The position numbers and the translations under genes were made by a program. 64,000 nt of DNA from Chondrilla cf. caribensis (taxonomy: Eukaryota; Porifera; Demospongiae; Chondrillida; Chondrillidae), in NCBI GenBank assembly GCA_964020155.1, contig OZ026548.1, positions 4,699,897 to 4,763,896 of the forward strand. The letters are read 5' to 3'. Positions 1-64,000 of this stretch are shown piece after piece. Position 1 is the stretch's first letter. Each line of letters starts with the position of its first letter. A model generated the notes under the pieces. It was given only the letters and a program-made list of their open reading frames with translations. It was not told the origin of the DNA and searched no databases.

Positions 1-11
1 GAATTACATAC

Positions 12-3000
12 AAAAATGATGAAGCACACGAGGTCCCAGGGTCTCCAGAACCTGTTCAAAAATGTTATACAAAAGTCATTGAGTCTGGCCTCAATGGTGT
101 GTATGTATATATGCAGTACATGCTACAAGAGCTGATTGGCGTTTACTAGGGTTGTTGACTGATGGAGACAACAGCCGTTGTTATCTGTTTACCGACTCAC
201 AGGACAATTGTCCGTCAGATGAAGGCAGAATTTCTCAACATTGTGCTTCACTCTTCTGATCGGTATGGAAGCTGCTCCGAGAAAGTCATCTCGACTGACC
301 ATATCATAGTCATACACAACAAACCTGTGCAGTGGAGATAGCCATGTTGTATATGTATGTACATACGTATGTATATACTGTACAAATTTGGTGTTGCAAT
401 GAACATCAAGATCACTAAAATGAGCACCATAATAGTATATCGTGTGTGTGTGCGCACGAGCACACGCGCATGTGTGTGTGTGTGCGTGTGCATGCATGCA
501 TATAATGCTATATCCCTCACAGACACGCTTCACAGGATACAGACAGTATAATGTAACATGAAGACTGCCATCATACCACTCATATCCTGTGGATCATGTC
601 AGTGTGGAATGTATATGAACACTTATGTACGTACATACGTGCACACACATGAATGTGATATATATGTACTGGATATGTGTTGTACACTGCTTACATTATT
701 TCATGTCGTCGTACAAATGATTCAGATATTCCCTGGTACACAATTTCCTCTCCGTATTCCGGATTCAAGGTTGCCTGCTTGATGGAAGTAGTCTGTTTGG
801 TACTCTGGAATAAGTACATAGATGGAAGAATATCACGTCCTGCACTGCATACACATGAACTACACTTTACTGTTGTGGTGTGTATGTGCATGCCTGTATG
901 TAGCCAAGAACACAGGGTAGTGAACACACGTACTTATTCACATAGTCTTACCGGGTCTCCTCCTGCTAGGAACACGTTGACATAAGGGTCTGATAGTCCA
1001 TTGCTGTCGGCAGCTTTCAGATCCTGTGATAATCATTGTGATGATGTTGTACATATCATGTAATATTTTGCAAATTGTGTATGTAATAATATTTGGGTTG
1101 TAGTACATACGTACGTCTATAATTAACCACATGTATGGAATCGAGAGACACAGTATACACTCAAGTATGATGCTACCATTACAGGTACTAAACACATGCA
1201 CACACGCACACACACACACAAATTCACATGTGTACACATGCATGCACATACCTTACACCTCAGTATTGTAACTCGAAGTTCTTGTGCATCACGATCATAG
1301 GTCATAGAGAATTCTATCAAACTTCTCATCTCTAAAGAAATTAGAATGTATTTTCCAGGAGTAATTAGAACTTCTTAATGTTAAAGGTACCAACAAATAT
1401 TCATCTCTGATATCTGCATCATTTCACTTTTATAATCATGATGTTGGCCAAGTAAATTACAGTATACATTATATAACCGATATTCTCGGTGATATTTAAT
1501 TGTACGCAACTGGTTAGTGATAACCGAAACCGATAACCCCGTTTGCGTAATTATCGCACCATTGCGTGTGTTTCGTGTTTTCAGGCGGTCAGCCATTTCG
1601 TACGCCCGACTCGCGAATCAAAGGATTGTATCAACTCTATTCGCGAAGGGCTCCATATGCACTGCTTTCCACTCTCCTCAAGCTCGAAGCTCGAAGGCAT
1701 GGTATAGAAAAACCTTACTCCATGTCGATATATGTGCGTAGGGAACGTGGTGTTTGAATGAATCACGTACTAACCGAAAAACCTGTCTGCTTGCGAAAGT
1801 AGAGCCGAATACCAAAAGGTTTTAACAAGGAACCACTGACTATTCATCTGACTGAATTGGAGTGTCTTAGCGTATAAATGTGTACGTATTAGTCGGTAGG
1901 GCCCCGCTATTGCGGGGAATCTGTTTCCCTGAGGAAATGGTATATCCCAGTGTAATATTTCCTAGATATATACAGTACATGTCTTGTAACGTGGTATCCC
2001 TTCAGAGTTGTCCCTTCATGTTTAGAGATTATGGTACTGCTTCTTAATGCCATATTCTCCATAGAAACGTATACGATTTCCTCCAGAGATAATTACTGAA
2101 GGATGCCAACAACATTATAGGGAATTCTACTTGGAGATGATGAATTAATTCCACTATGTGATCGAAATTAATCTCATGGTGTCTAAATTCCGTACTTTTC
2201 AGTAGGGCATGCTCCTACACCATCCTAGATGTATTTCGTGGTACACTCCTCCCCAAGATCGACATCCTAGATGGAACCCGAAATATCATCGAATGACTAC
2301 TTTCTTTCTTTCAATCAAATTTCTGTATAATTACTGAAGGTCTCCCTTTAATTTTGTTGATATTTTCTAAATGTAGCAACCACCCTCGATGATGTCATAA
2401 CCCCCCCACATATGCCTGGTTTACAGCATACAACAGCAATGTAGACTCACCTGGTGTGGCCTCTCTAGATGGTACGGGAGAGAAAGACATGGTCCTGAAT
2501 ATGTCTTCAGCTCGCTTCCTCAATCTGTTGAGCGAATTATGCTTTGGCAGTCCTAGTTTTACACTTGCGCTCATGGATTCCTCTTGTAAGCTGAGCCTGT
2601 TTCTCTTGGCCAACGAATCGTCTGTGTAATCATCGCCTGTGGATTCCGATTCTTCGGAGTCTTTGGTGTAGGAGCTTCCGCCCCAGCTGCTGCGCGGGGA
2701 GCTGTACTCGACCAGCCTTTTCACCGACCTTGGCAATTTATTTTCCAGACTGTGTTCAAACAGAATATCCCGAACGCTTACATCTCCTGATGCATTTGAT
2801 AATCTACGGAGCAACACGTCTATGGGCTGGTTCAGTGAACGACGCGGGTGTATTTCTGCTTGGGACATTTTTTGACTGATGGTTTCACAAGCTATTGTGT
2901 GTGCTTTCATCAGTTGGCTACTGCGACGTCTTTCCCTGTTGTGAGTTTCCAAACTGTCACCGTCAACCTCTTCTTCGAGATCAATATTATTTTCAACATT

Positions 3001-4461
3001 TATATCTGGTACAGACATCATTGGCATGGATAGCGACAGCTGTCTTGACACACCAAGGTGGTGGTTTATGTCTTTACTCTCGGCTGGGCTGGTGTAGCCG
3101 GACATATGTGGCAATGCCATGTCGTCTATGCTGTATTGTGTGACGAGAGGATTTCTTATGGGTCTCTCATTGAGTTCTTCGATATCTTCCGAGCTGGTAT
3201 TTTCAATAGTGCCACTTAGCTCTTCCTGGAGCTCGTGAATGCGCAATGAAATCTCTTCGATTGACATTTTAAATGCATCGTGATCACCACTGTACCATGC
3301 ACCACTCATTTTCCACAGCTATAGGCACGAAGGAAGAGGAGATAATTGTTAAATTCAGAACCTAATGTTCCAGAGAGACACTACTCAACCGTGTAATAAC
3401 AGATATATTCTCAATACATTGCGTATGGTGTATACCGATATGTGGTATGTACGAGTGTAATAATGCCTTTACATAGAACCTGGAATATGTACATGGTTGA
3501 ACATAAATATAAGGGGTCTATGTGACAATGTACAAGGAGGTGAGCGTGTTTGTGTGTGGAGGACATGAATATGTCTCTGTGCAGTGGAGTGGGTGGATGT
3601 GTCTAGGTATTTAATTTAGGTGTGTGCAGGGTGTGAGGGTGTTTGTCTGTGTGTGGAGGGTGGGGCGTGAGGAAGTTTGAGAGTAGCTGTCAGTGATTAG
3701 AGTGTGCGCACACACATGTACCCTTTGTGTACATTTTCGCCAGCCAACACAGTACTATATACGTACATGGTTAGAAAGCACCCTACCCATACCCAATATC
3801 CAACTGTATACAAAGATATAGGCACTCTAGTACATAGAATCTGCTGCATGGGCACGAGGAGCCATGTGTACACATAGTATTTTTTCCACATCATTTCTGC
3901 CAACAACTGACCTCTCGTTTGCTGTGGCAAAGAACACACAACTTCACTTTGTGGTCCTTCAGTGTGTAGACCCGAGTGCATTTGGAACACATTTGCTGAT
4001 GTGAGAAACAAAAAGAGAAAGTTCTCAGTATGCGAATATTGTACGTGCATATGCATGTAGAGATATGCACAAATTGAAATGAGAGACACGGTCAACACAG
4101 AATTGCACATGTGCGATATCTACATCCCATGTAAGAAAAGTCCACAGTAAACATCCTATGTTTATCCTGAGTGGTATCCTGTGTTAGTTCCTTGACAAAT
4201 GTGGAAGTACAGAAACAGTGACACGTTTTCTTTGAAGGGATAAAGTGCCTTTGACATTGAATCTAGTTACAGCTTCTACACATCCAACCTCCTTCCTCCA
4301 ATCTGGTACACGTACAACCAAAACTACTCTATACTGCATACTGCTAGTGTGGGTGTGATCAGGGATTACCATATACAGTGTGTATGCAAAAAGGTATGAT
4401 GATCTGAATCTATGTATCTATCTATGTGTTTAAATAGAGCTGTACTGATTATAGATGGATA

Positions 4462-4514
<53 letters not shown>

Positions 4515-6458
4515 GCGCAGGCACATGCATAATATCCACTGTACAGGACAGTTGTACGTATGTGAGGTGCATAGATGAACAATGAGAGTAAAATTCACAG
4601 TATGCGCATCAAGTCACAAGTAGGCCTGCTTACATATCCACAGTCGTGACAGGTTCCATGATTTTTTCCCTTCAGATACTGCCTCTGTTTAGCAATGGCC
4701 ACACCGCACAAAATGCAGGTTGTTGTCCCATTCCCGCAGGCTATAGTCAGCAGTTCTTTGTACTTCTTGAAGTGTAACCTTGAGTAGTACAGAACATGCA
4801 ATGTATACTGTCAAAATGGAACAATAGCTTTCAAACTATGTACACACACACACACACACACACAAACACACACGCGCGCGCGCGCACACGCGTATAAAAT
4901 TGTACACCTGAATTTGTTACGGTACCTACATATGTGTGATGTGGAGTACTGTTATGTATGTATGTACAGAATGTACACACAGTAAAACCTGTCTATAAAG
5001 ACCACCCAAGAAACCAGGTGAAAGTAGTCTTTACATGGAGGTGTTTGAATACACAGTAGAACCTGTTTTACAGTCCACCTCCACGCAACAACCACCTTAT
5101 TCAAGTTACCACTTTTGAACAACTCACACTATCCCAACTACATTATGGCACCTCTAACTGAAGACCAGTTGTCTACAGAGACCACTTTTTTCTTGGTCAC
5201 TAGGGTGGTCTTTGTAGGCAGGTTTCACTGTAGTATACCGTGTGTATTGGTCAGTAACAGTCACTTTGTACAGGTGGACTCTAAAAACGTTTCACTGTAT
5301 GTACGCATATACATTTTCATGTATACTGTACACTTGCGTTTGTATGTATTCAAACATCCAGTTTACATATGAATACGGTCATCTGTATACTCACAGTATT
5401 TTCAATTCATCCAATTTCTGGCCTCGCTCTATCTCGCTAACAGTTTTGAGGATTTGGTTCACCTCATACCGACTCATGGACTTGGTCGGGAGCATGTGGG
5501 TCTGTACCGCGCGAGTCTGCTTCTGGGAATACTTGGCTGACACCGTGGACCAACCAAATTTCAAACTGTATTGTGGACATAAAGATTGTAATTAGTGACT
5601 GAACTTTAAGCTGGTAAGCAGTGTGTATTTCACTAGGAATCAGCACACTAACTGATTTGATTCTAATCTCTTTAAGCACCTTTTGAACCCTATTGAGCTT
5701 CTCCTTTGTGTGTAGCCCAGTGTATTGTGATATATTATACCTTCAGTGTGTAGGAAAAATCCTATATTTGTGAGGAATCCTCTGAATTGAACCTCTGTGT
5801 CCAGCTACTGCTTAACATGTTATGTGTGGGATATTTGTGGGGATGGTAAGGGTTGATATAGACTTGATTTGCCCTGAAAGCTCACCTTCCCAGCCAGGAT
5901 AGTTGGTTATCTGTGGGAACAGCCATTGAATATCTCCATTCCTTCTGAGCTGACATCCCTAGCTCCATTAGGTAATATTCCTGATCTAGCAGAGGCAATT
6001 CCAGTAGATTAAAAGCACTGGTAAAGTCAAAATCACTTCTTTCAGTGGACTGTGTTTCTTCCCTCTCCATTGTGGTTTTTATAAGGTCTTTTGTGAGGGT
6101 TCTCAAACCCTGACACCTCAGAGTACTATTTGACACATTGTAAAGTCATCCAACCGTAACGAAGCCTTACTATTCACGCAACCCGGGTTAAGTTTGTGTA
6201 TTGTTTGTGAAATTTGACCACTTTGTTTATTACACTGACATACAGATGCCATGAAATTGCTGGAAGTCTCAATGGGGGGGATTAATAATTCGGATGGTGG
6301 ATGTTCGGTAATAGTACTCACACTCAAATTTCCCATTACCAAGTTACTCTCTCCTTGGATATGACTGACTGTATAACTGTTGCTATTTATTGCCACTTTT
6401 TTATTTTCGGCCAATGCTTTATTTTGTTCATTTTGAGCAAACTTGCCACTCTTTTCTA
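12..6458 (-). CDS. Rabphilin/synaptotagmin-like Rab effector (RabBD zinc finger + C2), 3' end outside window
   Basis: Peripheral membrane protein expected to bind GTP-loaded Rab3/Rab27-type GTPases and, through C2, Ca2+ and phospholipids in vesicle exocytosis. Exons read on the minus strand: 6458-6322, 6109-5886, 5565-5395, 4778-4634, 3995-3912, 3318-2451, 1331-1252, 1023-952, 804-695, 324-201, perhaps 51-12. Every junction is AG..GT and the phases agree. Exons 3-6 give an amphipathic helix (SRYEVNQILKTVSEIE), then eight Zn-ligand Cys as four pairs (CILC, CHDC, CSKC, CVLC), then WKMSGAWYSG, the hallmark end of rabphilin/Noc2-type Rab-binding domains. The 868-bp exon is Ser/acid-rich with RRR-S sites. 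The last exons form a C2 domain: LKAADSNGLSDPYV and VYDYDMVSRDDFLG keep the five expected Ca2+-binding Asp. First coding exon not found; the 6458-6322 and 51-12 exons are the least certain. Single versus double C2 cannot be decided here. Confidence 0.85.
201..1331 (-). CDS. C2-domain exon group of the Rab effector
   Basis: Four exons (1331-1252, 1023-952, 804-695, 324-201) splice in frame to one C2 domain of the synaptotagmin/rabphilin type: IEFSMTYDRDAQELRVTIL, then LKAADSNGLSDPYVNVFL, then TLNPEYGEEIVYQGI, then VYDYDMVSRDDFLGAASIPI. Asp residues of Ca2+ loops 1 and 3 are present. The gap between 1331 and 2451 shows no further recognised exon. Confidence 0.85.
2451..3318 (-). CDS. Large linker exon of the Rab effector (SGAW motif then Ser/acidic linker)
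   Basis: 868 bp, phase 0 in, phase 1 out (donor GTGAGT). Starts LWKMSGAWYSG, which completes the Rab-binding domain, then an EEISLRIHELQEEL helix and a low-complexity Ser/Glu/Asp linker with several basic-Ser phosphosite-like motifs (RRRSS, LRRLS). Its open frame runs past the donor into the intron, so the apparent stop at 2395 is not the protein end. Confidence 0.85.
4469..4512. repeat. (CA)n microsatellite
   Basis: Short pure CA tract in the RabBD intron. A second CA/CG tract lies at 4843-4892. Confidence 0.9.
4634..4778 (-). CDS. Exon with first half of RabBD zinc finger
   Basis: Part of the Rab effector above. Splits a codon with the 5565-5395 exon (ct+g) and ends in phase 0 at a GTAAGC donor. 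Encodes two Zn-binding pairs, CILC and CHDC, in the spacing of the rabphilin FYVE_2-type domain. The long open frame around it continues into intron on both sides, so the open frame alone would give a false 68-residue protein. Confidence 0.85.
4980..5231. mobile_element. MITE, CAGTRAAACCTGTCT termini, inside a Rab effector intron
   Basis: Left end CAGTAAAACCTGTCTATAAA, right end GGTCTTTGTAGGCAGGTTTC then ACTG. About 252 bp and non-coding. A second start-like CAGTAGAACCTGTTT in its middle suggests a nested or rearranged copy. Confidence 0.7.
5886..6458 (-). CDS. 5' exons of the Rab effector upstream of the RabBD
   Basis: Exon 6109-5886 (phase 2 out) splices in frame to the RabBD exon at 5565. 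Exon 6458-6322 ends at a good GTGAGT donor in phase 0, matching the 6109 acceptor. Neither has a recognised domain. Reading through without splicing gives two overlapping frames, which the intron explains. The 6458 exon has no ATG at its 5' edge, so the true start is further up. If only the second exon is real, the ATG at 6070 is the start. Confidence 0.5.
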
Positions 6459-6459
6459 C

Positions 6460-7300
6460 TGTCAAGAATTACAGCTGCGTGTGAGATAACAGGTGCCGTG
6501 TATGTGTATGATTGGTCTAAATATATTTGTACGAGTAAGCTACCTGCATAATAAGTTGCATGTACCTGTATGCTTGTAGCATAAGGCCTTCATTGTACAG
6601 CTACACAATGGATTGTATTTTGATGTATGGGATAAATTGCACATATGTATGTGTATGTGTATTGTATGTACTGTACTTATAATATAGCACTGTATGACTG
6701 TTGCACAAACTTGTTCCTACATATACACATTCGAACTGTACATTACAATAATATTACACTGTATACAGTATGTATCTTGTATATAATGTATACATATTAA
6801 CTTGTATGTATGTACTTTATACATATCCTGTAACTGCTAATGGCTTAGAAATCCGTCTGCTTCCTTTCCTATGCATGTACTAAGGACAATGTACCAGTTG
6901 TGGTTATGTCTCTGCTCGACTCAGTTTATTTTAATTGGTTTTAGTCAGTAAGCACCATGCTTTCAATATCCTGCCAGAATACAGCCCAATGTATGTATGT
7001 ACTGCCTGGCAATTTTCAGTGAAGTGACCATAAGGTTATATGGATGCTCTGGGCTTGATGTAGTCAGAGGTGTCTCTGACTGGGTAGTGTGCTGAGTGGC
7101 TTCTGGGAGGCCAGAGGAACGATAATGAAGTAACGGGTATTTTGTATTAGTAGGTATAAATGGTCACCGTTTGAATTGCAGATGTGGGTGTGTGTATGAG
7201 ATGAATGCCAAGGTAAGATCAACCACACGGGAATAATAAGTGTGTACGGGTGTGTGGACACATGCATGCACATGCGCACACACTATACTCCTAAAATACG
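6460..7300. other. AT-rich non-coding stretch
   Basis: Rich in ATGTATGT-type words, no convincing exon. Probably intron or 5' flank of the Rab effector. Confidence 0.5.
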
Positions 7301-7309
7301 ATTGTTTTG

Positions 7310-7680
7310 CGTGGGACTTCGGAGGCGCCGCACCACCACATAAGCGCTCACTTTTCAATTTTCAGCCTTATCAATTAGTGATAGACCGCAATACTTTTAT
7401 TCCCAGGTCATCTCGAATAAGCGCCTGCCGGCTGCTACATGAAAATAAACGCTCGCAGCCCGCGGTTATTCGAAGCTGGTTTTAGCCGCGATTTTCCTCA
7501 AACAAATCCTATCAAGAGCAAATGAAATGCAAGAACTTCAGTTTTCGCGGAACTCCGGTTGTTCACAGTGAGCCAGTTATAACCTGGTTACGAATACGCG
7601 TTTAATTTTGCTCTCTTCCTTTCGTGCCTATTAGATCGCGCGCGTGTCGTCTTCGAAACCGGTTAAAACTGTTGCTAACC
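7310..7680. promoter_or_regulatory. CpG-richer island, candidate promoter
   Basis: Sudden change in base use: many CG dinucleotides (GCGCGCGTGTCGTC, CTCGCAGCCCGCGG) between AT/CA-rich flanks. It lies upstream of the Rab effector (minus) and of exon-like segments on the plus strand, so it could be a shared bidirectional promoter and first exon. No coding exon is certain in it. Confidence 0.35.
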
Positions 7681-8104
7681 TTAGTGATGTTCTCTTGTCT
7701 CTCTGCTCCCTAATGCTGTCGATATGGCCCGTGGTAGTCCTCTCTACTGTTCAGCTCCCAGATCAGTCTATAATGGTATTTGTCGCTGCGCACTCCTGTA
7801 CTTGTAATGCCGCCACACTGCTATTATTACAACAACACTGTTCTTCTAGCACCTCAGTTTCATATTTCATACTGATGTGAACTCACACCTTGAACTGTTT
7901 CGATATGAAAGTTTGTTTGCTTTACTACATACCCAAAGTAGTTGTGGTGATATGTTGAAAGAAAGTTGCCTGATATTCAAATTCAAATTACTGTCCTTGT
8001 GTGTGTTTTGATCTCCTCGCAGTTCACACACACACAACAGTCAGGACACAAGACTCTAGAACTTTGTTAATGCATTGTTCATTCCAGAGTAGTTACATTT
8101 GTGT

Positions 8105-8310
8105 GTTTACTGTGCATGTTAACTACGTGCACACATGCAGTGCACATTGTCTATGTGTACACACTGTTTGCATGCAGATGTAACATGTACACATTGTTTG
8201 CATGCACACGACATGTACACATTGTTTGCATGTACATGTAACATGCACACATTGTTTGCATGCACATGCGTACATGTTTTACATGCATTCGGACATACCA
8301 TGTACATGGT
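8105..8310. repeat. Tandem repeat of about 30 bp (CATGCACAC..ATTGTTTG units)
   Basis: Four or more diverged units around ACATTGTTTGCATGCA. Alternating purine/pyrimidine steps could adopt unusual DNA structure. Apparent open frames on both strands come from the repeat. Confidence 0.7.
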
Positions 8311-8415
8311 GTGTACATGATGTGTAACAATGTGTGTGGATTACAAATGACTAGGAATTAAAAATGGTTTCAGTTGGATGACATATGGACAGTGTGTGTG
8401 TGTGTGTATCCTTCA

Positions 8416-8718
8416 CAGACATGCTTCACAGGATACAGACAGTATGATGTAACATGAAGACTGCCATCATACCACTCATATCCTGTGGATCATGTCAGTG
8501 TGGAATGTATATGAACACATATGTACATATGTACATATGTACACACACATGAATGTGATGTGTATGTACTGGATATGTGTTGTACACTGCTTACATTATT
8601 TCATGTTGTTGTACAAATGATTCAGATATTTGCTTGTACACAATTTCCTTTTCATTCTATTTTGGATTCAATGTTGTCAGCTTGATGGAGGTAGTCTGTT
8701 TGGTGCTGGTGGAAATGT
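8416..8718 (-). pseudogene. Duplicated, decayed copy of a C2-domain exon and its flank
   Basis: Closely matches 525-815, the third C2 exon (804-695) plus adjoining intron of the Rab effector. The equivalent exon is 8707-8595. Translated in the same frame it keeps STKQTTSIK, LNP and ISESFV but has an in-frame TAG where the parent reads EYG, and is 3 bp longer. The donor side is kept. A (CA)n tract has replaced the upstream side. A dead exon from a local segmental duplication. Confidence 0.8.
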
Positions 8719-8722
8719 GTGA

Positions 8723-8725
<3 letters not shown>

Positions 8726-8774
<49 letters not shown>

Positions 8775-8783
8775 CACACACAC

Positions 8784-8828
<45 letters not shown>

Positions 8829-8832
8829 ACTT
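8726..8832. repeat. (CA)n microsatellite
   Basis: About 105 bp of nearly pure CA with AA interruptions, abutting the decayed C2 exon. Poly-His-Thr and poly-Cys-Val open frames here are artefacts. Confidence 0.95.
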
Positions 8833-8839
8833 GTACTTA

Positions 8840-9110
8840 CCATTGCCAACTTTGGCTATGTGGCCCCCAATTCAAGGGGGAGAGCCAGCAGGAGGCATCA
8901 GGACAAGGGACCCCATTGGCAGTGGGGACACCTGCCCCAACACCCCAACCACATGGCTCCCTCGTACAGAGAGGCTACTCATCTGTGGGCTTACAAGACC
9001 CACAAGATGAGAGATGGGGTACAGCCCTGAGTGATGGCACCATAATATGTACATCCAGGGCTCCGGGCTGCAGCAATCCCCGCCCCTACACTTGGTAGCT
9101 TTCAGCAAGG
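8840..9110. other. GC-richer unassigned block
   Basis: Compositionally unlike its CA-rich flanks and open in two plus frames (GTPAPTPQPHG...), but with no recognisable domain and no clear splice sites. Could be a transposon fragment or captured coding sequence. Confidence 0.25.
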
Positions 9111-9309
9111 TTGAGAATGTACTAGCACCTAGAAAATAGCCACACCAGCTGGTTTACTCTCCCCAGTGACTTTGGTTTACAACTATCATGAAATTTGTAA
9201 ACCAGTCATAAGCTGATATTTCCATTCAGGTGGCAAAACTGCTGGTTACAGGTCCGTCACCTCTCTGGCTTACTCATTCAATCAGCTTCCATATCAACTG
9301 GGAAACATA

Positions 9310-9329
9310 CACACACAAACACACACACA

Positions 9330-9386
<57 letters not shown>

Positions 9387-9392
9387 TAACCA
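9310..9392. repeat. (CA)n microsatellite
   Basis: CA tract with AACAC and GTG interruptions. Confidence 0.9.
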
Positions 9393-10069
9393 CAAACACC
9401 ACATGCACTTAATAACTCATACTTGCATGCAGATAGACACACAAGGGTACACACAAGCATGCACATGAAAGCATACACAAGCACACACATTATTATGACA
9501 ACAAACATGATCAAATATTCAGGTCTTTGGTTTTTATTGGATATCTCCTACTTGTAGAACAAGCTTTCCTACATTCTGAGTGGAGGTTTATGACTATTGC
9601 TGTCGAAGCAGTTCCCACAGACAGCCGTCCACTCTTGTGGACACAAAAATACAAAGTGACAACATTTAATTCTAGTGCACTTGGGGTCTCATCGTCAAGG
9701 AAGGATTCTGTGATTTAAGCTGAAATGAAACCACCATCCCTAGGTGTGTGTCTGAACAGGAGGCAAGTATTTTTATTTCACGGCATACCAGATGTGTGTA
9801 TGTAATTGTAATTTTGGCAGACCTTAATCAGACTCCTCTATAATCCAACATCCTTAATATCCTTAACATTTGGAGACATCACCCATCACTATAGAATACT
9901 ATAATCACTATAGGTTGCTATTTTTAGCAGGTACTATATTTAGCTATTGTGCAACGCACAAAAGTTTGGCTGGTTCTTTTTTATCAAAATATAATAGAAA
10001 ATTACAAATGAATGAAAGGATGTGGGGATGACTTCTACAGTGACTCAACAGTAGGAACTATGTACGTAC

Positions 10070-10350
10070 ATATGCAACATCCCAACATGTAAACATCACC
10101 ACATGTAAACATCTCAACATGTAAACATCACCACATGTAAACATCCCAACATGTAAACATTTCCACGTGTATATGCCTCAACATGTAAACATCCCAACAT
10201 GTAAACACCCCAACATGTGAACATCCTAACATGTAAACATCCCAACATGTAAACATCCCAACATGTAACCATTTTCACGTGTATATGCCTCAACATGTAA
10301 ACACCCCAACATGTATACATCACCACATGTAAACACCCCAACATGTAAAC
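10070..10350. repeat. 16-bp minisatellite (AACATGTAAACATCCC)
   Basis: About 17 imperfect units, with ATCACC and TATGCCTC variants. Ends directly at a 16-bp-stem hairpin (10350-10385). Confidence 0.9.
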
Positions 10351-10385
10351 ATCCCAATAGCATGTCTGAACATGCTATTGGGATG
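10350..10385. repeat. Perfect hairpin, 16-bp stem, 4-nt loop
   Basis: CATCCCAATAGCATGT, loop CTGA, then the exact reverse complement. The left arm grows out of the last minisatellite unit. Confidence 0.9.
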
Positions 10386-11763
10386 CTAACAGTATTACTG
10401 TACACATATCCAGTGCCTCATGCTACACATCGATGGTAAGGAGTTATCTATTTTCAGGCATCCATAAGAGATTGAATCCAGAGGTGGGGGGAGAAGGTAC
10501 ATGCATGCTGATTTGAAGACATCATCCTGAAACTGCTTTGTCATTGTGTGTTGAGGGAGGAAAATCCCTGTATCACAAAGCTTCGCAGCATGTACTGCTT
10601 CCCACATGTAACGTGAGCACAGACCGACCGTCTAAGCCACTCTACCGTAATTCGGTACTTTTCCTACATTGGTATAGTCCCACCTGCGTTACTGCATTGT
10701 GCGTGAGTTCATGAGTTAGACTGGGTGCTTTAAGTGCTCCTGTAGAGTGTGGCATACAAATCAAGGCTGAAAATCTATACCGATGATGCAATGTAATGAC
10801 ATAGACAATGTGTGGACTGAAAGTCTGAGTGGCACCAGATGTTTGCAAACATGCCATAGTGAGAGTAACTGTAAGTAACTTGAGAGAGTAGACCTTGTGA
10901 AGCTAAGGAAGTAGTTGACCGGAATTGTGTAGATATGGACTTTTTGTCACTAGCTGTGGTGTATGTCTCTCGTTGGAATTCATACTTCTATGATGGATAC
11001 TGCATGTCTCACAACTGCCATTGGTTTTCCTCTGCTACCTATGTTGGACCAATAATGTACTACCTTTTATTATTGTTTACACTCTGTGCTTAGTCACACG
11101 TTGTACTGTTTGTTTATTTTTGTTTACATTCCAAAGTCAATCACATGTTGTACTATTTATTGTGCCGCTGAGTTTGCTGAGTGGTTTTACAGATAAGATT
11201 CGCATGTACTCACAGTATATGCTATGCATGCTGTACACACTGTACACACTGTGCACGCTGTATACAGGTGCATTTCTTATACTGTACTTGTTTGCTGTGT
11301 GTGTGTATGAAAGTGTATCCTGCCGAATGGGGAAAACCCCTTACATCATCATTATCACCATGGTCAACCCCTTGCATAGTTAGAAGCTGACATACAGGAA
11401 GCACTTATGAAGTAATCCATTAGTCTGGGGCAATCCATATTATGCAACCAACAGAATATATTGAGGTAATCTTAATAACAAAGCTTAATCCAACATTCTT
11501 CCTAGTAGGAAGACATGTGTATCATTTGCCTTGTTGGTGTATCTTGGCCATGTATTTATAGAGCAGCTGAGTCACTTCCTCCCTGGACGTGTAGATCATT
11601 GAGGGAAGGTCTCCCACTGTATTGCAGCCTCATATCATGCATTCTGCATGAATGTGTATTAATTTTACACAAGGTGTACGTGAGTGTTCTTATACCATGG
11701 AAAAGTGTTGCGTTTTACTGTCTGTCACTAAAGACAAATTCATTTTGTACATACATTCCACGT

Positions 11764-11893
11764 GTGTGTATTCTTTGTACCACAGTGAGACTGGAGGCTG
11801 TTATCAGGTGTGCTGTATGTATATGTGTGTGTATTCTTTGTACCACAGTGAGACTGGAGGCTGTTATCAGGTGTGCTATATGTATATGTGTGT
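11764..11893. repeat. 65-bp tandem duplication resembling an exon edge
   Basis: Two near-identical units (from 11764 and 11829), each with TTTGTACCACAG, then TGAGACTGGAGGCTGTTATCAG, then GTGTGC, i.e. an acceptor-like and a donor-like site around a short open segment. A third, diverged copy of the open part begins the exon-like segment at about 12120. Confidence 0.75.
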
Positions 11894-12119
11894 ACACTAG
11901 GTGGAAGTGTACATATGAACATGGAAAAATGTTGTATTTTTACTGTATGTGCCTAAACGCAAGTACATTTTCGTATACACACACTGCATATGTGTATGCA
12001 TGTGTATACTACGTAATATGCATGTGCATGCGTAAATGCATGTGTATACTATGTGATATGTATGTGCATGTGTGTACTACATAATGTGTATGTGCATGTG
12101 TATATTAACTGTGCCACAA

Positions 12120-12253
12120 TGAGATTGGAGGCCGCTATCACATGGGTTCTCCCCCTGTCCTCATCCCTCATAAGGCCCTGTGAGCATGACTTAGTAAGAT
12201 CGTGGATCCAGGATGCCTTAGGGCACCGTTGTCAGAATGGGTGTGTTACAAGT
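12120..12253 (+). CDS. Candidate exon of an unrecognised plus-strand gene
   Basis: Open frame reading RLEAAITWVLPLSSSLIRP.. to GHRCQNGCVTS, ending at a GTAGGT donor in phase 0, which matches the phase-0 acceptor of the candidate exon at 13418. Composition is protein-like, unlike the CA-rich surroundings. The acceptor is unclear: the CAG of the two upstream tandem copies has become CAA here. No family recognised. Confidence 0.35.
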
Positions 12254-12875
12254 GTAGGTATCCCCATTGGATGAATGTCTGTGCCTGTGGTAAACCAGTA
12301 CTCAGTTGTGGTTGTTCCCGTTTAGTGTCATCACCATGTAAAACCTCGTCCTGTTCTCTCAAACAGCAATTCTCTGAAATCAGAGAACAGGCGGTGTTGG
12401 TCTCTCATGTTCTCACCATGATCTTAACGTTGGTGTAGTTTCACGTGTATGTACTATCACATTACCATGGGAACTTGATAATATCATGGTTAGGTGGGTA
12501 TGTACTGGTTCCTAATTGGCCAATTTTTCCTGCTCTTGGAATGTCCGTCACATGTGAACCTTGTGTCCACACGCTTTCAGATCCACACATATATGTACGT
12601 AGGATGGGTGGTCTTCAAAGACGGGTCTTTTATAACAGGTTCCACTGTATAGGTACCGTATGTATGTGTATGCTGGCATGACACATACACAATACGTATG
12701 TGTATGTTTACCTGAAGTATGTACTGTATGTACGTACATACATGTACCCTGGTTGAAGGTAACATCAAAGGAACTGACCTATGTACATTTCCCATGTACT
12801 AGCTCAGAGCAGGTCAAGTTGATGTACTTTTTGACAAAACCCGATTAATTTTGATACACTTCTTGGTTGCCGGGG

Positions 12876-13030
12876 TACGTAATAGATAAATCCCTCTTTG
12901 GGTTCGTACATGGGAAATGTCCTCACTGCAAAAGACTAATTGACCTCGGGCTGCACCCTCAGCCAATTTGCCTTCTGCAGTTGGGACATTTCCCATGTAC
13001 CAACCCAAGGAGGGATTTATCTACTACGTA
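12876..13030. mobile_element. 155-bp near-perfect palindrome (fold-back element)
   Basis: Arms of about 75 bp run from TACGTAATAGATAAATCCCT to its mirror AGGGATTTATCTACTACGTA, with scattered mismatches and almost no loop (centre near 12953). Typical of a MITE or fold-back element. No ORF. Confidence 0.85.
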
Positions 13031-13093
13031 TGTATAGTATATTTTTGTATATTTTGGATGCACCAGTTCTGTGCGTCCTACAAGCACATGATA

Positions 13094-13273
13094 CAGTGAT
13101 ACCTGTACATAAAGACCACCCAAGAGACCAGGAAAGGTGGACTCTGTAGAGAGGTGGTCTCTATACGGAGGTACACTGGTGTAGTTGAGCTGATGTAGTG
13201 GATATTCCAACAATGGTCACTTAGGACAGGTGGTCTTTGTGTAGAGGTCTTGTCTTTATAGCAAATTTCACTG
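13094..13273. mobile_element. MITE, CAGTG-type terminal inverted repeats
   Basis: Starts CAGTGATACCTGTACATAAA and ends with the inverse, AAATTTCACTG. Same terminal consensus (CAGTGRAACCT) as elements at 4980, 17274, 28597, 41858 and 49197. The termini recall pogo/Tc1-type elements. No transposase inside. Confidence 0.7.
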
Positions 13274-13417
13274 CATTGTGTATTCTACTGTGTGTACTGT
13301 ACATTTGCATGTATTGTATAGTATTGTATTATATACATACTATTATATACTATTATAGTATACTATGTGTACTTAATGCGTATGCATTTTATGTACTGTG
13401 TGTACTGGTTGTTCCAG

Positions 13418-13538
13418 AAGTTTATGATGGAAGGTAATTGTGGTCACTGTAGAGTGAGGCTAACACAGAGTCTTGTCCCATCAGAAATTATCACCACTTC
13501 CTCCAGTGAGTGTGGGAGGATTGTACATAATTTCAAGT
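13418..13538 (+). CDS. Candidate exon with zinc-ribbon-like Cys pattern
   Basis: Acceptor GTTCCAG and donor GTAAGT bracket a 121-bp segment, phase 0 to 1. It reads KFMMEGNCGHCRVRL, then SSSECGRIVHN. The CxxC..CGR pattern recalls a C-terminal zinc ribbon but one Cys of the second pair is missing. In phase with the candidates at 12120 and 15468. Family not recognised. Confidence 0.4.
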
Positions 13539-14104
13539 GTAAGTCACCATCATCACCATGTAGCATCCATTTGTAGGGAATTCCTACTAGTACTGGGCAG
13601 TTGATTGATTTCTGCAATTAATTGCGTACTTAGTCAAAGATGATCATAGTATCGATGTGAAATTTGACATTGAAATATCGCTGCCATGCAATTATCGGAT
13701 ATTATGTCTATCTAATGCTCCAGTTATGTGACATATCCAGGGTGAATGAAGAAAGCCATAGGAAGGACTAATCATAGTTGTTTTGGCAAAGTACCTTTTA
13801 CTTTCAGGTAGTGGTGACTTGCTTATTGTCCAGTAAATATTGATTTTGAGGTACGTTGTACAGTGTACTTATCTTTTGGTGGAGAAGTAGTCTGTCACTG
13901 CTGAAGATGACCTCAAGGATTCAGATGTATAAGAGAAAACAAGAAACTGTTGTTGAAATATATTTCAGAACACTGCCAATAACTGAAAGGTGACGTGTCC
14001 ACCTTCTATTATTCAATAATTGTGATAAGTGCAATGTTCACTACAGACTATTATCATTTGTGAGATTCAGAATACCACCCCAGCCAACTCCAACCCTCTT
14101 TCTC

Positions 14105-14177
14105 TCTCTCTCTCTCACACACACACACATACAAAAACACACAACACACACATACACACACATACACACACACAAAC

Positions 14178-14249
<72 letters not shown>

Positions 14250-14256
14250 GCACACT
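14105..14256. repeat. (CT)n/(CA)n compound microsatellite
   Basis: CTCTCT run followed by about 130 bp of CA with AA and ATA interruptions. Confidence 0.95.
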
Positions 14257-14502
14257 TGCTCACTTGCTCACTGTAATTAAAATTATTGTCTGAGAGGAAT
14301 GTGAAATACTTGAGAATGCATAATCTAATGTGGCATATGTGTAGGGTACGGTATATATGTAAGTACATATTAACACAATGCAGTAATCCCTCATATTTAG
14401 ACAGATGTACATATGTACATGTAGTGTACTGTAGTATGTGTGTGTACAAATGTGTACAAATGCTTTGTTGGCTGGTGTTGTATTATGGTACATGTACATA
14501 TG

Positions 14503-14634
14503 TGTTACATCACCTTCAGGAAGAATACACAGGGAATGGATCCTTTGGATGGGATACAGAGGGCGAGGACAAACCCCGAGGTGTTCCAAACAAAGGATCC
14601 ATTTCCTGTGTTTCCTTCCTAGAGGTGATGTAAA
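14503..14634. mobile_element. Fold-back element with about 45-bp imperfect arms
   Basis: GTTACATCACCTTCAGGAAG.. to GGATCCTTTG, a loop of about 40 bp, then CAAAGGATCC.. back to GAGGTGATGTAAAC. Arms share most positions. MITE or long hairpin RNA candidate. Confidence 0.75.
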
Positions 14635-15467
14635 CGACATGTATCCCGATCGACCACATGCCAAACTTTTGGTAGCTAACTGATTAATCAATTGTCACAT
14701 CTGGGGATCTCAGGGATACAGAGGATATGCATCCCTGTCAGTCTCTGACGTTACCATCGATCAGGATGCATGCATGGATGTACATACGTATGAATAAATA
14801 TTCTCCACATGTGCTGTATGTATGCCATTGTATGGGTAATAAAAGAGAATACGTACATACGTACACATAGTGTGCATACGCGCACAATACAATATGCACA
14901 CTTAGTGTGTTCGTGACAGAATTTCCCTGTCCACTTCTGAATACTCTTTAAGATGCGTATGTCATGATTGAGGCAATGTAATGGTACTTGAGTGTGAGGT
15001 TGAGATTATGTTGGGAAATGCGTTAGGTGTGAGCGAGCTGTTAGACTGCATTGTTCTGTCCTTGTGTGTTCCAGGTCACCAGTTCACAATGTGCTTAGTA
15101 CTGTACAGCTCACCATAAAATCAACACATATGCTGTGTTCTTGCGTGTATGTATGTGTGTACGTATGTAGTACAGAATTTATTATGAACACATGTGTCCT
15201 GTTGTGTGCTGATGGAGGATTTGATGGAAGTGGTGTTAATCAACGAGGTATATCTGTGTTTCTGTTTCTCTCACAGGAGAGCATTGTTGAAGTTTGTGAT
15301 TTGGGGTGGAATTGACAGGACAAGGTGTGGTCATCATGTCCTCCCCTTGAGCTCGTAATCCCTGAAGTTCCTGACAACCCTGTCACTCAATCCATCAATG
15401 ATCCATCAAGGACTTGGAGAGCCCCAATGATCCATCAAGTGTCACCATTTGTGGTGGGCCTGGCTAG

Positions 15468-15554
15468 TACGGCTTATCCTCTCTGATGTGACACTGATCA
15501 CTGATCTGTTGTTACAAATCTCGTCTTGCTCTGTACACAGAGGAACATTGTCTG
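15468..15554 (+). CDS. Candidate exon of the unrecognised plus-strand gene
   Basis: Phase 1 to 1, donor GTGAGT, reads LILSDVTLITDLLLQI, then SVHRGTLSG; hydrophobic helix-like. Acceptor GGCTAG is weak. Compatible in phase with 13418-13538 and 16847-16987. Confidence 0.35.
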
Positions 15555-16195
15555 GTGAGTGTTCTGTACTGGAATGTGTGTATTTACGTGAGCATATGCA
15601 ACACAATCTGTATTTAGTATGCACTTATATCCCATGCACAAATCTTTGCAAATGTACGCGCTATTACATCATTTTGTACACTTTCCATTACATGTTGCAC
15701 ATTCTTCTGTGCTAGGTTGTATGTATATGCCATGTTACGCACTTCCTGTATCATGTTACACACTTCCTGTATCGTGCTGCACGCTTTCTATGTTGACTTA
15801 CCACCTCTCATGTCATGTCACGCACATGACATTGATCTGATGAGATTGTGTAGTTCTCTAAACTGTGAAAACTCCCACATCCTGTGTTCTCCTCCCTGGT
15901 ATGTATGCACTTCTAATACATTGTTGGGGTCCTATACCGGCCATGTATGTGTGTGCCTTACCACATAGAAACACACTTCGCACATGCAGTTAAATTGCAT
16001 CATCCTTCACATCAGGTAGCAAGTGTGGGTGATTTTTACAGGTTTTGTACACGTGTATGCACTTCAATGCTCACTCAGTGACCCTTAGCATGGGTCCCAT
16101 ACACTAAATGTCCAGTCATCCACTTCACGACATCACCCTCTGTTGTGCTCCCCCATACACTAGTATACAGTGAGACCACTTTATAACATCACATT

Positions 16196-16231
<36 letters not shown>

Positions 16232-16846
16232 TCTATATCTTTGTACTGTGTTTTTATTCGGATCCCTCACAATTCTTCTCAATCCTCTTTGGACCGTACC
16301 AGTATGGGGTACATGAGATGTGTGTATCCTTGTGCACATAATGGGTGCTAATTTTCCAAAATTGATTGGCTGCATCCTGCGTTCCTCAGCGATGTACTCA
16401 CAGTGATCATCCGGGATTACTTCATGTACGTACAGACCACAGCTGTGGTCACAGTTGTACAAATTGAAATCACCCACGCATCAGAATACGTCATGTACTG
16501 TTACAGCAAAGTATGTAATATTGATGAAAACATGTAATAAACACACCTTACTCTGAATGCTTGCATGTGGGAGAGGAAACACATTCAGTATGTGCGCACA
16601 CATACATGCATACACACCTACGTACTGTATGTAGTGGTGTTGTTGAAACTTGATATGCGGAGAGTATGGATTTAGCATGTTCCACTTGAAGTTGTCATGT
16701 AAATTTGATTTGCTACTATGAATGGTGGTTTGTCTAGCGTATTGTATTCAACATTGTTTAGTACATTAGTACTTGTGACAATCACTTCCACGCATGTGTG
16801 TATATGGTTGTGTGATTGAGAACACATACTGTATGTTTACTCCCAG

Positions 16847-16987
16847 GTGGCTATTTGAATGATATTCATAGATTCCTATCGAATGTGGGATACTGTCCAT
16901 TGCAGCACCTTGTGGCATTTCCTGTCTGCTCAACACAGCGCCCCCTCCCGACGCCAGCCTGTTTTGTGGAAATCCAATCAAACCGAG
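16847..16987 (+). CDS. Candidate exon of the unrecognised plus-strand gene
   Basis: Acceptor TTACTCCCAG and donor GAG-GTATTC bracket 141 bp, phase 1 to 1, reading GYLNDIHRFLSNVGYC, then PTPACFVEIQSNR. Richer in GC and codon-like compared with flanks. No family recognised. Confidence 0.4.
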
Positions 16988-17273
16988 GTATTCAACATTT
17001 GTGTTTGTATGTACTTGTAACGGATGAATCGATTGCGGAATTTGCACACCTTTGATGTCTGCTTATTGGTTTCTGTTGCTAGACTGAATCACCTGTAATG
17101 TTACAGGATTCTATGACATACATACGTATGTACATACAGTATAATATTATACATTTCCTTGGAGAATTTACACATCTTTGAAGTCTTCTTGACGGGTTTT
17201 TGGTGCTAGCACATAGAGTATCTATGTGCTAGACTGAATGGCTTGAAATGTTACAAGATGATATTACAAGGAA

Positions 17274-17443
17274 ACCTCTCCAATCTGACACTCAATGGGA
17301 CCTGAGAATAATGTTGGATTAGGAGGTTGTTGGATTATGGAGTCCCTCTTACCATACTTATGTATGGTGACTGTACCTCATATAATGGTCGGATTAGAGA
17401 GAATGTTGGATTATAGAGGTGTCAGATTAGCGAGGTTTCACTG
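17274..17443. mobile_element. Degenerate MITE, CAGTG-type
   Basis: Right end GCGAGGTTTCACTG is clear; left end AAACCTCTCCAATCTGAC has lost its CAGTG. Inverted-repeat body with GTTGGATTA words. Confidence 0.5.
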
Positions 17444-17579
17444 TACATCCATACCTGCAGTTCTGCAGTGGGCTGTTGGTTCTTCACTGATGTGTATGTG
17501 GTACCTTCAGGTGTAACATTGTAGTGATGAGTTTGTCTAGCACGTTGTGTTAGAAGGTGTCCATTGTCATTAACACACT

Positions 17580-17828
17580 ACAGTGGGACCTCTCTACTAA
17601 GGACACTATAACAGGACCTCTCTATCAAGGACACTTTAGTTGGACCTCTCTATTAAAGACGCTATAGTGAGACCTCTCTATTAAGGACACTTTAGCAGTA
17701 CCTTAAGACACTATAACAGGAACTCTCTATTAAGGACACTCTAGTGGGACCTCTCTATTAAGGACACTCTAGTGGGACCTCTCTATTAAGGACACTCTAG
17801 TGAGACCTCTCTATTAAGGACACTTTAA
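17580..17828. repeat. 28-bp minisatellite derived from a MITE end
   Basis: About nine units of GGGACCTCTCTATTAAGGAC plus ACTCTAGT. The unit equals the terminal sequence of the CAGTGGGACCTCTCTATTA MITEs (compare 28597-28771), so the array grew out of a transposon end. Confidence 0.85.
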
Positions 17829-18116
17829 TATGTTAATTTTGTGTCCTTGGTACAGAGCTCGAGGTGTCATTACTACATACAGGTACATGTGTATGCATTT
17901 TATAGAGTTTATACTGTGTAATTGTGGTCCTAAACATTGTGTTATCAATTGTGAATGCATGCATACTATACGTATCTGGTCCGTTTTCACCTATTTAAAC
18001 ATGTAAACATACACTAAGTACAAATTAATGCATTTTTCTAGACATCAATAAAAAGTAACTTTATAGTTCATGCGTGCAGCCCTTCACATTTTTGTGGACT
18101 GATGATAACAAAACCA

Positions 18117-18310
18117 CAAGTAATTCGAGTTCAAAACTCCCCCCTCCTGCACTGAATTAGTTGGGTGCCTTTTTTAGGTTTATAAGAACCTTCGCTGCAT
18201 GAAGTTATCACGTTCATTGAAGTTGTTGCGCTTGAATTCAAGCCCAATTTCTAATTCTCCGCATTTTGAAATCAGCCACCTTTTCTTGTGCAATGTGAAT
18301 TATAATAACA
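18117..18310. mobile_element. Half copy of the long-TIR element (CAAGTAATTCGAGTT)
   Basis: Matches one arm of the element at 41551-42630: CAAGTAATTCGAGTTCAAAA, then GCTTGAATTCAAGCCCAATT. Other partial copies lie at 25430-25700 and 48201-48400. Confidence 0.6.
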
Positions 18311-18425
18311 TAGCATCCGTTACCATAGAAACAGTACTATTATACAGCAATTTTATAATGTATAAAGCACTAGCAACAGTATAAGCGTTACAACGGATGC
18401 TATAATGGTCAAGACATGGATACTT

Positions 18426-18489
18426 GGGCATTATGACATATAAAATACACTCGCCCGAGGGCGAGTGTATTTTATATGTCATAATGCCC
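18426..18489. repeat. Perfect palindrome, 31-bp arms
   Basis: GGGCATTATGACATATAAAA.. to CTCGCCC, 2-nt loop GA, then the exact reverse complement. The left flank (GACATGGATACTTGGGCA) is related to the repeated sequence at 36425 and 56530, so this is part of a dispersed family. Confidence 0.9.
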
Positions 18490-18709
18490 TCATGCCCACT
18501 TCTTAACCACTAAATATTCATTGTACTGTTATGTGTAGGAACACATACTATATATATCGAACATTACTTACCAGAAATTGAATTGAAAACAATATAGGGG
18601 CTACCTGCTGCAAGTGAAATTGAAGGGTGGTTTATCCGGAATGATAGCTTATTTGTTTGCAGTTCATCAATCTTGACACCATGTTTGGAGAGACAACGTT
18701 TTCAAAATA

Positions 18710-18883
18710 CAGTGAATTCTCATTGATCCACCACTGCTTTATCCGCCAAACCTTTCAATTTGCTACAATTTCCCAGTACCAATATAATGAAAAGTACCAA
18801 TGAATATCCAGTTAATCTGCCAAACTCCTTAATCCACCATATTATTCGAAAACAAATTGCAGCGGATTAATGAGAATTCACTA
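18710..18883. mobile_element. MITE, CAGTGAATTCTCATT termini
   Basis: Inverted ends CAGTGAATTCTCATTGATCC and GGATTAATGAGAATTCACT, about 174 bp, non-coding. A second, diverged copy in opposite orientation is at 54466-54620. Confidence 0.75.
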
Positions 18884-19177
18884 TTTGATGTTTCCACATA
18901 TTATTGTATATGCGTGTTATGTATAGGCTTATAAATAATTATAATACACACATACACACTTATGTGTATAGACTATTATAATATTATGTAAACAGGGTGT
19001 TATGTATTGTACATGTATCCTTAATCTAAGGTTCATATTATGCAACAGATCAATGTAAAATTTTCCCAAATTCCCATAAACATGTACATGTTGTGCATTT
19101 ACAGTATATATAAAGTGGTCCTATTAGAGCTAGTTAGCTGTAATGTGTGTGGTTGACTATGATGATCATGAGAGTCG
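18884..19177. other. 3' flank of the short-chain collagen gene
   Basis: AT-rich, no exon seen; should hold the 3' UTR and poly(A) signal. Confidence 0.4.
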
Positions 19178-20365
19178 TTATTTGGTACACACTACACACG
19201 ACAGTTCTTTTCTTTGATCGTATGGGGGTTTAGGAACTCCGTATCCTCCCCCACCTCCCCCCACATGATACATCAACACTCCATCTTTATTTTCTCCACC
19301 ATCACGAAGGGCTTCCGGTGTCTTATCCAGACAAATGTACATAGTACGCTTGTGGTCGTTCTTCTCGGCAACTAGCCATCCACTGTATTCCGTGGTCCAA
19401 GTCTCAGGACATTCATAGGTACCGGGAATCATTAAGTGGGCAAAACGGGTGGATACATAACACACGGCACATGGAACGTTGTGGTCGGCTAGACTGGAAA
19501 GAGGTTGTTCGTTGCGTATTTCATACTCGGCACCGTAAATGGACGATTGTACACCTACAAGAGTAGATTCTGGATGATACTTTGGGTTAGACGTGAGACA
19601 TAAGTAGTTTGATCCTCCACCACTGTGTGTGAACCAGCTTCCAGCGACAGTGCCATGGTAGACTAGGCTAGTTCCATCGATTTCAGGACAAGTGGTACGG
19701 CCCCAACGTGTGTATGTAATTCCTCCCCTCCCATCCACTCCGGCTGGTCCAGGTAGACCCTGCTCCCCCTGCTTTCCCGGGAGTCCCATGGCACCAGGAG
19801 GGCCAGGGGGGCCGGGAAGGCCATCGCGGCCATCACGTGGTCCTCCAGATGAACAAGAAGACCCTTGTTGTGCCTGTCTGATGCTGCGCTGTTGGAGATT
19901 TGTCACTGGAAACAAAATAGGAATGTATATGTGATTATTGATATATGTATACAGTAATGGGACCCCTTGATATTACTCCCATACACTAATATAGAGCCAG
20001 ACCTCTGTACAGCATCCTCCTTGGTAGTGCTCCCATACACCAGTATACAGTCAGACCTCTTTACAACATCACCCTTGGTAGTGTTCCCATACACCAGTAT
20101 ACAGTCAGACCTCTTTACAGTATCACCCTTGGTGGTGCTCCCATACACTAGTATACAGCCAGACCTCTTTACATCACCCTTGGTAGTGCTCCCATACACA
20201 AGTATACGGTCAGACCTCTTCTCAACATGACCCTTGGTAGTGTTAAGCCACTCTAAGAACACTCCTCACCACCACCATTGTAGCTATACCTCTTAGTGCT
20301 TCTCCTGTATTCACTCCAGCGAAGATCAGCTGCAGTAAAAGTGCAATGACAGATATGCTCTTCAT
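19178..20365 (-). CDS. Short-chain collagen, C4-like (spongin-type)
   Basis: Secreted extracellular matrix protein of 267 residues. Exon 1 (20365-20290) encodes a signal peptide (MKSISVIALLLQLIFAG) and ends in phase 1. Exon 2 (19905-19178) encodes a linker with Cys, about 12 Gly-X-Y triplets (GLPGPPGPPGAMGLPGKQG...) and a C4-like C-terminal domain starting TYTRWGRTTCPEIDG and ending LSCVVCTK. The domain is the one at the end of sponge short-chain collagens, with collagen IV NC1 affinity, and should drive trimer or network assembly. Compared with the neighbouring Calx-beta genes it lacks one pair of Cys near the C-terminus, replaced by a Gly-rich loop (GGGGGGYG). Intron 1 carries a minisatellite. 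It is the only copy here with a triple helix. Confidence 0.9.
19975..20235. repeat. 54-57-bp minisatellite in intron 1 of the short-chain collagen gene
   Basis: Five units of about 54-57 bp containing ACAGTCAGACCTCTTTACA and TGCTCCCATACACCAGTA. A single related unit is at 16120-16190. The ACAGTCAGACCTCTTTA core resembles the CAGTGRRACCTCT MITE end. The array is open in one minus frame, so a spurious 119-residue ORF appears. Confidence 0.85.
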
Positions 20366-20369
20366 TTCA

Positions 20370-21650
20370 GCCTGCCACCCTACTAAACACTTCACAGTTG
20401 TAGACAGACCAACAGTTTGTCAGCTGAATGAATGTTTTTCTGTCAGTTTTAATGGTATACACAGTGGTACACTTAAAAGGCATTATTTATGTTGTATGTG
20501 TAAAGGTTCACGACCCTGTTTACCCCAACTGGCTATGTCCTGGGTGAAGTTCAAATAAATGAATACCATTTGCACTGTGATGTCATTCTGATTTTTAAAA
20601 TATTAATAGTGAGGGTTCAGCTGCATTAGTTAGGAGTTTATAAGCTGCAGAGTATCATACGTACATGATTGTAGTACGCATATGATCGTACATGATTGTA
20701 GTACGTATATGATCGTATATGATTGTAGTACACATGGTAATACTTCACTGGAGCTTCCCAGCCTGTTTCAAGGTGCTGACACATGCACCAACTGTTCAAG
20801 TGCTCATAACCCTCTTAGTACTTCTGACAGTTTGTTGCTGTGTCTGGGATACATGCACGTTTATGTGTATTTGTGCTAATATGCGTCATTTGGACACGGA
20901 GGAAGCCGTGATGGTCAGATTTGATATCCCTCCATTCATCTGGTCACAAATACCTAGTAGTTTCTGTATGGTCTGACGACCTTTGTTATTTAGCATGTTG
21001 TTTATACCCAAACGTATGTCCTGTTATCAAGGCCCCACTGTACAGTGGTGTATATGAGAGCAGGTGGTTCATGTACTGTACCTGTCCATGATCATGTAGT
21101 AATGGAGAATTAGTTTGATTCAGAAAATGGTGTAATATTCTTCATAATTATTAGTGCTACGACAAATAATCAAGTTATTAAGTAATCAATTGATTTATAT
21201 TTCAAATGTGATTATCATTAGTTGTACAAGCAATATGATTATTCAGAGGAAGTAATTTAGCAAGTATAACCGGAACCCACCCGACCTTACCACCCCCAAT
21301 GTTCATTCAGTGGTTGGATTTTGTACTTTGAAATTACCTGGAATGTGAACAGTTACAAGACTGGACATTAAGTCCATTGGGTGACTACTCAGCTGATGAA
21401 GTGGGGGTGGTTTCAATTACATTCATTTAATTACTTCCTGTGATTATTGAACAATCGGTTACTATGCATTGATAATCGATTTGAAAATTTCAGCCAATTC
21501 TCAGCAATAATAATTGTACACGCACTGACCAAATAATTTTACTCAAAACTATACTTTGGATGCAGTGCTAACATATCATGTATGCACTCACTTTGTTATA
21601 ATGGCCTAATCTAATATGTACTCACTACATAATGGCCTAACCTACACTAC
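20370..21650. other. Intergenic, no gene seen
   Basis: AT-rich spacer between the collagen gene and the first Calx-beta/C4 gene. Contains repeated CGTACATGATTGTAGTACG words near 20660-20730 and the short sequence around 21300-21420 that recurs at 24640-24790. No ORF of note. Confidence 0.5.
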
Positions 21651-21720
21651 TTGTTAGTGAGCGAGTTTTCTCTATTCTACTTGTTATATGAGAACTGGTG
21701 CTCCTGTTCCAACTGCTGCT

Positions 21721-23605
21721 CTACTTGGTGCACACAACGCAGGACACTTCCCTTATCTGCTCATATGGTGGACACTGCATTCCAAATGCACAGGCCACTT
21801 GGACGTGGTACAACTGGGCTCCATTGTCATTTGCAGCTTCACCTGGAACCACTTCTGCATCAAAATCAACACACACAAATGTGCTTGCTCCTGGGTGGTT
21901 GAAATGTCCGGTCATCAGCCAGCCAAAGTACTCGGTGGTCCACCCGGAAGGACATTCATAGGTTCCTGGTATCATGAGGTGCTTTGAACGATCACAAACT
22001 TCACACACAGCACACGGAACGTTCTGATCATCCCTCCCACGGGTGAGTGCTTGGTTAGGCGATATTTCGTATTCTGTCCCGTACATGAAAGCCCAACCAC
22101 TATTGGTTGTGGTTGATGCTGCATGATGCTTGCCCTGCGAAGTGAGGCAGACAAAGTCAGATGCTCCACCGTTGTGATTATAAAAGCCCGAAGCAGCTCT
22201 TCCTTCATAGACACGGCTGGTTCCATCGACATCAGGACAAGAACTGTTACCCCAACGAACATAGGTTACTCCAGGAACTGTCAATATTGAATATATTGGA
22301 TAGTAACAGCATTATTGATATGTACATAAGCCCTTTATTGTAATACAAGTAGTATTCCTGCAAGATTGATTAGTACAGTCATGCACATATGGGTAGTGTA
22401 TAATAAATCTCTTATGAAACAATTCCAGGCCGATAATTACGATAAAGTTAAACAAATGCAAGTTAAACCAAAGCAAACTCTTGGAGAGCTAAGGATAGTG
22501 TACACCATGTCAATGTGATAAAATGTGTCTCTGTGCGTCAACTAGTGCTGCTTACCTGGAATACAATCAGACTCCCCCTTGGAATTATCGACGATGGTGA
22601 CAGTCGTACTTCCTCTAGATCTAGAGGTAACACTCCCCCTCAGAGAGCTCCCCCTCACAGTGCAGACCAAGGTCTCCTCTCCCTCACATTTCTTATCGTC
22701 CACAATAGGTAAAGTAAAGCTTTGTGTCTTTCTGGTGCGAGTGAATCTCACAGAGATGGAACTGGTGTCAAAATCTACCCCATCTGTGGCTGAAACACCT
22801 GAGCACCCGACAAGGACTGTAAATTGTCTTCGAACATTCCCAGAAACCCTCAGCCCTATGTCAACACTTCCTGTATGTTCCTGAGCCGTCACAGAAGTCC
22901 GTTGGAAAGAAATGGTAACTGATGGATTGGTTGAAAAACAGCGTGATTATAATCATATGACGTAGATTTCTGTAAGCAATTAACTATTAACACACGTGCT
23001 ACCAGGTGACAATTGTTTGGATTAAGTGATATGTCTTTTGTAGTATGTGTTTGCTAGTAATAAATTACACATACACTACTGATACTGTGTATTTTGTAAA
23101 CCATGTGAGGTGTGGTTGCAACTGTACCTGGTGATTGTGTGAGGTGTACACACATACTGTACCTGGTGGTTGTGTGAGGTGTACACACATACTGTACCTG
23201 GTGATTGTGTGAGGTGTACACACATACTGTACCTGGTGGTTGTGTGAGGTGTACACACATACTGTACCTGGTGGTTGTGTGAGGTGTACACACATACTGT
23301 ACCTTGTGGTTGTGTGAGGTGTACACACATACTGTACCTTGTGGTTGTGTGAGGTGTACACACATACTGTACCTGGTGGTTGTGTGAGGTGTGCACACAT
23401 ACTGTACCTGGTGGTTGTGTGAGGTGTACACACATACTGTACCTGGTGGTTGTGTGAGGTGTACACACATACTGTACCTGGTGGTTGTGTGAGGTGTACA
23501 CACATACTGTACCTGGTGGTTGTGTGAGGTGTACACACATACTGTACCTTGTGCTGCAACAAGTGTAGCTGATCCAATAATCACCAATGTTAGTTTGATG
23601 AACAT
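21721..23605 (-). CDS. Secreted Calx-beta + C4-like domain protein, copy B
   Basis: 325 residues from three exons, all phase 1: signal peptide MFIKLTLVIIGSATLVAAQ (23605-23548), Calx-beta (22918-22556), C4-like domain (22277-21721). The Calx-beta exon shows DGVDFDTSSISVRFT, then LPIVDDKKCEGEETLVCTV and TVTIVDNS, the usual Calx-beta strands with an acidic turn. The C4 exon runs from TYVRWGNSSCPDVDG to VSCVVCTK with ten Cys. Unlike copies D-G it lacks the Pro/Thr linker, as does copy C. The first ATG after the TATA box (23605) is chosen as start; the extra codons upstream are not ATG. Probably matrix or cell-surface associated. Intron 1 holds about 12 units of the 35-bp repeat. Confidence 0.88.
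23110..23550. repeat. 35-bp minisatellite, copy B intron 1 (about 12 units)
   Basis: On the coding strand each unit is GTACAGTATGTGTGTACACC then TCACACAACCACCAG. The first unit starts exactly at the exon 1 donor. No stop in any of the three coding-strand frames. Confidence 0.95.
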
Positions 23606-23711
23606 GTCCAAGGAGATCTCTCACAGCTATTGACGCAGTAGTAGTTCTGATGATATCCACTCAGTTATACACTCCAGCTGCAGGTTGCTGGAGAATGGTT
23701 GACATCTGTTC

Positions 23712-23718
23712 TTTTATA
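23712..23718 (-). promoter_or_regulatory. TATA box of copy B
   Basis: TATAAAAGAAC on the minus strand about 110 bp upstream of the ATG, followed by the conserved CAACCATTCTCCAGCAACCT block. Found at the same place in copies C-H (33167, 39705, 47029, 53151, 59449, 60550). Confidence 0.75.
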
Positions 23719-23754
23719 GACTACCCTATCTACCCTATCTCAAATGTTCACATG

Positions 23755-23956
23755 CACACAATGCAATTTGTTCATAGATTTAGCTCTGTGCATGTACATT
23801 CCATTTGAAGATTCGTACTGAAAATATGTTTTCAGTTTCACTTTACTAAATTTGATTTTGCTGCAATCACCTTGTCACACATTTTTGTCTAATGTACTGT
23901 AGATACCTCCACTTACTTATCTAAACTATAATGTACATGTGAGTCCATGAATATGC

Positions 23957-24025
<69 letters not shown>

Positions 24026-25060
24026 ACTTATGCCTATGCCTAATATTGTACGTACATGTTAATTATATTGATACACTACAGTGTCCTGTGTGTTATAATA
24101 TATTATAAAAGTATGTCTGTATGTTATTGTATTCAAACATGATTCAACTGTGAGTAGTGGATTATTATCTACTGATTTATCACCCTATGTAAACGTCGCC
24201 GCTTGACCGTGAATCTTCAATTCTTCCCAAACAGGGCAAGGCTTGTCTTCCATGTTTCCATGGTTACCTTCTAGGCATCAAAAAGAGTCACTCAGTAGAA
24301 AGGACAGTTATTCTTAGAGAATTTTAATCAGAATAGTTAATATTCATGTCTTTCCCAATGTGCTATGAGGGGTGGTATTCTCTGAAAAGGCCTTATAGCA
24401 CATTGACAAAGAAATGAATATTACCCATTCGGGTCACAATCCTCTATGATTCAACCATTTTTATGAATATAATTCTTATGACCTCTCTTGATCCAACATA
24501 TGTGCATGATGTACATGTTTGTGACATTCTTCTACTGATCATGCAAGTGTGTTGCTGTTCCTACTTCTGGCTTACTTGGTGGACATGATAGACATGTATA
24601 TCCTCAGACTACTGCATCCACTCACTCTTCACAGGCAATACATTGCCACTGAACACTGTTTGATTTTGTACTTTGAGAGTATCTGACATGCTAAAAGGAA
24701 TCTCAAGCTTCCACATTAGATCTATTGAGTGGCTACTCAGCTCCGTACAGTGGGAGTGGTTTCTGGTAAGGTCAACTAGGTGGTGGGTTATCCGGTGTAC
24801 TTTACGGTGATTAATTGATTAGTCAATTGGTTGCTATGCACCAGTAATCCATATGAAAAAAGCTGCTGATACCCCTGTGTGTAAAAGTACAGCACTGTTA
24901 GTGTATTATGCTGTAGTTATAACATTGGATTCCACAGTATACACAACAAGCTACAAGCATGCAGGGTACATAGTGTGGTGGAGTTTTTACTGTATCTTTC
25001 CACCCACTGCACACTTAACATATGAATGTATGTTTCCTCCTATTCCTCTCTACTGATATT
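23755..25060. other. Intergenic with (TG)n and a hairpin
   Basis: No gene seen. Holds a (TG)n tract at 23960-24022, an imperfect hairpin at 24338-24423 and AT-rich sequence. Confidence 0.5.
24338..24423. ncRNA. Pre-miRNA-like imperfect hairpin
   Basis: 29-nt arms with three mismatches (TAATATTCATGTCTTTCCCA.. against ..CACATTGACAAAGAAATG) and a loop of 28 nt. Size and mismatch pattern suit a miRNA precursor, but a decayed MITE would look the same. Confidence 0.25.
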
Positions 25061-25061
25061 T

Positions 25062-25270
25062 TACCAGATAGTGGAAAATTTTCGCAGGACAAAGTCTTGT
25101 GGATTTTGCAGTTGGCCCAACATCCGCGAAAGTAAAATCCGTGAATTAGGCATAGTTGTGTGTGTATTAATACTGTATACTCATTCTGCATGGTAAGCCA
25201 GAATTTGCGAAATTTTATGTGGGAATTTTCATTTTTGGAGCCATCCACAAAAATTTCCCACTATACGGTA
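25062..25270. mobile_element. MITE, CCGTATAGCGGGAAA family (diverged)
   Basis: Ends TACCAGATAGTGGAAAATT and AAATTTCCCACTATACGGTA. TA at both ends fits a TA target duplication. Other copies: 28049-28410, 35238-35452, 35991-36174, 44243-44443. Confidence 0.7.
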
Positions 25271-25429
25271 TAATGCAGGTATGTATTTAAGGAATTTGGT
25301 CTTTGTGACACATACAGTGGCATGACACTTTGCTATGACAAAATTACTGCTTGTACAATGTAATCTGGTATTTCTAGACAAACCTCTGTTTTTTGTATTG
25401 TAGGGACTTATATACAATAATTATTTTCG

Positions 25430-25700
25430 CCAATATTTCCATTTCGACTTCCGAATTGACATTATTTCCATTTCGATTTCCGATATTATAATATATAATA
25501 TGCAATTCTACGCATAACAGCAATAGTAAATTTATATTGCGCGAAAAAAGATGGCCGATTTTCAAAACGCCGAAAATCAGAAATTGGGTGAATGCAACGG
25601 ATCCGCCGAACGTAATATCTCCAGCGAAGATTTTTCTAAACCAAAAAAGACCCTCAAGTAATTCGAGTGCGGGAGGCGTCATCCCGCGAGTTTTTAACTT
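25430..25700. mobile_element. Partial long-TIR element (CAAGTAATTCGAGT)
   Basis: Contains GATGGCCGATTTTCAAAACG, TTTTTCTAAACC and CAAGTAATTCGAGTGCGGGA followed by CCCGCGAGTTTTTAACTT, matching one arm of the 41551-42630 element. Confidence 0.55.
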
Positions 25701-25719
25701 AACGTAAGCTACTTGTTCA

Positions 25720-26800
25720 TTTTATCCGTCCCGTACTATAGATGTACAGTATATCTGTGTATTGTCTTTAGGGTACATTTCAACTGTTTCATATGTTGGC
25801 TTTCACGCGAAAACCTGACTTTGTGCTTTTTATTGGAAACAATGAGATACTGCACTGCAGCCAGTGCATGATATTTGCGGGATACGCACATCTACTGCAT
25901 GCTGCAGTGTGGAACACAATATTTCCATTCCCACTGCGAGATTTTGCACTGAGAATGTGGCTTTAATGATATTCATTACCTAATTACCACAAGTACTGTT
26001 AAAATTCATCTTTACACTGCATTTTTGTTATGTATTTGAACTTGGGCAAGTTGTCTTAGTATGTCCTTCCTTTTACATGGGGAACAAAGACGGCATTTGG
26101 TACCAGCGGAATTTTCAGTGGTGGAATTACTGCTGACACCAACTAATGGTTCACTAAGGGCTGGATTTTTACTGTGTTTGTTTTGGACATGTAATATTGG
26201 TGGAGAGATTAGTTAAGTAGAAGGGGTATATCTTCTCACACAAGTACCACTTTTAAACCAAGTCCAAGCCTTTTGGCAAGAGTTTGTTGGGGTGGTCACT
26301 TGAAATTAGGCTCCCTCCCTCGAGGATTGTAAATTGTCATTCCCGTAAGACTGGGAATACTCACAAGTGAACACAGCACCTGAATGATGATGGCCGAATT
26401 GTAAAGCATAAAAGAAGCTTGTTTTGGTATACTTTAGGAGAAAAGGAGATTGTCTTCAAGCTTCTGAAACCTTGGACACAATTTATGATAGCTTCATACG
26501 AGAAATACCCGGCCTAATACTGATAGGTTGTTGGTGAATCGTCAGTATCGTCGTATTCTCCTTAATGCAATTGTTCTTAGAGCTTCTCTGAAGCCAGCAC
26601 TAAGCAAAATGAGTTGCTACGACCCATACTACAGTCACAATGCATTTCTCTTGCAGCAGTGAATCCCCCAGACAATATTGTATGACAGTCACACACATAG
26701 GAGACAGAATACGTATGACTGCATTTATCCTGTGAATATATACTTTATTTCCATTTCCTGAAAATATACACATCCACCCAAACCATGCTTTTGTGTGGAA
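25720..26800. other. Non-coding spacer
   Basis: No exon or recognisable element beyond scattered AT-rich repeats. Confidence 0.4.
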
Positions 26801-27144
26801 ACCCACGTATGTATTCTCAAGTACTGTACTGTATGTTTTGTATTTAGTGCATAACGTCATAGGCTATACCTTCAACTTGTTTGTTTGTGATTCTGGAGGG
26901 TTGATCCTCACGCACACACACAAGCGGGTGCCTCAATTTGTAGTCTCCAGGCTTCCTCTCACTCCACTCTGTGCCTGTCACAACACCTCACAGTAGGAAA
27001 ACTACATACCTTTAAGGTTTCAATGAAGAGGTGGTAGCACCACATGCAGTTCCTTGGAATTGTTTTGGATTTTACGGGGGGCTTCAGTCCTCAATGTGCC
27101 TCACCTGTAATACCAACCTTGGGATATATCTGGGTACACAACAT

Positions 27145-27188
27145 GATTGACCAGTTGCTTAACAGACCTGTTAAGCAACTGGTCAATC
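27145..27188. repeat. Perfect palindrome, 21-bp arms, in the repeat block
   Basis: GATTGACCAGTTGCTTAACA-G, loop AC, then the reverse complement. A diverged version is at 29097-29140 and a broken one near 30250-30390. Confidence 0.9.
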
Positions 27189-28048
27189 AATACACCTTAC
27201 ATCATGTATGTATGCATGAATGTATCATATGGATTATACTAGCAGAACTGCCCACCTGAAGTATGAATGTATTGGGATGGTTTGAAGTTGTTGGAACGTG
27301 AAATAATGATTGTTGTGTTTTGATTACCAAATGACATCCCACACAGCATCCTAATAGCTGTAATTGTCAAACCTTCGTTATGCGAATACAAATATCCATT
27401 TTGTTGTCACCAGCAAAAGGGATTACATATAACAAAGAAAGTAATGAAGTAGTTCCGGTGGGTAAAGAATAATATTATCTCCATGAGAACAGTGTAAAGG
27501 TAGAATGACACTTTCAGTAGCTCGTTGATTCCTAGTAACTGAGCATTAGTAGTGTTCTGTGTCAAAGTTTTTGATGTGTGCACAACTTGACTGCATGTCA
27601 CGTATGTATTCTCAAGGAACATGTGTTGTGCATATCATACGTATCTGATGCACAATATTAATGTCATAGGCTATACCTTTGACCTGTTTGTTTGTGATTC
27701 TGGAGGGTTGGTCCTCATGTGCACACACTCCTCAATTTGTAGTCTCCAGGCTTCATCTCACTCCACTCTGTGCCTGTCACAACACCTCACAGTAGGAAAA
27801 CTACATACCTTTAAGGTTTCAATGAAGAGGTGGTAGCACCATATGCAGTTCCTTGGAATTGTTTTGGATTTGAAGGAGCTTCAGTCCTCAATGTGTCTCA
27901 CCTGTAATAGCAACCTTAGGATATATCTGGGTACATAGTATGATTGACCTGTAATACCAACCTTAGGATGTATCTTAGCCATAATTGTCAAACCTTTGTT
28001 ATGTGAATACAAGTATCCATTTTGCTGTCACCAGCAAAGTGGATTACG

Positions 28049-28410
28049 TACCGTATAGCGGGAAACTTTGGCGAGCATTAAATTTGGCGAATCAGTCCCC
28101 GGAACAAATTGGGGAGTTTTAAATTTGGCGTTAGAGTTAGAAGAGTTGTATAGGTTGTAAAGAGTTAGGTTGTAAACTAGAGCCAACAAATACTGAGGAT
28201 CCGTATGCTGTCGCTGTAGTATGAAGAAGTACCGTGGTTGGCCACGTTCCCCGAAAGATATCAGCAGTGTGTTCGCTTTTCCTGAGATGAAACGGTACCA
28301 TTCGTTGTAGGATTACTGCAAAATATGGTGGATTTTAAATTTGGCGATTTTCTGTAAAATCGCCAATTTGCCAAATTAAAAACCTCGCCAAAGTTTCCCG
28401 CTATACTGTA
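28049..28410. mobile_element. MITE, TACCGTATAGCGGGAAA family
   Basis: Ends TACCGTATAGCGGGAAACTT and AAGTTTCCCGCTATACTGTA; inner inverted repeat TTTGGCGA/TCGCCAAA. 362 bp, no ORF. Confidence 0.85.
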
Positions 28411-28596
28411 TAACATAGGGAGCAATTAAATAGTTCCGCTAAGTAAAGAATATCTCCGTGAAAACAGTGAAAAGGCCTCTTTTGACCGTCGGGGGACACT
28501 TTCAGTCGCTCGTTAATTTGTAATAACTGAGCATTAGTAGTGGTTCTGTGCCACAGTTTTCGATGTGTGCACAATTTGACTGCATTTCACTTTGTA

Positions 28597-28771
28597 CACT
28601 GGGACCTCTCTATTACAAACCTCTGAAATGTAGAAACCTCTATAATAAGGACACCGTTCTGTGTCCCAGTCTAGTACTGTAGTTTATTTAATGACCTCTG
28701 AATTGAGGAAACCTCTGTAATAAGGACTTAACTTAAGGTCCCAAAGTGTCCTTAATAGAGAGGTTCCACTG
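28597..28771. mobile_element. MITE, CAGTGGRACCTCTCT family
   Basis: Ends CACTGGGACCTCTCTATTA and TAATAGAGAGGTTCCACTG, with CCTCTGAAATGTAGAAACC inner repeats. Same body as 41858-42032. Confidence 0.85.
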
Positions 28772-29354
28772 TATTCTCAACAAACATGTGTTGTGCATAT
28801 CGTATCTGATGCACAATGTCATATGTTATACCTTTGACCTGTTTGTTTGTGATTCTGGAGGGTTGGTCCTCACGCCCACACACTCCTCAATTTGTAGTCC
28901 CCAGGCTTCCTCTCACTCCACTCTGTGTCTGTCACAATACCTCACAGTAGGAAAACTACATACCTTTAAGGTTTCAATGAAGAGGTGGTAGCACCACATG
29001 CAGTTCCTTGGAATTGTTTTGGATTTGAAGGAGCTTCAGTCCTCAATGTGTCTCACCTGTAATACTGACCTTTGGAGATATCTGGGTACATAACATGATT
29101 GACTAGTTGCTTAACAGGCCTGTTGAACAACTGGTCAATCAATACACCTTACATCATGTATGTATGCATGAATGTATCATATGGATTATACTAGCAGAAC
29201 TGCCCACCTGAAGTATGAAGGTATTGGGATGGTTTGAAATTGTTGGAACGTGAAATAATGATTGTTGTGTTTTGATTACCAAATGACATCCCACACAACA
29301 TCCTAATAGCCGTAATTGTCAAACCTTTGTTATGCAAATACAAATATCCATTTT

Positions 29355-29662
29355 ATCGCAAGAACCACACACATTAAACAGAGAACTTGGAACATTACCC
29401 ACCACATACCAACAACTATTTTAGTCCCCCAGTACTTATTATTATTCTTACATCATTTCACCACCCGCCTTATTATTATTCACACGTCATCTTATCATCA
29501 CCTGTCACCACACGCATAAAAAGACGCACTCACACCCTGTATTCCATACCACTGAAGAAGACAGCAGTAAGCTGTCGAAACGTTTGGTGTAAAAATTATT
29601 TGGCTATTGAATTACATTGAATTTGCGATATATGACTACACCTAGCCGTTCAACCATTTTCG
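29355..29662. mobile_element. 308-bp retroelement-like insertion with 14-bp target duplication
   Basis: Flanked by CAAATATCCATTTT on both sides (29341-29354 and 29663-29676). The uninterrupted site is in the sister repeat at 27388-27401. Near its 3' part it contains CTGAAGAAGACAGCAGTAAG then CTGTCGAAACG, a stem flanked by CTGAAGA and CGAAAC, as seen at ends of Penelope/DIRS-type elements. No reverse transcriptase inside. Confidence 0.75.
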
Positions 29663-30579
29663 CAAATATCCATTTTGTTGTCACCAGCAAAAGGGATTAC
29701 ATATAATAAAGAAAGTAACGAAGTAGTTCCAGTGGGTAAAGAATAATATTATCTCCATGAGAACAGTGTAAATGTAGAATGACACTTTCAGTAGCTCGTT
29801 GATTCCTAGTAACTGAGCATTAGTAGTGGTTCTGTGTCAAAGTTTTCGATGTGTGCACAATTTGACTGCATGTCACGTATGCATTCTCAACGAACATGTA
29901 TTGTGCATATCGTATCTGATGCACAATGTCATAGGCTATACCTTTGACCTGTTTGTTTGTGATTCCAAAGGGTTGGTCCTCATATGCACACACGCCTCAA
30001 TTTGTAGTCCCCAGGCTTCATCTCACTCCACTCCGTGCCTGTCACAACACCTTGTAGTAGGAAGACTACATACCTTTAAGGTTTCAATGAAGAGGTGGTA
30101 GCACCACATGCAGTTCCTTGGAATTGTTTTGGATTTAAAGGAGCTTCAGTCCTCAATGTGTCTCACCTGTAACAGCAACCTTAGGATATATCTGGGTACA
30201 CAACATGATTGACCTGTAATACTGACCTTGGGAGATATCTGGGTGTACAGAGGATAGAACAGTTGCTTAACAGGGCCGTTCAGTTTGTACATAATCAACA
30301 GTTACCGGTTGTTAACAGGTCTGGCTTGCTGTACGACAGGATTGACTGCCTGTTTAACCCACTAGTTGAGCAACTGCATGGTCGATCAATGCACACTTAA
30401 CACTATGTATGTATGAATCTATATACGTACATAATGTGTAATTGGTTCTATTCCACTCCACTGATATTCTATAATGCATGTACGTATATCACAAGGAATT
30501 TGGTCTTTGTGACACATACAGTGGCATGACACTTTGCTATGACAAAAGTACAGGCTTTGCATGTATTTAACCTTGTGTT

Positions 30580-30582
<3 letters not shown>

Positions 30583-30671
<89 letters not shown>

Positions 30672-30772
30672 ACACACACGTACACACACACATGCACACA
30701 CACACACACCACACACACACACACACCACACACACACAACACACACACACACACACCACACGCACACAAGCA
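30583..30772. repeat. Long (CA)n microsatellite
   Basis: About 190 bp of CA with ACC and ATA interruptions, replacing the GTGATTCTGGAGG part of a repeat unit. Confidence 0.95.
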
Positions 30773-31864
30773 CGCCTCAATTTGTAGTCCCCAGGTTTCC
30801 TCTCACTCCACTCTGTGCCTGTCACAACACCTCACAGTAGGAAAACTACATACCTTTCAATGAAGAGGTGGTAGCACCATGTATGTGTATATAAAGCTCC
30901 TTGTAATTGTTAGCATAGTACTGTATTGATCTTATATAATTATACTCAAACTCTCTTTCATCACTTATACACCTAAATGTAGTAACATTTGTATAATCTC
31001 TGATAGGCCACCTTCCCTGTTCAGTATGTGTCGTTAACGCATGTGTTCTGCACTTCATTATAATACGGATGCAATAATTCTGCATAGCACTGATCATTAT
31101 GGATGCAGTATTCAATATTGTTAATTGTGTACTTCCTATGTAATGGCCTAACCTACACTACATGTTATTGAGTGAGTTTTCTCTATTCTACTTGTTATAT
31201 GAGAACTGGTGCTCCTGTTCCAACTGCTGCTCTACTTGGTGCACACAACACAGGACACTTCCCTATCCTGTTCATATGGTGGACACTGTATTCCAGTTGG
31301 ACAGGCCACTTGGACGTGGTACAAATGAGCTCCATCGTTATTTGCAGCTTCACCTGCAACCACTTCTGCATCAAAATCAACACACACAAATGTGCTTGCT
31401 CCTGGGTGGTTGAAATGTCCAGTCATCAGCCAGCCAGAGTACTCAGTGGTCCACCCGGAAGGACATTCACAGGTTCCTGGTATCATGAGGTGCTTAAAAC
31501 AATCATCAACTTCACACACGCACATGGAACGTTCTGATCATGCCTCCCACGGGTGAGTGCTTGGTTATCTGATATGTCATATTCTGTCCCGTACAAAACA
31601 GCATTACGGCTATTGGTGGTGGTTGAATTTGGATGATACTTCCCCTGTGAGATAAGGCAGACAAAGTCAGATGCTCCACCACTGTTACCAAAATAGCCTG
31701 AAGCAGCTCTGCCTTCATAGACACGACTGGTCCCATCAACATCAGGACAAGTACTGTTGCCCCAGCGAACATAGGTTACTCCAGGAACTGTCAATATTGA
31801 ATATATTGATAGTAACAGCATTATAGATATGTACATAAACCCTTTATTGTAATACAAGCAGTAT

Positions 31865-32168
31865 GTAGGGGGGTGCTGGTGGCTGATGAGGAGGATGAAG
31901 CTATACCAAATGAAGGGTCCCTGGTTCCATTCCTGGCACTGCTGATGATTTATGCGTTTTTTTTCCCTGCACCCCCCTACCAACACATGGGAAGAGAAGA
32001 TGCAAAGAGAAGACCAAGGCCACCAAACTATGTATTAGACATTGTCTGCAATCTCTGTGTGTATGTGTTTAGTTGTTGTATTGATTTGTGTATTTGTGGG
32101 TGCCTTGAAAAGTAGCCTTCAAGGCTAAAGGCTTCCCCACATTAAATAAGATTTCAAATCAAATCAAA
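31865..32168 (+). mobile_element. SINE/LINE-tail-like insertion in intron 2 of copy C
   Basis: About 300 bp ending in an (AAATC)n tail. Absent from the equivalent site of copy B (22350: AGTATTCCTGCAAG). AGTAT occurs on both sides, a likely short target duplication. No internal promoter box was identified. Confidence 0.65.
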
Positions 32169-32895
32169 TCAAAGTATTCTTGGAAGAATGCAGTCATGTA
32201 ACTATGGGTAATACATAGGAATCCTCGATGAAACAATTCCTATAATTTTGACAATGTTAAACAACTCAGAGTAGCATGTGCCATGAGAATGTATTGAAAT
32301 GTTCCTCTGTACACTATTCGACACCAATGCTGCTTACCTGGATTGCAGTCAGCCTCATCCTCAGAACTATCAATGATGGTAACAGTCACTCTTCTGGTTC
32401 TCCCAGGTCTACGGTTTCTATTGTAAGAGCTAGCCCTCACCTCGCAGACCAACGTCTCCTCACCCTCACATTCCTCATCGTCCACTATAGATAAAGTAAA
32501 TTTGGGCGTCTTCTTTTTAGCAGTGAATGTCACAGTGATGGGACGTGCGTCGAAATCATCACTTGTAGCTGATCCAGCTGAACAAACCACAGTGACTGTA
32601 AATTGCTTAAATTTCCCGGAAGCTCTCAGAGGTATTTCAATTTTTCCTTTATATTCCTGAACCGTCTCAGAAGACTTCAGGAAGGAGATGCTAACTGATA
32701 GATTTGTTGAAAAATGGCAGGATTATAATGAGATGTAGATTTCTGTAAGCAATTAACTATAACACACATAGGCTACCAGGTGACAATTGTTTGGATTAAG
32801 AATGTCCTTTGTAGTCTTCTATAATTATACACCCACACAGGGACTTGCCAAATCTGTACATGTTGTGAACCATAGGAGATGTGATTGTGTACTGC

Positions 32896-33006
32896 ACCTG
32901 ACAGTTATGTGAGGTGTACACACATACTGTACCTGGTGGTTGTGTGAGGTGTACACACATACTGTACCTGGTGGTTGTGTGAGGTGTACACACATACTGT
33001 ACCTTG
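32896..33006. repeat. 35-bp minisatellite, copy C intron 1 (about 3 units)
   Basis: Two perfect units plus one decayed unit (GCACCTGACAGTTATGTG). Shortest array in the family. Confidence 0.95.
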
Positions 33007-33166
33007 TGCTGCAACAAGTGTAGCTGATCCAATAATCACCAATGCTAGTTTGATGAACATGTCCAAGGAGATCTCTCACAGCTATTGACACAGTAGTAGT
33101 TCTGATGATATCCACTCAGTTATATGCTCAGGCTGCAGGTTGCTGGAGAATGGTTGACATCTGTTC

Positions 33167-33173
33167 TTTTATA
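33167..33173 (-). promoter_or_regulatory. TATA box of copy C
   Basis: TATAAAAGAAC about 110 bp above the ATG, conserved with copy B. Confidence 0.7.
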
Positions 33174-33179
33174 GACTAC

Positions 33180-35237
<2,058 letters not shown>

Positions 35238-35452
35238 TACCGTATAGCGGAAAAATTTGTGGGAGAAAATATTGTGATTTTGTGCTCAAACAAGCATTTC
35301 GCAGTATTGGTTTCGTGATTTGCTTTCGATATTTTTCATTTGTGTTTAGACATTTTGGCTGGTAATGATTTTGTGAATAAATGTTCGGAAATTGGGTCAA
35401 ACCCTGACAAGAGTGAAATTTTAACCTCACGAAATTGTCCCACTATACTGTA
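35238..35452. mobile_element. MITE, CCGTATAGCGG family (diverged)
   Basis: Ends TACCGTATAGCGGAAAAATT and GTCCCACTATACTGTA. Confidence 0.7.
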
Positions 35453-35990
35453 CACATCCCAGGCACCTGTAGAACTATAATACCTGTAACTCTACACACA
35501 CAGCAATGTGTTTACTGGAACATTGATGTAATTGGACACTAATTTTGGTCCTGGAGGATTGATCTACAGGTGTGGTGTAAACTGGGCTATTGTGTGTTTT
35601 GACCTCTGTAGTTAAGATCCATCACAGTTATCAGTTCTTGTACACAGTCAATCCCACAAGAGTTCTAATTGAAAGGTGGTAGCCACTACCCCCTCTCCAG
35701 TTCTAACCAATCCTTGTTGTCTGCACTAGTCAGAGGTACACTGTAGATCATGTACTGTTGCAGCTCTCCTAATTGATACAAGGTTTGAATGCAGAGGCTT
35801 CATTCCCAAACACATTTCACCTGTAGTACTATTCCATACTTGTAACTCTACATACCACAGCAATGTGTTTACTGGAACATTTAATATGATTAGTCAATGC
35901 ATAAATTTGTGATTCTGGAGTGTTGAGCTTCATCCAGAGACTCTTCAATTTGTAGCCAGCAGGTTTCACTATAATGTGGCTGCTCATAGA

Positions 35991-36174
35991 TACCGTATAG
36001 CGGGAAAGTTTCGCGAGGTAAAACTTTCGCGAATCGCTCAATTTCGCGACAAAAAGTTTCGCGTTATAGCGTTAATTGATTGTCAGACGATTACGTCATC
36101 GAGTGTTCACGAATAAAACTTTCGCGAACACCTGTTTCTTCGCGAAATTCGCGAAACTTTCCCGCTATACGGTA
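35991..36174. mobile_element. MITE, TACCGTATAGCGGGAAAGTT, best preserved copy
   Basis: Perfect terminal repeats TACCGTATAGCGGGAAAGTT and its inverse, with inner TTTCGCGA repeats. 184 bp with TA at both ends. Confidence 0.9.
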
Positions 36175-36359
36175 CTCCAAACCTGAGGTCCTGAGTATCT
36201 GTGGTTTACACCAGTCTCTGATTTGATTACGTATTGCAAAATTCTTATGCAGTAATGTTATCATAGCATCCACAATTGCCATAGAAACAGCACCATTACA
36301 GCAATATTCTATATCCCTAAGACTAGATGGTGTATCATAGTTTCTAAGTTATATTGGTA

Positions 36360-36840
36360 TGCAACAGAGGTTGACATGGATTTTATGACGTTTTTTACAT
36401 CAACAAAGGCTATCCTGGTTAGAACATGGACACTGGGCTGTATGACATAGAACTCCACTTGCCGTCAGGCATTGGCACCCTCAGAACTTGGCATTTCATG
36501 TGCGATACGGCCCTTGTGTTCATGTCTTAACTGATGTGGTAGTGATGGAAAGAGATCCTTCCTCTCACACACTCCATCTATGTAATCAGGTTACAGTTAC
36601 AGTCTTGAGGTTACAGGCTGCTCTACTTGGTCTGCCAGTGTACCCATTGAGGCATTGAGACCCTCAGAACTTGGCATTTCATGTGTGATACAGCCCTTGT
36701 GCCGCATTGTGATCATGTTTCAGAGAGATTCCTCCGCCTAATAGTATAATATTATGTTCATCTCAGGCTACAGTCTGCTCTACTTGCATCTGTCACTGCA
36801 CCCAGCTGCAAGTGAACTCATGTTCTTTGTTCAAACAACA
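36360..36840. repeat. Dispersed repeat shared with 56440-56800
   Basis: Shares CTCCACTTGCCGTCAGGCAT, GGCATTTCATGTGCGATAC and CAAACAACAGGAGTAGTTA, with an internal partial duplication (GGCATTGAGACCCTCAGAAC). Related at one end to the palindrome at 18426. Probably an old transposon. Confidence 0.6.
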
Positions 36841-37560
36841 GGAGTAGTTATGTCAGCTATTGACCAAACCCCTTACACAGCAATTTGAATGCATTTGATG
36901 TACTTGCTTTCAAGCTGCATCTAATGCAGTCCACTCTGACCTCAAACTTCAACATTATGCATGCATGTGCACATGTACATTCTAAAGCCATGCATATTGA
37001 AAGGAATTTGGTTTCATGATGTATGCATGACGTGCCAATTGCTCTGTAAGTCACAGAAGGTACATGTTTGGAGATTCGAACTGGTATTAAATTTCTATGG
37101 AAAACTGCAATATTATTACATTTCGAATTTGTCCATCGAAAGCTATAGTGTATGCACACACTGAGTAATGGTATGCCTATGTGTTGTATTTAAGGAACAA
37201 ATCATCACGATCTGGTCATGCATTGGCATGCAGTTTGTCCTTCACTATAGCTCGCATTGACCATATATTATGTATCTTTTTAGCTATCTATTTATTGCTT
37301 TAGCTATCTATCTATCAATATACATATATTTGTACATATTATACTATATATTATAGTAGTAGTAATAATTATATATACATATGCATATATAATAATATTA
37401 TGTTTATACTAGCAGATTTAGTTTTTTTGTGTATATGTGTCGAAACATCTGTACTGTGGATATCATATTATTAATATCAATGTCGTAATAATCAAATGAT
37501 TATAATCTAGATTCAGTAATGATATGTACTCACTACATAATGGCCTAACCTACACTACTT
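36841..37560. other. AT-rich spacer
   Basis: No gene seen. Includes TAGCTATCTATTTATTG runs and simple AT repeats. Confidence 0.5.
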
Positions 37561-37628
37561 GTTAGTGAGTGAGTTTTCTCTATTCTACTTGTTATATGAG
37601 AACTGGTGCTCCTGTTCCAACTGCTGCT

Positions 37629-39597
37629 CTACTTGGTGCACACAACGCAGGACACTTCCCTTATCTGCTCATATGGTGGACACTGCATTCCATATGCACA
37701 GGCCACTTGCACGTGGTACAAAAGGGCTCCGTTGTTATTTGCAACTTGTCCTTCAACCAATTCTGCATTAAAATCAATACACACAAATGTGCTTGCTCCT
37801 GGGTGGTTGAAATGTCCAGTCATCAGCCAGCCAAAGTACTCAGTGGTCCACCCGGAAGGACATTCATAGGTTCCTGGTATCATGAGGTGCTTTGAACGAT
37901 TGTCAACTTCACACACAGCACATGGAACGTTATGATCATGCCTCCCGCGGGTGAGTGCTTGGTTAGGCGCTATTTCGAATTCTGTCCCGTACATGTAACC
38001 CAGACCACTATTGGTTGTGGTTGATGTTGGATGATACTTGCCCTTTGAAGTGAGGCAGACAAAGTCGGATGGTCCACCGTTGTGATTGTAATAGCCTGAA
38101 GCAGCTCTGCCTTCATAGACACGGCTGGTTCCATCGACATCAGGACAAGTAGTGTTGCCCCAGCGAACATAAGTGTGTCCTCCAGTACTTGGTTTTGGTG
38201 GTGGTGTTGTTGGTGGACGGGTCACTAGATAGATAGACAATAGCATGATTGTTATACAGGTGGTATGTTTAATGGACTAAATCTTACACCAGATTTTAGA
38301 TTTATATACAGTACATCTATAATCATGATATTCTGTGTTGCAAAATCAAAGGTCTCTTGTACAGCAGTTAACACTCAATGACCTACTGCTCACCTCGACA
38401 ATCATCCTCTCTCTTGGAGTTGTCTATGATGCTGACAGTTACTTTTCCTCTAGCACTAGCGAATACAGGCAAAGAGCTCCTCTTCACATTACAAGCGAAG
38501 GTCTCCCTTTCCTCACAATCATCGTCATCCACTACAGGTATGTTTATTGTTTGTTCCTTCTCGGCGGGAGTGAACCTCACAGTAATGGGACTGGCATTGA
38601 AGTCATCCCCGGCTGTGGCTGGACGCCGACCTGTACTCGCACACACCACAATGACGTTGAATGGTGAACTGAAATCTCCAACAGCTTTTATCTTCACAGC
38701 AGCTTTCTCGGTATATTCTTGAGCCTTTGCAGAAGATTTTGAGAACAAGATGGCAACACTTGGACCTGTTAATAATAGCAAAGTATGTATACCACATCAG
38801 TACAATAATATTTATGTGATGCACACGTATACTGTACCTGGTGGTTGTGTGAGATGTACACACATACTGTACCTGGTGGTTGTGTGAGGTGTACACACAT
38901 ACTGTACCTGGTGGTTGTGTGAGGTGTACACACATACTGTACCTGGTGGTTGTGTGAGGTGTACACACATACTGTACCTGGTGGTTGTGTGAGGTGTACA
39001 CACATACTGTACCTGGTGGTTGTGTGAGGTGTACACACATACTGTACCTTGTGGTTGTGTGAGGTGTACACACATACTGTACCTGGTGGTTGTGTGAGGT
39101 GTACACACATACTGTACCTTGTGGTTGTGTGAGGTGTACACACATACTGTACCTGGTGGTTGTGTGAGGTGTACACACATACTGTACCTGGTGGTTGTGT
39201 GAGATGTACACACATACTGTACCTTGTGGTTGTGTGAGGTGTACACACATACTGTACCTGGTGGTTGTGTGAGGTGTACACACATACTGTACCTGGTGGT
39301 TGTGTGAGGTGTACACACATACTGTACCTGGTGGTTGTGTGAGGTGTACACACATACTGTACCTGGTGGTTGTGTGAGATGTACACACATACTGTACCTG
39401 GTGGTTGTGTGAGGCGTACACACATACTGTACCTGGTGGTTGTGTGAGGTGTACACACATACTGTACCTTGTGGTTATGTGAGGTGTACACACATACTGT
39501 ACCTGGTGGTTGTGTGAGGTGTACACACACATACTGTACCTTGTGCTGCAACAAGTGTAGCTGATCCAATAATCACCAATGCTAGTTTGATGAACAT
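37629..39597 (-). CDS. Secreted Calx-beta + C4-like domain protein, copy D
   Basis: 341 residues: signal peptide MFIKLALVIIGSATLVAAQ (39597-39540), Calx-beta exon (38765-38394; DDFNASPITVRFT, then NIPVVDDDDCEERETFAC and TVSIIDNSKREDDC), C4 exon (38224-37629) that starts with a Pro/Thr linker (TRPPTTPPPKP) and then TYVRWGNTTCPDVDG to VSCVVCTK with ten Cys. All introns are phase 1, with AG and GT at each edge. The linker looks like an O-glycosylated hinge between the two domains. Intron 1 carries about 20 repeat units. Confidence 0.9.
38830..39540. repeat. 35-bp minisatellite, copy D intron 1 (about 20 units)
   Basis: Mostly identical units with G/T (CCAG or CAAG junction) and G/A variants. 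Open in all three coding-strand frames. Confidence 0.95.
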
Positions 39598-39704
39598 GTC
39601 CAAGGAGATCTCTCACAGCTATTGACGCAGTAGTAGTTCTGATGATATCCACTCAGTTATACGCTCCAGCTGCAGGTTGCTGGAGAATGGTTGACATTTG
39701 TTCC

Positions 39705-39710
39705 TTTATA
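39705..39710 (-). promoter_or_regulatory. TATA box of copy D
   Basis: GTATAAAGGAAC, same position as the other copies (about 110 bp above the ATG). Confidence 0.65.
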
Positions 39711-39923
39711 CTAGTCTACCCACTCCATAATTTGTATGTGTGCATTGGTAGTTGGTTGTTCTGAGTACTAGGTGTTCTAATGATCATTGGACAGCACCTT
39801 GTAATAATACACAGCTTTGTCAACCTCTTTTGTTGCAGTAGTGACCTTTAGCTTAACTTCCACAAGCATGATCACATGATCGCATGAACCTGTCTGTACT
39901 ATGTGTTACTGTGTTTACATTAG

Positions 39924-40662
39924 CATAGTTGCCAACCTTTGAAACTTACCTTCAGGGACACTTATGTATCTATCGTACCTATGTGCTGTGGCCAAAATGG
40001 CTCAACGAACTTATATGCAGGTTTATTATCATTGCTTGTGCTTGATATATAAATAGCTGTGAAAGTAGTCTTGAGCCTTGCTGAATATCATATTGCATTT
40101 AGTATGAAATGATTCATTGAATGTATCACAAATGTAGATAAGTATGAAGAACCATAGGTTTTTCTCTAGTACTGTATCTATGGAGGAACACAATCAGCCG
40201 GTTTATGACGTCATATTGCAAATGGCTGTCAACGCACGGGCGAATTGAAAAGCCACGATGTTTGAGGGATAACTGGATGTTGTGCTCCATAGGAATGTAA
40301 TACTGAGTTCCATTGTTGAATTGACGACGAAGAACCTGCGCAAGTATTTCCAAGCCTGAGCTTTATAATTGTCTCATTGATCGCCGAACACAGCCGAACG
40401 AACATCGAACAGACTAAATATTCCTTCTACTAGAGAATGTCTAATGATGATGAAACAGCTAGATAGAATCGAAGCGCTTGTTTGTCGATTATTATGGCAC
40501 TTCTAAAGACGATTTGAATAAAGACAATCGGATTTTGCACCCTGTGGTTTACTATTGATAAATCCGGGACATTTCAGTGATTTTCACCAATCCGTACGGG
40601 ACATGTTACCACTGAAAAAATCCGTGAATGTCCCGGATGATTCGGGACAGTTGGCAACTATG
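39924..40662. mobile_element. 739-bp DNA transposon, non-autonomous, 6-bp target duplication
   Basis: Ends CATAGTTGCCAAC and GTTGGCAACTATG, flanked by CATTAG on both sides (39918-39923, 40663-40668). The empty site survives in the copy C flank (33717: TTACATTAGCCCTTTG). A longer relative is at 54855-56269. The hAT-like look of the end is an inference. Confidence 0.8.
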
Positions 40663-41277
40663 CATTAGCCCTATGGTTCAGTTATGACCTCATTTCAGTG
40701 ATTGGGTCTTGTTCCAAAATCAATGTGTGTTTGTTTGTGTTTGTGTGTGAGTGTATGCACATATGTGCAAAATTTAATGTGTGCGTACATGTGGCACATA
40801 TGTTCATACCCATGTGTTTGTTTGTGTGTACAGTTTGTTGTCTATAATAGTATGTAGATACATGTATATACCTAGTATACATATCCCATCATGAAGGCAA
40901 ATTTGAAGTATTCAGCAATATATTTCCAGCAAGAAACCTGGTGCACGTTTTCAACATAGTGACATATGTAGGTACACACTGGATCTCATAGGACCTTTTT
41001 GAAAACTCAGTTTCTGGATAAAATGTTATTCCATTGTAATTGACACAATAGACCATATTACATCATTTCCAACTATTGTCATAGCTGGTACACCTGGATC
41101 TGGTCATTGTTCTGATGGAGAGGTGATACTTCTCATGGACTACAGTGTACAGCTCAAATTATCATATACTAATGGATTTGAAAAGGCTTCAATCCCATCA
41201 GTACATCTCGACTATAGTAAATTGAAGCTATATTCTATTTTTGTATGGTAATCAAGTTTCTTGCTTTCAAGCCATAT

Positions 41278-41279
<2 letters not shown>

Positions 41280-41345
<66 letters not shown>

Positions 41346-41349
41346 TGTG
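41280..41349. repeat. (TG)n microsatellite
   Basis: Also present at the equivalent place in the duplicated segments: 47954-47998 and 54241-54430. Confidence 0.9.
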
Positions 41350-41857
41350 TGCATGTGTGGCATGTATGGTCATGCCTATGTGTTCGTCTTCATGTACAGT
41401 ATGTTGTATTAATGTAGGTGCCTAGTACACACCTTTCATCATGAAGGCAATTTTGTAATATTCAGCAAATATGTTTTCTCCAAGGATTTGATGTACAATC
41501 AACATACGTAGTAACATATTATGTTACTTACTCTTGCAGGACATTTTGGACAAGTAATTCGAGTTGAACTTGTGGGGCTCCTGTACATCCCTCGCACTTG
41601 AATTACTTGGGCACCTCTGTAGTGTTTAGAAGAACTTTTGATGAAGATATTAGCCCTTGTGCTCGAATTCTAGCCCAGTTTTTAATTCTCGGTGTTTTAC
41701 AATTGGCCATCTTTTTTCCGGCAATATAAATTATGATTGAATTTTTAGGGCAGGCAGCCCCTATAGTGTTTTCATTTTGACTTCTGATATGTAACACTTG
41801 ACCAATAGATATAATATGTGTTTCTACGCAAAACAGCAACAATGAATTTGTATTATA

Positions 41858-42032
41858 CAGTGGAACCTCTCCATAACGGACACTTTGGGACCTTGGTTTT
41901 AGTCCTTATTAGAAAGGTTTCCTCAATTCAGAGGTCACTTAATACACTACAGTACTACACCGGGACACAGAATGGTGTCCTTATTATAGAGGTTTCTGCA
42001 ATTCAGAGGTTTATAATAGAGAGGTTCCACTG
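41858..42032. mobile_element. MITE, CAGTGGAACCTCTCC termini, nested
   Basis: Ends CAGTGGAACCTCTCCATAAC and AGAGAGGTTCCACTG, flanked by TA. Body matches 28597-28771. Confidence 0.85.
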
Positions 42033-42039
42033 TATAGAT

Positions 42040-42456
42040 CAGGCCCGTACGCAGGCTTCACAAAAGGGGGGTTACATTTTTAGTGCAGTTCATATCCATC
42101 TGTCATCACACATGCATGCCATCACAATTCTACAGATCATTGTTGAAGGTTTGATATCAAGCATAACATGCAGTTTATGTCTGGTCATGTCACAAATATA
42201 CGAATATACACAGAGCTCAATAACAGCTACTGTGCTGAATCAAATAGCAAATTGACTGATTCCAGTCTACATAATCATTATATCATATAATGGGGTGGCT
42301 GCATCACCTTTGTATCAGATCATATTACTGTGAAATTTTGATCATTTGTGCCCTAGACAATGATGGCACTTGGACAACAGCATTTTATCTTTTCAATGTA
42401 TAGACACAAAGGGGGGTTCGGTCGAACCCCCTCGAACCCCCCTGTGTACAGGCCTG
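42040..42456. mobile_element. Nested element, CAGGCCCGTACGCAGGC termini
   Basis: Ends CAGGCCCGTACGCAGGCTTC with GGGGGG and CCCCCC-TGTGTACAGGCCTG. About 417 bp, no ORF with domain. Confidence 0.65.
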
Positions 42457-42789
42457 TCTAAGATGGCCAATTTCAAATGCTGACAATTTGAAATTGGGCT
42501 AGAATTCATACACAGAAGCACCGCTGAACATAATAACTTCAGCAAAGGTTCTTCTGAACCTAAGAAAGACGTCCAAATAATTTGAATGGGGGGGCGGCAG
42601 CCCCACGAGTTTTTGAACTCGAATTACTTGTTTGTTACAGTTACGCGTGGAAACACATACGTAATATGTATATATGACGAGCGTAACATACCGGAAATCA
42701 AAAGTTTGAAGGAATAATTATAGGGGTTGCCTGTGGTACTCGTATTGCATATACTAAATCTATATAATATCCTGTAACCCATGTGAGGT

Positions 42790-43218
42790 GTGATATTGCA
42801 TACTGTACCTGGTGGTTGTGTGAGGTGTGATATTGCATACTGTACCTGGTGGTTGTGTGAGGTGTACACACATACTGTACCTTGTGGTTGTGTGAGGTGT
42901 ACACACATACTGTACCTGGTGGTTATGTGAGGTGTACACACATACTGTACCTTGTGGTTGTGTGAGGTGTACACACATACTGTACCTGGTGGTTATGTGA
43001 GGTGTACACACATACTGTACCTGGTGGTTATGTGAGGTGTACACACATACTGTACCTGGTGGTTGTGTGAGGTGTACACACATACTGTACCTGGTGGTTG
43101 TGTGAGGTGTACACACATACTGTACCTGGTGGTTGTGTGAGGTGTACACACATACTGTACCTTGTGCTGCAACAAGTGTAGCTGATCCAATAATCACCAA
43201 TGCTAGTTTGATGAACAT
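42790..43218 (-). pseudogene. Orphan signal-peptide exon with 35-bp array (D')
   Basis: The 58-bp exon (43218-43161) is intact, encoding MFIKLALVIIGSATLVAAQ, with the donor and about 10 repeat units. Homology to full genes stops just above the ATG (after ATTGACACAGTA), so the TATA region is missing, and no Calx-beta or C4 exon follows before copy D. Likely a dead fragment. It could only act as an alternative first exon for copy D, in the right phase, if it has another promoter. Confidence 0.75.
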
Positions 43219-43779
43219 GTCCAAGGAGATCTCTCACAGCTATTGACACAGTAATGGTATATTGAATAGGTGATACTACTGATTGTGTTATTGTGTTGTG
43301 TTATCCTCACCTTTCCAATGTCAAATTATGTATTGTATTTTAGGAGCCTTCAGTCTTCAAATTACGTAGGCAGTACATAATGTCTCAGCACAGTGTGTTA
43401 AGTGTACATGATATAATACTTTAGATTAATTATAGGGATTCACCCACATTGTGTTGTGGTATGCTATATGTATATAATATGCATTTTGCTTTTCATCTGT
43501 ATGTTGTTACTGTGAGTGCATGCAACAACCACCTCATTCACATGTTGCTGCACACAGTTCACAATAATAACAATAGTACTGTAATACTATTGTTATTATT
43601 GTATTTGCACAACAACTCATTTCTATTCTGTTCTGTTGTGCAGAGTTCTGTGTGTGTACTGTTATTTTGTTCCCATTTCTGTTTTTAGGAGCTGTCACGG
43701 GCAATTACGTTCCTATATACCTGTTCCTACAGCTGGTCTACTTTGTACACACAGTAGACATGTGGAGTTGTCACTGGAT

Positions 43780-44048
43780 CATTATAATAGCATGCTTGTT
43801 ATACAGGTAGTATGTTTAATGGACAAAATCTTACACCAGATTTTAATTAGACTCATGTACATTACTTGTACATCTGAATATTTTATGTTGCAAAACTATA
43901 GATAAAGCTCTCTTGTACAGCATTTAACTATCAATGACTTATTTTCAATACTGCTCACCTCGACAATCATCCTCTCTCTTGGAGTTGTCTATGATGCTGA
44001 CAGTTACTTTTCCTCTAGCACTAGCGAATTCAGGCAAAGACCTCCCTC
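43780..44048 (-). pseudogene. Truncated Calx-beta exon plus intron 2 fragment
   Basis: Matches the 3' end of the Calx-beta exon (GACAATCATCCTCTCTCTTG.., about 43958-44048) and the adjoining intron 2 (AGTATGTTTAATGGAC). Cut off abruptly at CTCAATTTTGAATTGTGCAT. A second relic with the same breakpoint is at 50505-50771. Confidence 0.75.
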
Positions 44049-44242
44049 AATTTTGAATTGTGCATGCTACCTCATTTTACTGACCTCAATCACATCAGTG
44101 GATGTATGTACCCATGGATATGTATTCATTCCATATCCATTGATATACGTATGTATTGTGTGTATCCTTGAAATCTGAGGAGCAAATATGGACGTTATCC
44201 GTACACAAACACCCAATACATATGCATGCATACAGTACTTAC

Positions 44243-44443
44243 TACCGTATAGCGGGAAATTATTGCAGGACAAAATTTTTGTGGATTTTGCAGTCGGCTT
44301 AACATTTGTGAATTGGCATTCTCGTTGTTCTATAGCTATCACATGACAGTACGTGGCCAGCATGGATATCTGTGAAAATTTTATCTGCGAATTTTCATTT
44401 TTGGAACCATCTTTCTCCCACAAAAATTTCCTGCTATACGGTT
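44243..44443. mobile_element. MITE, TACCGTATAGCGGGAAA family
   Basis: Ends TACCGTATAGCGGGAAATTA and AATTTCCTGCTATACGG. Absent from the equivalent place in the 50.8 kb duplicate, so it inserted after the duplication or was lost there. Confidence 0.8.
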
Positions 44444-44918
44444 TTGCTCTCACTAATGTACGTGTTTAGGATATTATGGTGATGTATAATTGTGGAGAAC
44501 TTCAATACTCATAATGTTCTATGTAACCAACCACGTACCATATGTACATGCTGTCTGATATGTCTGTATATAAATGTCTTTATTCTAAGGCCCAATTTAT
44601 CCATATTATATAAGTATTTCATCCCCATAATATACATATGTATTGAACTGATCAGATATAATTATTATAACTATGTATTGGAGAATATAAGTATACTGTG
44701 TATGACAAATTTCCGTATTCTGGACATCTTGGTAATATAATTATCATCATGTCATAATAATTGTACATGACATAGATCAAATGGTTATTAGTCTACTATG
44801 AATTATTGAATATATGTACTCACTACGTAATGGCCTAACCTACACTACTTGTTAGTGAGTGAGTTTTCTCTATTCTACTTGTTATATGAGAACTGGTGCT
44901 CCTGTTCCAACTGCTGCT

Positions 44919-46921
44919 CTACTTGGTGCACACAACGCAGGACACTTCCCTTATCTGCTCATATGGTGGGCACTGCATTCCATATGCACAGGCCACTTGG
45001 ACGTGGTACAAAAGGGCTCCGTTGTTATTTGCAACTTGTTCTTCAACCAATTCTGCATCAAAATCAATACACACAAATGTGCTTGCTCCTGGGTGGTTGT
45101 AATGTCCAGTCATCAGCCAGCCAAAGTACTCGGTGGTCCACCCGGAAGGACATTCATAGGTTCCTGGTATCATGAGGTGCTTTGAACGATTGTCAACTTC
45201 ACACACAGCACATGGAACGTTATGATCATGCCTCCCACGGGTGAGTGCTTGGTTAGGTGCTATTTCGAATTCTGTCCCATACATGTAAGCCAGACCACTA
45301 TTGGTTGTGGTTGATGCAGAATGATACTTCCCCTGTGAAGTGAGGCAGATAAAGTCAGATGCTCCACCGTTGTGATTGTAATAGCCTGAAGCAGCTCTGC
45401 CTTCATAGACACGACTGGTCCCATCGACATCAGGACAAGTAGTGTTGCCCCAGCGAACATACGTTTGTCCTCCAGGACATGGTTTTGGTGGTGGTGTTGT
45501 TGGGGGACGTGTCACTAGATAGATAGACAATAGCATGATTGTTATGCATGTAGTATGTTTAATGGACTATAAATCTTACACCAGATTTTAGATTCATATA
45601 CAGTCATGTATAAACATAATATTCTGTGTTGTAAAATCAAAGGTCTCTTGTACTGCAGTTAACACTCAATGACATACTGCTCACCTCGACAATCATCCTC
45701 TCTCTTGGAGTTGTCTATGATGCTGACAGTTACTTTTCCTCTAGCATTAGCGAATGGAGGCAAAGAGCTCCTCCTCACATTACAAACGAAGGTCTCCCTT
45801 TCCTCACAATCATCGTCATTCACTACAGGTATGTTTATTGTTTGTTCCTTCTCGGTGGGAGTGAACCTCACCGTAATGGGACTGGCATTGAAATCATCCC
45901 CGGCTGTGGCTGGACGACGACCTGTACTCGTGCACACCACAATGACGTTAAATGCTGAACTGAAATCTCCAACAGCTTTTATCTTCACAGCAGCTTTCTC
46001 GGTATATTCTTGAGCCTTTGCAGAAGACTTTGAGAACAAGATGGCAACACTTGGACCTGTTAATGATAGCAATCATCATTAAAGTATGAATACCACATCA
46101 GTACAATATCATCTGGCATGCATTTGGGACCTGGTGGTTGTGTGAGGTGTACACATACTGTACCTGATGGTTGTGTGAGGTGTACACACATACTGTACCT
46201 GGTGGTTGTGTGAGGTGTACACACATACTGTACCTGGTGGTTGTGTGAGGTGTACACACATACTGTACCTGGTGGTTGTGTGAGGTGTGCACACATACTG
46301 TACCTGGTGGTTGTGTGAGATGTACACACATACTGTACCTGGTGGTTGTGTGAGGTGTACACACATACTGTACCTTGTGGTTGTGTGAGGTGTACACACA
46401 TACTGTACCTGGTGGTTGTGTGAGGTGTGCACACATACTGTACCTGGTGGTTGTGTGAGATGTACACACATACTGTACCTTGTGGTTGTGTGAGGTGTAC
46501 ACACATACTGTACCTTGTGGTTGTGTGAGGTGTACACACATACTGTACCTGGTGGTTGTGTGAGGTGTACACACATACTGTACCTGGTGGTTGTGTGAGA
46601 TGTACACACATACTGTACCTGGTGGTTGTGTGAGGTGTACACACATACTGTACCTGGTGGTTGTGTGAGATGTACACACATACTGTACCTGGTGGTTGTG
46701 TGAGGTGTACACACATACTGTACCTGGTGGTTGTGTGAGGTGTACACACATACTGTACCTTGTGGTTGTGTGAGGTGTACACACATACTGTACCTGGTGG
46801 TTGTGTGAGGTGTACACACATACTGTACCTGGTGGTTGTGTGAGGCGTACACACATACTGTACCTTGTGCTGCAACAAGTGTAGCTGATCCAATAATCAC
46901 CAATGCTAGTTTGATGAACAT
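44919..46921 (-). CDS. Secreted Calx-beta + C4-like domain protein, copy E
   Basis: 341 residues: signal peptide (46921-46864), Calx-beta (46056-45685), Pro/Thr linker plus C4 domain (45514-44919). Exon lengths 58, 372 and 596 are identical to copy D and all splice sites are intact. Differs from D at a modest number of residues (for example CPGGQTYVRWG for STGGHTYVRWG, adding a Cys in the linker). Intron 1 has about 21 repeat units, the longest array. Secreted, presumably matrix-associated. Confidence 0.9.
46130..46866. repeat. 35-bp minisatellite, copy E intron 1 (about 21 units)
   Basis: Longest array. One unit near 46146 is 2 bp short (33 bp), which locally shifts the open frames. Confidence 0.95.
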
Positions 46922-47028
46922 GTCCAAGGAGATCTCTCACAGCTATTGACGCAGTAGTAGTTCTGATGATATCCACTCAGTTATACGCTCCAGCTGCAGG
47001 TTGCTGGAGAATGGTTGACATTTGTTCC

Positions 47029-47034
47029 TTTATA
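47029..47034 (-). promoter_or_regulatory. TATA box of copy E
   Basis: GTATAAAGGAAC as in copy D. Confidence 0.65.
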
Positions 47035-47079
47035 CTAGTCCACCCACTCCATATTATGTACATGTGCATCGGTAGTTGG

Positions 47080-47950
47080 CAAAGTTGCAGAGGCCTCCAA
47101 GGGACCATCTTGTGGTTGTTCCAGTACCAGGTGTTCTAATGATCATTGGACAGCACCTTGTAATAATACACAGCTTTGTCAACCTCTTTTGTTGCAGTAG
47201 TGACCTTTAGCTTAACTTCCACAAGCATGATCACATGACCACATGAACCTGTCTGTACTATGCCCTTTGATCATCCTGGTTCAGGTATGACCTCATTTCA
47301 GTGATTGGGTCTTGTTCCAAAATCAGTGTGTGTTTGTGTTTGTGTGTGAGTGTGTGCACGTATTACCAGGTATGTGCAAAAATGTGTGTGTACATGTGGT
47401 ATGTATATTCATGTGTTTGTGTCCATGCCCATGTGTTTGTTTGTGTGTACAGTTTGTTGTTGATTGATATTATGTGTGGGTATATACCTAGTATGCATAT
47501 CCCATCATGAAGGTAAATTTGAAGTATTCAGCAATGTATTTCCAGCAAGGAACCTGGTGCACATGTTCACATATCGACATATGTAGGTACACACTATGGA
47601 TCTCATAGGGCCTTTTTTTCGAAAACTCAGTTTCTGGACAAAATGTTATTCCATTGTAATTGACACAATAGACCATATTGCATCACTTCCAACTATTGTC
47701 ATAGCTGGTACACCTGGATCTGGTCATTGTTCTGATGGAGAGGTGATACTTCTCATGGACTACAGCTCAAATTATCATGTACTAATGGATTTAATAAGGC
47801 TTCAATCCCCCCTCAGGAAATCTCGCCTATAGTAAATTGAAGCTATATACTCTATTTTTGTATGGTAATCAAGTTTCTTGCTTTCAAGCCATATCATAGT
47901 ATAAGACCACTCCCACATAGTATACAAACACTCAACTGTCTGTGTAGCTA

Positions 47951-47999
<49 letters not shown>

Positions 48000-48535
48000 A
48001 CGTGTGTGGCATGTATAGTCATGCCTATGTGTTTGTCTTCATGTACAGTATGTTGTATTAATGTAGGTGCCTAGTACACACCTTTCATCACGAAGGCAAT
48101 TTTGTAGTATTCAGTAAATATGTTTTCTCCAAGAATTTGATGTACAATCAACGTACGTAGTAACTTATTATACTACTTGCTCTTGCGGGACATTTTTGGA
48201 CAAGTAATTTGAGTTGAATTCGAACTCGTGGGACTCCTGTATGTCCCTCGCACTTGGGTGCCTCTGTAATGTTTAGAAGAACTTTCGATGAAGATATCGG
48301 CCCCTGTGCTCGAATTTAATTTATAGCCCAATTTCTAATTCTCGGTGTTTCACAATCAGCCGTCTTTTCCGCACAATATAATTTATAATTGAATTTTTGT
48401 TACAGTTACGCATAGAAACACAATATATGTATATAATAAGTGTAACATACCCGAAGTCAAAATTTTGAAGAAATAATTATAGGGGTTGCCTGTGGTACTA
48501 GTATTGCATACACTAAATCTATATATCCTGTAAAT
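47080..48535. repeat. Segmental duplicate of 39750-42780 and 53200-54240
   Basis: Shares GTGTTCTAATGATCATTGGA, CATTTCAGTGATTGGGTCTT, TCATCATGAAGG.. and TGGTACACCTGGATCTGGTC in the same order, with a (TG)n tract at 47954-47998 and a partial long-TIR element (48201-48400). No gene seen. Confidence 0.75.
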
Positions 48536-48544
48536 CATGTGAGG

Positions 48545-48902
48545 TGTGATTGCATATACTGTACCTGATGGTTGTGTGAGGAGTACACACATCCTGTACC
48601 TGGTGGTTGTGTGAGGTGTACACACATACTGTACCTGGTGGTTGTGTGAGGTGTACACACATACTGTACCTGGTGGTTGTGTGAGGTGTACACACATACT
48701 GTACCTGGTGGTTGTGTGAGGTGTACACACATACTGTACCTTGTGGTTGTGTGAGGTGTACACACATACTGTACCTGGTGGTTGTGTGAGGTGTGCACAC
48801 ATACTGTACCTGGTGGTTGTGTGAGGTGTACATACATACTGTACCTTGTGCTGCAACAAGTGTAGCTGATCCAATAATCACCAATGCTAGTTTGATGAAC
48901 AT
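48545..48902 (-). pseudogene. Orphan signal-peptide exon with 35-bp array (E')
   Basis: Exon 48902-48845 intact, followed by about 8 repeat units, then the same non-coding end as D'. Lacks the TATA region and any Calx-beta/C4 exon. Same breakpoints as D', so both come from one event copied by segmental duplication. Confidence 0.75.
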
Positions 48903-49196
48903 GTCCAAGGAGATCTCTCACAGCTATTGAAACAGTAGTCATATATTGAATAGGTGATACTACTGATTGTGTTATTGTGTTGTGTTATCCTCACCTTTCC
49001 AATGTCAAATCATGTAATGGATTTTAGAAAGCTTCAGTCTTCAGAGTAGGAAGTACGTCATGTTGCAGCATAGTGTGTTTAGCGTACATGAGTATAATTC
49101 TTTCAGATTAAATATAGGGATTCACCCACATTGTGTTGTGGTATGCAACATGTGAATGTGGTGGTTGTTATATATATATATATATTATTATATATA

Positions 49197-49371
49197 CAGT
49201 ACAACTTGCTTAGTGAGTACCTGGGTTAGTACAGTCTCCTGGTTAGTGAGTACACTTCACTCAGTCCCTATCTCATGTACACTATGTCAACCAGTACTGA
49301 TAGTAAGTACCTCTGATAAGAAGTACAGATTTGGTGTGCCCTTCAAGGTACTTACTAAGCAAGTTTTACTG
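49197..49371. mobile_element. MITE, CAGTACAACTTGCTTAGT termini
   Basis: Ends CAGTACAACTTGCTTAGTGA and ACTAAGCAAGTTTTACTG. Inserted in the E segment only; single copies of its end occur at 56990 and 59905. Confidence 0.75.
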
Positions 49372-49779
49372 TATATGCATGTTTCTTTCTGTCTGTATGT
49401 TGTTACTGCGAGTGCATGCAACAACCACCTCATTCACATGTTGCTGCACACAGTTCGTCTACAATAGTGCTATAATACTATTGTTAATAATTTGGCGAAA
49501 CAGTAATGTATGCGTGATATAGGCCGCCATTTTTTTCATGTCATCCCTACATTAGAGTGCTATCGCACTCTATGATTATTGTATTTGCACAACAACTCAT
49601 TTCTATTCTGTTATGTTGTGCAGAGTCCTTGTTGTGTGTTTACTGTTATTATGTTCCCGTTTCTGTTTTTAGGAGCTGTACATCGCAGGCAATTATGTTC
49701 CTGTAATACCTGTTCCTACAGCTGGTCTACTCTGCGCACAGTAGACATGTGGAGTTGTACATGCAGGTCACTAAGTTAT

Positions 49780-49894
49780 GGTTACAGTACGTCCAAGTGT
49801 GCATTGGCGCAATTATTGCTCGAGTCACGAGGGCGCGAAGCGCCCGAGGGCGAGTGCAATAAAGAGCCAATGCACACTTGGACGTACTGTAACC
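49780..49894. repeat. Fold-back with perfect 29-bp arms
   Basis: GGTTACAGTACGTCCAAGTG.. to TGGC, a 57-nt centre that is itself GC-rich and partly palindromic (GAGGGCGCGAAGCGCCCGAG), then the exact inverse arm. Shares CCCGAGGGCGAGTG with the palindrome at 18426. Confidence 0.85.
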
Positions 49895-50500
49895 GGCTTG
49901 TTGTGGGCGCTTATTTGAAATTTTATTCGAAGACGCATTTCATTCTTAGCTTGTTCTTCTATTTTCTTATTCGCGACGTTATTCAAGAGATGCGAAAACA
50001 AACCCTCCCTCATAAACAAGTAATTCTACCTCCCCCTGTACTTGGGCGGCGTCTCTTCTAGATTTAGAACCTTCGATATTCTATTCGGCGAATCCGTTGC
50101 GCTCGAATTCCACCCGAAGTATTTCATTCTCGCTGATTCGAAGTCAGCATGTTGCCGCTGTTGCGATGGGTATTAAGCGTTCACATGTGCGGGTGTTAAC
50201 ACCCGAAAAGCAGTTAGACACCATGGACATTTTGCTCGCTTTTCGGAACCTTCGTAGATTTCTTATCTTTAAATAATTTGTACATGTTATACTTACTGTT
50301 GAAAAGTATGTATTAGTATTGAGTTCATGATTGACGTTATGAAGCCAGACAATGGTGTGAGAATTTTAAATTGTGGTCGATTGTTATGATTAGAGATGGG
50401 CGCTTAGTTGATACTGCACACTTGCGGTCACAAAAGTGTGCAGTATCAGAAGCAAATGCACAGTTTTGCCCTTTGATCCTCCCCTTAACCATACAACAAA
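49895..50500. other. Unassigned, CpG-richer segment
   Basis: Different base use (TTCGAAGACG, ATTCGGCGAATCC) from the flanks, and absent from the equivalent segment at 43700. Probably an insertion linked to the fold-back. No protein family recognised. Confidence 0.35.
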
Positions 50501-50504
50501 TCAT

Positions 50505-50771
50505 TATAATAGCATGATTGTTATAAAGGTAGTATGTTTAATGAACCAAATCTTACACCAGATTTTTAGATTCATATACAGTACTTGTACAATCCGAATT
50601 TTTTATGTTGCATAACTAAAGCTCTTTTGTACAGCATTTAGCCATCAATGACTTATTTTAATTACTGCTCACCTCAACAATCATCCTCCCTCTTGGAGTT
50701 GTTTATATTATGATGCTGACATGTACAGTTACTTTCCCTCTAGCGCTAGCGAATGGAGGCAAAGAGCTCCC
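50505..50771 (-). pseudogene. Second truncated Calx-beta relic
   Basis: Same content and same breakpoint as 43780-44048, with extra small insertions. Sequence from 50776 to 51360 then matches 44050-44820 minus the MITE. Confidence 0.75.
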
Positions 50772-51462
50772 TCAATTTTGAATTGTGCATGCTACCTCAT
50801 TTTACTGACCTCAATCACATCAGTGGATATATATAATGTACCCATGAATATTTATTCATTCCATAATTTCCATTGATATATGTATTATGTATATCCTTGA
50901 AATTCGAGGAGCAAATATGGACGTTATTCATGCACAAACGGCTGGTACCCCATACATATGCATGCATACAGTACTTACTGCTTTCTCTCACAATGTACAT
51001 GTTTAGGATATTATGGGATGTATATTTGTGGAGAAACTTTAATGCTCAAAATATTCTATGTATTCAACTACGTACCATATGTAGATGCTGTCTGATATGT
51101 CTGTATATAAATGTCTTTATTTTATGAGGCCCAATTTATCAATTTATGCGTATTGTATGCCCATAATAATATTATACATAATATGTATTGAATTGATCAG
51201 ATATCATTATTATAACTTGTATATAGGAGATTAAGTCTACTGTGTATGACAAATTTCCGTATTCTGGACATCTTTGTACTATAATTATCATCATGTCATA
51301 ACAATTGTACATGACATAGATCAAATGGTTATTAGTCTACTATGAAGTACTGAATATATGCACTCACTACGTAATGGCCTAACCTACACTACTTGTTAGT
51401 GAGTGAGTTTTCTCTATTCTACTTGTTATATGAGAACTGGTGCTCCTGTTCCAACTGCTGCT

Positions 51463-53044
51463 CTACTTGGTGCACACAACGCAGGACACTTCCCTTCTCT
51501 CATCATATGGTGGACACGGTATTCCATATCTACAGTCCACTTCGACGTGGTACAAAACGGCTCCATCGTTATTTGCAGCATCATCTGGAACCACTTCTGC
51601 ATTGAAGTCAACACACACGAATGTGCTAGCTCCATGGTACTCATAATGTCCAGTCATCAGCCAGCCAAAATACTCGGTGGTCCACCCGGAAGGACATTCA
51701 TAGGTTCCCGGTATCATGATCTGTGCAGAACGGGTGGCATGGCACACTGCACATGGAGCGTTACGATTATGTCTGTCACGAGTGAGTGCTTGGTTAGGCG
51801 CTATTTCGTATTCTGTCCCGTACATGAAAGCCCAACCTCTATTGGTTGTGGTTGATGCTGGATGATGCTTCCCCTGCGAAGTGAGGCAGACAAAGTCAGA
51901 TGCTCCACCGTGGTGATTGTAAAAGCCTGAAGCAGCTCTGCCTTCATAGACACGACTGGTCCCATCGACATCAGGACAAGAACTGTTACCCCAGCGAACA
52001 TAGGCGACTCCTCCGGTACTTGGTTTTGGTGGTGGTGTTGTTGGTGGACGTGTCACTAGATAATTTATAAAATTATGCGTAAAGGCATGATTGTAATACA
52101 GATAAGTCATTTAATGGACTAAAGTTTAATTAGACCACATTTTAGATTATGGTGAATATATGTAATCGAGATAGTAAATTATACGTAGCTCTATATATTA
52201 TACAGCAACACTCAATGACCTACTCCTCACCTCGACAATCATCCTCTCTCTTGGAGTTGTCTATGATGCTGACAGTTACTTTTCCTCTAGCATTAGCAAA
52301 TACAGGTAAAGAGCTCCTCTTCACATTACAAGCGAAGGTCTCCCTTTCCTCACAATCATCATCATCCACTACAGGTATGTTTATTGTTTGTTCCTTCTCG
52401 GTGGGAGTGAACCTCACAGTAATGGCACTGGCGTTGAAATCATCCCCGGCTGTGGCTGGACGACGACCTGTACCCTTGCACAACACAATGACGTTGAATG
52501 GTGAACTGAAATCTCCAACAGCTTTTATCTTCACAGCAGCTTTCTCGGTATATTCTTGAGCCTTTGCAGAAGACTTTGAGAACAAGACCTCAACATTTGG
52601 ACCTGTTAATAATAGCAATCATCGTTAAAGTATGAACATCAGTACAATATCATTTGGCATGCATTCGGGACCTGGTGGTTGTGTGAGGTGTACACACATA
52701 CTGTACCTGGTGGTTGTGTGAGGTGTACACACATACTGTACCTGGTGGTTGTGTGAGGTGTACACACATACTGTACCTGGTGGTTGTGTGAGGTGTACAC
52801 ACATACTGTACCTGGTGGTTGTGTGAGGTGTACACACATACTGTACCTGGTGGTTGTGTGAGGTGTACACACATACTGTACCTGGTGGTTGTGTGAGGTG
52901 TACACACATACTGTACCTTGTGGTTGTGTGAGGTGTACACACATACTGTACCTGGTGGTTGTGTGAGGTGTACACACATACTGTACCTTGTGCTGCAACA
53001 AGTGTAGCTGATCCAATAATCACCAATGCTAGTTTGATGAACAT
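51463..53044 (-). CDS. Secreted Calx-beta + C4-like domain protein, copy F
   Basis: 340 residues: signal peptide (53044-52987), Calx-beta (52602-52231), linker plus C4 domain (52055-51463). All junctions phase 1. The C4 part is the most diverged of the intact set: NAPCAVCHATRSAQIMIPGT where siblings have NVPCAVCEV..SKHLMIPGT, and EVDCRYGIPCPPYDERREVS near the end. The ten Cys are kept, so the fold is probably retained while surface residues change. Nine repeat units in intron 1. Confidence 0.9.
52672..52989. repeat. 35-bp minisatellite, copy F intron 1 (about 9 units)
   Basis: The most homogeneous array: nearly all units identical. Confidence 0.95.
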
Positions 53045-53150
53045 GTCCAAGGAGATCTCTCACAGCTATTGACACAGTAGTAGTTCTGATGATATCCACT
53101 CAGTTATATGCTCCAGCTGCAGGTTGCTGGAGAATGGTTGACATCTGCTC

Positions 53151-53157
53151 TTTTATA
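53151..53157 (-). promoter_or_regulatory. TATA box of copy F
   Basis: TATAAAAGAGC, same distance from the ATG as siblings. Confidence 0.65.
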
Positions 53158-53638
53158 CTAGTCCACTCACCGTAATATGTACGTGTGCATCGGTAGTTGG
53201 CAAAGTTGCAGAGGCCTCCAAGGGACCATCTTGTGGTTGTTCCAGTACCAGGTGTTCTAATGATCATTGGACAGCACCTTGTAATAATACACAGCTTTGT
53301 CAACTTCTTTTGTTACAGGGATGACCTTAAAAGCATGATCACATGAACACATGAACCTGTCTGTACTATGCCCTTTGAAGCTCCTGGTTCAGTTATGACC
53401 TCATTTCAGTGACTGGGTCTTGTTCCAATTTATTGTTAACTTTGTTTGTTTGTGTGTGTGTGTGTGTGTGTTTGTGTGTGTGCACATATGGATATGTGAG
53501 TGTGTGCCCATATGCAAAATTTTTTGATGTGTGTATATAAGCATAATAAAAACATTTAACAATGAAAAAGGATGTAGGAATGACAAGCAAAAAAGGGAAA
53601 GAACAAGGTAGGGATGAATGGAATGAGAACACCGTCGG

Positions 53639-53794
53639 AGTGAGCAGCATGTCGGAATGAGAAGACTGTCGGAATATAACAATCCCTATATCAACAGCTG
53701 CAGACACTATACTGTGTATTGCAAAGCAATCACTGCTGTTGATATAGGGATTGTTATATTCCGACAGTCTTCTCATTCCGACATGCTGCTCACT
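53639..53794. repeat. Perfect hairpin with 59-bp arms
   Basis: Arm AGTGAGCAGCATGTCGGAAT.. to ATATCAACAG, 38-nt loop, then the exact reverse complement with no mismatch. Absent from the homologous segments at 40.9 and 47.55 kb. Left flank holds further GTCGGARTGAG words. Confidence 0.95.
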
Positions 53795-54240
53795 AGGACC
53801 TTTTTCAAAAACTAAGCTTCATGGACGAATGTTATTCCATTGTAATTGACACAATAGACCATATTACATCACTTCCAACTATTGTCACAGCTGGTACACC
53901 TGGATCTGGTCATTGTTTGGATGAAGAGGTGATACTTCTCATGGACTACAGTGTACACATCAGCTGAAATTATCATGTACTAATGGATTTGATAAGGCTT
54001 CAAGCTCAAATTATCATGTACTAATGGATTTGATAAGGCTTCAAGCTCAAATTATCATGTACTAATGGATTTGATAAGGCTTCAATCCCCCCCTAGGAAA
54101 TCTCGCCTATAGTAAATTGAAGCTATACTCTACTTTAAATTTGTATGGTAATCAAGTTTCTTGCTTTCAAGCCATATCACAGTATAAGACCACTCCCACA
54201 TAGTATACAAACACTCAATTGTCTGTGTAGCTATATATAG

Positions 54241-54280
54241 GTGTGTGTGTGTGTGGTTGTGTGTGTGTGTGTATGTGTGG

Positions 54281-54348
<68 letters not shown>

Positions 54349-54368
54349 CTGTGTGTGTGTATGTGTGG

Positions 54369-54414
<46 letters not shown>

Positions 54415-54430
54415 GTGTGTGTGTGTGCGC
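54241..54430. repeat. Long (TG)n microsatellite
   Basis: About 190 bp with GGTTG and GGCTG interruptions, expanded compared with its counterparts at 41280 and 47954. Confidence 0.95.
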
Positions 54431-54465
54431 CCATGTGTTTGTATGCGCGTGTACTGTATGCTTTA

Positions 54466-54620
54466 CAGTGAATACTCGTTAACCCACCACAATTTGTTTT
54501 CAAAGAATATGATAGGTTAAGTGGATATTCATTGTTACTTGTACATTATATTGGCACCAGGAAATTGTGGTGGATTGGAAGGTTTGGCAGATGAAGTGGT
54601 GGCAGATTAATGAGAAATAT
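54466..54620. mobile_element. MITE, CAGTGAATACTCGTTAA copy
   Basis: Diverged second copy of the 18710-18883 element: CAGTGAATACTCGTTAACCC to GCAGATTAATGAGAAATAT. Confidence 0.6.
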
Positions 54621-55091
54621 ATGCTCACACAGGATACTTTTGGAACAAGTAATTCTAGTTAAACAAGTAACTTGAGTTGACTTTACTTGAATGAATAGCT
54701 ATGTGTATAGGTGTATGACATTTTGTGTATATGTGTTAAGTGGGTTGGTATGTGTAATGTGCATGTGTGAGTGAGTGTACTGTAAGTTCTTCGACATGTA
54801 TTCATGCACATAGAAATAATTATTTGTATATGTACACCAAAATAGGGAGGAACACATAGTTGCCAATCCTTGAAAATGGGCTAGATGGACACTTACGTAT
54901 CTACACCCATGTGCTGTGGCCAAAATGGCTCAATGGATATATGCGCAGGTTTAGTATCATTGATTGTGCTTGATAAATAGTTGTGAAAGTAGTCTAGAAC
55001 TTTGTTAAATATCACTGAAGGTAATATCTCGGTTTACTATCGGCCAGTTTATGACGTCATATTGCAAATGGCTGTCAAACACAAGGTCCGC

Positions 55092-55154
55092 TAGTCTGGC
55101 TGGCCAGACCTAATCCGCGGGGGCGGTTATTCTAGGGTCTGGCCAGCCAGACTA
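55092..55154. repeat. Palindrome, perfect 19-bp arms
   Basis: TAGTCTGGCTGGCCAGACC, 25-nt GC-rich loop, then the inverse. Each arm also contains CTGGCCAG. Confidence 0.85.
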
Positions 55155-55645
55155 CACTCCGCTAATCCATAGGTCGAGAAAAAACCGGGATAGGAAACGA
55201 ATTCGCGTTATCCTATACTGAAGTATGGGATGACGTCATCCTTCCTTGGGGGTAGCTAGGTAACCGTTGTCAAGGGACAATGGAAAGGTACTTTTTGACC
55301 TACTGTGGCCAAGCCCACACGCTAGTTGCAGAAATCTCCCCTCGAAGCAATGCCGGTGATGATAGGCTACGAGACGAATCGCTTTTTCGCCGCAATAATG
55401 GTACAAAACCATCGAACTATAACATTGTGTAAGTTTTGTACCTATTGCCTTGCGCTCGAAACCTAATCGGACGCTTTTGTTCATTGTGATTGTGTACGGT
55501 ACGTAGGTACGTTGCTTGCAGCTGTTAAATTAGTAATAACGTCGCTCGTTTTCTCGCTGGTTAATCTGTGCTTGGAAAAATGCCATAGATGATAACTCCC
55601 TACAACGTGATTCCGACGCAAAGGACATTGTTACACACTGCCGAA

Positions 55646-55858
55646 TAGCCTTGAGAGGTCATTAGTGAACGTTGTCAGCAGCTGTTGTACTTCTTCTCTG
55701 GCTGCTGCCTCAATAAACCAGTTTACTTCGGCTGTTTGTCTTTTTCCGCGGTTAGAAAAAGGGTTTGATTGAATTCCTTTTTGAAGGGATACTACAAAGC
55801 GCATCAATAACTCGAAAGAATCGTCACGAACGGAGGATAACGCTATCGACTCGGCCAT
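55646..55858 (-). CDS. Small open frame inside the long transposon, unknown
   Basis: Starts MAESIALSSVRDDSFELLMR, then EAAAREEVQQLLTTFTND and SRLFGS, with a possible donor at GGCAGT-GTGTAA. Balanced, helix-like composition. No transposase motif or family recognised; could be exon 1 of a captured or transposon-encoded gene. Confidence 0.3.
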
Positions 55859-56439
55859 TTTCGTGGCAACTTCACAGGTTCCGGCGAATCTGTGACATGC
55901 ATGTTTTGAGGGATAATTCTACGTTGTGCTCCATAAGAAAGTAATTGTGAGTTTTCAACTCGTTGAACTGATGAATTGACGACGAATAACCTACGTTACT
56001 TTCCAAGACCTTTAAAACTGTCGATCAAGGTACCGAACACTGCCGAACGAAAATCGAACAGGCTAAATATTCATTCTACTAGAGAATGACGAGTGGCAAT
56101 CAAACTGTTCGATAGAATCGAAACGCTAATTTATCGATTATGATGGCACTTCTAAAGACGATTTGAATGAAGACAATCGGATTTGCATTTCACCAATCCG
56201 TGCCGGACATGTTACCACTGGAAAAAACCGTGCCATATCCCGGATGATTCGGAACAGTTGGCAACTATGTTCACTGAGGTTCGGAATATCTATGATCCAT
56301 CATACAACTGTCTCCAATTGTGGGTCACAAGGTTTTAACCAATATCATCATAGTGTTCATGGTTGCCATAGAACCAGTACTGTTATAATATTATGCAACA
56401 ATTTTCTGAATAACTGTAAAAACCTTTGACTAAGCAATG

Positions 56440-56800
56440 TATACTAATTTTTAAGTTTATATTTGATATGTTACAAAAGTTGATGTTGCTTATTCGATTA
56501 TTATTACACATCAACAGAGGCTATTCTGGTTAAGACTTGGACACTGGGCAGTATGGCATAGAACTCCACTTGCCGTCAGGCATTGGCACCCTCAGAATTT
56601 GGCATTTCATGTGCGATACAGCCCTTGTGTCGCATCGTGATAGTGTTTTGGAGAGATTCCTCCGCCTATTAGTATATGTTCATCTCAGGCTACAGTCTGC
56701 TCTACTTGTGTCTGTCACTGCACCCAGCTGCAAGTGAACTCAGTCTGATGTTCTTTGTTCAAACAACAGGAGTAGTTATGTCAGCTATTGACCAGACCCC
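56440..56800. repeat. Dispersed repeat shared with 36360-36840
   Basis: See the partner copy. Same order of shared blocks, slightly shorter. Confidence 0.6.
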
Positions 56801-57640
56801 TTACACAGAAATTCTATTTAAAGACATTTTACGTACTTGCTCTCAAACTATATAATATGTACATCTAATACAGACGTACATCACCATGTGATAGTGTATG
56901 TAATTCATTGAATCCACCAGTAATAGTGGAATATTCCACAAGTGGTTTCACAGTGTACACAATTTTATCTTTCTGGTGTACATGTTCAACATAGTGCTAC
57001 TTACTAAGCAAATTTTACTGTATACCAATCAGACCAATACAAAATATTCTTGCATCAATACACTGTTTACACTTTCAAAGATAGGAACATATATGTGATC
57101 AATTGCAGTATGATGTACTCACAGTTGCAAAAGAAACCATATTATACCATAAACCATATAAGTCAAGAATACATATACTGCGTACATTATACATGTAAGT
57201 ACATATGCATATGTATGGCACTGTTTGTTATTATGTTTATGGATTCATGCATGTGTATGTATATACAATACGCATTATGTATATATGTATAACCCTGTTA
57301 GCATTACACACATAATATTTATGATTATGTATTATATACATATTATTATGATCATAATGTATATACATATTATATTATATATGCATATTATTATGTATTA
57401 TATATATGCATATTATCATGTATTATAAATACATATTATTATCATAATGTATATATATTATATGCATTATTATTCTGTATTATATATATATATATATTAT
57501 ATATTTGTCTACTGTATGTGTGTGTCAAATTTTCACGTGTATTCTGGACATCTTGGTAATATAATTATCATCATGTCATAATAATTGTACATGACATAGA
57601 TCAAATGGTTAGTAATCTACTATGAAGTACTGAATATATG
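56801..57640. other. AT-rich spacer
   Basis: No gene. TATATA and CATATTATTATG-type simple repeats at 57300-57500. The end (57540-57640) matches the 3' flank of copies E and F. Confidence 0.5.
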
Positions 57641-57742
57641 TACTCACTACATAATGGCCTAACCTACACTACTTGTTAGTGAGTGAGTTTTCTCTATTCT
57701 ACTTGTTATATGAGAACTGGTGCTCCTGTTCCAACTGCTGCT

Positions 57743-59345
57743 CTACTTGGTGCACACAACGCAGGACACTTCCTTTCTTCGATCGTATGGTGGACACTGT
57801 ATTCCATATGAACAGGCCGTTTGAACGTGGTACAAAAGGGCTCCATTGTCATTTGCAGCTTCACCTGGAACCACTCCTGCATTGAAGTCAACACACACGA
57901 ATGTGCTAGCTCCATGATTTCTGAAATAACTAGTCATCAGCCAGCCAAAATACTCGGTGGTCCATCCGGAAGGACATTCATAGGTTCCCGGTATCATGAG
58001 GTGTTTTGAACGAGTCATGACTTCACACACTGCACATGGAACGTTATCATCATCTATGTCAGTGGTGAGTGCTTGGTTATTTTGTATTTCGTATTCTGTC
58101 CCATACATGTAAGCCCAACCACTATTAGTTGTAGTTGATGCTGGATGATACTTGCCCTGTGAGATAAGGCAGACGAAGTCAGATGCTCCACCGTTGTGAT
58201 TATAATAACCCGAAACAGCTCTTCCTTCATAGACACGACTGGTTCCATCGACATCAGGACAAGAACTGTTGCCCCAACGAACATAAGTGTGTCCTCCAGT
58301 ACTTGGTTTTGGTGGTGGTGTTGTTGGTGGACTTGTCACTAGATACGTAGATAGACAATAGCATGATTGTTATACAGGTGGTATGTTTAATGAACTAAAT
58401 CTTACATCAGATTATAGATTTTAATACAGTGCATATAATCGTGATATTCTGTGTTGTAAAATCAAAGGTCCATTGTATAGTTGCACAATAGTAACACTCA
58501 ATGGCATACTGCTCACCTCGACAATCATCCTCTCTCTTGGAGTTGTCTATGATGCTGACAGTTACTTTTCCTCTAGCACTAGCGAATACAGGCAAAGAGC
58601 TCCTCCTCACATTACATGCGAAGGTCTCCCTTTCCTCACAATCATCATCATCCACTACAGGTATGTTTATTGTCTTTACCTTCTCAGTAGGAGTGAATCT
58701 CACAGTAATGGGACTGGCATTGAAGTCATCCCCGGCTGTGGCTGGACGACTACCTGAACTCGCACACACCACAATGACGTTAAATGGTGAACTGAAATCT
58801 CCAACAGCTTTTATCTGCACAGCAGCTTTCTCAGTATATTCTTGAGCCTTTGCAGAATTCTTAGAGAACAAGATGGCAACACTTGGACCTGTTAATAATA
58901 GCAATCATTGTTAAAGTATGAATACCACATCAGTGAAATAATATTTATACGTGTGATGCACATATACTGTACCTGGCGGTTGTGTGAGGTGTACACACAT
59001 ACTGTACCTGGTGGTTGTGTGAGGTGTACATGCATACTGTACCTGATGGTTGTGTGAGGTGTACACACATACTGTACCTGGTGGTTGTGTGAGGTGTACA
59101 CACATACTGTACCTGGTGGTTGTGTGAGGTGTACACACATACTGTACCTGGTGGTTGTGTGAGGTGTACACACATACTGTACCTGGTGGTTGTGTGAGGT
59201 GTACACACATACTGTACCTTGTGGTTGTGTGAGGTGTACACACATACTGTACCTGGTGGTTGTGTGAGGTGTACACACATACTGTACCTTGTGCTGCAAC
59301 AAGTGTAGCTGATCCAATAATCACCAATGCTAATTTGATGAACAT
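57743..59345 (-). CDS. Secreted Calx-beta + C4-like domain protein, copy G
   Basis: 341 residues: signal peptide (59345-59288), Calx-beta (58888-58517), linker plus C4 domain (58338-57743), exon lengths identical to D and E. The C4 part differs from siblings around EIQNNQALTTDIDDDNVPC and in YFRNHGASTFVCVDF. The acidic Calx-beta turn (VVDDDDCEERE) is kept. All sites intact. About 9 repeat units in intron 1, one with CGCCAG. Confidence 0.9.
58967..59290. repeat. 35-bp minisatellite, copy G intron 1 (about 9 units)
   Basis: Units as elsewhere, slightly more diverged at the far end (CCGCCAG and ATGCATAC variants). Confidence 0.95.
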
Positions 59346-59448
59346 GTCCAAGGAGATCTCTCACAGTTATTGACACAGTAGTTCTGATGATATCCACTCA
59401 GTTATACGCTCAGGCTGCAGGTTGCTGGAGAATGGTTGACATCTGCTC

Positions 59449-59455
59449 TTTTATA
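59449..59455 (-). promoter_or_regulatory. TATA box of copy G
   Basis: TATAAAAGAGC about 105 bp above the ATG. Confidence 0.65.
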
Positions 59456-60309
59456 CTAGTCCACCCACTCCAGGTCTCACCACCCACTCCTAGTCGGAAA
59501 TGTTGTGATGATTTGAAAGTCCTGGAAGCCTTTTGGAAACCACAGTATAACCCTCCAGAGTGTACACATGTTCTATAGGCTTGAATGCTCATGAAGGGCA
59601 CACCCTCTGAAGCACTTTATCTGCAATAATTGTTCATTTCAGGTGATTCCGGAGAGGCTTACTAGTAAGGCTACCATGTTAACGTTGTTATTAAATTACA
59701 TTCTATAATCTTATTTATATACACTGTTGTGTATTACATGTTTGTGTGTGAAGATAATACAATGGACTGAAATTTTTGGTGGTATATAATTGCACACCAC
59801 ACATGTGATAGTGCATGCAATTCATTGAATTCATCAATAAGAGTGGAATGCTTCAAGTGTCTTTACAGTGTACACATTTTGATCTTTATGCATGTTGAAC
59901 ATAGTGCTACTTACTGAGCATGTTTGACTGTATACCAAACAGAACAATTCAAATACTCACATTCTTGTATCAATGCACTTTTACACTTTTAGAGATAGGA
60001 ATAAGTGATTGATTGCAGTATGATGTACACGCAGTTGTGAAGAAACCATATTAAGTCAAGAATACATACTCAGTCTGTGTACATTATGTATATATACATG
60101 TACTAAGTATACATGCGTATTTATGGCACTGTTTATACACATGTGTATGCACCCTGTATGTGTATGTATAATATTATGTATGTAATGTACATATTTATGA
60201 CCCTGTTTGCATTTTACATACATCATGTATTATAATATGTAATATATATATGACATTGTTTGTAGCTATGTATGTACTACATACACAAAGACAGTATACA
60301 GACTGCATT

Positions 60310-60556
60310 GCATTTGTACCTGGTGGTAGCTATAGCATGAGGTGTACACATGCACACTGTATACGTATCTCCTGCAGGATGTGCTGCAACAAGTGTAGCT
60401 GATCCAATAATCACCGAAGTTATAGTTTGATGAACATGTTCAAGGAGATCTCTCACAGCTATTGACGCAGTAGTAGTTCTGATGATATCCACTCAGTTAT
60501 ATTCTCAGGCTGTAGGTTGCTGGGGAATGGTTGACATCAGATTCTGTTCTTTTATA
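60310..60556 (-). pseudogene. Decayed signal-peptide exon with TATA box, no array (H)
   Basis: Exon remnant 60437-60378: MFIKL then a TAA, caused by a small insertion near 60420. Keeps the TATA box (60550-60556) and upstream block. Below it only one repeat-like unit remains (TTTGTACCTGGTGGTAGC) instead of an array. Marks the upstream edge of the cluster. Confidence 0.7.
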
Positions 60557-60559
60557 CGA

Positions 60560-61531
60560 GTTACCGAGGGGTTTAACAAGGTTATTCGATCATGACATTT
60601 CATTAGCAGGATAAAAAGTTCCAGCCCATGTATCTAATTGATTGTGGCGATGAAACATCAAATTTTGTCTCATTTTGGGCCTGTCGTGGAATATTTGGTC
60701 TTCCCCATTTCCTGTTCCCGCCCCTCTGACCAAATATTTCAGAAATACAGTGTATTAGGTCCGGGGAACGGCATATTAATTCTGAAACTATTCGGTCCAC
60801 ATCGATATGTCTGTAATACTTGGTCCCCTGAAATAGTTACTCTATGCTACTCACCAACCAGTCTTTCTACTAAATGATTCAAGCAAGGGCAACAATAACG
60901 TCTACCTCTCTGCAGACAACACCGAATTGGGATTCTACTGTCCAAAAAATTGAAGTATCTATCATCTTGTTTGGATAATCTGCAATATTCATATTCGGAT
61001 TATTAGATTGCCTCTGATATGAGACAATTCCGATCGTGGTATATCAATATGTATTATATCAATCAATTATTAGATTGCCACATGCACATCAGCACTAAAA
61101 GGCAAAAACTAGAACACAGTAGATTGTACTTGAAGGTTTAGAATTATAAACTTAATCAACTGTTTATTCCAAATTAACCAGTATTATATCACGTTCGGAA
61201 GTCCGAGGCTGATTTTTGTATCCATTGTTGCACTTGAAGTAATAATGAGTGTTCCCACCCATACGTATAGACTAGTTTAAGTGTATACTAGTACTAGTTA
61301 TATCTTTCACCTATAGTCCATTGTTCGTCATCAATTAAACATCATTGCAATATCCAATCAACGTCAATCGTATGTCATTGCTTTTCTTGACCAGCTACAG
61401 TTTATATACTACGATGTTCGCCATTCTCATTTCCTAGCTGAAGATTTTTTTTTACATACGATCATCAAGTGAACATACAAAATGGCAATATCACAATAAA
61501 GAGAATATTAATTACTGTAGTGTACGTATAG
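60560..61531. other. Intergenic, 5' flank of the vWA gene
   Basis: No exon seen. Separates the minus-strand cluster from the plus-strand vWA gene. A TTTATATACT box at 61400-61409, about 130 bp before the ATG, could be its TATA element. Confidence 0.4.
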
Positions 61532-63956
61532 ATGACGTCATTCACCGGCGAAAAGATGAATGTCGTGGGGACTTTGCTTCTGGTCGCTGGTCTTCAGTGG
61601 CTTCAGTGTTTGGGTACGTTTGGACCAGAAACGCGGCTCGAGGTACCTGATAACTACTGCGATCTCATCGACGCTACGGTTGCACTCCTTGGAAGTCAAT
61701 TAAGTACTTCGGGTCTTCAGAATCACATTGCGCCTGCCATGTTCGAAGCTGATGGCTTTCTCCGGATTTTAGCTCACGTGGAGACTAGAGATGGGGAGAA
61801 TTTCACCACCCTGCAGGGAGGACTGTGGAATGTGCGCACTGACCGGTTGACCGAAGTTGAGGACGGCTGTACAATGGCCCTACTCGGTATACTGGGCATG
61901 GATACGTCTGGTATATTAGCTTTCGAAATTGGCGAAGGAAGATTCTCATCTGGCGTGGATTATACAGACCTATCAGGAGAAGACTTCGACACCCCCGCCA
62001 TATCGGCTATTGGCGCGCTACTTATTTTACTGTGCAATGAACCAAATCATGGGATAAATGCAAGTATCACAGATGCAGACCTAAACGACCTTCCTGGTCT
62101 ATACTACCAGTACCAGTCTCGTGGTCTGAGTGAAGCCGAAGCGAGGGCGTACTTTAGGGCAGGGGAAGAGAGCTATGAAGCTAACCCTTGCACTGTTGCA
62201 TGTAATAAAACCACCGCAGCCGATATCATTGTGCTTATGGACTCCTCTGGTAGTATAGGAGAGAATGACTTCACCAAGGCCCTAAACTACACTGCTGAAT
62301 TGTCCTTACTGTATAAACTTGGAGAGAATGACACCAGGTTTGGTGTGATATTCTATCACAGTGACGTGGAGCATATTTTAACCATCCCTTTGAACTACAC
62401 CTACAACCACTCAGTGCTCATCGATAGAATAAAGGAGACCGGATACACTCGTGGTGGTACGAATACGGGACAAGCAATTGAATATGCTACTCAACAATTC
62501 TTCAATGAAGGCTTTGGATCTCGCCGTTCTGATGTGAATGATTCCAGTGTGGTGCCATTGGTTTTGATAGTGGCTACTGATGGTCGGTCGGGTGATGATG
62601 TCACTGAACCATCAAATTCAGCTCGCGAAAAGGACATCAACATATTCAGCATTGGCATCGGTCCTAATGTCAATGATGAGGAATTGCGTGATATTGCAGG
62701 TCAAGAATCTCGCGTCTTCCGTACGGCAAACTATGACGAATTAACCCAAATTGCCCTTATAATTCAAAGTGCCACTTGCAAAGCTCAAGTCACTGTGATC
62801 GAAGGAACGAACATTCACTTCACACTTTCAAGTTCTGAGGTCGTCTATTTCAAACTTGCTATCCCGTTGCAAGATTGTGATAACAGATCGCTGAGGCTCC
62901 ATTTCAACAGTCAAAAGGGCAGTACCACTGTGTATGGGTCATTCCAATATCAAAACCCAACAGCAAGACTACATCACTTCAAATGGACCATTGCAAGAGA
63001 TGACGAGTCTTCACATTACATTCTGAACTCCAACAGCGAAACTCCTCACAATTGTGGGTCTAACAGGAAGCGCAGACAAGCCACTCAAGAGGCACAGAAG
63101 ACCTTATACCTTGGAGTGACTGTGGATAGCGAGGAAGTCGATATTAATATTAGCTCAACCGTTGAAGAAGTACCAGAAGAGGCCCAACTTCAACTGAATG
63201 TTAGACAAGTGGAGTCCTCCCCACCTAACATCATATCCTACATATGCACCATCACCTGTGACTGTCCCACAGCCACTATCACGTGGGTTGGAGGTACTCT
63301 GGTCACCAACTCTGCTAACATTGTCTACTCCAGCAACAGCAGCATGGCAACCCTGTTGTTGAACAGCAGTCGTCCTGGGTACGAAGGGGAGTATGTCTGC
63401 ATCATAGAGTCCCCAATGGTGATAGGCACGGTTCGTTCAGACACTGTGCGTGTCCCTCTGAGATGTGAGAACAATGGGACCAGTGCCAGCTTTTACCACT
63501 GTGTGTGCCCTTCAGGATGGACTGGAAGAGCCTGTGAACAATGTAGGTGTCATGTTGAGATTTTGTTGCTGTTGTGATGTTGTGATCAAAGTGATAACTG
63601 TAGCTGATTCCTACACATGTTGTTGTGATTAGTAATACTTACATATGTTTATTTTTGTTATTGTTGTTGTTTACTATTGACAGTCAAGTGTGATCCGAAA
63701 TGCGAGAATAATGGAACCTGTATTGGACCAAACCGGTGTTCGTGTACCTACGGTTGGGGAGGTGATGATTGCACCCAACGTAGGTTTGATGAAAATTCCT
63801 AACAATGTTGTTGTCGTTGTTGTTTTCCAGTCTGCTGTTTACCTACATACATCTGTCCTGCAGCTGTATGTGACCCGTCTTGTTTACACGGGGTGTGCTC
63901 ATCGCCTTACCACTGCAATTGCTCCAGCGGCTACTGGGGAAATGCCTGTGACATCC
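61532..63956 (+). CDS. Secreted vWA + Ig-like + EGF protein, 3' end outside window
   Basis: Exon 1 (61532-63542) is followed by EGF exons 63684-63779 and 63864-63956, all phase 1. The signal peptide fits best from Met-9 (MNVVGTLLLVAGLQWLQCLG), so ATG 61556 may be the true start. Residues about 30-225 form an unrecognised Cys-poor domain. vWA at about 232-415 with a full MIDAS: DSSGS (237-241), a GGTNTG Thr, and ATDGRS. Then a beta-rich part, a basic RKRRQ site near residue 512 (furin-type), an Ig-like domain (YICTITCDC, then GEYVCII) and an EGF (CENNGTSASFYHCVCPSGW). Each later exon is one EGF (KCDPKCENNGTC; VCDPSCLHGVC). Several N-glycosylation sites. Probably an adhesion or matrix protein. 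Confidence 0.88.
63684..63779 (+). CDS. EGF exon 2 of the vWA gene
   Basis: Acceptor GACAG, donor GTAGGT, phase 1-1. Six Cys: CDPKCENNGTC, then CSC and DDC. Confidence 0.85.
63864..63956 (+). CDS. EGF exon 3 of the vWA gene
   Basis: Acceptor CTGCAG, donor GTATGT, phase 1-1. Six Cys: CDPSCLHGVC, then CNC and NAC. The gene continues beyond the window. Confidence 0.85.
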
Positions 63957-64000
63957 GTATGTTCCCGCATGTATAATATATGTACATACGCTATGCACAT

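Follow-up and report, generated by a model that had tools for sequence, protein, structure and literature searches.

Intronic minisatellites ordinarily combine a short unit with high identity, diverged edge units, and a copy number that depends on the locus. Tandem dual-specific splice sites have been described in human UBC and VCX3A (Duan et al. 2024, PMC10809524), in which each tandem unit has one AGGT, unit number varies among copies, and splicing can hide expansions; the UBC units, as characterized there, are 228 nt long, coding, and in frame, and their use on both sides was shown. Recursive splice sites, or ratchet points, join an acceptor AG to a donor GT and are described mostly from long introns, with a working acceptor (PMC6110457, PMC8605326), and a wider range of intron sizes has been reported for recursive splicing (PMC10156609). 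In potato RdRp, intron gain has been attributed to tandem genomic duplication, which yields new splice-site copies (PMC4974935), and 5′ splice sites with bulged nucleotides are likewise known (Roca et al. 2012, as cited in PMC9311317). Among the titles and abstract openings listed by searches of open-licence literature, we found no description of a minisatellite built on a donor junction.

The window analyzed here, a stretch of 64,000 nucleotides from Chondrilla cf. caribensis, contained, as a first-pass annotation had proposed, eight arrays of one 35-bp unit, GTACAGTATGTGTGTACACCTCACACAACCACCAG, amounting to 94 units between positions 23128 and 59287 on the minus strand, on which all features below are located. 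The units were arranged head-to-tail with a 35-bp period and 92–98% matches. We refer to the six arrays that belong to genes, and to those genes, as G1 to G6, and to the two that do not as S1 and S2. In coordinate order, the arrays comprised 12 (G6, 23128..23547), 3 (G5, 32898..33002), 20 (G4, 38838..39539, the first of 37 nt), 10–11 (S2, 42809..43160, ten units including one of 37 nt, plus a second 37-nt unit to 42772), 21 (G3, 46131..46863, one of 33 nt), 8–9 (S1, 48565..48844, eight regular units, plus a diverged 37-nt unit to 48528), 9 (G2, 52672..52986), and 9 units (G1, 58973..59287), the two ranges hinging on inclusion of the diverged 37-nt end units. With a tandem unit between 10 and 100 bp and a copy number that differs among loci (3 to 21 units), they are minisatellites, and they resemble ordinary intronic ones in unit length, identity, diverged edges, and locus-dependent copy number; unlike these, however, they start at, and include, the end of an exon. 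Specifically, every array opened at the same exon 1 end, GCACAAG/GTACAG, exactly at the donor as annotated, and all 94 units began with GT and ended with AG, again in agreement with the annotation, a count for which the parser demanded both motifs and with which the unparsed array listing agreed. The hexamer that closes exon 1, CACAAG, also formed the end of 15 of the 94 units, and the match to the exon end broke off at the seventh base (0/94 units). Bearing on possible variation of copy number or array interior between individuals, P0123, from a contig that differs in length, was identical to the G4 frame in its last 117 residues, and its 4 differences in 180 all fell within the array.

Calx-beta and C4 exons were present behind six of the eight arrays. 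Exon 1 is a signal-peptide exon that ends in phase 1 (CAA G/) and directly precedes the array in G1 (59288..59345), G2 (52987..53044), G3 (46864..46921), G4 (39540..39597), G5 (33003..33060), and G6 (23548..23605). Exon 2 was assigned to Calx-beta by PF03160 in G1 (58517..58888), G3 (45685..46056), and G6 (22556..22918), and by homology in G2 (52231..52602), G4 (38394..38765), and, as Calx-beta-like, G5 (32338..32694). Exon 3 is C4-like, that is, it encodes a short-chain collagen C4-like domain named after homologues, in G1 (57743..58338), G2 (51463..52055), G3 (44919..45514), G4 (37629..38224), G5 (31232..31787), and G6 (21721..22277); a sequence search of solved structures with the C4 domain returned no match at E ≤ 1. 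The predicted exon 2 acceptors read AACAG/GTCC in G1–G4 and ATCAG/TT in G5 and G6, and all take phase 1. Joining exons by phase yielded continuous proteins in five of the six genes, the exception being G5, which is frameshifted later, in its C4 exon, and is probably a pseudogene. From the exon coordinates, intron 1 would measure 399, 384, 807, 774, 308, and 629 nt in G1 to G6, respectively. S1 and S2 consisted of exon 1 and array alone, without a Calx-beta or C4 exon of their own, and their solo exons 1 (48845..48902 and 43161..43218) each matched G2 exon 1 in 58/58 nt. A degenerate exon 1 copy with an interrupted frame (60380..60437) was followed by a single diverged unit.

Beyond the window, the pattern CCACCAGGTACAG had 92 matches in the 137-Mb genome versus 4 for its reversed control, so the array pattern is not a product of chance. 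The C4 domain had at least 136 matches genome-wide, window included, whereas exon 1 plus one unit, used as query, located exon 1 at no fewer than 9 places (the eight arrays and the degenerate copy), a lower bound since 10 candidates were scored. Most C4 genes of this genome therefore appear to be without exon 1 and array, and, with two arrays in the window having neither exon behind them, the proposal that every Calx-beta/C4 gene carries one was not confirmed.

We consider it probable that these are minisatellites of a donor junction, removed as intron and homogenised along with exon 1 across the paralogues; the most likely fate of the array is that of an intronic repeat cut out whole. Sequence identity suggests that a tandem duplication took in 35 bp across the exon/intron junction, 6 nt from the end of exon 1 and roughly 29 nt from the beginning of intron 1, so that each unit bears a copy of this junction. 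In potato RdRp the duplication creates an intron (PMC4974935), whereas here an existing donor junction would have been multiplied inside one. The array would lie within intron 1 and be spliced out as part of it, chiefly by joining of the first donor to the exon 2 acceptor, and the product predicted from frame and homology is signal peptide, Calx-beta, and C4. By computation, U1 could recognize every junction if C+4 is bulged. The AG that precedes each GT would be the copied exon end and would not function as an acceptor, and the additional donors would mostly be tolerated by-products. Among G1–G6, the 5′ part (−171 to −59) was 94–100% and exon 1 97–100% identical, whereas exon 2 of G5 and G6 was 61–64% identical to that of G1–G4, and informative sites conflicted between gene segments; such identity patterns point to gene conversion or unequal exchange as what may keep array and exon 1 alike among the paralogues.

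The alternative that survives best, though we think it unlikely, is that several internal donors are used, in which case the length of the array would modulate productive output or contribute a variable segment. Messages would then retain k units; two-thirds of k values would shift the frame, leading to decay or truncation, and values of 3, 6, 9, and so forth would add 35-residue blocks. A fully working version, to which we give slightly less credence, would have 3 to 21 bulge-register donors in competition, the first producing the normal secreted protein and internal ones frame-shifted or 35-residue-extended messages, with the ratio set by the number of units, a quantity that varies among paralogues and perhaps also among individuals.

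Pairing with U1 figures in support of both readings. The computed register of the unit donor is GTA[C]AGTAT, with C+4 bulged, and it thus resembles the known bulged 5′ splice sites in pairing with U1 given one bulged base; unlike those (PMC9311317), it occurs 3–21 times in a row and its use is predicted. With the canonical U1 end, pairing was −9.4 kcal/mol for the first donor and −11.2 for the unit consensus, a value that 26 of 2000 shuffled units equaled or bettered. Three versions of the genome's own U1 end gave −7.0 to −7.3 for the first donor and −8.8 to −12.6 for the internal CAG form (equaled or bettered by 2, 24, and 19 of 1000 shuffles), values that fall inside the span of real donors as gauged from 14 listed reference sites (−5.8 to −14.4), one of which is a second chance occurrence of CAGGTGGGG and not a resolved donor. 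In all, 70 of the 86 internal units were predicted to pair better with U1 than the exon 1 copy does, the genome's own U1 end pointing in the same direction, and GTACAGTAT was retained in 93 of the 94 units. In the ordinary register the first donor is weak, because GTACAG breaks the +5 G found in all eight resolved donors of a chaperonin gene, a reference in which 8 of 18 junctions were resolved, 10 were dropped as ambiguous or lacking a candidate, and the junction ranking itself favors consensus donors; when the genome's own U1 end was used, it was equaled or surpassed by 115 to 231 of 3000 other GT sites in the window. With most internal units predicted to be stronger, pairing alone would not lead one to expect that only the first donor is used, and the internal units are credible as alternative donors by sequence, their use being possible. 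Variable positions numbered 1/11 in the donor core versus 11/24 in the rest of the unit (P = 0.036, one-sided, for units that are not independent), a lower variability that could reflect selection acting on each unit; the donor core was not less variable in the C23 array (2/11 versus 2/24 positions). A donor 5 nt further on, GTATGT, has the +5 G and an in-frame, stop-free copy in each of the six genes (in the third unit; the second in G4), but its computed U1 pairing reaches only −2.0 to −4.4 kcal/mol, and its use would add a segment that the homologue P0002 lacks; we keep it as a minor possibility.

The annotation's statement that no frame has a stop was correct for the unit consensus but not for the units themselves, 6 of which (of 94) contained a stop triplet, nor for the signal-peptide frames of G4 and G5, which closed within the array at units 2 and 3, respectively. 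Likewise, a donor after every third unit would restore a frame that stays open in G1, G2, G3, and G6 (the G2 site at k = 9 reads GTCCCG), but in G4 and G5 only k = 0 is allowed, and their in-array stops rule out the array as coding by rule. Nor is a stop-free unit a sign of coding, since 768 of 2000 dinucleotide and 2850 of 20,000 mononucleotide shuffles of it were equally open in all frames. Among 13 distinct unit substitutions, 1 creates a stop and was seen 5 times, compared with 14 of the 105 possible ones that would. Total array length was a multiple of 3 in five of the six genes (binomial about 0.02, by post hoc arithmetic), which favors use of internal donors and is otherwise unexplained. 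P0002, an intronless homologue with an uninterrupted frame of 339 aa and 54% identity over 96% of the query (longest contig, 1524 bp), runs from signal peptide into Calx-beta without an array peptide, in line with the favored reading. The variable Thr/His/Val segment that had been envisaged behind the signal peptide thus found no positive support, since the stops in G4 and G5 preclude it there and P0002 is without it.

A role at the DNA level, with the array as a recombination boundary or intronic regulatory element that preserves the similarity of promoter region, 5′UTR, and exon 1 as exon 2 diverges, is about as doubtful as the fully working donor competition. The high upstream identity does contrast with the lower identity of exon 2, and BLAST homology between G1 and G5 or G6 extended from −168/−171 to roughly where the shorter array ends and resumed at exon 3, none being reported in between (≥60 nt, E ≤ 1e-8). 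However, the 100 nt behind the stop, a region that has no array, were 98–100% identical among G1–G4 and G6, so that the 3′ end is homogenised too, and the array unit also occurred mid-intron in an unrelated HSP70-like gene with no such border known.

Much less probable is recursive or dual-specific splicing, in which units would act as both acceptor and donor and the array would be shortened stepwise in the RNA, each step regenerating an identical junction. The AG/GT of all units is in its favor, as is the weak acceptor used by the tandem array of dual-specific AGGT sites in human UBC (PMC10809524). Yet AG/GT here is a duplicated donor junction and not evidence of an evolved acceptor, because the unit copies the exon end CACAAG. 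Of the 17 nt before the unit AG, 1 is a U, compared with 7–9 in the 12 acceptors inferred for introns 1 and 2, with total pyrimidines comparable (10/17 versus 8–12/17), so that only U content differs, and a 35-nt unit falls below even the shortest resolved introns of the chaperonin gene (58 and 64 nt). The introns 1, at 308–807 nt, are also short for ratchet points, a criterion that is not strict, and none had an inferred length divisible by 35, as a UBC-type system would, although the array may contain further introns. The arrays differ from UBC, moreover, in a unit that is short and not a multiple of 3, a location in an inferred intron, an acceptor outside the array, and a U-poor tract before the AG. 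The ratchet splicing suggested in the first-pass annotation is accordingly unsupported and, on these sequence features, unlikely. Finally, a structured-RNA role was rejected, as both stretches tested folded worse than shuffles (G1 exon 1 plus array, z +1.85; G2 array, z +2.44), and no known RNA family was found in the window at gathering scores.

Under the favored reading of a donor-junction minisatellite that is spliced out, as under its alternatives, the arrays illustrate that a minisatellite can originate from a donor junction and in what way, and caution gene predictors and readers alike that AG/GT repeats need not be recursive splice sites. The choice among 5′ splice sites has otherwise been studied with designed duplications. 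Should many of the donors be in use, the eight related loci, each with 3–21 evenly spaced, near-identical donors behind one exon, would form a natural dose series for that choice; if only the first is used, the cell ignores as many as 20 copies that are equal or better and spaced at 35 nt, an ability that would constrain models of donor choice. A small animal gene family would thereby offer a clean natural test of the choice among near-identical splice sites.

Eight period-35 arrays (92-98% matches, Tandem Repeats Finder) were present in the window, all on the minus strand and all adjoining one common 58-nt signal-peptide exon, ATG...GCAGCACAAG|GTACAG. Six of these, starting at 59287 (G1), 52986 (G2), 46863 (G3), 39539 (G4), 33002 (G5), and 23547 (G6), preceded Calx-beta and C4-like exons; Calx-beta (PF03160) was assigned in the three exons scanned (G1, G3, and G6) and by homology in G2, G4, and G5. 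The first-pass annotation had placed an array in every Calx-beta/C4 gene, which holds for these six but does not extend to S1 (array start 48844; 48528-48902) and S2 (array start 43160; 42772-43218), which comprised exon 1 and array only. Upstream sequence was common to S1 and S2, yet their match with the genes began only at about -98. The unit counts of the first-pass annotation were reproduced by our parser (94 units in total, 89 of exactly 35 nt), as was the AG directly before GT in every unit: 94 of 94 started with GT and ended with AG, which the parser demanded, and a listing made without that rule contained the same units. Additionally, GTACAGTAT was kept in 93 of the 94. At 10076-10357 there was a different tandem repeat, with about 18 copies and a period of 16.

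With moderate confidence, we regard the array as a minisatellite of the donor junction that is simply spliced out. Tandem duplication of that junction would have given rise to it. Exon 1 closes with the six bases CACAAG, which also ended 15 of the 94 units, indicating that the exon end is part of the repeat, and the identity between unit and exon end ceased at the seventh base. The AG|GT in all units follows from duplicating any donor junction with an AG exon end, and no evolution of an acceptor is needed.

The array would then leave as part of an intron spliced from the first donor. Exon 1 ended in phase 1 (CAA G|), and phase 1 was accepted at the exon-2 starts, AACAG|GTCC in G1-G4 and, in our reading, ATCAG|TT in G5-G6. 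The predicted first introns of G1-G6 were 399, 384, 807, 774, 308, and 629 nt by exon coordinates, and intron 2 donors were GTGAGC, GTGAGG, or GTAAGC. Models encoded 341 (G1), 340 (G2), 341 (G3), 341 (G4), and 325 (G6) aa, while that of G5 ended at 239 aa because of a frameshift in its C4 exon (31232-31787); G5 is also the gene with the shortest array. P0002, an uninterrupted 339-aa protein-collection frame (longest contig 1524 bp; 54% identity over 96%), had the signal peptide directly followed by Calx-beta and no array peptide; it is probably a spliced transcript, from a species that may be without the array.

Functional competition among the donor copies appears unlikely. In the ordinary register GTACAG is without the +5 G that was present in all eight resolved chaperonin-gene donors (8 of 18 junctions, ranked with a bias to consensus donors), in an HSP70-like gene donor (GAG|GTGAGA), and in the intron 2 donors; bulging C+4 gives continuous pairing of GTA[C]AGTAT. 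With the canonical U1 end, the first donor had a pairing energy of -9.4 kcal/mol and internal units mostly -11.2, such that, counted from the energy list, 70 of 86 internal units were better than the first, 15 equal, and one at -8.0. CACCAG, the commoner unit end, paired better than the exon's own CACAAG. Of 3000 GT sites from elsewhere in the window, 48 reached -9.4 and seven reached -11.2, and 26 of 2000 shuffled units were as good. The metazoan U1 starts with ATACTTACCTG. Since the eight U1 snRNA matches of this genome (L075-L082) open with TAACTTACCTGG at the model's first position, pairing was recomputed with three versions of its own U1 end, giving -7.0 to -7.3 for the first donor, -8.8 to -12.6 for internal units, and -5.8 to -14.4 for reference sites. 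In the three versions, respectively, 2, 24, and 19 of 1000 shuffles were as good. Of 3000 other GT sites, 231, 122, and 115 paired at least as well as the first donor; for the internal form the counts were 5, 40, and 37. By these comparisons, the predicted first donor falls toward the weaker end of the normal range, and the predicted internal copies rank as normal.

Retained units had been proposed to restore the frame at every third copy without stops. This was the case in G1 and G2 (open at 0, 3, 6, and 9 units, the G2 site at nine being GTCCCG), G3 (0, 3 ... 18), and G6 (0, 3 ... 12), but not in G4 and G5, which were open at zero only. Stop-making changes were not clearly avoided: they represent 14 of 105 possible substitutions and one of 13 distinct ones seen, the latter in five units. 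As a post hoc observation, the array, measured from its first donor to its end, had a length divisible by 3 in five of six genes (315, 315, 702, 105, and 420; G3, 733). Two of those five arrays hold an internal stop.

A role of the array at the DNA level is, in our estimate, rather improbable. The repeat can persist without adjoining an exon, since a 21-unit array with the window-type consensus lay in sense orientation mid-intron on another contig, C23 (L035:4382-5114). That intron spans 3 kb, with the array about 1 kb from its start, and belongs to an HSP70-like gene (a weak match, below Pfam's cut-off), which we take to be HSPA12-like. GTGCAG and GTGAAG variants were present in the C23 array and kept U1 pairing (-11.1 to -11.3). 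Variable positions numbered 1 of 11 in the donor core versus 11 of 24 elsewhere in window units (P = 0.036), and 2 of 11 versus 2 of 24 on C23; as units are not independent, the lower donor-core variability in the window is only suggestive.

Use of the units as recursive splice sites is very improbable: the 17 nt before the unit CAG held one U versus 7-9 in twelve inferred acceptors (six intron-1, six intron-2), although total pyrimidines were alike (10 versus 8-12), and the shortest introns resolved, at 58 and 64 nt, exceed a single unit in length. Acceptor use is thereby made less likely rather than barred, as work on UBC shows that weak acceptors at sites of this kind may be rescued by a strong donor (PMC10809524).

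Across the genome (137 Mb in 37 contigs, with the window on C3), the C4 domain had at least 136 matches, window included, and exon 1 at least nine places (10 candidates scored), namely the eight arrays and a degenerate copy with one diverged unit at 60380-60437; the array thus seems confined to a small group among C4-domain genes. The C4 matches were mostly clustered (C3, C12, C13, C21, and others), many in open frames of 250-290 residues. Relatives with telling names, among the best 120 of 196 matches, were 'short-chain collagen C4(-like)' of Amphimedon, Branchiostoma, and Lingula. The G1 Calx-beta exon had 16 matches, comprising the six genes, a broken fragment at 43951-44079 that lies between G3 and S2 and carries two stops, and nine weaker matches located on contigs other than C3 (E 5e-7 to 8e-4). 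At 61532-63577, a long open frame on the plus strand contained a von Willebrand factor A domain.

Among protein-collection frames from other contigs, P0122, P0124 (with changes in 3 of the 20 signal-peptide residues), and P0125 had array frames behind exon 1, the downstream part of the latter two resembling that of S1/S2, and in P0018 and P0127 array frames continued into Calx-beta. P0123 agreed with the G4 frame over its last 117 residues and differed from it at 4 of 180 positions, all within the array.

Finally, identity among the six genes was 94-100% from -171 to -59, 97-100% in exon 1, 79-96% in exon 3 (305 nt only for G5), and 98-100% over the 100 nt past the stop in G1-G4 and G6, the G5 value (45-47%) being unusable because of its displaced stop. 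Exon 2 of G5 and G6 had 61-64% identity to G1-G4, with 70% between the G5 and G6 copies, and 54 of 66 two-state informative sites there grouped G5 with G6, versus none of seven in the 5' part. These patterns fit conversion of the gene ends, which gene conversion would keep homogeneous. The Calx-beta exons of G6 (22556-22918) and G5 (32338-32694) were much diverged between far more similar ends, and the Calx-beta exon may possibly be a diversifying exon between converted ends.
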